This document shows, piece after piece, positions 1-50,093 of a stretch of 50,093 nt of DNA. The stretch spans positions 1 through 50,093 of the forward strand of contig JAGCOF010000057.1 in NCBI GenBank assembly GCA_017645585.1, in the 5' to 3' direction. The position numbers and the translations under genes were made by a program. How positions within the stretch are numbered: the first letter of the stretch is position 1; each line of letters begins with the position of its first letter. Below the pieces are notes generated by a model. The model worked only from the letters and a program-made list of their open reading frames with translations, had not been told where the DNA came from and ran no database searches. This DNA comes from Bacteroidales bacterium. Lineage in GTDB: Bacteria; Bacteroidota; Bacteroidia; Bacteroidales; P3.

Positions 1-110
1 TTCCCCTCTCACCTTTCCCATCTCACCTCTCACCTCTCACCTCTCACCTTTCACCACTCACCTTTCACCTCTCACCTTTCACCTCACACCTCTCACCTTT
101 CCCCCTCCGC
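1..110. repeat. Heptamer tandem repeat tract (CTCACCT/TTCACCT)
   Basis: About 110 bases are built from 7-base units, mostly CTCACCT and TTCACCT, with a few irregular units. The tract probably starts left of the window. It belongs to the same family as the shorter heptamer tracts inside genes farther right, for example 22004-22031 and 28343-28375, which use nearly the same units. No gene is seen between 1 and 540; the short open frame across 133-357 runs through repeats and is not credible. Confidence 0.85.
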
Positions 111-126
111 CCTAACACCGCCCTAA

Positions 127-236
127 GTCCCATTGTTGTCCCATTATTGTCCCATTGTTGTCCCATTGTTGTCCCATTTTAATCGAACAACAAACGGACA
201 ACAAGCGGACAACAAACGGACATCAGACGGAGTCAT
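127..236. repeat. 11-base tandem repeat with head-to-head inversion
   Basis: Ten consecutive 11-base units can be laid out without a gap. Five resemble GTCCCATTGTT (127-181), followed by units resembling AACGGACAACA (182-225) and a last degenerate unit. The second set is roughly the reverse complement of the first, TGTTGTCC being shared, so the tract is tandem and also inverted. The function is unknown. Similar 11-base tracts lie at 17988-18115, 41512-41581 and 50043-50079. Confidence 0.85.
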
Positions 237-275
237 ATCGGAGTTATCTGGGCTTTACACGGTGCTAATTTTACA

Positions 276-372
276 CACTCCTCCACCACCGCTTCGCGGC
301 GGTCACCAGCCCCACACAAGGCTCTGCCCGAAATGCCACAGGCATTTCTCTTCCTAACTTAGGGGAGGAGTG
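276..372. other. Branched inverted-repeat structure, possible structured RNA or REP-like element
   Basis: An outer 9-base stem (CACTCCTCC at 276-284 with GGAGGAGTG at 364-372) encloses two smaller hairpins: CCGC-TTC-GCGG at 289-299 and a perfect 8-base stem GAAATGCC/GGCATTTC at 330-348. A small palindrome CCTAACTTAGG sits at 353-363. Together they could fold as a three-way junction. It lies about 170 bases before the sigma factor gene. Whether it is a transcribed RNA, a repeat element or a transcription terminator cannot be told from one copy. From 373 to 540 nothing further is recognised beyond a likely promoter region. Confidence 0.5.
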
Positions 373-540
373 GGGATAGATATATCATCCTTCTGCTGCT
401 TCCCACCTCTATCTTCTGCTATAGATTATGCCGACAGGCGGGGAGAAAGAATAAAAATAGGGTTAAAAAATGTTAAATTCACAACTCAACTGTGAGAAAT
501 CGACCCCTGCAGTCGTTTATTATAGTATAGAGCGACAAGA

Positions 541-1062
541 ATGTCCAGACGCGAGGTGAAAATAAACGAGGTGGACGCACTGTTCAGGCGCGTCATGGCC
601 GAGCACGAAGGGTGGCTGTACCGCCTTTGCGAGGCCTGCTACCCCTTCGACCGGCCTCGGCGCGACGCCCTGTACAACGATGTCCTTTACCGCGTATGGC
701 GCGGGTTGCACAGCGTCCGCGTGTCCGACGACCTCGGCGCCTGGCTCTTCACGGTGGCCGCCAATACGGCCGCGGAGCACCGCCGCCGCAAGTGGCAGAC
801 CCTCGTCAGGCCCCTCCACCCCGCCGACGAGCACATAGCCCTCGACGACGACCCCGTCAGGCAGATGCTCGACGAGCTGTACTGCCTGATTGAGCACCTC
901 GGCGAGACGGACCGCCGGCTGGTGTACCTCTACCTGGACGAGGTGCCGCAAGGCCGCATCGCCGAGCTCATGGGCTTGTCGGAGGCCAACGTGTCGACAC
1001 GTATAAAACGCATTAAAGATAAATTAAAAAAGATGCACGATGAACAAAAACAGCAAGATTGA
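541..1062 (+). CDS. ECF-type RNA polymerase sigma factor
   Basis: The 173-residue product has the two-domain layout of ECF sigma-70 factors. Region 2 covers about residues 15-83, including the DNA-melting and -10 recognition part LGAWLFTVAANTAAEHRRRK. Region 4 covers about 108-165, with the helix-turn-helix around QGRIAELMGLSEANVSTRIK. A member of this family would redirect RNA polymerase to a small regulon. The gene is GC-rich and overlaps the next gene by 23 bases in another frame, so the two are probably translationally coupled. The partner is not an obvious FecR-type anti-sigma protein and no TonB receptor is adjacent, so this is not the usual Bacteroidota nutrient-uptake arrangement. The regulon is unknown, but the downstream lipoproteins are natural candidates. 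Confidence 0.9.
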   Translation: MSRREVKINEVDALFRRVMAEHEGWLYRLCEACYPFDRPRRDALYNDVLYRVWRGLHSVRVSDDLGAWLFTVAANTAAEHRRRKWQTLVRPLHPADEHIALDDDPVRQMLDELYCLIEHLGETDRRLVYLYLDEVPQGRIAELMGLSEANVSTRIKRIKDKLKKMHDEQKQQD

Positions 1063-1339
1063 ACAAGAAACAGACGTGCTCGAGCAGTACCGGGCCTTGT
1101 GGAAGACCTACTGCGAGAGCCTACCGCAGGCAAGGGTGGTGGATTGCATAGAGTTCCACCGGCGCTACGAGCGTGAGCAGCGCTCCACTCAGCGGCGGCT
1201 GATGGCAGCGTGCCTCATGATGGCGGCGCTGATTGTTGTCCTGCCCCTGGTGCCCATCCACCGCTCCACGGTGTTCACCAACGGCCCCTCGCGCGGCGAG
1301 GTGCTCGCATTGTCGGACCAACTGATAGCCCTGCTATGA
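1040..1339 (+). CDS. Small single-pass membrane protein, possible anti-sigma factor
   Basis: A 99-residue protein with a charged N-terminal half of about 50 residues, one hydrophobic segment at about 54-74, and a short tail. I recognise no family. It overlaps the sigma factor gene by 23 bases and shares an ATGA stop/start with the next gene. Cytoplasmic head plus one membrane segment directly after an ECF sigma gene is the layout of many anti-sigma factors, so that role is inferred from context only. No zinc-binding HxxxCxxC anti-sigma motif is present. Confidence 0.7.
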   Translation: MNKNSKIEQETDVLEQYRALWKTYCESLPQARVVDCIEFHRRYEREQRSTQRRLMAACLMMAALIVVLPLVPIHRSTVFTNGPSRGEVLALSDQLIALL

Positions 1340-1839
1340 GGAAAACCAACCTGCTGAGGCTCTTGCTGGCCCTCCTCTCCCTGCTGGCTGTAGCGACAGT
1401 GGTGGTGCGGCTCAACCTGTGGAATATCCGCGGGGTGCAGCCGAGCGGCCTCTACCTCCAGTACAAAGACATGCCCGGCATCCAGGCTTCCTTCATCAAA
1501 GACAAATACATCAATGACAGTATCAGTATTCCCGTCACCCTCCTCCAAGCCGAAGACAGCGCCGCATTTTTTATGCTGCTAAAAGAACTTGGAAAGCCAG
1601 ACGACATGATAAAATATATGTACAAGTACGTAAAGGATGACCAATCAAGATTTGTGAAGTTGAACCCTAAAGGACATCCCGAGCTTCCGCAGGATAGTGT
1701 AAGGGGGAACAATGAAGTTGTAGCTACATTCCCCGTACAGAGAGCCGTGATAATCTTTCATACAGAAACAGAAGAACAAATAGACATAGTAATGAAAGCC
1801 AATTTTTTAAAAAAAATAAAATATGAAGAAAGTATTTAG
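1336..1839 (+). CDS. Membrane-anchored protein of unknown function in sigma factor operon
   Basis: The start at 1336 was chosen because it makes an ATGA overlap with the preceding stop and gives a clean N-terminal hydrophobic helix (residues 6-24). The remaining 140 or so residues would lie in the periplasm. Upstream in-frame codons read through the previous gene in another frame and are unlikely to be used. No known domain is recognised. The gene overlaps the following lipoprotein gene by 17 bases. Base composition falls from GC-rich at the 5' end to AT-rich after about 1600, so the second half may have a different history from the first. Confidence 0.7.
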   Translation: MRKTNLLRLLLALLSLLAVATVVVRLNLWNIRGVQPSGLYLQYKDMPGIQASFIKDKYINDSISIPVTLLQAEDSAAFFMLLKELGKPDDMIKYMYKYVKDDQSRFVKLNPKGHPELPQDSVRGNNEVVATFPVQRAVIIFHTETEEQIDIVMKANFLKKIKYEESI

Positions 1840-2230
1840 AACAACTGCTTTAATGGCCGTTTTCAGCATGATGACGGTAGGATGCCAGAAAGAAGTAATG
1901 GACACACAAACCGTAGTGTCGGAGATTAGTTCGGTTTATACGGTAAGTTATGTGATCGATGGTGTACCACAGACAGAAACGCTATATGGTGATGACGCAT
2001 GGGCGATGTTCCTGCAGAGAATGTTTGCCTTAGTTGAGGAGGGGCATCGTGTTATCTTCTGGAACGGTACAGAACCCCGCACAGGAATCTCGAAAGAAGT
2101 CGTTACATATACCACTACAAGCGAGGATGATGCCATGGAGTGGGCTGGTAAAATGGCCAATGCTGGTTATGAGGTTATTGTAGAATACGATGAAAAAACA
2201 GGTATATTTACCTGTACGGCAATAAAGTAA
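1823..2230 (+). CDS. Small lipoprotein, last gene of sigma factor cluster
   Basis: The 135-residue product starts with a lipoprotein signal ending in MMTVGC, the lipidated cysteine being residue 21. The mature part is about 115 residues, acidic and without a family I recognise. It overlaps the preceding membrane-protein gene by 17 bases, so the four genes 541-2230 very likely form one transcript. Working model: a sigma factor with membrane and lipoprotein partners that sense an envelope state. This is inference from gene order only. Confidence 0.75.
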   Translation: MKKVFRTTALMAVFSMMTVGCQKEVMDTQTVVSEISSVYTVSYVIDGVPQTETLYGDDAWAMFLQRMFALVEEGHRVIFWNGTEPRTGISKEVVTYTTTSEDDAMEWAGKMANAGYEVIVEYDEKTGIFTCTAIK

Positions 2231-2231
2231 T

Positions 2232-2249
2232 GCGGACAACTCGGTCCGC
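2232..2249 (+). terminator. Hairpin just after sigma factor cluster
   Basis: A 6-base stem GCGGAC/GTCCGC with a 6-base loop begins one base after the stop codon at 2230. No T-run follows, so it would be a poor intrinsic terminator, though it may protect the transcript end. A second weaker inverted repeat (GGCTCC near 2286 with GGGAGCC near 2313) lies just beyond. Confidence 0.35.
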
Positions 2250-2315
2250 TATTAACCCATGAAAACCATGTACTTCATCTGACGAGGCTCCGCGCGGGAT
2301 TGTGCCGCTCACGGG

Positions 2316-2407
2316 AGCCGTAAAAAAGAGAGGGCGCCAGACAGGGAGGGTGCATATTAAATAAGTATCACCAAAAACACCCTTCCCTGAGGCAGCGCCC
2401 GAGGCAC
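2316..2407 (+). other. Structured intergenic element, copy 1
   Basis: This element recurs at 4164-4250. It begins GCCGTAAAAAAGAG, then forms an imperfect long stem: the arm with GGGCGC and CAGGGAGGGTG pairs with the arm CACCCTTCCCTG and GCGCCC. The loop contains AAGTATCACCAAA, kept in both copies, and it ends CGCCCGAGGCAC. Both copies sit upstream of a lipoprotein gene, here about 90 bases before the gene at 2497. Stem differences between copies are compensated in at least one pair, which points to a folded RNA. No known RNA family is recognised. Confidence 0.6.
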
Positions 2408-2496
2408 AAAAACAACAAAAATGTCCATTGTGCGTTATTAACAACGTGCAAGGACGACAAATATTTTATATCAACAATCAAAAAAGAAATAAAAAA

Positions 2497-3117
2497 ATGA
2501 AGAAATATATCACTATTCCCGTCCTGGCCACCGTTACGCTGCTCCTTGCTATCGGCATTGTTGTGGCCTGCACCAAAGAAAACACCAACAAAACCACCAC
2601 CATCGAGACACCCGGCAATGCCAGGAAAGAATCTATTGAACAAAAGCTGGCAAACGAACTCTTCTCGATATGGCACAAAAGCGACTCCGCTTACCGTGCT
2701 AACGCTATATCATTTCTCGATGCATGTCATAATGAAGATGAAGAATCTTTTAATACATTGACAAATATTTCGGAGCAACAGTGGGAAACTATTGATTCTT
2801 TATTAATAATACAAGCTCTGGAACTCCCTGCGTTAGTTGACCCTACGCCATGTATACCGTGTAATACAAGCCTGTGGCAGTATGGTAAGAATATAGCCTC
2901 TATGCGTGATGTAATAGATGAGCTTAAGATATTTAATGATCCCGACACCGTCCCATGCTTTTTGCCGTATATTGATTCTTGCATAAATTTGTGTATGAAT
3001 AACCTCCCGTCTAATGCTACAGGTATGGATATAGCAAATTGTTTTCTTAACTGTACTTTGGCGAAAGAACGTATTCGTATGGAAAAACATCTTGTTGCCA
3101 TAAAGGTTGACGATTAA
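2497..3117 (+). CDS. Cysteine-rich lipoprotein
   Basis: The chosen start gives a clean lipoprotein signal (MKKYITIPVL onward) ending in IVVAC at residue 25; an earlier in-frame ATG at 2428 would add an implausible leader. The mature protein of about 180 residues has eight further cysteines, including CIPC, CINLC and CFLNC, so disulfides or metal binding are possible. No family is recognised. It follows copy 1 of the structured element and precedes two related lipoprotein genes. The 3' half is noticeably AT-rich compared with the chromosome around it, which fits acquisition or fast divergence. Confidence 0.75.
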   Translation: MKKYITIPVLATVTLLLAIGIVVACTKENTNKTTTIETPGNARKESIEQKLANELFSIWHKSDSAYRANAISFLDACHNEDEESFNTLTNISEQQWETIDSLLIIQALELPALVDPTPCIPCNTSLWQYGKNIASMRDVIDELKIFNDPDTVPCFLPYIDSCINLCMNNLPSNATGMDIANCFLNCTLAKERIRMEKHLVAIKVDD

Positions 3118-3178
3118 AACAAGGGCGGCAGGGTGGGATTAGAAAGAAAACATGTTTAACCCTTAAATAAAAAAGTTT

Positions 3179-3637
3179 ATGAAACAGAAAAAGATTTTGT
3201 TGTTGCTTGCAGTTGCAGCTATTTTGGCGGCCTGTGAGCCAGAGAAGGTTGTGCCAGAACCCGAACAGCCTACGCCGGAGGAACCTACTTACCTCACCTC
3301 GCTGGTGGGTACAGTGTGGAATCGCCATGTGGATTCTTGGATGACAGTGTACGGAGTTGACATTCATACAGTAATGGATTATGATTTGTTTTTTTTGACT
3401 GACAGTACAGGCAAAAGGCGAAATTATAGCCAAGGAGCAGAAAATTTTCCAGCGATGGATGTTACTTATGGTTTCTACTACAGGTATGATGCTGCGTCTC
3501 GAGAGGGTTTTATTGAGGATAGTACCGGAAACGGAACATACATATTTGATTTTTTATACGATATGGAACAAGATGTTCTCATTACTCCCATTGACCCCGA
3601 CGCTGCTGAACATGTAATATTCACGCGGGTGCAGTAA
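3179..3637 (+). CDS. Small lipoprotein, paralog A of tandem pair
   Basis: The 152-residue product has a lipoprotein signal ending ILAAC (Cys19), then a Pro/Glu-rich tether of about 18 residues, then a compact domain that starts PTYLTSLVGTVWN. It shares this start, FLTDSTG, GAENFP and YYRYD with the next gene. The two are clear tandem duplicates that have diverged mainly in the C-terminal third. A small beta-rich domain presented on a tether is likely, but no family is recognised. The acidic tether after the cysteine could favour surface export; this is inference. Confidence 0.8.
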   Translation: MKQKKILLLLAVAAILAACEPEKVVPEPEQPTPEEPTYLTSLVGTVWNRHVDSWMTVYGVDIHTVMDYDLFFLTDSTGKRRNYSQGAENFPAMDVTYGFYYRYDAASREGFIEDSTGNGTYIFDFLYDMEQDVLITPIDPDAAEHVIFTRVQ

Positions 3638-3658
3638 TCTTTTTTAAACAATATGCTT

Positions 3659-4105
3659 ATGAAACAGAAAAGATTAATGTTGCTGGCCGCTGCGGTAGCC
3701 GTAATGCTGGCTGCCTGCGAGCCGGAAAATGTTGTTACTCCGGAGCCAGAACCAACGCCGTCTGGGCCGACTTATCTCACCTCGTTGGTGGGTACTGTAT
3801 GGAACTGTCACGAGGATTACTGGATGGAGAATGTTCCCTATGTAGGCACAATGCATGTGTTGATGGACACTGATTTGTCGTTTTTGACGGACAGCACAGG
3901 CACCCGTCATACCTACAGTGACGGGGCTGAGAACTTTCCCGATGGTGATTATACTTTTGGAATCTACTACCGCTACGATTCGTTGACCTTTATGGGTCTT
4001 ATAGAGGATAGTGGTAGTATGAGCATATCAGAATTCCGATATGATACGGCGCAGGGTGCCATTTGCGATCTTTCCGACGGTAGGGTGTATATAAGGGTGC
4101 AGTAA
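3659..4105 (+). CDS. Small lipoprotein, paralog B of tandem pair
   Basis: Start at 3659 rather than 3653 because MKQKRLMLLA matches the start of the paralog at 3179. The signal ends VMLAAC (Cys20), and a Pro/Glu tether and a domain beginning PTYLTSLVGTVWN follow. Its 148 residues align with the upstream paralog over the first two thirds. The leader region before the ATG (TTTAAACAATATGCTT) is repeated again before the remnant at 4124, showing that the duplication unit includes the upstream spacer. Confidence 0.8.
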   Translation: MKQKRLMLLAAAVAVMLAACEPENVVTPEPEPTPSGPTYLTSLVGTVWNCHEDYWMENVPYVGTMHVLMDTDLSFLTDSTGTRHTYSDGAENFPDGDYTFGIYYRYDSLTFMGLIEDSGSMSISEFRYDTAQGAICDLSDGRVYIRVQ

Positions 4106-4123
4106 TCTTTAAACAATATGCTT

Positions 4124-4171
4124 ATGAAACAGAAAAGATTAATGTTGTTGGCCGCTGCGTCGGGGCCGTAA
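4124..4171 (+). pseudogene. Remnant of third lipoprotein copy, cut off by the structured element
   Basis: The spacer and first 12 codons of the gene at 3659 are repeated here almost exactly (MKQKRLMLLAAA). The frame then runs directly into the structured element at its GCCGTAAAAAAG start, which supplies three residues and a TAA stop. Only 15 codons remain. The abrupt switch suggests that a third tandem copy was deleted up to, or replaced by, the element. Translation of such a peptide is possible but not expected to be functional. Confidence 0.75.
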
Positions 4172-4250
4172 AAAAGAGGGCGCTGTGCGGGGAGGGGGCA
4201 AATCACAAGTATCACCAAACCCCCATCCCTGCCTGTCGCGCCCGAGGCAC
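4164..4250 (+). other. Structured intergenic element, copy 2
   Basis: Second copy of the element at 2316-2407, with GCCGTAAAAAAG, GGGCGC, the conserved loop AAGTATCACCAAA and CGCCCGAGGCAC in the same order. The inner stem reads GGGGG/CCCCC where copy 1 reads GGGTG/CACCC, a compensated change. A further hairpin, CGCGTT/AACGCG at 4267-4283, follows within an outer GGTCG/CGACC pair. From 4284 to 4398 there is only the AT-rich leader of the next lipoprotein gene. Confidence 0.6.
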
Positions 4251-4398
4251 AGGGTCGGTCACCCTGCGCGTTTAGATAACGCGAAACGACCAACTTTATT
4301 GTGTGGATGGTTTTGTCTGTAACACACACAATATCATAGAACAAAACAAACCGAAAACCTCTCTCGACAGTAGAGACAACCTAAAAAATAATACAGAA

Positions 4399-5325
4399 AT
4401 GAAAAGAAAATTTTATCTTATCAGCACAATAGCGATGTGCTTCTTTGCGTTATCTTGCACAAAAGATATCTCTGAAAATATTAGTAACACTAATAAGTTC
4501 GGTTTTAATGTGTATTTGTCAGAGGATAATAGCAAAACCAACGAGTTTGGAATGAATTCGTGGCTGGTATTCCCTTCGGTAAATGATTATGAGGAGGCTG
4601 TAAGTTATTTGAACAAGTTACAAGAGGAGGATAATCTGAACTCTTTTGAGGAACAGTTGAACTATATTTCAACACGTGTATATTATTCGGAAATAGAGAG
4701 AGACTCGCTACAGATATTTGATGATGTGTTGGCAACATTATTAAATCCAGACGGTGTGATACAAATCTGTGATTATATTATAGCAATAGATATGATACAT
4801 GGAGAATTGCATGTCCAAAATGCGGCAGATTCCACAATTGATTTCATCACTTCCACAGACAATGACTTCATTGATTATATCGAAGGCAAGATAACATTTG
4901 AGGAACTTAACAAACTGGAAATAATGCAAAAAAGTGTCAAACATGATGATTATAATGTTGTAAGGACTTTTATGTTTGCCGGATCCACATCGGTAAATGT
5001 AACCATGAAGGCTTGGGCAACAAATGCTGGTATTTTAAGTTCAATAAAAAGCCAAATCTATATAGATCAGATTTTTTTAGGAAATAATGCACCATATATA
5101 AGTGTGGAGACGTTGAGTGGTGGATTTTATCGTTTGCCAAATAAGAAAGTAACCATTCCGGTAGAAACAAAATCTGGTAAGGCAAAATCATATACGATAA
5201 CCTCATACTCTGGATTTCAAAGAATTGACATTCATAATTATAGATATAATGTTAAGTTTAAATACGGAAACTCTTCAAGCAGTATAGTTGACATTATCAG
5301 CATTTCATTGCCTTATTACACATAA
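4399..5325 (+). CDS. AT-rich lipoprotein of unknown function
   Basis: The start at 4399 gives a lipoprotein signal (MKRKFYLISTIAMCFFALSC, Cys20); the upstream ATG at 4303 is in AT-rich leader and is less likely. The 308-residue product has an acidic, helical-looking first half and a second half (from about residue 195) rich in Ser, Thr, Tyr and Val that looks beta-stranded. No family is recognised. Its codon use is far more AT-rich than the housekeeping genes on either side, suggesting recent acquisition. It follows copy 2 of the structured element and is followed within 13 bases by an outer-membrane barrel gene. Confidence 0.75.
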   Translation: MKRKFYLISTIAMCFFALSCTKDISENISNTNKFGFNVYLSEDNSKTNEFGMNSWLVFPSVNDYEEAVSYLNKLQEEDNLNSFEEQLNYISTRVYYSEIERDSLQIFDDVLATLLNPDGVIQICDYIIAIDMIHGELHVQNAADSTIDFITSTDNDFIDYIEGKITFEELNKLEIMQKSVKHDDYNVVRTFMFAGSTSVNVTMKAWATNAGILSSIKSQIYIDQIFLGNNAPYISVETLSGGFYRLPNKKVTIPVETKSGKAKSYTITSYSGFQRIDIHNYRYNVKFKYGNSSSSIVDIISISLPYYT

Positions 5326-5338
5326 AATTTCAAATATT

Positions 5339-5890
5339 ATGAAAAAAATTGTTTTTGTAACTGTGGCCATTTTGTTGGGTGCACAGCTTTGTGGGCAAAC
5401 AGCGAAGTCCCAAAGTACGCTGGAAAATTTTATGGGATATTCCACCCCCAATAATCTGTATGGATTCTCGCTTGGTGTGCAGTACGGTTATTCGGTAGCC
5501 TCCAATATTGATATCCTGGCAGCTGTCGAGATGGCCAACGGCTATGCTCCCGCCCCGTCTGTGCAAGGAGAGGATGAGGCGAGTATTAACACAGTTTTTA
5601 TCGGTGCCAGATACCGTCTTCCGCAATGTGGGCGATTTGTAGTGGGGTTCTCCCTACAAGGCGGTGCGGCCTTGAATTGGAATTACAAAGCTGATGTTGC
5701 CGCGGCTCCCAATGGGTTTACAGGTGCAATATGGACACTTGATTTTCTTGTGGGAGGACAAGTGGATTGTATGTATCTGCTGACGGAAGATGTAGCACTT
5801 GGCTTGTATGGAAACTACCGTTATATTTTCTCTAATGATATACCCCACTGGTTGGGTGCAGGTGTCAAGCTTAGAGTAAATCTAAAATAA
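5339..5890 (+). CDS. Outer-membrane beta-barrel protein (small)
   Basis: A 183-residue protein with a signal peptide cleaved near LCGQ (residues 1-19) and alternating hydrophobic strands with aromatic ends, such as YGFSLGVQYGYSV and VALGLYGNYRYIF, closing with WLGAGVKLRVNLK. Length and pattern fit the small eight-stranded barrels annotated as outer-membrane beta-barrel or OmpA-like in Bacteroidota. Start at 5339 because the upstream ATG at 5288 lies inside the previous gene. The 13-base gap suggests co-transcription with the AT-rich lipoprotein, which might sit next to it in the outer membrane. Confidence 0.75.
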   Translation: MKKIVFVTVAILLGAQLCGQTAKSQSTLENFMGYSTPNNLYGFSLGVQYGYSVASNIDILAAVEMANGYAPAPSVQGEDEASINTVFIGARYRLPQCGRFVVGFSLQGGAALNWNYKADVAAAPNGFTGAIWTLDFLVGGQVDCMYLLTEDVALGLYGNYRYIFSNDIPHWLGAGVKLRVNLK

Positions 5891-6051
5891 ACAGATACTG
5901 ATAACAGACCATGAAATTCTAATCGGATGCATCTCGGAATGAGACTTATGCGGCATCACCGATTGCAGACTTTCTGAAAGGGGATGCGACACTTCGGCTG
6001 GGCCTGATTTGGATCTTCTAATTGCCTTTCATCCCTTTTTCGGCTGCTTTG

Positions 6052-6086
6052 CGTGGGCGGGGCACAATATTTGTGCCCCGCCCACG
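6052..6086. other. Perfect 16-base stem-loop in leader of DUF4175-like gene
   Basis: CGTGGGCGGGGCACAA (6052-6067) is followed by a 3-base loop and its exact complement (6071-6086). It ends 15 bases before the ATG at 6102. There is no T-run, so it is not a standard terminator for the plus strand, and in RNA it would be very stable right at the ribosome entry region. Elsewhere in 5891-6051 no gene is recognised; AGGGGATG near 5978 and CATCCCTTTTT near 6030 may pair as a weak terminator. Confidence 0.8.
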
Positions 6087-6101
6087 TTAATTAAAGTCAT
6101 A

Positions 6102-9100
6102 ATGGGCAAAAACGGCGATATACGGCAGGCGCTGGATGCGTTTATCAGGAAGTATTATAAGAACCTCCTGATACGGGGCTTGCTGTGTGCCGTGGGCATC
6201 GTGCTGACGCTCTTCCTGGCTGCGGTGCTGCTGGAGCATTTCGGCTGGCTCTCGCCCCTGGGCCGCGGCCTCATCTTCTGGGTGGGCCTGGCTGCGGTGG
6301 CTGCGGTGCTTGTCTGGCTGGTGCTGAGACCCCTGCTGAAGATGCACGGCCGCGGCAAGCGTATCTCCCATGCTGACGCTGCCCGCATTATTGGCCGCCA
6401 CTTCCCCGAGGTGTCGGACAAACTGCTCAACCTACTGCAATTAATGGAGGGCACTTCCGAAGATTCCGATCTGCTGTTGGCAGCGGTGGAGCAGAAGACC
6501 GCCCTGCTGCGGCCTGTGCCGTTCCTGAGCGCTATCAACCTCAAGGGCAATCGCCGCTACCTGAAGTATGCTCTGCCGCCGCTGGCGGTGCTGCTTGTGC
6601 TGCTGCTTGTGGCTCCGCAGACGGTGACGGGTCCTTCGAAGCGCATCGTCCATTACAACACCGTATACGAGCGTCCCGCCCCCTTCGCTTTCTGCATTCT
6701 CAACGACGCCCTCAGCGCCCGGCAAGGCGAGGACTTCACCCTGCGGGTCACCACCGAAGGCGAGGCCCAGCCGGCCGAGGTGACACTCTGCCTCGACGAC
6801 CGCCGTTACCGTATGCACGCCGACAAGGGCGTCTTTAGCTATACCTTCAGCAAGCTGCAGCGCTCGCAGACCTTCCGCCTCGAAGGTGGCGGGGTGGTGT
6901 CGCAGGACTATAGCCTCGAGGTGCAGCCCAACCCCTCGGTGCTGTCGTTCCGCATGCTCCTCTCCTACCCTGCCTATACGCGCCGCGAAAGCGAGACGGT
7001 GCTCAACCTGGGCGATGCCGCTGTGCCCGAAGGCACCACTGTGCGCTGGCTCTTCCAGACCCAGGATGCCGACAGTTTATGTTTTGAAGAGGAAAGAGGA
7101 AAGTGGAAAGTGGAAAGCGGGGTGGACGGCAACGGCAGGGTGGAAGTCAGCCGCAGGGTGATGGACAATATGGACTACGCGTTCTGCGTCAGCCGGCTGA
7201 CCACTGACCACCGGCCACTGACTACTACTTCCGACACGCTGATATACAGCCTTTCGGTCATCAAGGACGCCCTGCCGATGATAGCGGTGGAGGAAGTGGT
7301 CGACTCGCTGCACCCCGACCGTCGGCTGTTCCGTGGACGCATCAAAGACGATTATGGCTTCTCCAGGCTTGTTTTTGTACACAAGACGGTAAACCCCAAG
7401 GATACGACCCGAAATGCGCTCAGCGAGGCTGAAATTGCCCTTGGCGGGGATGCCAGCCAGGAGTTCTACTTCTCGTTCAATACCGCTGAGCTCAGCTTGG
7501 CCCCGGGCGATGAGCTGACCTACTACTTCGAGGTGAGCGACAACGACGCCATCCACGGCCCCAAGACGGCCCGCTCGCAGGTGTTCGAGGTGAAGATACC
7601 CACCGAGGAGGAGCTCGACCGTCTGTTGGAGCAGACGAGCAGCGACGTGCGTCAGAGCGCCGAGAGCCAGATGGGCGAGCTGCGCCGTCTGCAGGAGGAA
7701 ATCAACGAGATGATGCGCCGCCTGGTGGACAAGAAGGAGCTCAATTGGCAGGACCGCAAGGAGCTGGAGCAGCTGGCCGAGAAGCAGAAGCAGGTGAAGG
7801 CCATGATGCAGCAGATGCAGCAGCAGATACAGGAGAACAACAGGCTGGAGCAGCGCTACCGTGAGCAGAGCGAGCAGTTGATGGAGAAACAGCGCGAGTT
7901 GGACCGCCTGATGAACGAGGTGATGGACGAGAAGATGAAGGAGACCCTGGCCGAGATGGAACGCATGATGCAGGAGCTCGACAAGCAGAAGGTGCAGCAG
8001 CAGCTGGAGCAGCTGAAGCTCGACAATGCCGAGCTGGAGAAGCAGTTGGACCAGAACATCGAGCTGATGAAGCGCCTGGAGATTGAGAAGAAAGTGGAGC
8101 AGACCATCCAGAAGATGGACCGCCTGGCCGAGGAACAACGCCAGCTGGGCAAGGAGACCGAGCAGGCCAAGGGCAAGGAGAAGGAGCAGCTGCAGCAACG
8201 GCAGCAGGAGCTCGGCGACCGCTTCCAGCAGCTGAAGCAGGACCTCGACCAGATCAAGCAGGACTATAAGGATCTTGACCCGAGCACCGACTTCAAGGTG
8301 CCGCAGGAGCTGGAGCAGCAGGTGGAGCAGAAGCAACAGGGCGCCCGGCAGCAGCTGCAGAAGGGGCGCAACAAGGAGGCCTCGAAGATGCAGCAGGAGG
8401 CCGCCGACGATATGGAGCGCCTCAGCGAGGCCATTGCCGAGGCACAGCTCGACGCTGAGCAGCAGGACATGGCCGAGGACGCCGAGCAGGTGCGCCAGCT
8501 GCTAAAGAACCTCGTGCAGCTCTCTTTCAACCAGGAGGAGCTTATCACGGACCTCAACGCCATCTATATCCAGGACCCCAAGTACCAGACCATTATCGCC
8601 CGTCAGAACCGCATACGCGACGATTTCCGCGGCGTCGAGGACTCGCTGCGCTCGCTGGCCCGTCGCCAGCTGGCTGTGGCCTCGGCCATCACCAAGGAGG
8701 TTGGCGAGGTCAATAGCAGCGTGGGCCGCTCGCTCAGCGGCTTGCTGGACATGAATCAGTCGTTCTATGGTAGCTACAAGAACACCAACGCGGCCCGCTC
8801 GATGCAGTACGGCATGACGTCGCTCAACAACCTGGCCCTTGTGCTGGCCGAGAGCCTCGACCAGATGCAGGACCAGATGCGTCAGAACGCCCAGAAAAAG
8901 AAGAGCGGACAGTGCAAGAACCAGGGCAAGAGCAGCAGCCAATGCAACAATCCCGGCAAGGGCAAGCCCTCGCCCAAATCGATGCGCCAGATGCAGGAGG
9001 AGCTCAACAAGCAGATGGAGGCCCTCAAGAAGCAGCTCGACAAGCAGGGCAACAAGCCCGGCGGGCGTCACCAGCTGGGCCAGGGGCAGCAGATGAGCGA

Positions 9101-9521
9101 GGAGTTTGTTAGGATGGCCGCGCAGCAGGAGATGATACGCCGCATGATGCAGCAGTATGGCCAGGAGATGAAGTCGGCCAGCGGCGGCGACCCCAAGCTG
9201 GCACGCGAGATTGACCAGCTGATGCGTCAGATGGAACAGACCGAGACGGACCTGGTGAACCGCACCATCACGCAGCAGACCATCAAGCGGCAGCAACAGA
9301 TTATGACGCGCCTGCTGGAGCACGAGAAAGCCGAGATGGAGCGCGAGAAAGAGGAACGCCGCGAGAGCCACGAGGCCGGCGACCTCTACAGCCAGCCCTC
9401 CCCTGCCGAGCTCGAGCGCTACAACCGTCAGCTGCAGCCCGCTGCTGACCAGCTCCGCACCGTCCCCCCCACCCTGTCGCCATACTACCGCGACAAGGTC
9501 AATGACTACTTCTACCGGTAG
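6102..9521 (+). CDS. DUF4175-like large membrane protein with Gln-rich coiled coil
   Basis: Start at 6102 (MGKNGDIRQA); the longer frame from 6009 would have to translate through the perfect stem-loop. The 1139-residue product has hydrophobic segments at about 24-44, 52-75 and 154-175, then a beta-rich extracytoplasmic region to about 480, then a very long coiled coil very rich in Gln, Glu, Lys and Met (about 500-830), and a second Q/M-rich part to the end. This layout and the following HATPase, ybeY and mnmG genes match the Bacteroidota DUF4175 family, whose function is unknown. Two heptamer repeat tracts lie inside the beta-rich region (residues about 329-339 and 366-376). Confidence 0.8.
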   Translation: MGKNGDIRQALDAFIRKYYKNLLIRGLLCAVGIVLTLFLAAVLLEHFGWLSPLGRGLIFWVGLAAVAAVLVWLVLRPLLKMHGRGKRISHADAARIIGRHFPEVSDKLLNLLQLMEGTSEDSDLLLAAVEQKTALLRPVPFLSAINLKGNRRYLKYALPPLAVLLVLLLVAPQTVTGPSKRIVHYNTVYERPAPFAFCILNDALSARQGEDFTLRVTTEGEAQPAEVTLCLDDRRYRMHADKGVFSYTFSKLQRSQTFRLEGGGVVSQDYSLEVQPNPSVLSFRMLLSYPAYTRRESETVLNLGDAAVPEGTTVRWLFQTQDADSLCFEEERGKWKVESGVDGNGRVEVSRRVMDNMDYAFCVSRLTTDHRPLTTTSDTLIYSLSVIKDALPMIAVEEVVDSLHPDRRLFRGRIKDDYGFSRLVFVHKTVNPKDTTRNALSEAEIALGGDASQEFYFSFNTAELSLAPGDELTYYFEVSDNDAIHGPKTARSQVFEVKIPTEEELDRLLEQTSSDVRQSAESQMGELRRLQEEINEMMRRLVDKKELNWQDRKELEQLAEKQKQVKAMMQQMQQQIQENNRLEQRYREQSEQLMEKQRELDRLMNEVMDEKMKETLAEMERMMQELDKQKVQQQLEQLKLDNAELEKQLDQNIELMKRLEIEKKVEQTIQKMDRLAEEQRQLGKETEQAKGKEKEQLQQRQQELGDRFQQLKQDLDQIKQDYKDLDPSTDFKVPQELEQQVEQKQQGARQQLQKGRNKEASKMQQEAADDMERLSEAIAEAQLDAEQQDMAEDAEQVRQLLKNLVQLSFNQEELITDLNAIYIQDPKYQTIIARQNRIRDDFRGVEDSLRSLARRQLAVASAITKEVGEVNSSVGRSLSGLLDMNQSFYGSYKNTNAARSMQYGMTSLNNLALVLAESLDQMQDQMRQNAQKKKSGQCKNQGKSSSQCNNPGKGKPSPKSMRQMQEELNKQMEALKKQLDKQGNKPGGRHQLGQGQQMSEEFVRMAAQQEMIRRMMQQYGQEMKSASGGDPKLAREIDQLMRQMEQTETDLVNRTITQQTIKRQQQIMTRLLEHEKAEMEREKEERRESHEAGDLYSQPSPAELERYNRQLQPAADQLRTVPPTLSPYYRDKVNDYFYR
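7086..7120. repeat. In-frame heptamer tract (GAAAGTG units) in DUF4175-like gene
   Basis: Units GAAAGAG, GAAAGTG, GAAAGTG and GAAAGCG stand head to tail at 7092-7119, after a shortened unit. On the other strand the unit reads CACTTTC. The encoded peptide (EEERGKWKVESG) looks unlike its surroundings, and the frame is kept. Confidence 0.85.
7198..7228. repeat. In-frame heptamer tract (TGACCAC units) in DUF4175-like gene
   Basis: Units TGACCAC, TGACCAC, CGGCCAC and TGACTAC occupy 7198-7225, followed by TAC. The encoded peptide is LTTDHRPLTTTS. It lies only about 80 bases from the tract at 7086-7120. Confidence 0.8.
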
Positions 9522-9561
9522 AAAAATTCGTGCGGTGGGGGTGTGATTTAGATAATTTTTG

Positions 9562-9569
9562 TATATTTG
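9562..9569 (+). promoter_or_regulatory. Bacteroidota-type -7 box (TATATTTG)
   Basis: TATATTTG matches TAnnTTTG and lies 13 bases before the ATG of the HATPase gene. A good -33 TTTG is not seen, so this is a moderate call. It suggests that the HATPase, ybeY and mnmG genes can be transcribed separately from the DUF4175-like gene. Confidence 0.5.
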
Positions 9570-9581
9570 TAGCAGTTTTTA

Positions 9582-10049
9582 ATGGATGCTATCATGACGG
9601 AAGAGTTTGTTATACAGTCCGATATTGCTCTTTTGCCCTCGGTGGAGGAGAGGATTTTTCATTTTTGCCACGAGTGCAATGTGGGTGACTATCACTCCGC
9701 TGTGTCGGTGGCGGCACTGCAGGCTGTGGAGAACGCCATCGTGCACGGCAACGGCTCCGATGCTTCGAAGAAGGTGAGGGTAGAGTGTGGCACCTGCCGT
9801 GGTGGCATCTATGTGGAGGTGGCCGATGAGGGTGAGGGTTTCGACTTCGGTCGCTATGGTAACCTGCCTGTCGATGAGTCGGAGAGGGGAGAGGGTATTT
9901 TCGTCATGAAGTCGCTTGCCGACCGGATGACCTTCTCGGAGGGTGGCCGTCGGGTGCGGTTGGAGTTCGTCGTCTCGGGTATCGACCCCGCCGACTCGCT
10001 GGAGCGCATCGCCCTCCTGCAGGAACATTTCGCCACGGTGGCTGCATGA
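9582..10049 (+). CDS. RsbW-like HATPase (ATP-binding anti-sigma-type protein)
   Basis: The 155-residue protein is a single GHKL ATPase domain. The N box is ALQAVENAIVHGN (about 46-57), G1 is VADEGEGFD (80-88) and G2 is ERGEGIFVMKSLAD (101-114). This is the HATPase_c_2 type found in anti-sigma factor kinases such as RsbW and SpoIIAB. Bacteroidota lack SigB/SigF, so the partner here is unknown. An alternative start at 9594 would give MTEEF. The same gene order next to a DUF4175-like gene and ybeY is, as far as I recall, common in this phylum. Confidence 0.85.
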   Translation: MDAIMTEEFVIQSDIALLPSVEERIFHFCHECNVGDYHSAVSVAALQAVENAIVHGNGSDASKKVRVECGTCRGGIYVEVADEGEGFDFGRYGNLPVDESERGEGIFVMKSLADRMTFSEGGRRVRLEFVVSGIDPADSLERIALLQEHFATVAA

Positions 10050-10183
10050 GTCGATTCCCCTTTTTGCGTCGCTTGCGGAGCACCACGGCCCTGGCCGACG
10101 GCAAATGAAGGCAGGATTTTGAGGAAAAAGAGGCATTAGTGACGCTACATACTGCTGATAATCAATAAAATATATTACTTTAT

Positions 10184-10621
10184 ATGGCAATACGGTTTTC
10201 TGTTCGATCTGGAGAGTTCAAGCTCGAGGAGGCCCCGAAAGTGCGGCAATGGGTCGCCGAGGTGGTTAAAAGGCGCGGAAAGTCGGTTGGCAACATCAAT
10301 TATCTTTTTTGCGATGACGAGTACCTGTTGGAGGTCAACCGTCGCTACCTGAACCACGACACTTATACCGACATTATCACCTTCGACTATGTGGCCGGTG
10401 GGTTGGTGTCGGGCGACATTATGATTAGCACCGAGCGGGTGGGAGAGAATGCCGTCAAGTTCGGGGTGTCCTTCGGACAGGAGTTGCACCGTGTCATTAT
10501 CCACGGCGTGCTGCATCTGCTGGGACAGGGTGACAAGAGTGAGGCCGAGGCACGTGAGATGCGCCGTCAGGAGGAGGAGGCCCTCGGTGTGTGGAACACG
10601 ATGTTTCGCGAGGAACAATAG
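10184..10621 (+). CDS. ybeY: Endoribonuclease YbeY (rRNA maturation)
   Basis: The 145-residue product carries the metal-binding motif as HGVLHLLGQGD (residues 107-117). The first two histidines are kept, and the position usually held by the third histidine is Asp117. I recall this replacement in Bacteroidota YbeY, so it need not mean loss of function. YbeY takes part in 16S rRNA 3'-end maturation and ribosome quality control. The region 10050-10183 upstream holds no convincing gene. Only 18 bases separate it from mnmG, suggesting one transcript for two RNA-processing proteins. Confidence 0.92.
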   Translation: MAIRFSVRSGEFKLEEAPKVRQWVAEVVKRRGKSVGNINYLFCDDEYLLEVNRRYLNHDTYTDIITFDYVAGGLVSGDIMISTERVGENAVKFGVSFGQELHRVIIHGVLHLLGQGDKSEAEAREMRRQEEEALGVWNTMFREEQ

Positions 10622-10639
10622 ATGTAACTATCCTATTCT

Positions 10640-12505
10640 ATGATATTTGAGCCATACGATATAGTGGTTGTGGGAGCTGGTCACGCGGGAGCCGAGGCGG
10701 CGGCAGCGGCGGCGCGCATGGGTGTGCGGGTGCTGCTGGTGACCCAGATGCTCGACACTATCTGCCAGATGTCATGCAACCCTGCCATGGGTGGCGTAGC
10801 CAAGGGGCAGATTGTGCGCGAGGTCGACGCCCTCGGCGGTTGGAGTGGCATCGTCACCGACCGTTCGGCCCTGCAGTTCCGTATGCTCAACCGCTCTAAG
10901 GGGCCCGCCATGTGGAGCCCCCGCGCGCAATGCGATCGTATGCTCTTTTCGCTTAATTGGCGTCAGGTGCTCGAGTCGCTGCCTAACCTGGCCCTGTGGC
11001 AGGACGAGGTAATAGGCCTTATCTGCGACGGTGGCGCGGTGTCGGGTGTGCTGACGCGCATGGGCCACACCATTCCCGCACGGGCGGTGGTGCTCACCAA
11101 TGGCACCTTCCTCAATGGCACTATCTATGTGGGCACCGACTCGTGGCGTGGCGGCAGGGTGGGGGAGGCACCAGCTCTGGGCCTCAGCGACCAGCTGCAC
11201 GACATGGGCTTCGAGGTGCAGCGCCTCAAGACGGGTACCCCCGTGCGTGTCGACGGCCGCACCATAGACTTCAGCCGGCTGCAGGAGCAACCCGGTGATG
11301 AGCATCCCGCCAAGTTTTCCTTTGCCGACACGCAGCCGCTCACCGAACAGCGCTCCTGCTTCTTGGCCAATACCAACCTGCGCACGCACGACATTCTGCG
11401 TACAGGCTTCTCACGTTCGCCGCTTTTCACCGGCCGCATCCAGGGCCGGGGACCGCGCTATTGCCCTTCGATTGAGGACAAGATTGAACGCTTTTCCGAC
11501 AAGGACCACCACCAGTTGTTTGTCGAGCCCGAGGGCTGGCGTTCACAGTCGTGGTATCTCAACGGCTTCTCGTCGTCGCTGCCCATTGAGGTGCAGCTCG
11601 AGGCGCTGCACAGCATCGAGGGCTTCGAGCAGGCCCGTATCTTCAAGCCCGGCTACGCCATCGAGTACGACTACTTTCCACCCACGCAGTTGGTCTACAC
11701 GCTTGAGACCAAGCGCGTGGAAAACCTCTATTTCGCGGGCCAGATCAACGGCACCACGGGCTACGAGGAGGCCGCCTGCCAAGGACTGATGGCTGGTATC
11801 AATGCGGTGCTGAAGCTGCGTGGCAAGGCCCCCTTCATCCTCGGACGCTCGCAGGCCTATATTGGCGTGCTCATCGACGATCTGGTGACCAAAGGGGTTG
11901 ACGAGCCTTACCGCATGTTCACCTCGCGTGCCGAATATCGCATTCTGCTGCGGCAGGACAATGCCGACCAACGCCTCACGCCGTTGTCGCATGCCATCGG
12001 CCTGGCCGACGACGAGCGCATGCGTCGCGTAGAGGAGAAGCAGCGACAGGTGGGCGAGCTGGCACAGGCGGTGGAGGAAGCCCCTGTGTTGCCGTCGGAG
12101 GCCAACGCATGGCTTGAGGAGCGCGGGTCGGCACCGCTCAGCCAACGGGTGCGCCTGTCGTCGCTGTTGCTACGTCCCGAGTTGTCGCTCGGCGAGTTGT
12201 CGCAGCTGTCGCCGGAGGTGGCCGCCCTGATGGCGACACTGCCCGAGGAGGTGGCGCAGGAGGTGGAGACCTCCATCAAATACCAGCGCTATATCGAAAA
12301 GGAACAGGAGGTGGCCGGACGCCTGCTGAAGTTCGAGGATATCAAGCTGCCGGCCGATTATGATTACTTCTCGTTGCCGGCTCTCAGCTATGAGTGCCGC
12401 GAGAAACTGAACCGCTACCGCCCCGTTTCCATAGGGCAAGCCTCACGCATCAGTGGTGTTTCGCCAGCCGATATTTCTGTTTTGTTACTTACTTTTGGGC
12501 GCTAA
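10640..12505 (+). CDS. mnmG: tRNA uridine-34 carboxymethylaminomethyl synthase subunit MnmG (GidA)
   Basis: The 621-residue flavoprotein starts with the FAD-binding segment [12 protein letters not shown] (residues 9-20). The family signatures [48 protein letters not shown] and [15 protein letters not shown] follow. With MnmE it adds the cmnm5 group to U34 of several tRNAs, including tRNA-Lys(UUU), whose genes lie at 16821-16996. The full usual length is present, with the C-terminal helical domain (YQRYIEKE) that binds MnmE. Confidence 0.97.
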
Positions 12506-12526
12506 AGCACAATGAGATAGCCCGTC

Positions 12527-12542
12527 TGTTTCACGCGGAACG
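12527..12542. promoter_or_regulatory. parS-like imperfect palindrome beside mnmG
   Basis: TGTTTCACGCGGAACG matches the common ParB site TGTTTCACGTGAAACA at 13 of 16 positions, and the TGTTTCACGTGGAACA variant at 14. It covers the stop codon of the WbqC-like gene, 22 bases after mnmG. In many bacteria gidA lies near parS and the origin, but no parA or parB is in the window, so this may be chance. Confidence 0.3.
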
Positions 12543-13148
12543 TGCGAGTTCGCGCAAGTAGTCGTGTGCTTCGGGGCCGAGGTTGAAGAGCAGGTCCAGG
12601 ATGCTGAGGTTGGGCACGAAGGGTAGTCGGTCGGCGAAGACCTGGTAGTAGGCGGGAAAGACGTCGGCAGGGTAGGGGACTTTGGGCGAGAAGGTGTTGC
12701 GGTAGTCGGCGTTCTCGCCTGTGGCGGGCTGATACTCCTCGGTGAAGGTGACTGTGCAGTCAATTTTCAGTTGCTTCAGCAGCCATTCGAGGACCGCCAG
12801 ATTGAGGTCGATAAGCCGCTCGCAGGGCTGCATGAGCAGTGCCTCGAGGTCGTCCTTGTAGTACATAAAATAGGGCGAGGCGCTGTAGGCGGCCGTGAGG
12901 GTGCGCAGGTGGATGACGTTCCAGCGCTCCTTGTGGTCGATGAGCACCTCCTCGGTGCGGCTATGGTTGCGGCGCACCACCGGCACCGTCAGCGTGCGGA
13001 TGCCGCCGGCGGTCATGATGTCCATACGGTTTCGGTAGGTCTGCTTGGGGTAGGTCTCCTGGATTTCAATAAGGATATCGGTATGCTGCATCAGCGTGGC
13101 AACATACGCAATAGGGGGGAAATAGGCGGTGCTGAACAGGGGGGTCAT
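12531..13148 (-). CDS. WbqC-like family protein
   Basis: The start at 13148 (MTPLFSTAYFPP) shares an ATGA with the stop of the upstream gene; the longer frame to 13238 would run backwards through that gene. The 205-residue product has the family features FSTAYFPPIAYVATL near the start, ETYPKQTYRNRMDI, VRRNHSRTEEVLID and a Trp/Tyr-rich middle (ERWNVIHLRTL, YSASPYFMYY). WbqC-like proteins occur in O-antigen and surface polysaccharide loci and in Bacteroidota housekeeping contexts; the exact reaction is not established. It converges with mnmG, with only 25 bases between the stops. Confidence 0.8.
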   Translation of the reverse strand: MTPLFSTAYFPPIAYVATLMQHTDILIEIQETYPKQTYRNRMDIMTAGGIRTLTVPVVRRNHSRTEEVLIDHKERWNVIHLRTLTAAYSASPYFMYYKDDLEALLMQPCERLIDLNLAVLEWLLKQLKIDCTVTFTEEYQPATGENADYRNTFSPKVPYPADVFPAYYQVFADRLPFVPNLSILDLLFNLGPEAHDYLRELARSA

Positions 13149-13561
13149 CAGGCGCCCATGATGATGGAGACGAGCTCGCCTTCGTCGTAGTAGAAGTCGA
13201 TGTTGCCTTCGGGGAAGCTGATGCGGCGCTCGCCCCAATCTTCCTCGTCGGCGTCCTGCTCGGTGTAGTTGTTCTTTACCATCAGCTCCACGAGCTGGCG
13301 CTCCTCCAGGTCAAACACTTCCTTGCCAAAGAGCGTGCTGTCGGCATTGCATGTGTCGATGCAGGCCAATTCGGGGTTCTCGTTCTCGAAGAAGAGCGTC
13401 AGGCCCAGGTCGTTGTAGTGCAGCACCGTGGTGGGCTCGTCGGCCGCATTGTCAATGTTTTCCACCTCGTCGGCAGTGCCCAGCAGGGCCACCACATCCT
13501 CGACAGGCATGTGGAATTTAATGCCGCCAATCCCTTGTTTGATATTTATTGTCAGTTCCAT
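13148..13561 (-). CDS. Small acidic protein of unknown function
   Basis: A 137-residue, strongly acidic cytoplasmic protein without signal peptide or membrane segment. It starts MELTINIKQGIGGIKFHMPV and seems built from short beta strands and helices (VVALLG, TTVLHYNDLGLTLFFEN, GNIDFYYDEGELVSI). I do not recognise the family. It is preceded by a good Bacteroidota promoter and shares an ATGA with the WbqC-like gene, so the two form an operon. The fold pattern resembles small ligand-binding or chaperone-like domains, but no function can be given. Confidence 0.7.
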   Translation of the reverse strand: MELTINIKQGIGGIKFHMPVEDVVALLGTADEVENIDNAADEPTTVLHYNDLGLTLFFENENPELACIDTCNADSTLFGKEVFDLEERQLVELMVKNNYTEQDADEEDWGERRISFPEGNIDFYYDEGELVSIIMGA

Positions 13562-13583
13562 GATTTCTTATGATTTCAGACTG

Positions 13584-13615
13584 CAAAGGTACGACTATTT
13601 TCCGAGATGGCCAAA
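13584..13615 (-). promoter_or_regulatory. Bacteroidota promoter for small acidic protein / WbqC operon
   Basis: On the minus strand TACCTTTG (13584-13591) matches the -7 box and TTTG (13612-13615) the -33 box, with a 20-base spacer. It lies 23-54 bases upstream of the start at 13561. Confidence 0.75.
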
Positions 13616-13620
13616 TTTAT

Positions 13621-14196
13621 TTATGCATTGACGGTGGCGGCGATGGCAACGCCGAGCAAAAGCACGCAGCAGACAATCATCCAGCGGCGGGGACGAAGGA
13701 CCACTTTGCGGCGACCGAACATCAGGCCCAGGTAGCCCAGCAGAATGTCGGCAGTCAACAGCGGCCAGATGATCTTATGCACGGCATTTCCGCTTTCGAC
13801 GAAGCCCGCGCCAATGCCGATAAGCAGCACATTGATGCCCGTGGCGGCAGCCATGGCCAGCACGGCCCGGCCGCTGCGCAGGTCAAATACCGCCAGGCTG
13901 GGTTCGCGTCTCAGGTAGGGCACTATCAGCTTGATAACCACGGCCATGGTGATGCCGAGGAAGATGTAGGCGTTGAAATCGTCGTACATGTGCGGGTCGG
14001 TGGGCGAGTAGAGGCAAAGCAGGCTGCCCAGCAGGTGGCCCAGCAGAAAAAGACCGACATGGATGGCCGACACGAGCACAACCGTCAGCAGACCTGCCGA
14101 CAGGCGCACAGGGGCGGCTTCACCGCAACGGCGGAAGAGCAACATGCTGCTGATACCCAGTGCAAGAGCAAGGACGATATAAGATACTATCGACAT
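13621..14196 (-). CDS. MntP-like multi-pass membrane protein (putative manganese exporter)
   Basis: The 191-residue product has about six membrane segments. The two-half layout, GRAVLAMAAATGINVLLIGIG in the middle and GLMFGRR near the end, resemble the MntP/YebN family (LysE superfamily). The aspartates of classical MntP helices are only partly matched, so the substrate is uncertain. It overlaps the rsmA 3' end by 10 bases and lies downstream of it, so it is probably expressed with rsmA. Alternative: an unrelated integral membrane protein of similar size. Confidence 0.6.
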   Translation of the reverse strand: MSIVSYIVLALALGISSMLLFRRCGEAAPVRLSAGLLTVVLVSAIHVGLFLLGHLLGSLLCLYSPTDPHMYDDFNAYIFLGITMAVVIKLIVPYLRREPSLAVFDLRSGRAVLAMAAATGINVLLIGIGAGFVESGNAVHKIIWPLLTADILLGYLGLMFGRRKVVLRPRRWMIVCCVLLLGVAIAATVNA

Positions 14197-14954
14197 GATT
14201 CTATGGCTTTTGTAATGGTTACAAACTCGTTGACCGACAGCTGCTCGGCGCGTTTGCCGAGGAACGGTTCGGGGACGGCCTCAAGTGGCATATTCAGTTG
14301 CCGCAGGGCGTTGCGAAGCGTTTTGCGGCGTTGGTTGAAGCCCGCCTTGACCACTTGCACGAAAAGGCTTTCGTCGCACTCCAGCGCGGCCGTGTCGTTG
14401 CGTTTGAGGCGTATGACGGCCGACTTGACCTTGGGCGGCGGATTGAATACATGCTCCGGCACAGTGAACAGATACTCAATGTTGTAGAAGGCCGACAGCA
14501 GGACCGACAGGATGCCGTAGGTCTTGCTTCCGGGGCCGGCAGCCACGCGCTCGGCCACCTCTTTCTGGAACATGCCCACCACCTCGGCGACGCTGTTGCG
14601 ATTGTCGAACACGCGGAACAGTATCTGCGATGAGATGTTGTATGGGAAGTTGCCGATGATGGCGTAAGTGTCATGGAATAAAGAAGTAAGGTCCTGCCGC
14701 AGGAAGTCGCCCTCGATGACGTCGAGGGTGGGGTAGTGGTCGTGCAGATAGGCCACCGACTCGCGGTCAATCTCAATGACATGGAAGTCGGTATGCTCCC
14801 TGTCAATCAGGTATTTGGTCAGCACTCCCATGCCGGGGCCGATTTCCAGCAGGCGCTCCACCTCCGGCGAGAGGCTCTCCACGATGCGGCGCGCAATGCC
14901 CTCGTCGGTGAGGAAATGCTGCCCGAGGAACTTCTTTGCTTTTACTTCATTCAT
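14187..14954 (-). CDS. rsmA: 16S rRNA dimethyladenosine transferase RsmA (KsgA)
   Basis: The 255-residue product begins with KKFLGQHFLTDEGIARRIVE and has the SAM-binding motif LEIGPGMGVLTKYL, the acidic motif VIEID and the catalytic motif IIGNFPYNISSQILFR (consensus NLPY, here NFPY). The Phe-containing NFPY is common in Bacteroidota. It dimethylates two adjacent adenosines near the 3' end of 16S rRNA. It shares ATGA with the upstream TPR protein gene, so translation may be coupled. Confidence 0.96.
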   Translation of the reverse strand: MNEVKAKKFLGQHFLTDEGIARRIVESLSPEVERLLEIGPGMGVLTKYLIDREHTDFHVIEIDRESVAYLHDHYPTLDVIEGDFLRQDLTSLFHDTYAIIGNFPYNISSQILFRVFDNRNSVAEVVGMFQKEVAERVAAGPGSKTYGILSVLLSAFYNIEYLFTVPEHVFNPPPKVKSAVIRLKRNDTAALECDESLFVQVVKAGFNQRRKTLRNALRQLNMPLEAVPEPFLGKRAEQLSVNEFVTITKAIESCR

Positions 14955-16774
14955 CTTGCTTTCAGTGCATTATAGCGTTTGCGCGCCTGGTCGGCGTAGA
15001 GACTCGAGGGATAGTCGAGGAGCAGCTTCTCGTAGCAGCTGAGCGCCACGTCGGGACGCCCGAGTTGCTGCTCGTTGAGCTCGGCGCGCATGATCAGGGC
15101 GTCGTCGGCTGTGATATCGGTGGGGTAGAAGTCGATGAGGCGCTGTAGCAGGCTGTCGGCCTCGTCATAACGTGCTTGTTTCATGCGTATTTGCGCCTTG
15201 CGCATCAGCACCTCGTCGAACAACGGATGTGAAAGACTGAGGCGCGTAATGCGGTCGAAGGTGCTCCAGGCGCTGTCGAGTCTGTTGCGGTAGAGCATCA
15301 GGTCGGCATCGGCGAAGATTTCCAGCATGCCGTAGGTGCTGTCATCTTCCATGTTATCAGAGATTAAGAGCGACAGCTCCATGGCGTCGTTGGCAATAAG
15401 TTTGCTGGTCGAGGCACGCAGTACGTTGAGTTGCGACTTGGCCCACTCGAAGTCGTGGTTGTAGTAGGAGAGCTTGGCGTTGCGGTATTTGGCCGAGGCG
15501 CCCAGGATGTCGTCTTTGTTGGCCTTCTCCACCTGCATATAGAGCAGCGAGGCATCCCAGGTTTCGCCTGCAAAGAGCAGTAGGTCGCCGAGTTCAAGCT
15601 TCACCTCGTCACGCGTCTTGGCCTTCAGTCGGGGCAGTTCGAGCGCATCGTCGAGCATGCTGACAGCCTCCTGCACATCGCCGCCGTGGTAGGCTATCAG
15701 CGTGGCGTAGTGGCGCATGAGCGGCAGGGTGCGCTCGTTCTTGCCCAACTCGGCGAAGGCGGCGAGATATTTCTCCCTGAGCTGTGCAAAGCTCTTGCTG
15801 TCAATGCTGTAGTTGTGGTTGATGCGGGCAAACTCCACCTCCAGCTCACCCACGCGGCTGTCGAAATAGTAGGCGTTGTCGGGCCCTTTCTGCTGCAGGT
15901 GGCGATAGCCGTCGACGGCCACGTCGAAGGCGCCGTTGTTCTGCGCAATCTGGGCCACGCGCATCACCTGGTCGCCGCCCGACTCGGGGAAGCGTGCATC
16001 GACGGCCTGGGCCTGCTCCAGCGCGAAGCGGTAGTCATTCTGCTGGATGGAGAACCAAATCATCATTTCCAAGTAGTTGCGGTTCTCCGGATGCTCTTGT
16101 ATGCGGCTCACCAGGGCGCGCCGCACACCGTCGGCCAGCCGCCCGTCGGGGGCCTCTTTCAGTGTGCGTTGCATCGAAATCTGGATGCTCTGCATCATGC
16201 CGGGCTGGTGATCGAGCAGGTCGAAGTACTCGCCCGTCATGGCCTCATAGTCGCCCATCTGCTGGTAGACGCCTATCAGTTCGTTGAAATACAGGGTGTT
16301 GTTTCGGGTTTTGGAACGCGCGGTGAGGTAGGTCTGCGCGGCATACGAGGGCCGTCCAGCGGTGAGGAACGCCATGGCCAGGTCGGGGATGGGCTGCAGG
16401 TTGTTGCTGATTTGCGCAATGGCCTTGTCAAAGCATTTCAGCGCCTTCTTCTCCTGGCCCTGTCGCAGCTGTACATTTCCCTCGTCGACAAGCAGATAGA
16501 GGTCTCTTGGGGCCGTTTTCTGCCGCTGCTGCACCAGCTTCAACGCCTCTTTGTACTGTTCCATTTCCAGGTAGGTGGCCAGCAGGCGCTGGTAGTAGAA
16601 CTTGTTGTTTCCACGCTGGTAGAGGCTCTCATACAGCTGCGCGGCCTGGGCGAAATCGCCATGGTCGAAATAGTAGGCGGCCATCTGCTCGCGACTCTGC
16701 TGCGCCAGGGCGGCAAAGGGCGTGCATAAGAGAGCCAGAAGGCATGGAATCAGTATGTTGCGGAGGCGTTTCAT
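14951..16774 (-). CDS. Exported tetratricopeptide-repeat protein
   Basis: The 607-residue product has a signal peptide (residues 1-24, ending AALAQ) followed by TPR-like helix pairs over nearly the whole length. Clear repeats lie at about 31-130 (AAYYFDHGDFAQAAQLYESL) and near the C terminus (ARYDEADSLLQRLIDFYP and a pair ending CYEKLLLDYPSS). Such proteins are scaffolds in the periplasm or at the outer membrane; the C-terminal part resembles the tol-pal YbgF/BamD type. The gene starts directly after the tRNA terminator and overlaps rsmA by 4 bases. Confidence 0.8.
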   Translation of the reverse strand: MKRLRNILIPCLLALLCTPFAALAQQSREQMAAYYFDHGDFAQAAQLYESLYQRGNNKFYYQRLLATYLEMEQYKEALKLVQQRQKTAPRDLYLLVDEGNVQLRQGQEKKALKCFDKAIAQISNNLQPIPDLAMAFLTAGRPSYAAQTYLTARSKTRNNTLYFNELIGVYQQMGDYEAMTGEYFDLLDHQPGMMQSIQISMQRTLKEAPDGRLADGVRRALVSRIQEHPENRNYLEMMIWFSIQQNDYRFALEQAQAVDARFPESGGDQVMRVAQIAQNNGAFDVAVDGYRHLQQKGPDNAYYFDSRVGELEVEFARINHNYSIDSKSFAQLREKYLAAFAELGKNERTLPLMRHYATLIAYHGGDVQEAVSMLDDALELPRLKAKTRDEVKLELGDLLLFAGETWDASLLYMQVEKANKDDILGASAKYRNAKLSYYNHDFEWAKSQLNVLRASTSKLIANDAMELSLLISDNMEDDSTYGMLEIFADADLMLYRNRLDSAWSTFDRITRLSLSHPLFDEVLMRKAQIRMKQARYDEADSLLQRLIDFYPTDITADDALIMRAELNEQQLGRPDVALSCYEKLLLDYPSSLYADQARKRYNALKAR

Positions 16775-16776
16775 AC

Positions 16777-16805
16777 TAAAAAAACCGGAATGTCTGGTTC
16801 CGGTT
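16777..16805 (-). terminator. Intrinsic terminator of the tRNA-Lys pair
   Basis: On the minus strand, AACCGGAA, a 7-base loop and TTCCGGTT are followed by seven T. It ends 3 bases before the start of the TPR gene, so that gene needs read-through or its own signal overlapping the hairpin. Confidence 0.85.
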
Positions 16806-16820
16806 CTTTGGTGGTTTTGG

Positions 16821-16893
16821 TGACCCAGCTGGGGCTCGAACCCAGGACCCCAACATTAAAAGTGTTGTGCTCTACCTACTGAGCTACTGAGTC
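16821..16893 (-). tRNA. tRNA-Lys (anticodon TTT), copy with encoded CCA
   Basis: A 73-base cloverleaf with acceptor arms GACTCAG/CTGGGTC (one T-G pair), D-arm GCTCAGTAGGTAGAGC, anticodon stem CAACA/TGTTG around CTTTTAA (anticodon TTT), and T-arm CTGGGTTCGAGCCCCAG. The discriminator is A, and the next three bases (16818-16820) encode CCA. It is downstream of an identical copy and before the terminator. UUU lysine tRNA is a substrate of MnmG/MnmE. Confidence 0.95.
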
Positions 16894-16923
16894 AGTCATT
16901 GCTGACTTGCTGATGGTTGTCTG

Positions 16924-16996
16924 TGACCCAGCTGGGGCTCGAACCCAGGACCCCAACATTAAAAGTGTTGTGCTCTACCTACTGAGCTACTGAGTC
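16924..16996 (-). tRNA. tRNA-Lys (anticodon TTT), copy without encoded CCA
   Basis: Identical over 73 bases to the copy at 16821-16893 but followed by CAG instead of CCA, so its 3' end must be completed enzymatically. It is the promoter-proximal gene of the pair. The 30-base spacer between copies contains a small inverted repeat AGTCAG/CTGACT. Confidence 0.95.
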
Positions 16997-17033
16997 AACA
17001 TTTTAGAGGCTTTTGGCCCCAAAAATGAGTTTG

Positions 17034-17064
17034 CAAAAGTACAACTTTTTTCACACATGGCAAA
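17034..17064 (-). promoter_or_regulatory. Bacteroidota promoter of the tRNA-Lys pair
   Basis: Minus strand: TACTTTTG (17034-17041) as -7 box and TTTG (17061-17064) as -33 box with a 19-base spacer. It lies 37 bases before the first tRNA. Confidence 0.85.
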
Positions 17065-17153
17065 AAAAATCTGTGGAGCAGTACTCGGCGCGCGCGTATG
17101 TTCCTGATATACAATAATATTATAATAACGTGATTTTATCCCGGCCAATGCCC

Positions 17154-17963
17154 TTACGGTACTTCCGGCGGGTCGCCGAAGAGGTCGATAGTGGGTTTTT
17201 CAAGGGTTTCCTGCTCCTTGCCGACGGCTTCCGCGGGTGCTTCGGGGTTGTTGGCCTCGTTGGCAATGTCCACAAAGTCTTTCCAATTCTTGTTCAGCGG
17301 TATATAGCGTCCGCGGTCCTCATAGTGGTTCACGCGCCCCACGCCGATGTAGGTCGAGTTGGACGAACGCCCCTCGCGGTCGACCACAAAGCCGTAGAGG
17401 TGCACCTCCTCGCCCGACCAGGCTTCGGGCAGCCTCATGCTCAACGACTTGTTGCGCCGTGCCGTGGGAGCCGACAGATAGCCCATGCCGCGTCGCGGTG
17501 CGTAGACATACAGGTATACATTGTCGTCTCCCGATGCCCGCAGCGAGAGTGTATTCTTCTCGAAATCAACTTCCAACACCTCATTTTCCTTAAACTGAGG
17601 GGCATGGAAATAGACGTCGGCTGCGCTACCTGCCGTGAGTTTCAGGTGTGCATAGTCGATGTCCAGCGCTCCGTCTATCAGCTGAAAATGCCGTTTGTTC
17701 CACAGGATGAACAGGTTGCCCTCGGTCATTTTTGCCTCGTTGGCCTGCCGGCGCATCCCGAGCCGCAGCACCGGTGTGGCCTGTGCCGCAAAGCGTACCA
17801 TGCCCACAAACCAACTGCGTTGCCGCAACTGCTCCTCCGTGTTGGGGAAATTGATGTGTTCACGATAGGCCCGCAGGCATGGTTTCCCTTTCCAAAGGTA
17901 GCCCACTGCCGGCCCCACCTTGCCGATGACCGGCCCTGTAATGCCTCTTGGTATAAGTCCCAT
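17154..17963 (-). CDS. DUF6266-like family protein
   Basis: The 269-residue product begins GLIPRGITGPVIGKVGPAVG followed by YLWKGKPCLRAY and PNTEEQLRQR, the N-terminal signature of the Bacteroidota DUF6266 family. The remainder is beta-rich with a Pro/Glu-rich tail (from about residue 235). No signal peptide is seen. Function is unknown. The 11-base repeats begin 25 bases upstream of its start, and the region 16998-17153 downstream contains the tRNA promoter. Confidence 0.75.
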   Translation of the reverse strand: MGLIPRGITGPVIGKVGPAVGYLWKGKPCLRAYREHINFPNTEEQLRQRSWFVGMVRFAAQATPVLRLGMRRQANEAKMTEGNLFILWNKRHFQLIDGALDIDYAHLKLTAGSAADVYFHAPQFKENEVLEVDFEKNTLSLRASGDDNVYLYVYAPRRGMGYLSAPTARRNKSLSMRLPEAWSGEEVHLYGFVVDREGRSSNSTYIGVGRVNHYEDRGRYIPLNKNWKDFVDIANEANNPEAPAEAVGKEQETLEKPTIDLFGDPPEVP

Positions 17964-17987
17964 ACGTTAACTGTTTTTATCAGGTCC

Positions 17988-18115
17988 GTCCGTTCTCCGA
18001 GTGTTCTTCGGCTGCTCGACGCCCGTTTTTCATGTATTAACGTTGAATGGCCGAACATATTGTGTAGAACTTCTGTCAATATGTAGGAGAGCAGTAGGAG
18101 AATAGAAGGAGAAGA
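17988..18115. repeat. Two 11-base repeat arms in opposite orientation
   Basis: Left arm: GTCCGTTCTCC, GAGTGTTCTTC, GGCTGCTCGAC, GCCCGTTTTTC (17988-18031). Right arm: GTAGGAGAGCA, GTAGGAGAATA, GAAGGAGAAGA (18083-18115), whose reverse complement again shows the TTCTCC core. A 51-base centre (18032-18082) without repeat separates them. The same tandem-plus-inverted layout is seen at 127-236. Between 18116 and 18173 nothing is recognised. Confidence 0.7.
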
Positions 18116-18173
18116 TACTTTCGTGGTATTGATTTTTAGCGGTTTAGAGAGGGCGAAAAAAGAAGAAAAAATT

Positions 18174-18213
18174 TGAAAAAAATATTTCCGCTCCCACTTT
18201 TGGCGGGGCGGAA
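18174..18213 (-). terminator. Intrinsic terminator after the U32 peptidase gene
   Basis: Minus strand: TTTCCGC and GCGGAAA enclose CCC/GGG and a loop, followed by a T-rich run. It lies about 30 bases after the stop of the gene at 18242-20065. Confidence 0.75.
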
Positions 18214-18241
18214 ACAAGGGGTATTTGTGCGGGGGTGAAAG

Positions 18242-20065
18242 TCAGGCTTTGTAGATGCGCATGAGGCACTCGAAGCAGTCGAATTCGAGGCGGAACAGCC
18301 GCTCTTGGTTGCGCAGCAGGAGGGTGTCGGCGGGCTTTATTTCGCCACTCGTTTCTCCTTTTTTGTTTTTGCCCTGCAGACAGCAGCCGAGTTCGTAGCG
18401 CAAGCAGTAGCGGGTGGTCATGAGGGCCTTGCCGTCGTAGTCGAGGGTCTGTTCCAAGCCGTGCTCTATCTGCTGCACGCCGTGGCGGCGATAGAATGTT
18501 TCGGCTTTTGCGTTGAGCACATTGGCGCGGTAGTCGAGCACTGTCCCGGGGTAGGGGGTGCCGCAGTCGATCCGTAGGGTGTCGGCGGGTCGGAAGTGTT
18601 CGATACGGCGGTTTGTGAGCGCCTCGACGGCTTCGCGGCGCAGCTGGTTGAGTTGCGAGGCGGTGAGGAAATAACAGCCGCTGGTTTCGTCGGTTACTTC
18701 GCGCGCCTCAAAGGGGGTGTCGCCCAGCTTGGAGAGTTGCCGCACGATGTTCTGTGAATTGCGGTCGGGATTGTCCGAGGGGGTGTGGTCGAGCGCTTTG
18801 CAGATGGCTGCGGTCAGGCCGTCCTCGTCGGCAAGCTCCAAGGAAAAGCTCTGCCCGGTGGTGCGGAAACGCATGGCGACGCCAATGCGACGGTCGGCGC
18901 TGTGGCCCTGTAGGCGGCGCTCGAAGAGCACATCGTTGTTGCGCCAGATGACGGTGCCCACCTTGAGGGCAGGCATCTGGTTGGGTGCCACGGAGCGGCC
19001 CTGCACCTCGTTGACGAGGAAGCCCTGCAGGCGATGGTCGGCATCGAAATAGCAGAGGCCGTCGCCGTTGGCCAGGGGTTCGGTGCCGTCGATGGTCAAG
19101 GTGCGTCGGCCGATGGCGGTCACCTTGCCGATACGCTTGCCGAGGGATTTCTGTGTGTCGAACGAGGCCATGGGTTGGCGCCCGCGGAGGAAGTAATCGG
19201 TGTAGCCGCGGTTGAAGGTGCGGTCGGGGTCGGGCCTGAAGGTGAATGTGCAGCTGCCGATGGAGGCACGCTCGTGGCCTTCCATCAGGCTGTCAAGCAG
19301 TTGGCGGTAGTAGGCCGTGATGTTCTTCACGTAGCTGAGGTCTTTCAGACGCCCCTCGATTTTGAACGAGGTGATGCCCGCATCTATCATGCTTGCAAGC
19401 TGTTGCGAGGCGTTGAAGTCGCGGAGCGACAGCAAGTGGCGGTCCTTCATCAGCAGGCGGCCGTCGGCGGTGACGAGGTCGTAGGTCGAGCGGCAGGGTT
19501 GCGAGCAGCAGCCGCGGTTGCCGCTGCGGCTGTTGAGGTATTGGCTCATATAGCATTGGCCGCTGTAACTGACGCAGAGGGCGCCGTGTACAAAGGCCTC
19601 GAGGTCGACGGTGGTGGCCTCGCGCAGGGCTCGCATCTGCTCCAGGGAGGTCTCGCGAGCCAGGATGATACGCTTGAAGCCTGCTGATTCCATGAACTTT
19701 ATGCGCTCCAACGAGGCATTGTGGCATTGGGTGCTGGCATGCAGCTCGATGGGGGGCAGGCCGCACTCAAGGAGTCCTAAGTCTTGGATAATCAGTGCGT
19801 CCACGCCGATGTTGTAGAGGCGCCGTATCATGCCAACGGCGGCCTCCAATTCGTCGTCGAAAAGCAGGGTGTTGACGGTTGCAAATACCTTGCAACCATA
19901 TAGATGAGAGTATTTTACCAGGGCCTCGACATCCTCGAGGGTGTTGGTGGCGGCGGCGCGGGCACCGAAGGCCGGCGCACCGATATAGAGTGCGTCGGCG
20001 CCGTGATTCACCGCCTCGCGGCCGAACTCCAGGTTCTTGGCAGGGGAGAGTAGTTCCAGCTTCAT
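18242..20065 (-). CDS. Peptidase U32 family protein (RlhA/YdcP-like)
   Basis: The 607-residue product carries the U32 signature EAFVHGALCVSYSGQCYMS at about residues 157-175, and the clustered cysteines CCSQPC that follow it. It starts MKLELLSPAKNLEFGREAV as typical members do. The C-terminal half is the collagenase-like extension seen in two-domain members. Some U32 proteins are proteases, while E. coli RlhA and TrhP hydroxylate 23S rRNA C2501 and tRNA U34. With the conserved cysteines (iron-sulfur candidates), an RNA hydroxylation role is more likely here than proteolysis. The start shares an ATGA with the upstream gene stop. Confidence 0.85.
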   Translation of the reverse strand: MKLELLSPAKNLEFGREAVNHGADALYIGAPAFGARAAATNTLEDVEALVKYSHLYGCKVFATVNTLLFDDELEAAVGMIRRLYNIGVDALIIQDLGLLECGLPPIELHASTQCHNASLERIKFMESAGFKRIILARETSLEQMRALREATTVDLEAFVHGALCVSYSGQCYMSQYLNSRSGNRGCCSQPCRSTYDLVTADGRLLMKDRHLLSLRDFNASQQLASMIDAGITSFKIEGRLKDLSYVKNITAYYRQLLDSLMEGHERASIGSCTFTFRPDPDRTFNRGYTDYFLRGRQPMASFDTQKSLGKRIGKVTAIGRRTLTIDGTEPLANGDGLCYFDADHRLQGFLVNEVQGRSVAPNQMPALKVGTVIWRNNDVLFERRLQGHSADRRIGVAMRFRTTGQSFSLELADEDGLTAAICKALDHTPSDNPDRNSQNIVRQLSKLGDTPFEAREVTDETSGCYFLTASQLNQLRREAVEALTNRRIEHFRPADTLRIDCGTPYPGTVLDYRANVLNAKAETFYRRHGVQQIEHGLEQTLDYDGKALMTTRYCLRYELGCCLQGKNKKGETSGEIKPADTLLLRNQERLFRLEFDCFECLMRIYKA

Positions 20066-21054
20066 TGTTTGTGGTTCTGTTTTTTAGTCTTGGGGGGCTT
20101 GCCTTTGGCCATAGCCTCGATGTAGTCGACCACAGCCTCCATCGCCTCGGTGGCGTTGCTTTCCTCGTGGGCACGGTAGAAGGAGCCCATACGGTGCTCG
20201 AAGATGAAGTAGGAGCCGTCAATCATGATTGGTGCGTGGCTGACGGGTATGGTGTCGAGTCCGGCGGCGTCCCAAAGCTGGCGCATGTTGACGGATGTGC
20301 CGTAGTATTTATGGCTCTTCGTTTTGCCGCGTTTCCATTTCCACCCATCGTCCGTGAGTATGTAGTGTCCTGTGGTGTAGGTTGCCGTGAAGGTTTCGCG
20401 GTGGCGGGTGTAGGTGTAGAGCACTATACCACCATCGGGCAGGTACTCGGCCAGCACGCGGAAGCTCTCGCCACCGTTGTCGCTGAGAGTCTCGGCGCCG
20501 AGGTCATGCAGTTGTGCGCTGGCGATGTGGGCTGTGAGATAGGCGTGGCGCATCTCCCAATAGAGGTCCCAATCGTAGTGCTGCTGCCAATTACTGTCGT
20601 TGATGGGGAGGTTGCAGAAATAGTCGATGGGAAAGCAGAGGGTGTCGGGCCAGTGCTCGGGGGCATAGATGGCGATGTCGGGCTGCAGGCCCAGGTTGGT
20701 CTCCAGCTGGCAGATGGGATAGTAGAGGTATTCCCACTTTTCGTCCAGCAGGAACAGGCGCTTGAAGTAGTATAGTGCGCTGTCGGCGGCGTGCTCAAAA
20801 GTGTGCTCTAAAGGTTCCAATGTGTTTGTATTATAGAATTGTGAGCTGCCGTGGGCGGCGAGGAAGTCATAATAATAGATATTTCCCAATCGCTCAAGGG
20901 CCGTCTTGTTGTCGGGGTCGTCTGCCAACTGTGCATGCAGTTTGGCAATCTCCGACGCGGGCCATGCCTCAACAATTGTCTGTGCTGAAGACCAAGGACT
21001 GAGCATCAGCAGTGCGGTGCAGATAAAAAGGGTCTTCTTGATATAAGGTCGCAT
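20062..21054 (-). CDS. Exported protein of unknown function with TPR-like N-terminus
   Basis: Starting at 21054 the product (330 residues) has a signal peptide MRPYIKKTLFICTALLML ending near SSAQ; an ATG three codons earlier (21063) is equally possible. Residues about 30-95 look like TPR-type helices (AKLHAQLADDPDNKTALERL). The rest is rich in Trp and Tyr, with strands such as YLPDGGIVLYTYTR, and ends in a Lys-rich tail (KGKPPKTKKQNHKQ). No family is recognised. It is divergent from aroB and coupled by ATGA to the U32 gene. Confidence 0.7.
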   Translation of the reverse strand: MRPYIKKTLFICTALLMLSPWSSAQTIVEAWPASEIAKLHAQLADDPDNKTALERLGNIYYYDFLAAHGSSQFYNTNTLEPLEHTFEHAADSALYYFKRLFLLDEKWEYLYYPICQLETNLGLQPDIAIYAPEHWPDTLCFPIDYFCNLPINDSNWQQHYDWDLYWEMRHAYLTAHIASAQLHDLGAETLSDNGGESFRVLAEYLPDGGIVLYTYTRHRETFTATYTTGHYILTDDGWKWKRGKTKSHKYYGTSVNMRQLWDAAGLDTIPVSHAPIMIDGSYFIFEHRMGSFYRAHEESNATEAMEAVVDYIEAMAKGKPPKTKKQNHKQ

Positions 21055-21128
21055 GTTCTCCATAAGTTGCGGTTTATTAACGCAGGTCCAATCAAAATAT
21101 TGTCCCTGTGGGGCAGGCATCATCGCTC

Positions 21129-21166
21129 ATTTACAATATTACATGCAAATGTGCGTTATTGTAAAT
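21129..21166. promoter_or_regulatory. Perfect 10-base inverted repeat upstream of aroB
   Basis: ATTTACAATA (21129-21138) and its exact complement TATTGTAAAT (21157-21166) flank 18 bases that contain a further ACAT/ATGT pair. The right arm ends just before the ATG pair at 21167/21170. It lies in the 115-base spacer between two divergent genes, so it could be an operator for both or a hairpin in the aroB leader. Confidence 0.5.
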
Positions 21167-21169
21167 ATG

Positions 21170-22192
21170 ATGAAACAAAGCAAGATTATCTATGGTGGCC
21201 TTGAGGCGCTGGGGCGCGAGCTGGCCAAGGAGGAATGGCAGGGGGCGAAGTACACTATCCTGTTGGATGAGAATACTTTCCAGCATTGTCTGCCGCTGCT
21301 GATTTCCAGCGTCGAGGCGCTGCAGGAGGCCGAGTTCATAGAGGTGCCTGTGGGCGAGGAGTGCAAGAGTCTGGAGGTGGCGGCGCAGGTGTGGCAGACC
21401 CTCCTTGAAGGTGAGGCCGACCGCAACGCGGTGCTGGTCAACCTCGGCGGCGGCTGTGTCTGCGACCTCGGCGGCTTTGTGGCGGCTGGCTACAAGCGTG
21501 GCATCCGCCACATCAACGTGCCTACCACCCTGCTCGGTATGGTCGATGCTGCCATCGGCGGCAAGACGGCCATCGACTTCGGCGGCGTGAAGAACAGCAT
21601 CGGCCACTTCTATCCTGCTGTGCTAACGGTCATAGAACCGGCGTTCCTGGAGACCCTCCCTGAGACGGAGCTCCTCAACGGCCGCATGGAGATGGTCAAG
21701 ACCGCCGCCGTCACCGACCCCGCACTTTTTGAGCGACTGCTATCCACTACCCACTATCCACTATCCACTGTCAAAGAAGTGGCCCGCCTCAAGGCGCGCG
21801 TGGTGAAGGCCGACCCCTACGACCATAGTATCAGGAAGATACTCAACTTCGGCCACACCTTCGGCCACGCCATCGAGGTCTATCGCGGCTTGCCGCACGG
21901 CCTTGCCGTGGGCGTCGGCATGAAGGTGGCCATGTATCTCTCAACGAAGAAACTCGGCCTTGCTGAGGAGGTCTACACCACATACTCCCGCTGGCTCAAA
22001 GAGTTCACCCCTCACCTCTCACCCTTCACCTTGAAGGACATCGAGCAGATGTTCCCCTTGATGCGGCAGGACAAGAAAAACACCGCAGGGTCGCTGCGGT
22101 GTGTCTTGTTGCAGGAACTCGGCGCCCCCGTCATCGATGTAGAGATTTCCGACAACGAGGTGCGCGACGCCCTGCTGCGGCTGCATAGATAG
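21170..22192 (+). CDS. aroB: 3-dehydroquinate synthase
   Basis: The start at 21170 (MKQSKIIYGG) is preferred; 21167 is also possible. The 340-residue product has the NAD-binding region NLGGGCVCDLGGFVAAGYKR and VPTTLLGMVDAAIGGKTAID, and the metal ligands in GRMEMVKTA, LNFGHTFGHAIE and LPHGLAVGVGM. It makes 3-dehydroquinate from DAHP in the shikimate pathway. Length is slightly short for the family. Two heptamer repeat tracts fall inside it, at residues about 191-200 and 279-287, both apparently in surface loops between conserved motifs. Confidence 0.95.
   Translation: MKQSKIIYGGLEALGRELAKEEWQGAKYTILLDENTFQHCLPLLISSVEALQEAEFIEVPVGEECKSLEVAAQVWQTLLEGEADRNAVLVNLGGGCVCDLGGFVAAGYKRGIRHINVPTTLLGMVDAAIGGKTAIDFGGVKNSIGHFYPAVLTVIEPAFLETLPETELLNGRMEMVKTAAVTDPALFERLLSTTHYPLSTVKEVARLKARVVKADPYDHSIRKILNFGHTFGHAIEVYRGLPHGLAVGVGMKVAMYLSTKKLGLAEEVYTTYSRWLKEFTPHLSPFTLKDIEQMFPLMRQDKKNTAGSLRCVLLQELGAPVIDVEISDNEVRDALLRLHR
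21741..21770. repeat. In-frame heptamer tract (TATCCAC units) in aroB
   Basis: Units TATCCAC, TACCCAC, TATCCAC, TATCCAC then TGTC. The encoded peptide is LSTTHYPLSTV. It lies between the metal-ligand motif GRMEMVKTA and the conserved KADPYDHSIRKILNFGH segment. Confidence 0.85.
22004..22031. repeat. In-frame heptamer tract (CTCACCT units) in aroB
   Basis: Units TTCACCC, CTCACCT, CTCACCC and TTCACCT, exactly four. The encoded peptide is FTPHLSPFTL. Units are nearly the same as in the tract at 1-110. Confidence 0.85.
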
Positions 22193-22195
22193 CGA

Positions 22196-23518
22196 TTATT
22201 CAGTCCAAGTGAGTTGTCCGGAGAAGATGGTCCATTTGCCGTCCTTCTTTTCCAGGTACACCTCGCCACCCTCGTAGACGAAGCGGAAATATACGATGGC
22301 GCGCTGCATCTCGCGGTCAAAAATAATTGAATTGGCTTCGGGATAGGTCTCGTATTGCCAGTAGCCGCCCCAGTGGCCATAGAATATTTTGGCTGCCTTC
22401 ATGAGGAACTCCATCCTTTGACGACTCTCGTCCTTGGCATAGGCTACCTGCATGATGTTCTCCGTTCCCAGGTCGACATGTTGGTCGCCGAGGAAATCGT
22501 CTAACATTTTCTTGTATCTATCAGTCAGATAGACGATTTTCTTGTTGGGGAAGCTTACCTGGGGGCGGAATTCGATGTTCCTCATTATCTCAGAGGTTTT
22601 GATTTTCACCCAAGGCTCATAAAACCAATCGTCATTAAATACCAAAGACATGCGGCCCAGGTTGATTTCTCTCTGTAGGTATTCTATCTTTTTTTGGCGT
22701 GTGCTGTCGTCGGGATATGTTTGACGGATACGTTTGGTATAGTATGCCTCAAGTTCGTCAGGCTTGAATGGGAGGGTATCCATCTCCGCCACAGAAATCT
22801 TGTACAGGCTGTTTTGCACAATGAAATAGGGGTAGTCTTGATAGGGAAGAGGCCTGCAGCCTATCTTTTCCAGCTGGAGTGGTTGGTAGAAGGCTGTGAA
22901 CACCTTATGGGCTTCCGCCACCCATTCGTTCTGCCATTTGTTAGTGGTGGTGTCATTTTCGTTGGATATAACATCTTCTGCCCAATGGTTGAAGAACTCG
23001 TACAGCATTGCTGTGTCTTGCTTTTGGTAGGCCTCTTCCAGCAGGGTGGCTTCGGCCTCGACGGCTTTACGGTTCCAAAGGTGGAGGAACTTTTCCACGC
23101 GCTGGCGGCTGTAGCCTTTGCCCTCCTCGAGCGATGCCGACTCCTGGATGTGGATGGGCTGCCCTTCGCGGTTGAGCACCACGAAGGCGGGGTAGCCGAA
23201 GCGGCCGGGATTGCCAAGGAAGCGCATGGCTTTCTCGTTTTTGTTGCCCTTGGAGTAGTTGACGTGGATGTAGACAAAGTTCTCTTTGATGAGGGGGGCG
23301 ATAACGCTGTCTTTCTTGGCGAAATCGGCGAAGCGGAGACACCACGGACACCAGTTGCCACCCACCTGACAGAGCACATAGCGATTGGTTTTTTGAGCCA
23401 AAGCGGTAGCCTCTTGGATTTGCTGCATGGCGTCAAGGCTTTCGTCATAGACTTTCACCTGTGCCTGTCCTCCGAAACAGACAGCCACAAATGCAAGAAG
23501 TAAAGTAAGTTTCTTCAT
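22196..23518 (-). CDS. Exported thioredoxin-fold protein with long C-terminal extension
   Basis: The 440-residue product has a signal peptide (1-19, ending GGQAQ) and a thioredoxin-like domain at about 25-150 with redox motif NWCPWC (Cys57, Cys60), later cis-Pro region FGYPAFVVLN. The remaining 290 residues are helical and Trp/Tyr-rich and match nothing I recognise. Thioredoxin-fold lipoproteins and periplasmic proteins of this sort act in disulfide handling or cytochrome maturation. The stops of this gene and aroB are 3 bases apart, converging. Confidence 0.8.
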   Translation of the reverse strand: MKKLTLLLAFVAVCFGGQAQVKVYDESLDAMQQIQEATALAQKTNRYVLCQVGGNWCPWCLRFADFAKKDSVIAPLIKENFVYIHVNYSKGNKNEKAMRFLGNPGRFGYPAFVVLNREGQPIHIQESASLEEGKGYSRQRVEKFLHLWNRKAVEAEATLLEEAYQKQDTAMLYEFFNHWAEDVISNENDTTTNKWQNEWVAEAHKVFTAFYQPLQLEKIGCRPLPYQDYPYFIVQNSLYKISVAEMDTLPFKPDELEAYYTKRIRQTYPDDSTRQKKIEYLQREINLGRMSLVFNDDWFYEPWVKIKTSEIMRNIEFRPQVSFPNKKIVYLTDRYKKMLDDFLGDQHVDLGTENIMQVAYAKDESRQRMEFLMKAAKIFYGHWGGYWQYETYPEANSIIFDREMQRAIVYFRFVYEGGEVYLEKKDGKWTIFSGQLTWTE

Positions 23519-23529
23519 GGAAGAGGGGA

Positions 23530-24801
23530 TTATTTACATGGGACGATGATTTGTTCGGTGGTGCGGCTGCGCTGCTCGAGGAGGATGGGGCGGCCGGCGA
23601 CGATGCGGTCGATCACCTGCTGTGTGTAGTAGCGGATGGTGATGAGTTGCAGGTTTTCATTGTAACGCACACGGAACATGCTCTTTAGGCGCTCTATCAG
23701 CACCCCGATACGCTGCGGATTGTTGTCCACGCAGATGGAGAAGCTCAGGGCCGAGTTCTGCATCAGGTTCACCCTGATACCAAGCTCGTTAAGCAATCCG
23801 AAGATGACCTGCAGGTTGTCCTCGGCGATGAAGGAGTAGTCGCGCGGCAGGATGGAGAGCAGTATTTGGTCGTTCTTGAAGATGTAGAGTGGCGTTTCAG
23901 GGCTGATAGTATGATAGTTGCCAACGGCAGAACCCTCGCTGTCGGGGGTGATGAAGGAGCGGATGTAGAGTGGGATGTTCTTGTTTTGGATGGGCTTCAC
24001 CGTCTTGGGGTGGATGACCGAGGCGCCGTAGTAGGCCAACTCGATGGCTTCGTTGTAGGGTATCTGGTTGATTTTGACGGTGTCGTTGAAGAACTTGGGG
24101 TCGGCGTTGAGGAAGCCCGGCACGTCCTTCCAGATGGTGACGCTCTCGGCATCAAGGCAGTAGGCTAGGATGGCGGCCGTGTAGTCGGAGCCCTCGCGGC
24201 CGAGGGTGGTTGTCTGACCGTTGGCGGTGCCGCCGATGAAGCCCTGCGTCAAGATAACATGGCAGGAACCCTTAATTCTTAATTCTAAATTCTTGATTTC
24301 CTTCTCTGTGGCGCTCCAATCCACACGTCCTTCGCGGTAGTGGCTGTCGGTTTTGATCAGTTGGCGTGCGTCGGCCCACAAGGTATTTATTCCAAGCGAG
24401 TTGAGGTAGGTGGCGATGATGGTGGTCGAGAGCAGTTCGCCGTGACTGACCACCTGGTCGTAATTGTAATTGTAGTGCTCCACGTTGGGTGGCAGGGTGG
24501 CGCAGAGGTGGTCGAGGTCGGCCAGCAGGGCATCTATCTTATGCTGAACCTCCATGTTACCAGGCATTAACGCCGTGGCGATGCTGCGGTGATACTCCTC
24601 CAGCTGCTGCCGAAAAACCGTCGTATCCTCCACTTTGGCCGCCCCAGGAACCAACTTCTCCAGCAGGTTGGTTGTTTTGCCCATAGCAGAGACGACTACC
24701 ACCAAAGGCTCTGATTCCAAGTGTTTTTGCACTATCTGCGCCATATTGCGTACGGCGTCGGCGCTGTTGACGGACGCTCCTCCAAATTTATATACCTTCA
24801 T
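23530..24801 (-). CDS. lysC: Aspartate kinase
   Basis: The 423-residue product starts MKVYKFGGASV, the kinase signature, and has VVVVSAMGKTTNLLEKL, FIGGTANGQTTTLGREGSDYTA and ASVIHPKTVKPIQ. A C-terminal ACT-like region (about 310-400) carries DYSFIAEDNLQVIFGLL and probably binds the feedback inhibitor. It is a monofunctional aspartokinase for Lys, Thr and Met synthesis. A heptamer tract at 24271-24300 encodes residues about 168-177, in the loop before the conserved ILTQGFIGG segment. The gene is 11 bases after smpB. Confidence 0.93.
   Translation of the reverse strand: MKVYKFGGASVNSADAVRNMAQIVQKHLESEPLVVVVSAMGKTTNLLEKLVPGAAKVEDTTVFRQQLEEYHRSIATALMPGNMEVQHKIDALLADLDHLCATLPPNVEHYNYNYDQVVSHGELLSTTIIATYLNSLGINTLWADARQLIKTDSHYREGRVDWSATEKEIKNLELRIKGSCHVILTQGFIGGTANGQTTTLGREGSDYTAAILAYCLDAESVTIWKDVPGFLNADPKFFNDTVKINQIPYNEAIELAYYGASVIHPKTVKPIQNKNIPLYIRSFITPDSEGSAVGNYHTISPETPLYIFKNDQILLSILPRDYSFIAEDNLQVIFGLLNELGIRVNLMQNSALSFSICVDNNPQRIGVLIERLKSMFRVRYNENLQLITIRYYTQQVIDRIVAGRPILLEQRSRTTEQIIVPCK
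24271..24300. repeat. In-frame heptamer tract (CTTAATT units) in lysC
   Basis: Units CTTAATT, CTTAATT, CTAAATT and CTTGATT, then TC. On the gene strand the peptide is EIKNLELRIKG, AT-rich in an otherwise GC-rich gene. Confidence 0.85.
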
Positions 24802-24812
24802 AACTCAAGCAA

Positions 24813-25265
24813 TTAAGCAAGTTCCCGTTCCATATCGCGGCGCGAGTCCTTGGCCTTGATGGTCTCGCGCTTGTCGTAGTGGTGTTTGCCCTTGGCGAGG
24901 GCGATGGTCAGTTTGGCGTAGCCCTGGGGGTTGACGAAGAGCAGTTCGGGCACGATGGTGTAGCCGCGCTCCTTGATTTTGATTTGCAACTTGCGCAGTT
25001 CACGGCGGTTGAGCAGCAGCTTGCGGTCGCGCTTGGCGGTGTGGCCCCAATAGCTGCCGAACTTATACTCCGAGATGTGCATATCCCTTACAAACAGCTC
25101 GTTGCCCACGAAGGTACACCAGGCATCGTTGAGGTTGGCCTTGCCCTCGCGGATGCTCTTGATCTCGCTGCCCATCAGCACCAGGCCGGCGGTGTACTCG
25201 TCCATCAGGAAGTACTCATACGCCGCCCGCTTGTTCTTTATCTCGATGATATTCTTCTTTTCCAT
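24813..25265 (-). CDS. smpB: SsrA-binding protein SmpB
   Basis: The 150-residue product has [20 protein letters not shown], then [20 protein letters not shown] and KLLLNRREL, and ends in the basic tail [14 protein letters not shown]. SmpB brings tmRNA to stalled ribosomes. Length and motifs are complete. No tmRNA gene is visible nearby. The 79 bases between this start and the next gene (25266-25344) hold nothing recognisable. Confidence 0.96.
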
Positions 25266-25344
25266 GCCTTTACAACGAATCTTATTGGGAATTATTGTAT
25301 TGATGTAGAACTTTTAACTCGTCAGCCCACTAGAACTATTTTAT

Positions 25345-27330
25345 TTATTCGTAATACTCAATCTGTCTTTCTTGAATTCTCATGACAACCAGAGATTGTT
25401 CGTCAGTCCCTTCGGAGCGCACACGTTTCACCCAGTTCCCGTGGGAATCGTATTCGAATTGGTAGCGGACAATCTTGTATGGTTGGTCCTTTTTTTTGTA
25501 GGCGACATGTTCCACCAGATTGCCTTGTTCGTCATAGGCAAATTCTTCCATAACAACCATGCTGTAGTAGAATAGGGCATCGTTGAGAAGATAGTTTCCT
25601 AGCAGGGCCTCCTTCTTCACTATCCTCCCGGCGGAATCGTAGGTGGTTTGGATGTGACGGTCGAAAGTTTTCTGTGTGCCGCGGACATCATAGTGCTTGT
25701 ATTCGATCTCTCTTCCGGCACTATCGTATTGGTAATAAGTGTCCCATCCGCTGGGCTTCCAGTCGCCGATGGAATACTTGCGGATCAATCGATGCTGGTC
25801 ATCATATTCATATCCTTGGCTTGCTTTGAAACCCTTGCAGTTGCAATTTTTGTAACGCTTACAGTCTCCTTCGAAAATCATGTTGTTCTGGTCGTCATAC
25901 ACAAAAGCATCATCCCGGTTGTCTGTCAGATGCGCCACTTTGTTGCCTCGCTCATCGTAGCAATAGGTGTCCACGGTAAGCTTTTTACCATTCCTTCGTT
26001 CTTCCACTCGCACGGGTTTACCTTCGTCATTGAGAGTGATTTCTTTTTCCAAAAAAAGTTTGTCGTCCCAATAATGGGTCGATACTTTTGCCAAATGTCC
26101 GTTTTCGTCATACTCGAAAGAGTTCTCGCTATTATAGTATTCTTCAATGACATGGTGCAAACGGCCATCGGAATCAAAGACATAAAAGGCTATTGTGTCT
26201 GTGGAGTCATGGCCATGAATATCTGTCCGAGGAGGGGTGGTGACCATGAAACGGGACATCAGCCCTGTTGGGGAAAATTTCCAGGTTTGTTGGTTGGCAG
26301 GAGAATACTCGGAGGCATTGCCTTTTTTCAGCACACCGGTTTCCATGACCGACTTGACAGCCCCCTTCAGCGAGATCTCCATCTCCAATTGTTTGTATGG
26401 TCCATAAAGATTAAATTCTTTATAAGGCTCCTCGTCGACATATTCTGTTTTCTGTCGTGCCAAAACGGGCCCTGCTGGAGTACCGGCAGAATCAGGGTAG
26501 ACGTTCTCAATATTTTTAAAGCGGCTACCACGTTGAGTATCTGTCTTCTTGTCCCCTTTGACGATTTCTCTCACGTCGTTGTGCAGCTTTTCGTAGTCGA
26601 TGTTTTCCTTATAGGTGTATTCGTACATGGAGCCTTGCCATTCGCCTTTCTCTGTTGAGATGCATTTCTCCATGATGTAGTCGAAGGGCATGTCCGTCCC
26701 ATGGAACATAATCAGATGCAGACGGTAAAGCTGGTCTTTGTCGCTGCCGTCGGGATGGGTGTTGTAAACATAGTAAACGACCTTGGTGAAACTGGTGGAG
26801 AAACGGTCCTTCGGCAACTCGTCGTACCATTCGTATCCCCAGACATTGAGGGTATCCACTTTGAAGAAATCGAAATTGAAATAGTGGCATAGCTCATATT
26901 CACAAGGCAGTTTGTCTTTCTTGTGGGCTTTGTATAGCAAGGCTCTGTTCTTGGCGGCGTCGGCGTATTGTCCCATTCCCGAATAGCAGACAATTTTGTT
27001 GCGGATGGCGTAATAGTCGGTTTCCGGTTTCATCAAGTCGAGCATCTCCTCGTTGAGTTTCAACGCCTCCGCGAAGTTCTCTTGAAACCGATAGAACATT
27101 TCAAGCATATAGGTTGTACCGTAATATTCGGCCGTGGCATCTTTGAATTCCTGACTCTTATCTGCAGGCAGGCTTTGCCAACGGTGTTTGGCGTATTGGT
27201 AGGCCTCTTCATACAGGCTTGATTGCCATAAGCTGTCAATATGCTGTTCGTGTGGGCCGCTTTGTGCGTGGATAGCCCGTGGCAGAATCACGGAGGCAAT
27301 GGTCAGTAGCAGGATGAATGCTTGTTTCAT
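25345..27330 (-). CDS. Exported YD-repeat-like protein
   Basis: Start at 27330 gives a signal peptide (MKQAFILLLTIASVILPRA, ending HAQ); an ATG nine codons earlier (27357) is possible. The 661-residue product has a helical, TPR-like first part (about 30-150) and, from about residue 370, many short strand repeats of the YD/RHS type: YDENGHLAKV, YDERGNKVAHL, YDDQHRLIRKY, YDSAGREIEY, YDSAGRIVKK and YDEQGNLVEH. RHS-like strands form shells or surface scaffolds. No toxin domain or Rhs core motif follows the last repeat, so it is not an obvious polymorphic toxin. Confidence 0.75.
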   Translation of the reverse strand: MKQAFILLLTIASVILPRAIHAQSGPHEQHIDSLWQSSLYEEAYQYAKHRWQSLPADKSQEFKDATAEYYGTTYMLEMFYRFQENFAEALKLNEEMLDLMKPETDYYAIRNKIVCYSGMGQYADAAKNRALLYKAHKKDKLPCEYELCHYFNFDFFKVDTLNVWGYEWYDELPKDRFSTSFTKVVYYVYNTHPDGSDKDQLYRLHLIMFHGTDMPFDYIMEKCISTEKGEWQGSMYEYTYKENIDYEKLHNDVREIVKGDKKTDTQRGSRFKNIENVYPDSAGTPAGPVLARQKTEYVDEEPYKEFNLYGPYKQLEMEISLKGAVKSVMETGVLKKGNASEYSPANQQTWKFSPTGLMSRFMVTTPPRTDIHGHDSTDTIAFYVFDSDGRLHHVIEEYYNSENSFEYDENGHLAKVSTHYWDDKLFLEKEITLNDEGKPVRVEERRNGKKLTVDTYCYDERGNKVAHLTDNRDDAFVYDDQNNMIFEGDCKRYKNCNCKGFKASQGYEYDDQHRLIRKYSIGDWKPSGWDTYYQYDSAGREIEYKHYDVRGTQKTFDRHIQTTYDSAGRIVKKEALLGNYLLNDALFYYSMVVMEEFAYDEQGNLVEHVAYKKKDQPYKIVRYQFEYDSHGNWVKRVRSEGTDEQSLVVMRIQERQIEYYE

Positions 27331-27376
27331 GGTATTTGGTGTATTTCTATTCTTCATTTTTTCGGATCTCTTGCGC

Positions 27377-28378
27377 TCACGCTAATTGGTTACAAGTTCG
27401 CGTGGTATAGTGTTCTTTGATGCGGTCGAGGAGGGTGTCGAGGTCGGCGAGGGTAGTGGTGCTGACGAGGGCGAGGCGGTAGGGCTTGAAGTTGTATAAC
27501 CCCTTGAAGTAGTTGCCGTAGTGTTTGCGCATCTCGAAAATGGCGGTGCGCTCGCCTTTGAATTCCACCGCCATGTGGAGGTGGCGGCGGCAGACGTCGA
27601 CACGCTCGGCAACGGTAATCTCCCGTTCCGGTTCACCGCGGAAGGCCCGCTGGCATTGCTCAAAGATCCAGGGGTTGCCGATGGCGGCGCGGCCGATGAG
27701 AAGGCCGTCGACACCGTAATACCTCTTGCTCTCAATGGCTTGCGCTGCGGTGGTGATGTCGCCGTTGCCGAGGATGGGGATGTGTATGCGGGGGTTGTTC
27801 TTCACCTCGCCGATGAGTGTCCAATCGGCTGTTCCACTATACATCTGAGTCTTAGTGCGTCCGTGGATGCTGAGGGCGGCGATGCCGGTGTCTTGCAGCG
27901 CTTCGGCAAAGTCGGTTATCTTCATGGAATCAGCGCTGTAGCCCAAGCGGGTCTTCACGGTGACGGGCAGATGTGCACGTTTGACGAGTGAAGTGGTGAT
28001 TCCAAGCATCTTAGGTATGTCTTGCAGGATTCCTGAACCAGCTCCTTTGCCGGCCACTTTGCGCACGGGGCAGCCCCAATTGATGTCGATGAAATCGGGC
28101 TCGGCCTTTTCGACCACCTCGAGGCAGCGCAGCAGCTCCTCTTCGTTGGCGCCAAATATCTGTATGCCAATGGGGTGCTGCTCTTCGGTGAAGCGCATCT
28201 TGCGGAGGCTTTTCTCGGCGTCGCGGTTGAGGGCCTCGCTGGCGATGAACTCGGTGATGAGCAGGTCGGCGCCGAACTCCTTGCAGAGCTGACGGAAGGG
28301 CAGGTCGGTGATGTCGTCCATTGGCGAGAGGCCTATGAGACAAGGTGAGGGGTGAGAGGTGAAAGGGGAGAGGTTCAT
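27377..28378 (-). CDS. tRNA-dihydrouridine synthase
   Basis: The 333-residue FMN enzyme has the start motif LSPMDDITDLPFRQL, the catalytic signature NWGCPVRKVAGKGAGSGIL (Cys103), VTVKTRLGY, IHGRTK and GLLIGRAAIGNPWIF. It reduces uridine in tRNA D-loops with NADPH. Which Dus subfamily it is was not decided. The first 12 residues (MNLSPFTSHPSP) come from a heptamer repeat tract and extend the normal start. The YolD-like gene ends 3 bases upstream of it. Confidence 0.93.
   Translation of the reverse strand: MNLSPFTSHPSPCLIGLSPMDDITDLPFRQLCKEFGADLLITEFIASEALNRDAEKSLRKMRFTEEQHPIGIQIFGANEEELLRCLEVVEKAEPDFIDINWGCPVRKVAGKGAGSGILQDIPKMLGITTSLVKRAHLPVTVKTRLGYSADSMKITDFAEALQDTGIAALSIHGRTKTQMYSGTADWTLIGEVKNNPRIHIPILGNGDITTAAQAIESKRYYGVDGLLIGRAAIGNPWIFEQCQRAFRGEPEREITVAERVDVCRRHLHMAVEFKGERTAIFEMRKHYGNYFKGLYNFKPYRLALVSTTTLADLDTLLDRIKEHYTTRTCNQLA
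28343..28375. repeat. Heptamer tract forming the N-terminus of the dus gene
   Basis: Units AGGTGAG, GGGTGAG, AGGTGAA and AGGGGAG, then AGGTT. On the gene strand this is CTCACCT-type repeat immediately after the ATG at 28376-28378. It overlaps the first codons, so the start codon may have been provided by the repeat's flank. Confidence 0.85.
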
Positions 28379-28381
28379 GGG

Positions 28382-28600
28382 TTATTCTTCGTCAAGGGGT
28401 TCGTTGTAAAGGCTTTGCATCATGTCGTCGTCGAAGTAGAGCTGTTCGTCGGGTTGCTCGGCGGCGCGGCGGATGGCAGCCCCGAGGCCTGTGAGGGCGG
28501 CGAAGGGTGAGAATTGTCCGGCGCGCCCCTCCATGCTCATGCGTGGATAGTGTGTCGACACGTGGTGCGGCAAATTGATTATGTCCTCATAGTCACTCAT
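28382..28600 (-). CDS. YolD-like small protein
   Basis: The 72-residue protein contains MSDYEDIINLPHHVST, HYPRMSMEGRAGQFSPFAALTG, the core of the YolD-like family. In Bacillus, YolD-type genes precede UvrX-type Y-family polymerases on prophages and elements and are LexA controlled. Here it directly follows such a polymerase gene on the same strand, 16 bases apart, with a heptamer tract in the spacer. A role as accessory or inhibitor of the polymerase is inferred from this pairing. Confidence 0.75.
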   Translation of the reverse strand: MSDYEDIINLPHHVSTHYPRMSMEGRAGQFSPFAALTGLGAAIRRAAEQPDEQLYFDDDMMQSLYNEPLDEE

Positions 28601-28616
28601 AACTTTTAACTCTTAA
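28599..28616. repeat. Heptamer tract between polymerase and YolD-like genes
   Basis: AACTTTT and AACTCTT followed by AACTAC, a short tract of about two and a half units. It covers the 16-base spacer and reaches the stop codon of the polymerase gene. Confidence 0.6.
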
Positions 28617-30113
28617 CTACGCCTTGTGTCCTCCGATTTGGCGGTTGCGGTCGCGGGCGGTGGCCCCCTCTTCGAGGTTCATGCCTTTGAGGATGGCGTT
28701 CTTGCTGAATTTCCGTTTGATAGTGAGTACGGCCTCCTGCATGCGGCGCTCCTTGTCGAGGGCCTTTTGTTCGGCTTCGCGTTGACGGGCCAGCGCTTCG
28801 TAGTCGGCAAACATGTCGAGTTGTTCGGCAGGCGCGTTGGCGGTCACCTTCTCCTCGTCAACCACCTGGTTTACAACGATGGTGAGCCTTCGCACCAGCA
28901 ACTTGGGGTTCACCGCCTGGTCGAAGAGCTGCATGGCGGTTTCGGTGATGAGGCGTGCCGACGAGGTGGGGTAGGGGAGGGTGGCGCCGCCGTGGGCGGG
29001 TTTGGGGGCCGGGCGGCCGTAGTAGTCGCTGACCACCTCGCCGGTGTAAGTGTCTTGTTTCAGGCTCGCTGTGTCGTAGTTGACGAAGATGCTCACCTGA
29101 TGTGCCACCATGTGGAGGCTCACCAGCTTGAGGGCCATCGCGTCGGCCATCTCGCGCATCACGATGCGGGCTTTCCCGTAGGGGTAGGGTTCGGAGAGCA
29201 CCTGTCCCGAGCTGAAGGAGTTGCTTTTGGGGCGGTAGGCCTTGATGGCGGCTATCGTGCAGGGCTCCCACCCCCAGGCGTGGTCGATGAGCAGTTCGGC
29301 GTTGACGCCGAAGAGTTTATACAGCTGTTCCTCTTTCTCCAGCGAGCGGCGTGCCACGTCGCCCATCGTCTTCATGCCGCAGGCTTCGAGTTTGTGGGCG
29401 ATGCCGTGCCCCACGCGCCAGAAGTCGGTCAGCGGCCGGTGGTTCCACAGCAGGCGGCGGTAGCTCATCTCGTCGAGTTCGGCGATGCGCACGCCGTCCT
29501 TGTCGGCCGGTATGTGCTTGGCTACGATGTCCATAGCCACCTTGCAGAGGTAGAGGTTGGTGCCGATGCCGGCAGTGGCGGTGATGCCTGTCTCGCGCAG
29601 CACGTGGTTTACCATGCGGCGTGCCAGCTCGTGGGCCGTTATCTTGTATGTTCCCAGGTAGTTGGTGACATCCATAAACACCTCGTCGACCGAGTAGACA
29701 TGGATGTCCTCGGGGGCCACATACTTCATGTAGATGCTGTAGATGCGGGCGCTGTAGTTGATGTAGTAGGCCATGCGCGGCGGTGCCACATGGTAGGTGA
29801 CAGCCAGCTCGGGATGCGCCTGAAGTTCAGTGCTGTTGGCCGACTCACCGGTGAACTGTCCATAGGGGGCATTGCGGCGCCGCTGGGCGTTGATCTGTCG
29901 CACCCGTTGCACCACTTCGAACAGACGTGCACGTCCACCGATTCCGTATGCCTTGAGCGAGGGCGTCACCGCCAGGCAGATGGTTTTCTCGGTGCGGCTG
30001 AGATCGGCCACTACAAGGTTGGTTTCCAGAGGGTCCAATCCTCGTTCGACGCACTCGACGGAGGCGTAGAACGACTTGAGGTCGATGGCGATGTATTGGT
30101 GTTCGGCGAGCAT
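28617..30113 (-). CDS. Y-family DNA polymerase (UvrX/ImpB-like)
   Basis: The 498-residue product has the palm motifs IDLKSFYASVE (10-20) and VYSVDEVFMDV (about 139-149) with the catalytic acids Asp11, Asp143 and Glu144. The fingers segment is CLAVTPSLKAYGIGGRARL. A long insert at about 75-115 follows, and a clamp-binding motif QLDMF sits near residue 421. It is closer to the UvrX/UmuC-like subgroup associated with YolD than to chromosomal DinB. It would synthesise across damaged DNA and may be damage induced, but no clear SOS operator is seen. The basic C-terminal tail is typical for the subgroup. Confidence 0.9.
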   Translation of the reverse strand: MLAEHQYIAIDLKSFYASVECVERGLDPLETNLVVADLSRTEKTICLAVTPSLKAYGIGGRARLFEVVQRVRQINAQRRRNAPYGQFTGESANSTELQAHPELAVTYHVAPPRMAYYINYSARIYSIYMKYVAPEDIHVYSVDEVFMDVTNYLGTYKITAHELARRMVNHVLRETGITATAGIGTNLYLCKVAMDIVAKHIPADKDGVRIAELDEMSYRRLLWNHRPLTDFWRVGHGIAHKLEACGMKTMGDVARRSLEKEEQLYKLFGVNAELLIDHAWGWEPCTIAAIKAYRPKSNSFSSGQVLSEPYPYGKARIVMREMADAMALKLVSLHMVAHQVSIFVNYDTASLKQDTYTGEVVSDYYGRPAPKPAHGGATLPYPTSSARLITETAMQLFDQAVNPKLLVRRLTIVVNQVVDEEKVTANAPAEQLDMFADYEALARQREAEQKALDKERRMQEAVLTIKRKFSKNAILKGMNLEEGATARDRNRQIGGHKA

Positions 30114-30219
30114 ATTGAATGAAAAAATAACGCGGGGGTGGGATAAAAATTGTGCCGAGGGGATGCAGCTGTCAGTGGGGTGGAAGGCAGAAGTGGGTGC
30201 GGGTATGGAATATTTTTCG

Positions 30220-30227
30220 TATCTTTG
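30220..30227 (+). promoter_or_regulatory. -7 box (TATCTTTG) of cytidine deaminase
   Basis: TATCTTTG ends 23 bases before the ATG at 30251. The -33 position is GC-rich without TTTG. The gap 30114-30219 lies between divergent starts and otherwise holds nothing recognisable. Confidence 0.6.
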
Positions 30228-30250
30228 TGGTTGGAAAAAACGGCTAGATT

Positions 30251-30721
30251 ATGAACAAGCAACTGACAATCAATTATCAGGAATACGGTTCGATGGCCGA
30301 AATGCCTTCGGACGACCGAGAATTGCTGGAGCAGGCAGTGGGTGCCGCCCAGGGGGCCTATGCGCCATATTCGCAGTTCCATGTGGGTGCTGCGGTGCGG
30401 CTGGCCGACGGCCGTGTGGTTTGCGGCAGCAACCAGGAGAACGCCGCCTATCCGTCGGGCCTCTGTGCCGAGCGGACGGCCATCTTCGCCGCATCGGCCC
30501 AATATCCGCAGATGCGTGACTACACGGCCATTGCCATTGTGGGAATGGATGCCGAGGGTCGTCTCTGTGAAGCTTCGCCCTGTGGTGCCTGCCGTCAGGT
30601 GCTCGACGAGTATGAGCAGCAGCAGGGGCATCCGATGAGGGTTATCTGTTATGTGTCAGAGCGTTGTGTGAGGATTTTCTCCAGCGTAGGTGATTTGCTG
30701 CCGTTTGGCTTCAAATTTTAA
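30251..30721 (+). CDS. cdd: Cytidine deaminase
   Basis: The 156-residue product has the zinc site LCAERTAIF (Cys72, Glu74) and SPCGACRQVL (Cys111, Cys114), and the substrate region AYAPYSQFHVGAA and NQENAAYPSG. This is the small homotetrameric class of cytidine deaminase for pyrimidine salvage. The preceding YolD/polymerase unit is divergent. A weak terminator follows. Confidence 0.93.
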   Translation: MNKQLTINYQEYGSMAEMPSDDRELLEQAVGAAQGAYAPYSQFHVGAAVRLADGRVVCGSNQENAAYPSGLCAERTAIFAASAQYPQMRDYTAIAIVGMDAEGRLCEASPCGACRQVLDEYEQQQGHPMRVICYVSERCVRIFSSVGDLLPFGFKF

Positions 30722-30735
30722 GAAACAGGGTCGCC

Positions 30736-30759
30736 GGCACGACCTTTAGCGTGCCTTTT
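30736..30759 (+). terminator. Weak terminator after cdd
   Basis: GGCACG (30736-30741) and CGTGCC (30750-30755) with an 8-base loop, then TTTT. The 212-base gap to the next gene also contains the promoter at 30850-30880. Confidence 0.55.
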
Positions 30760-30849
30760 CGCTGTTGTCTCCGAGGTAAAATCGGCCATTGGTAAGTGTT
30801 GATTTCTTGTGGTTTACACTGCCAACGAGCGTGTCTTGGGAAAAAATAT

Positions 30850-30880
30850 TTTTCCATACGCTTTTTTCTTCGTATTTTTG
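30850..30880 (+). promoter_or_regulatory. Bacteroidota promoter of the ppiD-like gene
   Basis: TATTTTTG (30873-30880) as -7 box, with TTTT at 30850-30853 in the -33 position (19-base spacer). The leader to the ATG at 30934 is AT-rich. Confidence 0.65.
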
Positions 30881-30933
30881 CACGCTTTTATTAAAGAAAA
30901 TATAATAACAAAATAAACTAATAACTACAGAAA

Positions 30934-33039
30934 ATGGCAATCATTGGAAGTATCAGAAAACATTCGTGGATAGCTGTAGTCCTGGTGGGCGGTGCTATCT
31001 TGGCCTTTATCTTTCAGGACCTGTCCAAGAACAGGAGTGGTATCCCCGATGTGGGTAAAGTCAATGCCACCACGATGACCTCGCAGCGTTTCAACGAGCT
31101 GGTGACCGAGATGGAGAACAACTACAAGATGCAGCAGCAGACCACGCAAATCCCGTCGGATGTGGAGAACCAGATCCGTGAGATGGTGTGGGAACAGTTC
31201 GTTGATGAGACTCTCATGGAGGAGCAGACCACGAAACTCGGCCTCACCGTTACGGCTGCCGAGTTGAGCGACATGTACACCGGTATGTTTATCCACCCCG
31301 CCGTGCGTCAGTCGTTTACCGACCCGCAGACCGGCCGCTTCGAACTGCAGCAGGTGAACTATTGGATTGACAACTTCGACAACCTCGACACCATGCGCCG
31401 CATGCAGTGGGTCGAGCTGGAGAAGAATGTGAGACGCGACCGCGAGCAGCAGAAATACAACAGCCTTATCAGCAACGGCTTCTACATGCCCAAGGCTATC
31501 AATGAGAAGATTGCCTCCTACAACAGCGAGGCTTCCAACGTGCGTGTGGCCGCCCTGCCCTACAGCAGTGTGGCTGACGAAGAGGCCGCCATCAACGATG
31601 ACGACTTCAAGGCCTACTACGATGAGCACCGCGCCGAGTTCCGCGTGCAGGAAGAGATGCGCGAGTTGGAGTTCATCACCTTCCCGGTTAACCCCACCCC
31701 CGAGGACCTGACCGACATTGAGAACGATGTGAAGAAGGTGTGGGAAGAGTTCCAAACCGTGCCCGAGGACGAGATTGCTTTCTTTGTCAACGCTGAGTCG
31801 GACCGCAGCTATGACTCCTCCTATGTGAAGGCTGCCACCTTCAAGGCCCCCTTCGACGAGCAGATTGCTGCCGCCAGCGCCGGTTCGTTCCTGGCTCCTG
31901 TGATGGCCGGTGGCGAGTGGATGATGGCCAAGGTGATGGGCAGCGCCGTGCGCCCCGACAGCCTGCGTGCCAGCGTCGTCTATATCCTCAACAGCAATGC
32001 CGGTGGCGGTATCACCCGCTCGGACGACCAGGCCAAGCACCTGGCCGACAGCGTGCTGGCATTGGTCAATGGCAACAAGATGAGCTTTGAGCAGGCCGTG
32101 GAGCAGTTCAGCGACGATCCGCAGAAGGGCGAAACCCTGGGCGACATGAATTGGCAGCTCGACGGTGGCTACGGCTTCCTGAATGAGCAGATTATCAACA
32201 CCCCCGTGGGACAGAGCTTCCTCTTCACCCACCCGATGGGTGTGGGATACTTCGTGGTGAAGGTGACCGACAAGACCCCCGCCACCAAGAAGTATCGTGT
32301 GGCCTTGATTACTCGCGAGATAGTTCCCTCGAACAATACCAACCGCGCCATCTATAACGAGGCCAACCGCTTTGCCGGTCAGAACCGCAGTATCGATGCC
32401 TTCGACGCGGCCGCCCGTGAGCAGAACATGCAGGTGCGTAGCGCCCGTGTGAACATGATGAGCGACAACATGGCCGGTGTGCCCAACGCCCGTAGCATCG
32501 TGCAGTGGGCCTACAACGAGGACACCAAGGTGGGTGCTGTGGCCGACCAGGTCTATGAGTGCGACGGCATGTTTGTGGTTGTGGCACTGAAGGATGTCTA
32601 CCGCAAGGGTATCGCCACCCTCGACCAAATGCGCCCGATGATTGAGCAGCAGGTGCGTCTCGACAAGAAGGCCCAGGTGCTGATGGAGCGTGCCAATGCT
32701 GCCGTCAAGGCCGGCCAGGATATTAATTCGGTGGCTGTGGCCCTGAATGTGGCTGTCGACACCCTCGAAGGTGTGTCGTTCGGCGACTACAACCTGCAGC
32801 AGTTCGGCATGGAGCCCAAGGTGCTGGCCGCTGTGGCCGCTACCAAGAACGGCATTGTCGGCCCTGTCAAGGGTGCCAACGGTGTCTATGTGGTGCAGGT
32901 CGACGGCAAGGTGGCCCGCGAGGTCAATGCCAACGAGATGAACCGCATGGAGCAGGGTCTCACCATCAAGTCGCGCTATGTCGGCCAGGTGCTGCGCAGC
33001 GCCGCCAAGATTACTGACCAGCGTAACAAATTCTTCTAA
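30934..33039 (+). CDS. PpiD-like peptidylprolyl isomerase / SurA-type periplasmic chaperone
   Basis: The 701-residue product has an N-terminal membrane anchor (residues about 10-28, WIAVVLVGGAILAFIF), a SurA/PpiD-type helical domain (about 40-220) and a parvulin-like domain around residues 340-450 (DQAKHLADSVLALVNGN, FSDDPQKGETLGDMNW, PVGQSFLF, VGYFVVKVTDK). The C-terminal 250 residues complete the chaperone fold. It would assist folding of exported proteins from the inner membrane. The protein is rich in acidic residues and Gln, as in other Bacteroidales members. Confidence 0.88.
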   Translation: MAIIGSIRKHSWIAVVLVGGAILAFIFQDLSKNRSGIPDVGKVNATTMTSQRFNELVTEMENNYKMQQQTTQIPSDVENQIREMVWEQFVDETLMEEQTTKLGLTVTAAELSDMYTGMFIHPAVRQSFTDPQTGRFELQQVNYWIDNFDNLDTMRRMQWVELEKNVRRDREQQKYNSLISNGFYMPKAINEKIASYNSEASNVRVAALPYSSVADEEAAINDDDFKAYYDEHRAEFRVQEEMRELEFITFPVNPTPEDLTDIENDVKKVWEEFQTVPEDEIAFFVNAESDRSYDSSYVKAATFKAPFDEQIAAASAGSFLAPVMAGGEWMMAKVMGSAVRPDSLRASVVYILNSNAGGGITRSDDQAKHLADSVLALVNGNKMSFEQAVEQFSDDPQKGETLGDMNWQLDGGYGFLNEQIINTPVGQSFLFTHPMGVGYFVVKVTDKTPATKKYRVALITREIVPSNNTNRAIYNEANRFAGQNRSIDAFDAAAREQNMQVRSARVNMMSDNMAGVPNARSIVQWAYNEDTKVGAVADQVYECDGMFVVVALKDVYRKGIATLDQMRPMIEQQVRLDKKAQVLMERANAAVKAGQDINSVAVALNVAVDTLEGVSFGDYNLQQFGMEPKVLAAVAATKNGIVGPVKGANGVYVVQVDGKVAREVNANEMNRMEQGLTIKSRYVGQVLRSAAKITDQRNKFF

Positions 33040-33053
33040 TAGATAAGCGTATT

Positions 33054-33135
33054 GGTTTAAGGTTTAAAGTTTAAGGTTAAAGGGATGCAGACATCAACTT
33101 GACCTTAAACTTTAAACCTTAAACTTTAAACTTAA
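33054..33135. repeat. Heptamer tracts as inverted repeat between ppiD and M23 genes
   Basis: Left arm: GGTTTAA, GGTTTAA, AGTTTAA, GG (33054-33076). Right arm: CTTAAAC, TTTAAAC, CTTAAAC, TTTAAAC and TTAAACT (33104-33138). The arms are complementary over about 20 bases with a loop of about 27 bases. Here the heptamer family forms a stem, which could fold in RNA. Confidence 0.85.
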
Positions 33136-33147
33136 ACTCCTGTAGTC

Positions 33148-34053
33148 ATGGGACTGAAGAAATGGTGGTATAGGCTGAAGGACAACCCCGTCACCGATGT
33201 AATCAAGCGGAAGCACCGCTTTGTGGTGATGGACACTGACACCTTCAAGGAGAAGTTCTCCTTCCAGCTGTCGGGCATCAACCTTTTTGTCACCATTGGT
33301 GTCACCATCATTGTCCTTATCCTGCTCACCACTGTGCTCATCGCCTTTACGCCGTTGCGCGAGTGGATACCGGGCTACACCGACACCCGCATGGTGGAGC
33401 AGACCTATGAGAACGCCAAGAAGATTGACTCGCTGCAGACGCAGTTGGAAAACCAGGAGTGGATGATTGCCACGATGCAGGCGGTGTTGCGCGGAGAAGA
33501 GTTGGGCAGCGACCCCGAGGCTCCGCAAAGCGACAGCGCCGCCAACCTGCAGCAGTTGGCCAAAGCCTACCGTCACACGGTGGAGGACAGCCTCTTGCGT
33601 CTTGAGGTGGAGCGTGAGGATAACCGCTACCAGGTGAAGGAGACTTCCACGTTGGCCAGCACTTCGGCGTCCGATGCCGCCCCCGCTATCACGCATCTCT
33701 TCTTTCCACCGCTCAAGGGCAATATACTGACTCCCTACAGCGCCTCGCACCATGGGGTTGACATTGCCGGCGATGCCACACGAGCGGTGTGTGCTGCCTA
33801 CAATGGCACCGTTATCTTCGCTGGTTTTACTGCCGAGCGAGGCCATGTGATTGCGTTACAACATCCTGGGAATGTGGTCACCGTATATCAAAACAACGGC
33901 TCGCTACTGAAACGGCAGGGCGATGCCGTGCGTGCCGGAGAGCCTATAGCCTATGTCGGTAATGGAGGCCGTCAGGAGTTAGGAACCTACTTGCATTTTG
34001 AGATATGGGTGGGCGGTGTGGCCGTCAACCCCGAGGAGTATATATCATTTTAA
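33148..34053 (+). CDS. M23-family envelope protein with degenerate active site
   Basis: The 301-residue product has a membrane helix at about 44-68, a helical linker and a C-terminal LytM/M23 fold (about 190-298). Zinc ligands are kept: His201-x3-Asp205 (HHGVD) and His283 (YLHFEIW). The first catalytic histidine of the HxH motif is replaced by Tyr281. The other catalytic His, normally in YAH, is replaced by Gln/Asn at VYQNN (248-249). It may bind zinc but is probably a poor or inactive hydrolase. A regulatory role on other peptidoglycan enzymes, as for EnvC, is inferred. It precedes dxr by 8 bases. Confidence 0.85.
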   Translation: MGLKKWWYRLKDNPVTDVIKRKHRFVVMDTDTFKEKFSFQLSGINLFVTIGVTIIVLILLTTVLIAFTPLREWIPGYTDTRMVEQTYENAKKIDSLQTQLENQEWMIATMQAVLRGEELGSDPEAPQSDSAANLQQLAKAYRHTVEDSLLRLEVEREDNRYQVKETSTLASTSASDAAPAITHLFFPPLKGNILTPYSASHHGVDIAGDATRAVCAAYNGTVIFAGFTAERGHVIALQHPGNVVTVYQNNGSLLKRQGDAVRAGEPIAYVGNGGRQELGTYLHFEIWVGGVAVNPEEYISF

Positions 34054-34061
34054 AAGACAAA

Positions 34062-35189
34062 GTGAAACGTATAGCCATATTGGGATCCACAGGGTCGATA
34101 GGGACGCAGACGCTAAACGTTGTGAGGCGTCACCGCGACCGTATGGCTGTCGAGGTGTTGTGTGCCGGTTCTAATGCCACCCTCCTCGTCGAGCAGGCCC
34201 GTGAGTTCAATCCCAACACCGTGGTGATTGCCGACGAGGGCAAGTATGCCCAGGTACGGGATGCGCTGAAAGACAGCGACGTGAAGGTCTTTGCAGGCGA
34301 GGCGGCGATGATCGACGTGATGGAGATGGAGAGCATCGACATCGTTGTGGCGGCTATCGTGGGCTTTGCAGGCCTCAAGCCGACCTTGCGTGCCATAGAA
34401 CATGGCAAACCTGTGGCCCTTGCCAATAAGGAAACAATGGTGGTGGCCGGTGCCATTGTCACCGAAGCCGCACTTCGGCACCATGTTCCCATTCTTCCGG
34501 TCGATAGCGAACATTCCGCCATCTTCCAATGCCTGGTGGGGGAGAACAGCCATGTGGACAAGATACTGCTCACCGCCAGCGGTGGCCCCTTCCGTGGAAA
34601 GAAACGCGAGGAGCTGGTGGGCGTCACCCTGGAACAGACACTCAAGCATCCCAATTGGAGCATGGGCCGCAAGGTGACCATTGACTCGGCCACGCTGATG
34701 AACAAAGGCCTGGAGGTCATTGAGGCCAAATGGCTCTTCAGTGTGGAGGCCAACGACATAGAAGTGGTGGTGCATCCACAGTCGGTAGTGCACTCGATGG
34801 TGCAGTTCAGCGACGGAAGCATCAAGGCACAGATGGGCGTGCCGACCATGGAGACCCCGATACAATACGCCCTTACGTTCCCCGAACGCATCGAGAGCCA
34901 TATCCCGAGACTCGACTTCGCCAACTACCCAAACCTCACCTTCGAGAAACCCGACCGTGACACTTTCCGTTGCCTTGATTTGGCTTACCGTGCCATTGCC
35001 CAGGGAGGCAATATGCCTTGCGTGATGAACGCCGCCAACGAGGTGGCTGTGCAGCGTTTTATCGACAGCAAGATAGGCTTTCTTGACATTGCCGACCATG
35101 TCGAAGCCGCTATGCAGCGTGCCACCTTCATCGCCAAGCCGACCCTTGACGACCTTTTGCAAACTGATAAAACCGTTAGAAATCAATGA
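34062..35189 (+). CDS. dxr: 1-deoxy-D-xylulose 5-phosphate reductoisomerase
   Basis: A GTG at 34062 starts the protein at VKRIAILGSTGSIGTQTLNVV, the NADPH-binding start; the ATG at 34005 lies inside the previous gene. The product of 375 residues has ALANKETMVVAGAIV, LPVDSEHSAIFQC, SGGPFRGKKREEL, MGRKVTIDSATLMNKGLEV and MNAANEVAV, with metal ligands in DSEHS and NKGLE. This is the second step of the MEP isoprenoid pathway. The stop overlaps the rseP ATG (ATGA). Confidence 0.96.
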   Translation: MKRIAILGSTGSIGTQTLNVVRRHRDRMAVEVLCAGSNATLLVEQAREFNPNTVVIADEGKYAQVRDALKDSDVKVFAGEAAMIDVMEMESIDIVVAAIVGFAGLKPTLRAIEHGKPVALANKETMVVAGAIVTEAALRHHVPILPVDSEHSAIFQCLVGENSHVDKILLTASGGPFRGKKREELVGVTLEQTLKHPNWSMGRKVTIDSATLMNKGLEVIEAKWLFSVEANDIEVVVHPQSVVHSMVQFSDGSIKAQMGVPTMETPIQYALTFPERIESHIPRLDFANYPNLTFEKPDRDTFRCLDLAYRAIAQGGNMPCVMNAANEVAVQRFIDSKIGFLDIADHVEAAMQRATFIAKPTLDDLLQTDKTVRNQ

Positions 35190-36586
35190 GACTGTTAGCT
35201 TTACTGCTGAGTTTGACGCTCTTGGTGGCCACCCATGAATTGGGTCACCTCTTCTTTGCCAAGCTCTTTCGCACGCGCGTGCGCAGATACTATATATTTT
35301 TCAATTGGAAGTTCTCCATACTGAAAGCCAAGAAGTTTGGCGGCAAGTGGCACTTCCTCTTCTTCAATGCAAAAACACCTGATTCGTGGGACGAGAAGAA
35401 CTTGGCCCCTGAGGACCAGAACAATACCTTGTGGGGTCTCGGCTGGATACCGCTCGGCGGCTACTGCGACATAGCGGGCATGATTGACGAGACCAAGGGC
35501 GCCAAGGACTTGGAGAGCACTCCGCAACCATGGGAGTACCGTACCAAGCCCGCTTGGCAGCGTCTGTGCATCATCAGCGGCGGTATCTTGGTCAACTTCC
35601 TCTCAGCATTGCTTCTGTACGCCTGCATCTTCGCTCATTGGGGCAAGGATGAGCTGCCGCTGCGTGAGGCCTCTTTGGGCTATGACTATCACCAAGTGAT
35701 GCTTGACGAAGGTTTCCTCAACGGCGACATTATCTATGCCGTTGACGGACAGGAGATGTATGAGTTTGCCGATGCTTCCACCGCTATCCTGCTCAACAAC
35801 CCTCGTCAGGTCACGGTGCTTCGTGGCGATTCCTTGGTGGACATCCCGATTGGTGACGGATTGATTGAACGTATCAACCATGAAAGCCCCAAGAGCCTGA
35901 TTGAGCCGCGCATGCCGTTTGTGGTGAAGTCCTTGGTGTCGGGCTCCAATGCCGAAAAAGCAGGCCTGAAGGCGGGCGACAGCATTGTCAGTGTCAACGA
36001 CACTATGCTGGCGGCTTTCTCTGCCATTACAAACTCCTTTAAATATCATAGAGAAGACTCGGTTTGTTTGGGCTTCTACCGTGATGGCAACTACATGCAG
36101 CTGCCCGTATTCGTCAGTGAGAGTGCCACGATAGGCGTCTATGCCGAGACCGATATTGCACGCCTCTTCAAGGGCTATCGTCATGTTGAATACACCTTCT
36201 GGCAGGCGCTTCCCGCCGGTATCAGTTACGGTTGGAAGACCCTCGTCACTTATGTCTCCTCGCTCAAGGTGCTCTTCTCGCCTGGTGGCACACGCAACCT
36301 TGGAGGCTTCGGCACCATGGCGCAGCTCTTCCCCGAAACATGGAATTGGCAGGCCTTCTGGAACCTCACGGCTCTGCTGGCGTTGATCCTGGCGTTCATG
36401 AACATCATCCCCATCCCAGGTCTCGACGGCGGCCATATCATGTTCACCCTTTGGGAGATGATTACCGGCCGCAAGCCCTCCGACAAGTTCCTCAATGTAG
36501 TGCAGAATATCGGAATGTTCCTCTTGCTGGCACTGCTGATATTGGCCAACGGCAACGATTTGCTTCGTGCATTGGGCCTTATGTAA
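35186..36586 (+). CDS. rseP: Site-2 intramembrane metalloprotease RseP
   Basis: The 466-residue product has the zinc motif HELGH (residues 17-21), a second zinc motif LDGGH (about 411-415) and two PDZ-like regions between them (around DEGFLNGDIIYAVDGQEM and GLKAGDSIVSVND). It cleaves membrane-anchored regulators, including anti-sigma factors and signal peptides. The dxr-rseP order is common in bacteria. The small membrane protein at 1040 is a possible substrate, but nothing links them directly. Confidence 0.93.
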   Translation: MRLLALLLSLTLLVATHELGHLFFAKLFRTRVRRYYIFFNWKFSILKAKKFGGKWHFLFFNAKTPDSWDEKNLAPEDQNNTLWGLGWIPLGGYCDIAGMIDETKGAKDLESTPQPWEYRTKPAWQRLCIISGGILVNFLSALLLYACIFAHWGKDELPLREASLGYDYHQVMLDEGFLNGDIIYAVDGQEMYEFADASTAILLNNPRQVTVLRGDSLVDIPIGDGLIERINHESPKSLIEPRMPFVVKSLVSGSNAEKAGLKAGDSIVSVNDTMLAAFSAITNSFKYHREDSVCLGFYRDGNYMQLPVFVSESATIGVYAETDIARLFKGYRHVEYTFWQALPAGISYGWKTLVTYVSSLKVLFSPGGTRNLGGFGTMAQLFPETWNWQAFWNLTALLALILAFMNIIPIPGLDGGHIMFTLWEMITGRKPSDKFLNVVQNIGMFLLLALLILANGNDLLRALGLM

Positions 36587-36592
36587 CATGTT

Positions 36593-38008
36593 ATGAAGAA
36601 AATCGACCGACTCATACTCCGCTCGTTCATTGGCCCGCTGCTGCTGACGTTCTCCATCTCGGTTTTTGTGCTGTTGATGCAGTTCGTGTGGAAGTACATC
36701 GACGACCTGGTTGGCAAGGGACTTGAGTTCTCGGTCATTGCAGAACTGCTGATGTATGCTTCGGCCACCTTTGTCCCTATGGCCCTGCCCATTGCAGTGC
36801 TTTTCGCCTCCATTATGACGATGGGCAACTTTGGCGAGAAGTATGAGTTGGTAGCTATGAAGGCAGGCGGTATCTCCGTGAGTCGTGTGATGATGCCCAT
36901 GACCCTGGTGGTGTTGATGCTTACCGGCATGGCCTTCTATTTTGCCAACAATGTGATGCCCTCCGCCATGCTTAAGTATCGCATGACGCTTTACGACGTC
37001 ACGCGCAAGAAGCCTGCCGTCAACATCCGTCCAGGCGAGTACTATAAGGACATCGAAGGCTATGTAATCCGTGTGGGCAGCAAGGATCCCGACGGCCGTA
37101 CATTGCACGACGTCATCATCTACGACCACTCCAAGGGTATGAGTGAAACCACCGTCATTGTCGCCCAGCGAGGCGTGATGCAGTCTTCGCCCGACAACCG
37201 CTACCTGCGCTTCACCCTCAATGACGGCTATTCCTACACCGAATCCACCACGGGCGAGAACTACAACCGTCGCCCCCTAACCTCCATCGGATTCGCCGAG
37301 CAGACAATCACGTTCGATATATCCTCTTTTGCTTTCAACCGTAGCGGCGAAGACCTCTTCAAGGGCAGCTACCAGATGATGAATGTGGCCCAGCTTGACA
37401 CCACGGTGCGTCGGTTGGAGGATTCGTTTGTCGAGCGCCGGCAGCAGTGCCGCAACGATATCACCATCAGCCTGCACGCATGGAACCAATACAAGGCCGG
37501 CAAGGAGGTTGTAGAGAAAGAGGAGGACACAGAGCGTCCGGAGCTTAGGCCCGAAGAACGCCGTCGTCGTATCTATAACTATGCCATCAATTCCGCTACT
37601 TCGGGAGCCAAGGACGCCAAGATGAATGCCGAGTTGCAGCAGGCTGATCGCGAGTATATCAACCGCCACTATATCGAGTGGCAGCGCAAATACACCCTTT
37701 CTGTGGCCTGTTTGCTGCTGTTCCTTATTGGAGCCCCCTTTGGTTCCATTGTGCGCAAGGGAGGTCTTGGCTTGCCGCTGGTAGCATCGGTCCTGTTCTT
37801 TGTTATCTACTATATTATAGGCATGATTTCCGAGAAGGCGGTTCGCGAGGGCGTTATCGGTCCCATAGGCATGTGGATCAGCACTTTTGCTATGCTGCCC
37901 ATTGGCATTATCCTTACCTTCCAAGCCACCACTGACTCTTCGCTCTTCGATGCCGCCTCGTGGAAGCGTTTCTTCCAACGACTCTTGGGGCTCAAGCAGG
38001 GTACATGA
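36593..38008 (+). CDS. LptF/LptG-family permease (YjgP/YjgQ)
   Basis: The 471-residue protein has three N-terminal membrane segments (about 8-30, 60-82, 100-122, including SVFVLLMQFVWKYIDDLVGKG), a periplasmic beta-rich domain, and three segments near the C terminus. This is the YjgP/YjgQ layout of the LptB2FG lipopolysaccharide exporter. Bacteroidota often carry a single such gene at this location. It starts 6 bases after rseP, so dxr, rseP and this gene are probably co-transcribed. Confidence 0.9.
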   Translation: MKKIDRLILRSFIGPLLLTFSISVFVLLMQFVWKYIDDLVGKGLEFSVIAELLMYASATFVPMALPIAVLFASIMTMGNFGEKYELVAMKAGGISVSRVMMPMTLVVLMLTGMAFYFANNVMPSAMLKYRMTLYDVTRKKPAVNIRPGEYYKDIEGYVIRVGSKDPDGRTLHDVIIYDHSKGMSETTVIVAQRGVMQSSPDNRYLRFTLNDGYSYTESTTGENYNRRPLTSIGFAEQTITFDISSFAFNRSGEDLFKGSYQMMNVAQLDTTVRRLEDSFVERRQQCRNDITISLHAWNQYKAGKEVVEKEEDTERPELRPEERRRRIYNYAINSATSGAKDAKMNAELQQADREYINRHYIEWQRKYTLSVACLLLFLIGAPFGSIVRKGGLGLPLVASVLFFVIYYIIGMISEKAVREGVIGPIGMWISTFAMLPIGIILTFQATTDSSLFDAASWKRFFQRLLGLKQGT

Positions 38009-38021
38009 GAATTATATCATT

Positions 38022-38798
38022 ATGAAAGAGATACACAACTTTACCATCATTGACCGCCAGCAGCGGGGCGAGCACTATTTCTCGCTTGTGCTCAAGCATG
38101 GCGGCCACATGCAACCCATTGCTCCCGGGCAATTTGTCGAGGTTCTGGTCGAGGACGAGCCACGCGTCATGCTGCGGCGACCCATTTCGGTGCACGATGT
38201 CGACCCCGAGGCTGGCACGCTGAGCCTCCTCATACAGGTTGTTGGCAACGGCACCCGTCGACTGAGCCTTCTGCAAGTGGGTGACCATCTCAATCTGGTA
38301 TATCCCCTTGGGCATGGTTTCACCACCGACCTCCCGGCCGGCAGCCGTGCTTTGCTGGTGGGTGGCGGCGCTGGCACTGCTCCTCTGTTGCATCTTGCCA
38401 AAGAGCTGAAAGCAAAGGGTGTGCAGTGCACCATCCTCCTTGGAGGACGCACCGCTAACCTCATTCCTGTGCGCGACGAGTTCCAGCCCTACGGCACCCT
38501 CTGCCTCACCACCGACGATGGCTCAATGGGTCACAAGGGTTTGGTGGTCAGTCATCCCGCTTTCAGTGAACCCTACGACATGATTTATACCTGCGGACCT
38601 ACGCCCATGATGAAGGCGGTGGCTCGCAGCGCTGCCGAGCGTGGCTTGCGCTGCGAGGTGAGCCTCGAAAACATGATGGCTTGCGGTGTCGGTGCCTGCC
38701 TCTGCTGCGTCACCGACACCGACGAGGGACACCGCTGCGTCTGCAAAGACGGCCCTGTGTTCGATATTTCCACACTTAAAAAATGGTATCAATGCTAA
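38022..38798 (+). CDS. pyrK: Dihydroorotate dehydrogenase electron-transfer subunit
   Basis: Start at 38022 ([10 protein letters not shown]). The 258-residue product has the FAD motif MLRRPISV, the NAD-binding glycine motif [19 protein letters not shown], and the [2Fe-2S] cysteines C221-x4-C226-x2-C229-x11-C241. It couples PyrD to NAD+ (class 1B enzyme) in UMP synthesis. The last 7 bases overlap the pyrD start. The earlier in-frame ATG at 37887 lies inside the previous gene. Confidence 0.95.
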
Positions 38799-39691
38799 AC
38801 GTCAACATACACAATCTCAGTTTAAAGAACCCTGTGATGACCGCCAGCGGCACCTTTGGCTATGGCGAGGAGTTCGCCGACTTTGTCAACCTTGAGCGCT
38901 TGGGTGGCTTCATTGTCAAGGGCACCACCGGCAGCCATCGTGAGGGCAACCCTTATCCCCGTATGGCCGAAACCCCCTTGGGGATGCTCAACGCCGTGGG
39001 GCTGCAGAACGGCGGTGTGGAGAAGTTCTGTGCCGAGGTGTATCATAGAATCAAGCACTTGGACACCAATATCATCGTTAATGTCAGCGGCTCTTCCATT
39101 GAGGAATACTGTTCGGTGGCCGAGCAGATAGATGCGCTGGACAAGATACCCGCCATCGAGCTGAACATTAGCTGCCCCAACGTCAAGAAGGGCGGCATGG
39201 GCTTCGGAACAAACCCCGATATGGCGGCACAAGTGGTCAACGAGGTGCGCAAAGTATACCATAAGACGCTGATAGTAAAGCTGACACCCAATGTAACGAG
39301 CATCGTCGACATCGCCAAAGCGGTCGAAGGTGCCGGTGCCGACAGCGTCAGCCTCATCAACACCCTGTTGGGCATGGCCATTGATGTGGAGCGCCAGCGG
39401 CCTTACCTCAGCACCATCACCGGCGGCTTGAGTGGCCCCTGTGTGAAGCCCGTGGCTGTGCGCATGGTGTGGCAAGTGGCTCATGCCGTGCAGATTCCCG
39501 TTATCGGCTTGGGTGGCATCAGTACTGCTGCCGATGCGCTGGAGTTCCTCATGGCTGGTGCCAAAGCCATCCAGGTAGGCACCGCCAACTTCGTCGACCC
39601 TGCCGTTACCATGAAGATTATCGACGGCCTTGAAGATTATTGCAATCGTCATGGTATCAAGGACATCAACGAGATTATCGGCATAATATGA
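38792..39691 (+). CDS. pyrD: Dihydroorotate dehydrogenase, class 1B catalytic subunit
   Basis: Start at 38792 (MLNVNIHNL); an ATG at 38783 is also possible. The product of about 299 residues has [34 protein letters not shown] with the catalytic Cys, [23 protein letters not shown] and [21 protein letters not shown]. It oxidises dihydroorotate to orotate with PyrK. The stop overlaps the next ATG. Confidence 0.96.
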
Positions 39692-40527
39692 TTTTGGTGG
39701 CCGACAGCGGGAGCACCAAGACCACTTGGGCGCAGGTAGGAACTGATAACATGATTGTTACCGAGGGCCTGAATCCTCATTTCACCACCGATGAGCAGTT
39801 CCTCGCCGCCTGCCGTCAAGTCAGCCAACACTTTTCACTTTCTACTTTTCACTTTTCACTTTACTTCTATGGTGCCGGCTGTGGTGCCGACCGTCAGCGG
39901 CAACGGGTGAAGGAGTTGCTTGCCTCGTTTCTTCGGCCTGAAATAGTCGAAGTTGATACAGATATGCTTGGTGCCTGTCGTGCTGTCAGTGGCGACCATG
40001 CAGGCCTTGTGGGCATCCTTGGCACCGGCAGCAATGCTTGCTACTACGACGGGCAACACATTGCTTGCCAACCCGTCAGCACGGGCTTTATCATGGGCGA
40101 CAACGGATCGGCCAATCACGTGGGTCGTATATTGCTCAACGACTATCTGACGCAGCGTATGCCCGACGGGCTAAGGTGTTTGTTCCATGAGGCTTATCCC
40201 ATGAGCGATGCTCAACTCATCGATGCCGTCTACCACCAACCCAATGCCAACCGTTTCCTCGCTTCGCTGGCTCCCTTTGCGGTGCGGAATGAAGAGGAAG
40301 ACTATTGTGCCGAAGTGATACGCACGGCACTGCATGATTTCTACTATGGCCCCTTGACCACCGTCATTGAACGTAGTGGCTGCGGCGACGTGGAGCTTCA
40401 CCTTGTGGGCGGCTTTGCCAAAGCCATCGAACCCACCCTGCGCCGCTACCTCGCCGACCTCGGTCAACCGGTAGGCACCGTCCTCGCCGACCCCATGCCG
40501 GGTTTGCTTGCCTATCACAACAAATAA
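39688..40527 (+). CDS. BadF/BadG-type ATPase (N-acetylglucosamine-kinase-like)
   Basis: Start at 39688 shares ATGA with pyrD. The 279-residue product has the ATP phosphate-1 motif [17 protein letters not shown], a second motif [15 protein letters not shown] and [12 protein letters not shown]. These are features of the BadF/BadG/BcrA/BcrD ATPase family, which includes GlcNAc kinases. A heptamer tract inserts [10 protein letters not shown] at residues about 48-59, after the first conserved domain strand. The substrate cannot be assigned from sequence alone. A terminator follows directly. Confidence 0.8.
39831..39864. repeat. In-frame heptamer tract (CTTTTCA units) in the BadF-type kinase gene
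   Basis: Units CTTTTCA, CTTTCTA, CTTTTCA, CTTTTCA and a partial unit CTTTACT. The encoded peptide is a run of Phe, Ser, Thr and His that looks foreign to the kinase fold. Confidence 0.85.
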
Positions 40528-40530
40528 GAA

Positions 40531-40556
40531 AGCCGTGGCGGTTGCCACGGCTTTTC
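40531..40556 (+). terminator. Intrinsic terminator after the BadF-type kinase gene
   Basis: AGCCGTGGC and GCCACGGCT (40531-40552) with a GGTT loop, followed by TTTTC; the opposite side is A-rich, so it could serve both converging genes. Confidence 0.85.
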
Positions 40557-40577
40557 TATTTAAGATTCTCTCAACAT

Positions 40578-41381
40578 TTAGAAACTGATACCCAAGCGGA
40601 GGGTGAGGAGCGTCGGGGTGATGGACTTCAGAGTTTCTTTTTGTTTATCTGATTGGTCAGTGTAATTATTGTTGCTGAATTCAGCAGTGTACTTTATTTC
40701 GTCTTTCACCTTGCCGGCACCGAGGTTGTAGTAGCCCAATTCGATAGAGTATTTCTCGGCGAAGGTGACGCCAGCGGCCAGACGGAAAGCAAAGCTGACA
40801 GCGGGGTCAAATTCAATATTTGTTGACTCTTCAACAGTACCAGAGATGGCATAGCCCTGATAGTATCCCTCTTGTTCATATGTAACATTAAAGGGGGTAA
40901 TGATGCGAATGTTAGCACCCACAGCACCAGCAGCGTAGAGGCTGATACCCGAGGTCAGGGGGAGATCATATTTGGCACCCACCATCACGGGGATGTTAAT
41001 ATAATTAGGTGTCGTGAGTGACCAGCTGTCATAGCCATTGTCCAAGTCTTCTTTGAAATCGGCGAAGAAGTCGTTCAGGTCTTCATTGAGGCCATTGTAG
41101 AAAGCGTCCAACGAGATAACGACCCCGAGGCCGTTGACGCTCGACACGGGCATGTTGTACTCAAAGCCCAAGTTGAAACCAAGACCGGCACCACCGTCGG
41201 TGTGCTTACTCCACAAGCCCCAACGCAGGTTATTGAAGCCGTTATTGTAGTCGGCTTTTGCATCGGCGAAGTCGCCCAGCGGGAAACCGCCACCAAGTTT
41301 GAGGGTAAAAGTGCCCTGTGCCATTGCGGCACCGCCCAGCATAGCCATCAAGGCAGCTGCAATTAATACTTTCTTTTTCAT
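40578..41381 (-). CDS. Outer-membrane beta-barrel protein (PorT-like)
   Basis: The 267-residue product has a signal peptide (1-21, ending AAMAQ), then barrel-type strands separated by acidic loops: FTLKLGGGFPLGDF near the start, ISLYAAGAVGANIRI, FAFRLAAGVTFAEKYSIEL and final LLTLRLGISF with a C-terminal Phe. These traits fit the PorT / OMP_b-brl family. A good promoter lies upstream. Confidence 0.85.
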   Translation of the reverse strand: MKKKVLIAAALMAMLGGAAMAQGTFTLKLGGGFPLGDFADAKADYNNGFNNLRWGLWSKHTDGGAGLGFNLGFEYNMPVSSVNGLGVVISLDAFYNGLNEDLNDFFADFKEDLDNGYDSWSLTTPNYINIPVMVGAKYDLPLTSGISLYAAGAVGANIRIITPFNVTYEQEGYYQGYAISGTVEESTNIEFDPAVSFAFRLAAGVTFAEKYSIELGYYNLGAGKVKDEIKYTAEFSNNNYTDQSDKQKETLKSITPTLLTLRLGISF

Positions 41382-41430
41382 GTTGATGTTGTTTTAAAGT
41401 TGGTTGTTTTTTGTTTGAATTTTGACGATG

Positions 41431-41461
41431 CAAAGGTACGAACATTTTTTAATACGACAAA
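41431..41461 (-). promoter_or_regulatory. Bacteroidota promoter of the beta-barrel gene
   Basis: Minus strand: TACCTTTG (41431-41438) and TTTG (41458-41461) with a 19-base spacer, about 50 bases before the ATG at 41381. Confidence 0.8.
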
Positions 41462-41511
41462 ATTTTTTTTATAATTTGTCAAAATTTTGCCCTTGCCAGC
41501 CCCGCATCAAC

Positions 41512-41581
41512 AACCTACCAAGGACTTCCCATCGACTTCCCAAGGACTTCCCATCGACTACCAAGGAGGTGGTTGGTAGGT
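41512..41581. repeat. 11-base tandem repeat with inverted end
   Basis: Units AACCTACCAAG, GACTTCCCATC, GACTTCCCAAG, GACTTCCCATC and GACTACCAAGG stand head to tail (41512-41566). TTGGTAGGT follows at 41573-41581 and complements the first unit (ACCTACCAA). It lies between two divergent genes, beyond the beta-barrel promoter. The rest of 41382-41733 is AT-rich leader. Confidence 0.85.
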
Positions 41582-41733
41582 GCTATGGTGGGGGGTGCCG
41601 AGGGGCTGGTCTGCCGATGAAGTGTTTTCATGGCTTTTGATGGCAATTTGTGTAAAAAAATCTTGCGGCAACAATATTTGCGAACAAGGGGCGTTATCTA
41701 ATATTGATTAACTACTAAAACGCAAACTGAAAA

Positions 41734-42162
41734 ATGGATTTGACAAACATCTTGGTGGTTGCCGGCAAGCCGGACCTGAACGAAATGGTGTCGCAAACCA
41801 AGGGCGGCGCTGTGGTGAAGAATCTGGTCACGGGACAGAAGTTCCCTGTGTTCAAGAACGATAGAATCAGCTCGTTGGGCGAGATACGCCTTTTCACTGA
41901 CGACGGCGAGCGTCCGCTGGTGGAGGTGATGCAGGCCATCTACAAGCACCTGGACGGCAAGCCGACGGCCTTCGAGCCCAAGAAAGCCGAGGGCAAGGAG
42001 CTGTTCGACCTGCTGGGCGCGGTGCTGCCCGACTATGACCGCGAGCGTGTGCACACTTCGGACGCGAAGAAGCTCTTTGCGTGGTACAACGTGTTGCTGA
42101 CCGCCGGCAAAATCACCCTCGACGACGAGACCACCGAGGCGCAGGAAGAGACGAAAGAATAA
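41734..42162 (+). CDS. DUF5606-like protein
   Basis: The 142-residue product starts MDLTNILVVAGKPDLNEMVS and has a small beta barrel-like N half (VVKNLVTGQKFPVF, GEIRLFTDDGERPL) and a helical C half with LPDYDRERVHTSDAKKLFAWYN, the DUF5606 pattern of Bacteroidota. The function is unknown; it looks cytoplasmic. Its C terminus is Glu/Thr-rich. A possible promoter lies near 41647-41680 (TTTG and AATATTTG) but the spacing is off. Confidence 0.85.
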   Translation: MDLTNILVVAGKPDLNEMVSQTKGGAVVKNLVTGQKFPVFKNDRISSLGEIRLFTDDGERPLVEVMQAIYKHLDGKPTAFEPKKAEGKELFDLLGAVLPDYDRERVHTSDAKKLFAWYNVLLTAGKITLDDETTEAQEETKE

Positions 42163-42183
42163 CTTTTAAAATTGAATACAGGT

Positions 42184-43230
42184 ATGAAGAAGATTATCAT
42201 GATGATGTGCACCGCAGCATTGCTGCTGACGGTGGGCTGCAAGAAAGAGGAACAGCACAACAACACAAGTTCGGGCGGCAATGAACCGCAGCGCGACCTG
42301 CGCGAGGGCGCCTACGATCCCGTATGCAAGATTACGGGCGTCACCTACAACGACGGCAGCACCCCCGAGGTGTGGTCGTGGCAGGACGGCAAACTGCAAA
42401 ATGTGAACCAGGATGTGCTGTTTGCCTACCGCAGCGACGGACGCGTGGACAATGTGACGGTGAACAACCTGTCGCTGGGCGATTTGTTGCCGGGCACGCA
42501 ACTGAGCGGCACCATGAGTGTGAACTACAGCGGCGACTACATCTCGAGCATCGTGGTGGAGAACGCTGGCACGCAGGTGTTGACGGCACAGGTGCAGCAC
42601 AACAGCAACAACAAGGTGAGCGGTGCCTCGCTGGTGTTGGACAACGAGTTGCTGCTGGACCTCTTCAACATGATGCTGGAGCAGTTCCTGGGCGACAATG
42701 CAAACTCGGGCGATGCAGTTTCGTCGGTGGACAATGTGGATGGCAATGTGGCTTTCACCTGGCAGGGTGAGAATGTGAGCCAAGCCCGTCTGAATGTGGG
42801 CTTCCGCGTGACCTCAACGGTGGGCACGCTGGTCGACTTGGTGGGTGAGGAGAACCTCAGTATGTTCGGCTCCTATGCCCAATACCTGACCATGCTGCCC
42901 GACAACCAGCCGCTGTACTTCAACATTGCGGTGGGCGACACGGTGGATTACACCTACGACAACAAGGTGAACCCCTACAAGAACTACCTCGGCCGCGTCC
43001 ATATCTCGTGCCTGTCGCAGAACAATATGGACATGGAGATGCACAATGGCCTCATCAATGTGGCTATCTCTACAAGCCTCTTCGGCTCCATGATACAGCT
43101 GTACCAAACCAGCTATGCGTTGCCGATCGACAACAAATACTACGAATACTCTTCCTACAACAATGCGGGCTGCCCGCTGCGCATGGTTGATCAGGATGGT
43201 GTTGTGACCGAGTTCCAATACATGGAATAA
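42184..43230 (+). CDS. Lipoprotein, probably surface-exposed, beta-rich
   Basis: Start at 42184 (MKKIIMMMCT); an ATG at 42172 is in frame. The lipobox ends LLTVGC and the mature start is CKKEE, matching the Bacteroidota surface-export pattern (positively charged then two acidic residues after the cysteine). The 348-residue protein has repeated strands with YD-like turns (YNDGSTPEVWSWQDG, YRSDGRVDNV, YNNAGCPLRMVDQDG). It resembles DUF4595-type lipoproteins, but I am not certain. It is 21 bases after the DUF5606-like gene and 17 before metG. Confidence 0.75.
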   Translation: MKKIIMMMCTAALLLTVGCKKEEQHNNTSSGGNEPQRDLREGAYDPVCKITGVTYNDGSTPEVWSWQDGKLQNVNQDVLFAYRSDGRVDNVTVNNLSLGDLLPGTQLSGTMSVNYSGDYISSIVVENAGTQVLTAQVQHNSNNKVSGASLVLDNELLLDLFNMMLEQFLGDNANSGDAVSSVDNVDGNVAFTWQGENVSQARLNVGFRVTSTVGTLVDLVGEENLSMFGSYAQYLTMLPDNQPLYFNIAVGDTVDYTYDNKVNPYKNYLGRVHISCLSQNNMDMEMHNGLINVAISTSLFGSMIQLYQTSYALPIDNKYYEYSSYNNAGCPLRMVDQDGVVTEFQYME

Positions 43231-43247
43231 ACACTCATCACTAAACA

Positions 43248-45314
43248 ATGACATACACAGAGAAAGACAAACAATACAAGCGCTACACGGTTACCTCGGC
43301 GCTGCCCTATGCTAACGGCCCCGTGCACATCGGCCACCTGGCCGGTGTCTATGTGCCCGCCGATGTCTACGTACGCTATTTGCGCGCCCAGGGCGAGCAG
43401 GTGATGTTCATCGGCGGCTCGGACGAGCACGGCGTGCCCATCACCATCAAGGCCCGCAAGGAGGGCTGCACACCGCAGGACATCGTCGACCGCTACCACA
43501 AGATTATCAAGGACTCCTTTGCCGAGCTGGGCATCTCGTTCGACATCTACAGCCGCACCAGCAGCAAGGAGCACCACGAGACGGCAGCCGCCTACTTCAA
43601 GAAGCTCTACGAGGAGGGTAAGTTCGTCGAGAAGGTGTCGCAGCAGTACTATGACGAGGAGGCAGGTTGCTTCCTGGCCGACCGCTACATTACCGGCACC
43701 TGCCCTCATTGCGGCAACGAGCGTGCCTATGGCGACCAATGCGAAGCCTGCGGCACCTCGCTCAACGCCACCGACCTCATCAACCCCAAGAGCGCCCTCA
43801 GCGGCTCGAAGCCTGTGCTGAAGGAGACCAAGCATTGGTTTCTTCCGCTCGACCAGGACGAGCCCTGGCTGCGCGAGTGGATACTCGAAGGCCACAAGGG
43901 CGATTGGAAGACCAACGTCTACGGTCAGTGCAAGTCGTGGATCGATGCCGGATTGCAGCCCCGTGCTGTCACGCGTGACCTCGATTGGGGCGTCAAGGTG
44001 CCCATCGAAGGTGCCGACGGCAAGGTGCTTTACGTCTGGTTCGACGCCCCCATCGGATACATTTCCTTCACTAAGCAGCTCAAAGGCGACGATTGGGAGA
44101 AGTGGTGGAAAGACCAGGACACCAAGCTGGTGCACTTCATCGGCAAGGACAATATCGTCTTCCATTGCATCATCTTCCCCTCGATGCTCCATGCCGACGG
44201 CAGCTATATCCTGCCCGCCAATGTACCCGCCAATGAGTTCCTCAACCTCGAGGGCGACAAGATTTCGACCTCAAGGAATTGGGCCGTCTGGCTGCACGAA
44301 TACCTGCAGGAGTTCCCAGGCAAGCAGGATGTGCTGCGCTATACCCTCTGTAGCAACGCCCCTGAGACCAAGGACAACGACTTCACTTGGAAAGACTTCC
44401 AGCTGAAGAACAACAGCGAGCTGGTGGCCATCCTCGGCAATTTCGTCAACCGCACACTGGTGCTGACGCATAAGTTCTATGGCGGCAAAGTGCCTAAGAG
44501 AGTGGAAAGTGGAGAGTGGAAAGTGGAAAGCGAATTGATAAAGGAAATAGCAGCGTTCCCTGAGAAAATAGGCCGCTCCATCGAGACCTACCGCTTCCGC
44601 GAGGCGCTGGCCGAGATGATGAACCTGGCCCGTCTGGGTAACAAATACCTCACCGACACCGAGCCCTGGAAGCTTATCAAGAGCGACCCCGAGCGCACCG
44701 CCACGGTGATGAACCTCTCGCTGCAGATTTGCGCCAATCTGGCTGTGCTCTGCGCCCCCTTCCTGCCCTTCACGGCTGACAAGATGCACCGCATCATGAA
44801 CCTGCAGGCCCTGGGTTGGAAAGATGCCGGCCGCGCCGACATCCTGATGGAAGGCCACCAGATTGACCAGCCGGAGTTGCTCTTCGAGCAGATTAGCGAC
44901 GAGACCATCCAGGCACAGGTCGACAAACTGCAGGCCACCAAGGCGCAGAACGAGTTGAATGCCTGGCAGCCCGCCGCCGTCAAGGAAAACGTCACCATCG
45001 ACGACTTCGGCCGTATGGATATACGCGTGGGTACAATATTAGAATGTATCAAAGTGCCTAAGGCCGACAAGTTGTTGCAGTTCAAGATAGAGGATGGCAT
45101 GGGCACGCGCACCATCGTGAGTGGCATCGCCAAGTTCTACCCCGAGCCCGAGAAGCTCGTCGGAAAGCAAGTTTGCTTCATCGCCAACTTCCTGCCGCGT
45201 AAGTTGAAGGGTGTCGAGAGCCAGGGAATGATTCTCAGCGCCGAAGACAAAGACGGCCGCTTGGTGCTGCTAACTCCCTCAGACATAGTCACCCCCGGCT
45301 GCAACGTAGGTTGA
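43248..45314 (+). CDS. metG: Methionyl-tRNA synthetase with C-terminal tRNA-binding domain
   Basis: The 688-residue product has HIGH (residues 27-30) in [17 protein letters not shown], a zinc knuckle CPHC...CEAC (about 152-167), [11 protein letters not shown], and KISTS (about 339-343) instead of KMSKS. That variant is common in MetG of this type. The last 110 residues form the Trbp111-like tRNA-binding domain ([30 protein letters not shown]). A heptamer tract encodes residues about 418-428, between the anticodon-binding helices. Confidence 0.97.
44499..44530. repeat. In-frame heptamer tract (AAAGTGG units) in metG
   Basis: Units AGAGTGG, AAAGTGG, AGAGTGG and AAAGTGG, then AAAGCGA. The encoded peptide is [12 protein letters not shown]. 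It is the same unit type as at 7086-7120. Confidence 0.85.
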
Positions 45315-45362
45315 TGGGGAAAAATAGGTGATGGTTTCGGAATTTCCCTCGCTGAAAGGTAG

Positions 45363-45370
45363 TATTTTTG
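45363..45370 (+). promoter_or_regulatory. -7 box (TATTTTTG) before the Ser/Arg-rich protein gene
   Basis: TATTTTTG lies 38 bases before the ATG at 45409. A TTTC rather than TTTG is found upstream with imperfect spacing. Confidence 0.5.
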
Positions 45371-45408
45371 CAGCAGAAAACGAAACCAAAAAAGAAAGGA
45401 GTAACAAC

Positions 45409-46512
45409 ATGAAAACTTCGAAAGTAATAACGCTGGTAATGATGGCCTTGGCGCTGAGCGCCACACCGGCATTGGCACAACGTGGCGGCGGCAGTCGCGG
45501 CGGTGGCGGTAGCCACAGCAGCTCGATGAGCAGCAGCCGTTCGTCGGGCAGCAGCCACAGTTCGATGAGTAGCAGCCGTAGCAGCAGCTCCTCGTCGTCG
45601 CGCAGCAGTTCGTTCAGCGGTTCCAGCCGCTCGTCGAGCAGCAGCGTCAGCAGCCCTTCGCGTTCCAGCAGTACGCGCAGCAGTGTGGGAAGTGGTTCGC
45701 GCAGCACCGGCAGCGCGGTGGGCACCACCCGCCACGCAGGCGTTAGCGGTCGCGAGGCTGGTCGCACCAGCGGCACGGTAGGCACCACTCGCCATGCAGG
45801 CGTTAGCGGTCGTGAGGCTGGTCGCACCAGCGGCACCGTGCGCAACACCGAAGGCGCCCGTCCCGCCGGCACCCGTAGCAGCGGAGTGCGTTCCAGCGAC
45901 AGCCCTCGCAGCGTAGGCACCCCGGGCGGTACGTCCCGCACGCCTATGACCACTCCTGGTGCCCCCCGTCCCTCGGGCACACCGGTAGCTACCGGCCGTC
46001 CGCAGGCTAAAACGGCCAACTATGCCACTCCGAGCAACCCCGGCGGCTACATGCCTCCCGCGGCACATCCCATCCACCCGGCCCCCTACTTCCACCACCC
46101 TTGGCACGGCTATATGGTGCACTGCCACCCCCTCTTCTGGGATCCGCTGCCCCCGCGCCCCTGGTATTGGCCTGGCTTCTGGCTCTACTGCAACAGCTAC
46201 TGGTATGACTACCATGTGACCGATGTAGTGGTGGTGCGCGACTACGTCAGAGATACCTACCATGTGGATATGATCACCTACGGCATCAGCGGCGACATCA
46301 TGTATGCCATCGTGCGCGACGGCGGCGAGACCTACCTGCAGGTCTATGACAAGGACGACCACCTGCTGGCTGAGCAGAAGATCAACCGCAAGTACTGCAA
46401 CATGGTCATCGATGCCGATAACGGCGGCTGCTGGATCAGCAAAAAGAACAACAAAGACGCCCTCCTCTTCATCTGGGCCAATGGCCAGCTCCTCATCTAC
46501 GAGGCTGATTGA
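45409..46512 (+). CDS. Exported Ser/Arg/Gly-rich protein with C-terminal conserved domain
   Basis: Start at 45409 gives a signal peptide (residues 1-24, ending PALAQ). The mature part begins with RGG repeats and a long Ser/Arg-rich stretch (about 25-105), then two identical-length 20-residue repeats of GTTRHAGVSGREAGRTSGTV type, then a Pro/Thr region. From about residue 215 there is a His/Trp/Tyr-rich segment (PYFHHPWHGYMVHCHP) and a beta-rich domain to the end. The low-complexity part would be disordered and strongly basic. The function is unknown; surface or polymer binding is a guess. A 60-base direct repeat encodes the double unit. Confidence 0.75.
   Translation: MKTSKVITLVMMALALSATPALAQRGGGSRGGGGSHSSSMSSSRSSGSSHSSMSSSRSSSSSSSRSSSFSGSSRSSSSSVSSPSRSSSTRSSVGSGSRSTGSAVGTTRHAGVSGREAGRTSGTVGTTRHAGVSGREAGRTSGTVRNTEGARPAGTRSSGVRSSDSPRSVGTPGGTSRTPMTTPGAPRPSGTPVATGRPQAKTANYATPSNPGGYMPPAAHPIHPAPYFHHPWHGYMVHCHPLFWDPLPPRPWYWPGFWLYCNSYWYDYHVTDVVVVRDYVRDTYHVDMITYGISGDIMYAIVRDGGETYLQVYDKDDHLLAEQKINRKYCNMVIDADNGGCWISKKNNKDALLFIWANGQLLIYEAD
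45721..45840. repeat. Tandem 60-base direct repeat within the Ser/Arg-rich gene
   Basis: The 60 bases 45721-45780 and 45781-45840 differ at only a handful of positions, mostly third codon positions. They duplicate 20 codons. This is a recent in-frame tandem duplication. Confidence 0.9.
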
Positions 46513-46531
46513 TAAGGACGCATACAACAAA

Positions 46532-46560
46532 GAAGCCCGAGCAGCGCTCGGGCTTCTCTT
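46532..46560 (+). terminator. Intrinsic terminator between converging genes
   Basis: GAAGCCCGAGC (46532-46542) and GCTCGGGCTTC (46546-46556) with a 3-base loop, followed by TCTTATTT. It can stop both the plus-strand gene and, with weaker T-run, the minus-strand aminotransferase gene. Confidence 0.85.
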
Positions 46561-46578
46561 ATTTGTGTTGTATAAGGT

Positions 46579-47781
46579 TTACTGCAACTTGGCGAGGGCT
46601 TCCTTGATGCGGCGCAGGGCTTCGCGCAGTAGGTCCTCGGAGGTGGCATAGCTGAGGCGGATGCAGCTGTCGTCGCCGAAGGCGCTACCCATCACCGTGG
46701 CCACGTTGGCCTCGTTGAGGAGGTAGAAGGCCATGTCGGTGCTGTTCTCAATCTTCTTGCCGTTGAACGACTTGCCGTAGTAGGAGCTGCAGTCGGGGAA
46801 GAAGTAGAAGGCACCCTGAGGCAGGCGCACTTTGAGGCCGGGGATGTCGCACAGCAGCTTGTAGACCATGTCGCGGCGCTGCTGGAAGATGTTGCGCATG
46901 TCGATGATGTCCTTCGAGGTCTTGGGATCCATGAGCATGGCGCAGACGGTGGCCTTCTGGGCAATAGAGCAGGTGGCGCTGGTGACCTGGCCCTGCAGTT
47001 TGTTGGCGGCCTTGGCGATGACGGTGGGGGCGGCGATGAAGCCGATACGCCAGCCAGTCATGGCGAAGCCTTTGGCCACGCCGTTGACGGTGATGACACG
47101 CTCCTTCACCTCGGGGAATTGGGCGATGCTTTCGTGCTTGCCCACGAAGTTGATGTGCTCATAGATTTCATCGGCCATCACGAAGAGGTTCTCATGGCGG
47201 GCCACTACCTCGGCGATGCCTTTCAGTTCTTCCTTGGTGTAGAGCATACCGGTGGGGTTGCTGGGCGAGGAGAACATGATGAGCTTGGTGCGGGGGGTGA
47301 TGGCGGCTTCGAGCTGCTCAGGGGTGACCTTGAAGTCGTTCTCGAGTTTGGTCTTCACAAAGACACACTTACCTTCGGCCAGGCGGACGAACTCCTTGTA
47401 GGAGACCCAGAAGGGGGTGGGGATGATGACCTCGTCGCCGGGGTTGATGAGGCATTGCACCACCTGGAAGAGGCTCTGCTTGGCACCGGTGGAGACGACA
47501 ATCTGCTCGGGCTTGTACTCGAGGTCGTTGTCGCGTTTCAACTTGGTGCAGATAGCCTCCTTGAGGTCGGCATAGCCGGGCACGGGAGGATAATGGGTGA
47601 AGTTGTCGTCGATGGCCTTCTTGGCGGCCTCTTTCACCACTTCGGGGGTGTTGAAGTCGGGCTCGCCGATAGAGAGGCTGATGACGTCTTTGCCCTGGGC
47701 CTTGAGCTCACGGGCTTTGGCGGTCATGGCGAGAGTCTCGCTCTCGGCCATATTGAGGATTCGGTTCGATAAGATTTCCAT
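46579..47781 (-). CDS. Aspartate-type aminotransferase (PLP-dependent, class I)
   Basis: The 400-residue product has SIGEPDFNTPE, HYPPVPGYADLKEAI, SNPTGMLY, ADEIYEH (Asp204, Tyr207) and the PLP lysine in VNGVAKGFAMTGWRIGF (Lys237). It belongs to the prokaryotic aspartate aminotransferase subgroup (AspB/AspC I-beta). It converts aspartate and 2-oxoglutarate to oxaloacetate and glutamate. Substrate range cannot be proven by sequence. It is 2 bases after gtrA. Confidence 0.92.
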   Translation of the reverse strand: MEILSNRILNMAESETLAMTAKARELKAQGKDVISLSIGEPDFNTPEVVKEAAKKAIDDNFTHYPPVPGYADLKEAICTKLKRDNDLEYKPEQIVVSTGAKQSLFQVVQCLINPGDEVIIPTPFWVSYKEFVRLAEGKCVFVKTKLENDFKVTPEQLEAAITPRTKLIMFSSPSNPTGMLYTKEELKGIAEVVARHENLFVMADEIYEHINFVGKHESIAQFPEVKERVITVNGVAKGFAMTGWRIGFIAAPTVIAKAANKLQGQVTSATCSIAQKATVCAMLMDPKTSKDIIDMRNIFQQRRDMVYKLLCDIPGLKVRLPQGAFYFFPDCSSYYGKSFNGKKIENSTDMAFYLLNEANVATVMGSAFGDDSCIRLSYATSEDLLREALRRIKEALAKLQ

Positions 47782-47783
47782 GA

Positions 47784-48191
47784 TTATTTCTGTTTAAACG
47801 TAAACAACATGTTGCCGAAGAAGTTCCAAAGGGTGGTGACGCCGACGGCAAAGACCCACAGGATGTAGAAGCGCCAATCGTCGTTCCAGGCCGGCAGCAG
47901 ACGACCGGTGAGCCACAAGGTGCCGTTGTTGATGCCCAGGCCGATGATGGAAACGAGGATGAACTTCAGGTATTCGACGCCCACTTGCTTCTCGTGGCTG
48001 CGGAAGGTCCAGATGCGGTTGAGGATGTAATTGGTGGTGGCTGCGGTGACGAAACCGATGGTGTTGGCCACAAAAGGGTTGAGGCCGATAATCTCCTTGC
48101 AGAGGTACAACACGCCCCCGTGCACCACCATGCCGCTGGCGCCGACGACACCGAACTTGAGAAACTTTAAAAGTAGAGTTCGGAGTTCCAC
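47784..48191 (-). CDS. GtrA-family membrane protein
   Basis: The 135-residue product has four membrane segments, the GtrA start FLKFGVVGASGMVVHGGVLYL, and the loop NYILNRIWTFRS. GtrA proteins move polyprenyl-linked sugars across the membrane in cell-surface polysaccharide synthesis. It stands between a secreted protein gene and the aminotransferase gene, with 2-3 base gaps, so they are probably co-transcribed. Confidence 0.9.
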   Translation of the reverse strand: MELRTLLLKFLKFGVVGASGMVVHGGVLYLCKEIIGLNPFVANTIGFVTAATTNYILNRIWTFRSHEKQVGVEYLKFILVSIIGLGINNGTLWLTGRLLPAWNDDWRFYILWVFAVGVTTLWNFFGNMLFTFKQK

Positions 48192-48194
48192 GGC

Positions 48195-48827
48195 TTAGAA
48201 CTGTTTCTCGGCTTCGGTGTGGATGATACCGGTCTTGCGCACCTTCTGCTTCTTGTTGCTCTTGGACTTGCTGATGCGGGGCTGAGGTTTGGCCACGCGC
48301 GGCAGGTACTGCGTGTCGCCGTCTTCGTTGACCTCAAGGCCGTAGACCTTCTTGGTGTCAAGGTTGCATTTGATGTGCCAGAAATGGCCGCAGCCGCCCT
48401 TGGTGAGCAGCACGTCGCTGGCCAGCTTTTCGTCGGTCAGGTTCTCGTCCCACAGGAAATTGGCCCAGATGATATGGTCGCCGCGGTCGTTGGTGAAGCC
48501 CACATACTGACGGCGGTACATGCGCATGTGCTCGTCGATGACGGGGCACATGCCTTGCTGGTTGTAGTGCTCGCGGTTGATATAGGCGATGCGCTTCTGT
48601 ATCAGGCGCTCGGCCTCGGCAATGTCGGCGTCGGTGGGGGTATAGCGGCCGTCCTGATTCTCGACGGTGAAGTCCACCTCCCAATCCTGATGGAACGACC
48701 AGCCGTGGTAATTGTTGCCCCATACCTCGACCACTTTCCATTTTTCGGTGGCTTCAATGTATTCCTGCGAGTATGCCAACGTGCTTCCAAGCACCAATAG
48801 AGTGGCAAAAATCAGCTTCTTTATCAT
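48195..48827 (-). CDS. Exported protein of unknown function
   Basis: Start at 48827 (MIKKLIFATLLVLGS) gives a signal peptide ending AYSQ; 48839 is an alternative. The 210-residue product contains YIEATEKWKVVEVWGNNYHG, then a middle part with Cys/His (GMCPVIDEHMRMYRR, GGCGHFWHIKC), and a Lys-rich C-terminal tail (KSKSNKKQKVRKTG). No family recognised. The two-Cys middle might form a disulfide or bind metal. Confidence 0.7.
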   Translation of the reverse strand: MIKKLIFATLLVLGSTLAYSQEYIEATEKWKVVEVWGNNYHGWSFHQDWEVDFTVENQDGRYTPTDADIAEAERLIQKRIAYINREHYNQQGMCPVIDEHMRMYRRQYVGFTNDRGDHIIWANFLWDENLTDEKLASDVLLTKGGCGHFWHIKCNLDTKKVYGLEVNEDGDTQYLPRVAKPQPRISKSKSNKKQKVRKTGIIHTEAEKQF

Positions 48828-48852
48828 CCTTTTATGCATTAATTTTCAGGTG

Positions 48853-48884
48853 CAAAGATACTCATATTTCGACAACTGCGCAAA
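48853..48884 (-). promoter_or_regulatory. Bacteroidota promoter of the exported protein/GtrA operon
   Basis: Minus strand: TATCTTTG (48853-48860) and TTTG (48881-48884), 20-base spacer, 26 bases before the ATG at 48827. Confidence 0.75.
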
Positions 48885-48911
48885 TTTTTTTTCTAATTGG
48901 CAAAAAAGTAG

Positions 48912-48919
48912 TATATTTG
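48912..48919 (+). promoter_or_regulatory. -7 box (TATATTTG) of the CoA-transferase/ammonia-lyase operon
   Basis: TATATTTG, with TTTT at 48888-48891 in the -33 position. It lies back to back with the minus-strand promoter at 48853-48884, leaving little room for separate regulation. Confidence 0.65.
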
Positions 48920-48965
48920 CACGCTGAAACTGATAACGCAAGAAACAATAAAAAAGTATATTATT

Positions 48966-49613
48966 ATGAAGAAATTTGTCACTGTTAAAGAGGCCGCCGA
49001 CTTTATCCACGACGGCATGACCGTTATGGTCGGAGGATTTCTTGGCGTGGGCAACCCCATCGCCCTCATCGACGAGCTCGTGGCCCGCAACGTGAAGGAC
49101 CTCACCATCATCTGCAACGACACTGCCTATCCTGAGGTCGGCGTCGGCAAACTCATCACCAACCACCAGGTGAAGGCCCTCATCGCCACCCACATCGGCA
49201 CCAACAACAACACCATCGACCAGATGAACGCCGGTGAGCTGAAGGTGACCCTCCAGCCCCAGGGCACTCTGGCCGAGCAGATCCGCGCCGCCGGTGCAGG
49301 CCTCGGTGGAGTCCTCACCCAGACCGGCCTCGGCACCGTCGTCGAGAACGGCAAGCAGAAGGTGACCGTCGACGGCAAGGAATACCTCCTTGAGAAGCCC
49401 GTGCGTGCCGACGTCGCCATCATCGGCGCCAACATCGCCGACGAGAGTGGCAACCTGGTCTACAAGGGCACCAGCCAGAACTTCAGCCCCATGATGGCTA
49501 CCGCCGCCGACACCGTCATCGTCGAGCCGCAGGAGATCGTTCCCACCGGCGCCATCGCCCCCGAGAACGTCAAGACCCCTGGCATCTTCGTCGACTATGT
49601 AATCAAAAAATAA
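48966..49613 (+). CDS. CoA-transferase subunit A (butyrate-acetoacetate type)
   Basis: The 215-residue product has the glycine-rich oxyanion motif GGFLGVGNP (residues 23-31) and the family I CoA-transferase A layout ([25 protein letters not shown]). It moves CoA between butyryl/acetoacetate species. The following gene places it in lysine fermentation to butyrate and acetate. The catalytic-glutamate B subunit is not in the window; it may be beyond 50093. Confidence 0.9.
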
Positions 49614-49626
49614 CACATATATTATT

Positions 49627-50019
49627 ATGGCAGTTAAATCTATGCTCCGCGTCCGCATGAGCGCCAAGGACGCCCACTACGGTGGAAATCTGGTCGACGG
49701 CGCCCACATGCTTCACCTCTTTGGCGACGTGGCCACCGAACTCCTTATCATCCAGGACGGCGACGAAGGCCTGTTTTGCGCCTACGACATGGTCGAGTTC
49801 AAGGCCCCCGTCTACGCCGGCGACTATATCGAGGCCTACGGCGAAATCACCCACGTTGGCAACACCAGCCGCAAGATGAGCTTCGAGGCCTACAAGGTCA
49901 TCAAGACCCGCCCCGACATCAGCGACAGCGCCGCCGACGTGCTGGAGGAGAAAATCCTCGTTTGCCGCGCCACCGGCACCTGCGTCACCCCGAAGCAGTG
50001 CCAGCGCAAGAACCAATAG
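49627..50019 (+). CDS. kal: 3-aminobutyryl-CoA ammonia-lyase (lysine fermentation)
   Basis: A 130-residue hotdog-fold protein: [55 protein letters not shown] and [16 protein letters not shown] recall this as the Kal pattern of Fusobacterium and Porphyromonas. It removes ammonia from 3-aminobutyryl-CoA to give crotonyl-CoA. It is 13 bases after the CoA-transferase A gene, consistent with an operon. A generic thioesterase is the alternative, less likely given the neighbour. Confidence 0.85.
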
Positions 50020-50042
50020 TCCGCCCCAACTCCTGCGTTTCG

Positions 50043-50079
50043 ACGGTTGTTCTACGGCCGTTCTTTGGTCGTTCTTTGG
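50043..50079. repeat. 11-base tandem repeat at right edge
   Basis: Units ACGGTTGTTCT, ACGGCCGTTCT and TTGGTCGTTCT, then TTGGA. The NCGTTCT core is the same as in the left arm at 17988-18031. An inverted partner would be expected to the right, outside the window. No gene is seen from 50020 to 50093. Confidence 0.75.
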
Positions 50080-50093
50080 AAAAAAGCAAAGAA

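Follow-up and report, generated by a model that had tools for sequence, protein, structure and literature searches.

Short degenerate tandem units of 7 bp, the STRRs, occur in many dispersed copies in filamentous cyanobacteria (Calothrix, Nostoc), and in-frame repeats within conserved genes are known from the Rickettsia palindromic elements, which are longer and palindromic rather than tandem arrays of 7 bp. Concerted turnover of repeats across unlinked loci is usually a topic for eukaryotic satellites. The available parts of the literature on bacterial heptamers describe TAACTGA direct repeats in Beggiatoaceae, cyanobacteria, and five Bacteroidetes (MacGregor 2015, PMC4679880) and GGGNATC and GGGGA(C/T)T repeats of Xanthomonas and Nostoc (Rehm 2015, PMC4692102), mention three tandem heptanucleotides for Calothrix (PMC4692102), and relay slippage as the proposed cause of heptamer repeats (Mrazek 2007, via PMC4692102 and PMC4679880). 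For the uptake sequences of Neisseria, changing specificity of ComP has been proposed to drive dialects (PMC3630211, in its accessible portion).

Here, we analysed heptamer tracts in a window of 50,093 nucleotides, the whole stretch of DNA under study, from a Bacteroidales bacterium, and followed them into other genomes of its genus. The host lives in the rumen gut, and heptamer repeats are spread over the genomes of its relatives too. All eleven tracts listed in an earlier note on this DNA proved to be period-7 sequence (TRF; lag-7 identity 0.71-0.89; Table 1), and in each of them identity at lags 5, 6, 8, and 9 was lower than at lag 7. That note had called the periodicity exact, which overstates it, since lag-7 identity is at most 0.89 in every tract and one tract measures only 18 nt.

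Table 1. Heptamer tracts of the window (positions counted from its first nucleotide)
Position	Strand	Array	Setting	Basis
1..110	+	CTCTCAC/CTTTCAC, long array	contig end	lag-7 identity 0.78
7086..7120	+	AAGAGGA/AAGTGGA	DUF4175-like gene 6009-9521	TRF, ortholog comparison
7198..7228	+	CTGACCA	DUF4175-like gene 6009-9521	TRF, ortholog comparison
21741..21770	+	ACTATCC	aroB site 1, helix-helix loop and first turn of next helix	
22004..22031	+	ACCTCTC-like	aroB site 2, loop between two helices	
24271..24300	-	AATTAAG on coding strand	aspartokinase	TRF, ortholog comparison
28343..28375	-	CTCACCT on coding strand	dusB, right behind start codon	
28599..28616	-	short remnant, 18 nt	directly downstream of IMS (Y-family polymerase-like) gene	
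33054..33135	+	GGTTTAA / TTAAACT, two inverted arrays	between SurA-like and M23 peptidase genes	
39831..39864	+	ACTTTTC	amino-sugar-kinase-like gene 39640-40527	
44499..44530	+	AGTGGAA	metG, between catalytic and anticodon-binding domains	

The tracts exceed chance by a wide measure, as a check of the shuffle type showed, in which simulated Markov-2 sequence yielded almost no 7-base tracts. At a score of at least 12, the window holds 7 period-7 arrays vs a mean of 0.01 per simulated window, and at a score of at least 9 it holds 8 vs a simulated mean of 0.22 and maximum of 2 (100 Markov-2 windows). The same scan found no enrichment at periods 5, 6, 8, 10, and 13, while period 11 was enriched too, as were, at lower thresholds, 9 and 12, which are multiples of three. 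A wider 7-mer scan, which the earlier note had suggested, found the family genome-wide, in the genome and in relatives: a genome sample of 395,458 bp (G000) contains 37 period-7 arrays vs 0 in one simulated set, with 23 of them inside predicted genes and a higher per-base density between genes (simple longest-ORF calls). In the genus sample, 14 of 18 genomes had no array in the stretch examined, some stretches being shorter than 5 kb, and the array densities of two further-sampled genomes (G002, G012) are not typical, because arrays had already been seen there. That the arrays are assembly or sequencing artefacts of metagenome bins is scarcely credible: the assembly that contains the window is a 62-contig draft, with an array at a contig end, but many separately assembled genomes carry orthologous arrays at the same codon positions, and the six array-bearing genes of the window have no internal stops.

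Within arrays, neighbouring units are most alike, and identity declines slowly with lag, from 0.86 to 0.77 (7 arrays, G000); an excess of 14-bp steps was considered and rejected, as lag-14 identity does not exceed lag-7 identity in G000, G002, or G012. The CAC or AAC unit endings pointed out earlier are seen, but belong to a broader G-poor motif, whose likelihood, compared with 20 shuffles within units, exceeds every one in G000, G012, and the other Bacteroidia but only equals the best one in G002. Arrays between genes have no clear strand preference relative to transcription; among coding arrays, the G-poor and coding strands coincide in 13/22 (G000), 24/33 (G002), and 11/22 (G012). Arrays of the same word mostly have flanks unrelated to each other, while in G002 and G012 flank similarity lies above the 99th percentile of random pairs for 7-8% of same-word pairs, so some copies have travelled with their surroundings. 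Species dialects, a common G-poor core, intergenic inverted pairs, and coding sites that tolerate them recall the dialects of DNA uptake sequences (PMC3630211, as far as its text was available), and would fit a DNA- or RNA-binding protein that reads the arrays and whose shifting specificity pulls the genome to one dialect. We regard this as quite improbable, given that many different heptamer words coexist within one genome and that single units beyond arrays are scarcely enriched (ratios 0.86-1.41 in 18 word-genome cases), so that the uptake-sequence hallmark, over-represented single words, was not found there.

Eight tracts were said to lie in frame in six genes, and they do, in open genes free of internal stops: aroB and a DUF4175-like gene (two tracts each; the DUF4175 match is below the Pfam cut-off), metG, aspartokinase, dusB, and an amino-sugar-kinase-like gene. 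Their placement at surface loops or the N-terminus was borne out for dusB, whose tract is N-terminal and replaces the usual N-terminal residues, and for aroB, whose tracts are at helix-helix loops, but not wholly for the kinase tract, which extends from a helix end through a loop into the first part of a beta strand in a structure model. Between genes, the two inverted arrays are predicted to form one long hairpin (-39.2 kcal/mol, z -8.2).

Orthologs carry different words at one and the same site in aroB, metG, the kinase-like gene, and the DUF4175-like gene, with register kept and length nearly constant, and several have a stretch of equal length with another word or none. At aroB site 1, G002 and G127 carry other words with phase and length unchanged (29 of 30 genomes had an aroB match, G119 having none); at site 2, 14 of 33 orthologs have a 5-residue extension, and a residual 7-base period is present in 14/14 of these, even with the array decayed. 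The DUF4175-like ortholog of G001 has an AATTCAG array in place of the first tract and a TTCAACA-type array in place of the second. An AACGGAG array stands in metG of one locus (L024) in the register of the window, and the other eight metG orthologs of at least 80% identity have no array, seven being shorter by 2 residues and one (L027) equal in length. The aspartokinase of G002 has a longer degenerate stretch at the array site, and its dusB a 10-bp repeat array. In homolog alignments, array-free homologs have other residues at the tracts, but a simple insertion of whole units was not seen. The proposal that frame is kept by adding whole sets fails for the window's tracts, whose net length relative to orthologs is 0, +1, or +2 residues; whole-unit insertion was rejected for them, as steps of 7 or 21 nt do not account for these lengths. 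Array sites of relatives also differ by +3 or +5 residues, longer insertions occur (157 nt in G002), and one coding insertion in G001 contains an inverted heptamer pair. Contingency repeats of phase variation turn genes on and off through frameshifts as their copy number varies. Compared between species, orthologous sites in the kinase-like gene and aroB keep the frame.

The kinase-like gene has a weak match to Pfam BadF, below the cut-off, and none in NCBIfam; the name BadF was replaced by amino-sugar-kinase-like after a profile search of PDB sequences matched GlcNAc/MurNAc kinases and related proteins (lowest E 8.1e-75). Its loci were the best 30 of 107 genus genomes with matches, out of 120 genomes. 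Direct scanning found an array at the site in 18 of 34 sequences (these 30 loci plus L021, L022, L024, and L026; L022 and L192 are one identical sequence), and in 22 of the 30 genomes the array could be assigned to one of six heptamer words, 8 being unassignable. ATT-type words sit at one phase (14/14) and ACT-type words at the adjacent phase (7/8), the two phases having the columns A-M-T-T in common; the array of G076 is off by one base. Over 22 rows of a tree built without the loops, in which 10 of 27 inner branches are poorly resolved, the word changed at least 10 times. G108 and G114 share 96% identity at aroB and 93% in the kinase neighbourhood, yet have wholly different kinase loops; because identity is also lower at the kinase gene, recombination is a possible source of the loop difference. 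When loci were compared between the two collections, the sole match of at least 94% was L022/L192, 100% identical over 3.8 kb. With a period of 21 nt, the encoded peptide repeats every 7 residues (e.g., FSILNSQFSI), which might be useful in the fold, and the run of the array into the modelled beta strand, together with hydrophobic positions ahead of FYGAGCG that are often preserved while the word changes, would suit such selection on the peptide. This is very unlikely as the explanation, since the protein alone cannot impose identical 7-base units across three reading frames, intergenic arrays share the same form, and several relatives have a kinase site without any array.

The kinase word also agrees, in part, with the rest of its genome. 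Its mean share elsewhere in its own genome was 0.41 vs 0.20 when permuted (0/20,000 permutations, 22 genomes), for six words selected after the kinase arrays were seen and with overlapping 15-mer matches counting long arrays more than once. The six words are plentiful in G117 and G008 and scarce in G077 and G104. It was the top word elsewhere in 12 of 22 genomes vs 5.2 expected by permutation; in the other 10 (e.g., G127, G001, G047, G059, and G051) it was not top of the six, so the match is only partial. Controls for relatedness gave a word match in 6 of 7 independent tree pairs and p of 0.001-0.003 in distance-restricted swaps, and controls for GC gave p of at most 0.002 in GC-matched swaps and 0.008 among genomes with GC of at least 0.52 (both controls drew on 21 genomes, omitting G047, whose word ATTTCTC was not counted). 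These results bear on purely local slippage, in which a polymerase-footprint preference for 7 nt acts at each locus and the word match reflects shared composition, mutation spectrum, and descent. Such slippage is possible but somewhat unlikely. Heptamers were the commonest long repeat class for most genomes in the survey of Mrazek 2007 (as relayed in the available text of PMC4692102 and PMC4679880), neighbouring units are most alike, and word GC follows genome GC (rho 0.50, p 0.017), a confounder only partly removed; the word match nevertheless persists in GC-matched and distance-restricted permutations, and two sister species (G117, G107) have different kinase words, with ACTTTCC counted elsewhere 115 times vs 11.

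We lean towards reading the tracts as a dispersed heptanucleotide satellite of the genus, homogenised within arrays and copied between loci, with the frame held by selection. Slippage or template switching by 7 nt at a time would lengthen arrays and make their units alike, new words would spread from array to array by short, length-preserving copying within the genome (molecular drive), and point mutations would wear old arrays down to ordinary loop sequence. Variants with a broken frame or stops would be removed by purifying selection at the protein level, and we propose that coding arrays persist at tolerant sites for this reason. If so, a bacterial repeat turns over in concert at unlinked loci, even in conserved housekeeping genes. 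It would offer a natural experiment on the making and copying of 7-nt arrays and, with arrays decaying into normal sequence, a possible source of new protein loops, and, with 120 genomes from a single genus, would open to test why long repeats in bacteria are mostly heptamers. Rather unlikely is a templated process dedicated to the arrays, such as an annealing or nucleic-acid-guided enzyme acting on single-stranded DNA at forks, that rewrites them genome-wide to the current dialect with lengths unchanged; the loops of conserved proteins would then be renewed together, and species would diverge through a spreading 7-letter word.

Heptamer repeats as such are already known, including in a few Bacteroidetes, and we found none reported whose words differ as species dialects and turn over at fixed positions inside genes. 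Paludibacter propionicigenes, which we take to be a member of Bacteroidales, bears on the earlier claim that this order has no described counterpart. TAACTGA heptamers are reported in five Bacteroidetes including this species (MacGregor 2015, PMC4679880), in the only source, as far as its available text goes, in which we found heptamer repeats in Bacteroidetes, and the claim is not supported. These repeats resemble ours in being tandem, 7 bp long, present in Bacteroidetes, and in some cases within reading frames, but the accessible parts of that paper describe a single fixed word, mainly right upstream of start codons in BOGUAY, with related heptamers rare and coding cases largely near protein ends. 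TAACTGA, in any rotation or strand, was the majority unit in 0/37 arrays of G000, 0/64 of G002, and 0/38 of G012, and exact doublets were absent from these stretches. The repeats of Xanthomonas and Nostoc likewise form intergenic heptamer arrays that vary in length and sequence between close species, with some inverted pairs in Xanthomonas, but have G-rich quadruplex-type words and an intergenic focus (PMC4692102, in the portion available). Neisseriaceae DNA uptake sequences share species dialects, a common core, tolerant coding sites, and inverted intergenic pairs, but are single short words, not tandem arrays (PMC3630211, available text). A palindromic coding element of the Rickettsia type was not found in the window, where coding arrays are direct repeats and the inverted heptamer pair found is intergenic. 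Comparable are the cyanobacterial STRRs, to which the earlier note had rightly likened this in-frame, genome-wide family; they belong to another lineage, and fixed-place coding arrays with a species-specific word are undescribed for them in the parts of the literature available. A mostly noncoding location, a habit rather than a strict mark of LSSR/STRR repeats, is not shared by the G000 arrays (23/37 in predicted genes), and the hallmark itself, dispersed tandem 7-bp arrays far above chance, is present in the window's family.

The period-7 feature of the window is genuine, period-specific, and spread over the genome, because counts in both the window (contig 62 of a 1.93-Mb draft genome, 83% complete) and a 395,458-bp sample of its genome G000 (the window plus 20 stretches) exceed those in simulated sequence, and most other periods yield only 0-4 arrays. 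All tracts that the earlier note had listed were recovered by TRF and a lag test, though the exactness claimed for them did not hold, the repeats being imperfect. At a scan score of ≥12, the window holds seven arrays of period 7, and simulated Markov-2 windows hold 0.01 on average (100 windows). The larger sample contained 37 period-7 and 34 period-11 arrays, and the single simulated set neither; the 0-4 counts in the same sample refer to periods 4-6, 8-10, 12, and 13. Separately, the period-11 arrays of G000 are mostly intergenic, some as inverted pairs, and rare in other Bacteroidia (3 in 1.31 Mb, 71 loci), while period-8 arrays are frequent in the relative G002 (15 in 220 kb vs 4 in 395 kb of G000).

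Coordinates and gene identities of the principal repeat features in the window and in loci (L) of related genomes (G)
Feature	Location	Strand	Remark
aroB site 1	window 21741-21770	+	
aroB site 2	window 22004-22031	+	
Kinase site	window 39831-39864	+	ACTTTTC array
Inverted array pair	window 33054-33135		intergenic; long predicted hairpin
Tract-bearing genes aroB, aspartokinase, dusB, metG	window		
Tract-bearing gene	window		weak BadF match; alignment matches solved GlcNAc/MurNAc kinases; holds the kinase site
Tract-bearing gene	window		weak DUF4175 match
Period-11 family	window 127-178, 187-231, 41523-41567		
60-bp tandem repeat	window 45704-45849		2.4 copies, within overlapping long reading frames
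Frame around 60-bp repeat (one frame searched)	window 45289-46530	-	no Pfam match
DUF4175-like gene, G001	L178:698-782		in-frame insertion of two inverted heptamer arrays
dusB start, G002	L171:8886-8935		10-bp repeat array where G000 has heptamers
U32-peptidase family gene, G002	L171:2660-2844		in-frame heptamer array, roughly 60 residues; absent in relative G009

The kinase site was studied most closely. Kinase matches were present in 107 of 120 genus genomes, and among the best 30 of these plus four named loci, direct scanning found an array at the site in 18/34 sequences. Words could be assigned in 22 of 30 cases (one of six words, ≤5 mismatches in 28 nt), with ATT-type words at one phase (14/14) and ACT-type words at the adjacent phase (7/8, the exception being G076); in our reading, columns A-M-T-T of the alignment are common to the two phases. 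A tree of AroB and kinase proteins with the loops left out, 10 of its 27 inner branches being poorly resolved, requires at least 10 changes of word over 22 rows. When the six words were counted as exact 15-mers in 30 genomes, with the fetched locus removed, a genome's own kinase word had a mean share of 0.41 vs 0.20 under permutation (0 of 20,000) and was the top word in 12/22 genomes vs 5.2 expected, and 148 of 161 differing pairs went in the expected direction, as did 6/7 path-independent pairs. Permuting among near relatives only gave p values of 0.001-0.003. Word GC tracks genome GC (rho 0.50); the match gave p ≤0.002 under GC-matched swaps and p 0.008 among the 15 genomes with GC ≥0.52. 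Because the kinase word was not top-ranked elsewhere in 10/22 genomes and the six words were picked after the site had been seen, this word-genome match is support for, rather than proof of, a putative exchange between loci.

Other coding sites likewise carry different words at the same place. In metG, G000 has AGTGGAA and L024 has AACGGAG at the same codon positions and in one register. The array is absent from the other eight orthologs at ≥80% identity, of which seven are two residues shorter and L027 is equal in length. Scanning found arrays at aroB site 1 in 5/33 orthologs, with three words at one phase in G000, G002, and G127, an opposite-strand array in G004, and a longer one in G047. 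The DUF4175-like gene has counterparts of both tracts, with other words, in G001; in dusB the G000 array stands in place of the first residues. Large in-frame arrays also occur in relatives, such as that in the U32-peptidase gene of G002, which has a 157-base insertion relative to G009 and no stop.

At aroB site 2, 14/33 orthologs share one five-residue extension; of these, the array scan detects only those of G012 and G051. Its lag-7 identity is 0.42-0.87, other lags from 4 to 11 averaging 0.23-0.33 (codon-shuffle p ≤0.039 in each of the 14), and its likeliest origin is an ancient array, most of which has decayed to ordinary codons. In AlphaFold2 models of the window and locus proteins (pLDDT 94.3 for AroB and 91.0 for the kinase; positions mapped by hand), this site falls inside a loop between two helices. 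The models place aroB site 1 at a helix-helix loop together with the opening turn of the helix that follows; the kinase tract runs from the end of a helix to within a beta strand.

Eight window tracts lie within six genes. By simple longest-ORF calls, arrays are denser between genes, since only 23 of the 37 in G000 fall in genes, which make up 90% of the sequence. Across G000, G002, and G012, gaps between divergent genes account for about 29-32% of the counted intergenic sequence and hold 2/45 of the intergenic heptamer arrays with neighbours on both sides; arrays have perhaps been lost from promoter regions. Heptamer arrays are rare in such gaps and period-11 arrays are not, the corresponding count for the latter being 17/54.

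Array density at score 12 was 8.7 per 100 kb in G000 (20 stretches), 26 in G002 and 17 in G012, both sampled because arrays had already been seen there, and 1.5 in other Bacteroidia (19 arrays in 1.31 Mb, 71 loci); 14/18 genus genomes had no array in the one stretch of 2-20 kb sampled from each. Three exact copies of ATTCTCA occurred in eight genomes, among them G000, of 149 sampled across the order. The control, three copies of this word reversed, was abundant in three of the genomes, and therefore other words are used elsewhere in the order. These three genomes (G219, G220, and G263) belong to other families of the order and carry a different heptamer dialect.

One strand of the units tends to be G-poor, and a rotation-free motif model describes the unit approximately as M-A-Y-T with three further, variable bases. 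For G000, G012, and other Bacteroidia, the likelihood of this model was higher than with any of 20 within-unit shuffles; in G002 it equalled the best of 20. Single units outside arrays showed little enrichment (0.86-1.41x Markov-5 expectation, 18 cases).

Calothrix STRRs and Rickettsia elements are known comparison repeats. In open-access literature listings, we found no account of heptamer arrays that lie within conserved genes and form species dialects. Prior heptamer-repeat work includes MacGregor 2015 (PMC4679880) and Rehm 2015 (PMC4692102), which both cite Mrazek 2007; DUS dialects are treated in a comparison paper (PMC3630211), and one passage of a DNA-structure survey (PMC4060949) does not mention heptamers.

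As to mechanism, slippage or template switching may act within arrays, copying from array to array would add to this process, and purifying selection would keep frame and fold. Flanks are mostly unrelated between same-word arrays, and pairs whose flanks are more alike than those of 99% of random pairs amount to 0% in G000, 7% in G002, and 8% in G012. Unit identity inside arrays declines slowly with distance, a slow fall likewise seen within the arrays of homogenising satellites.
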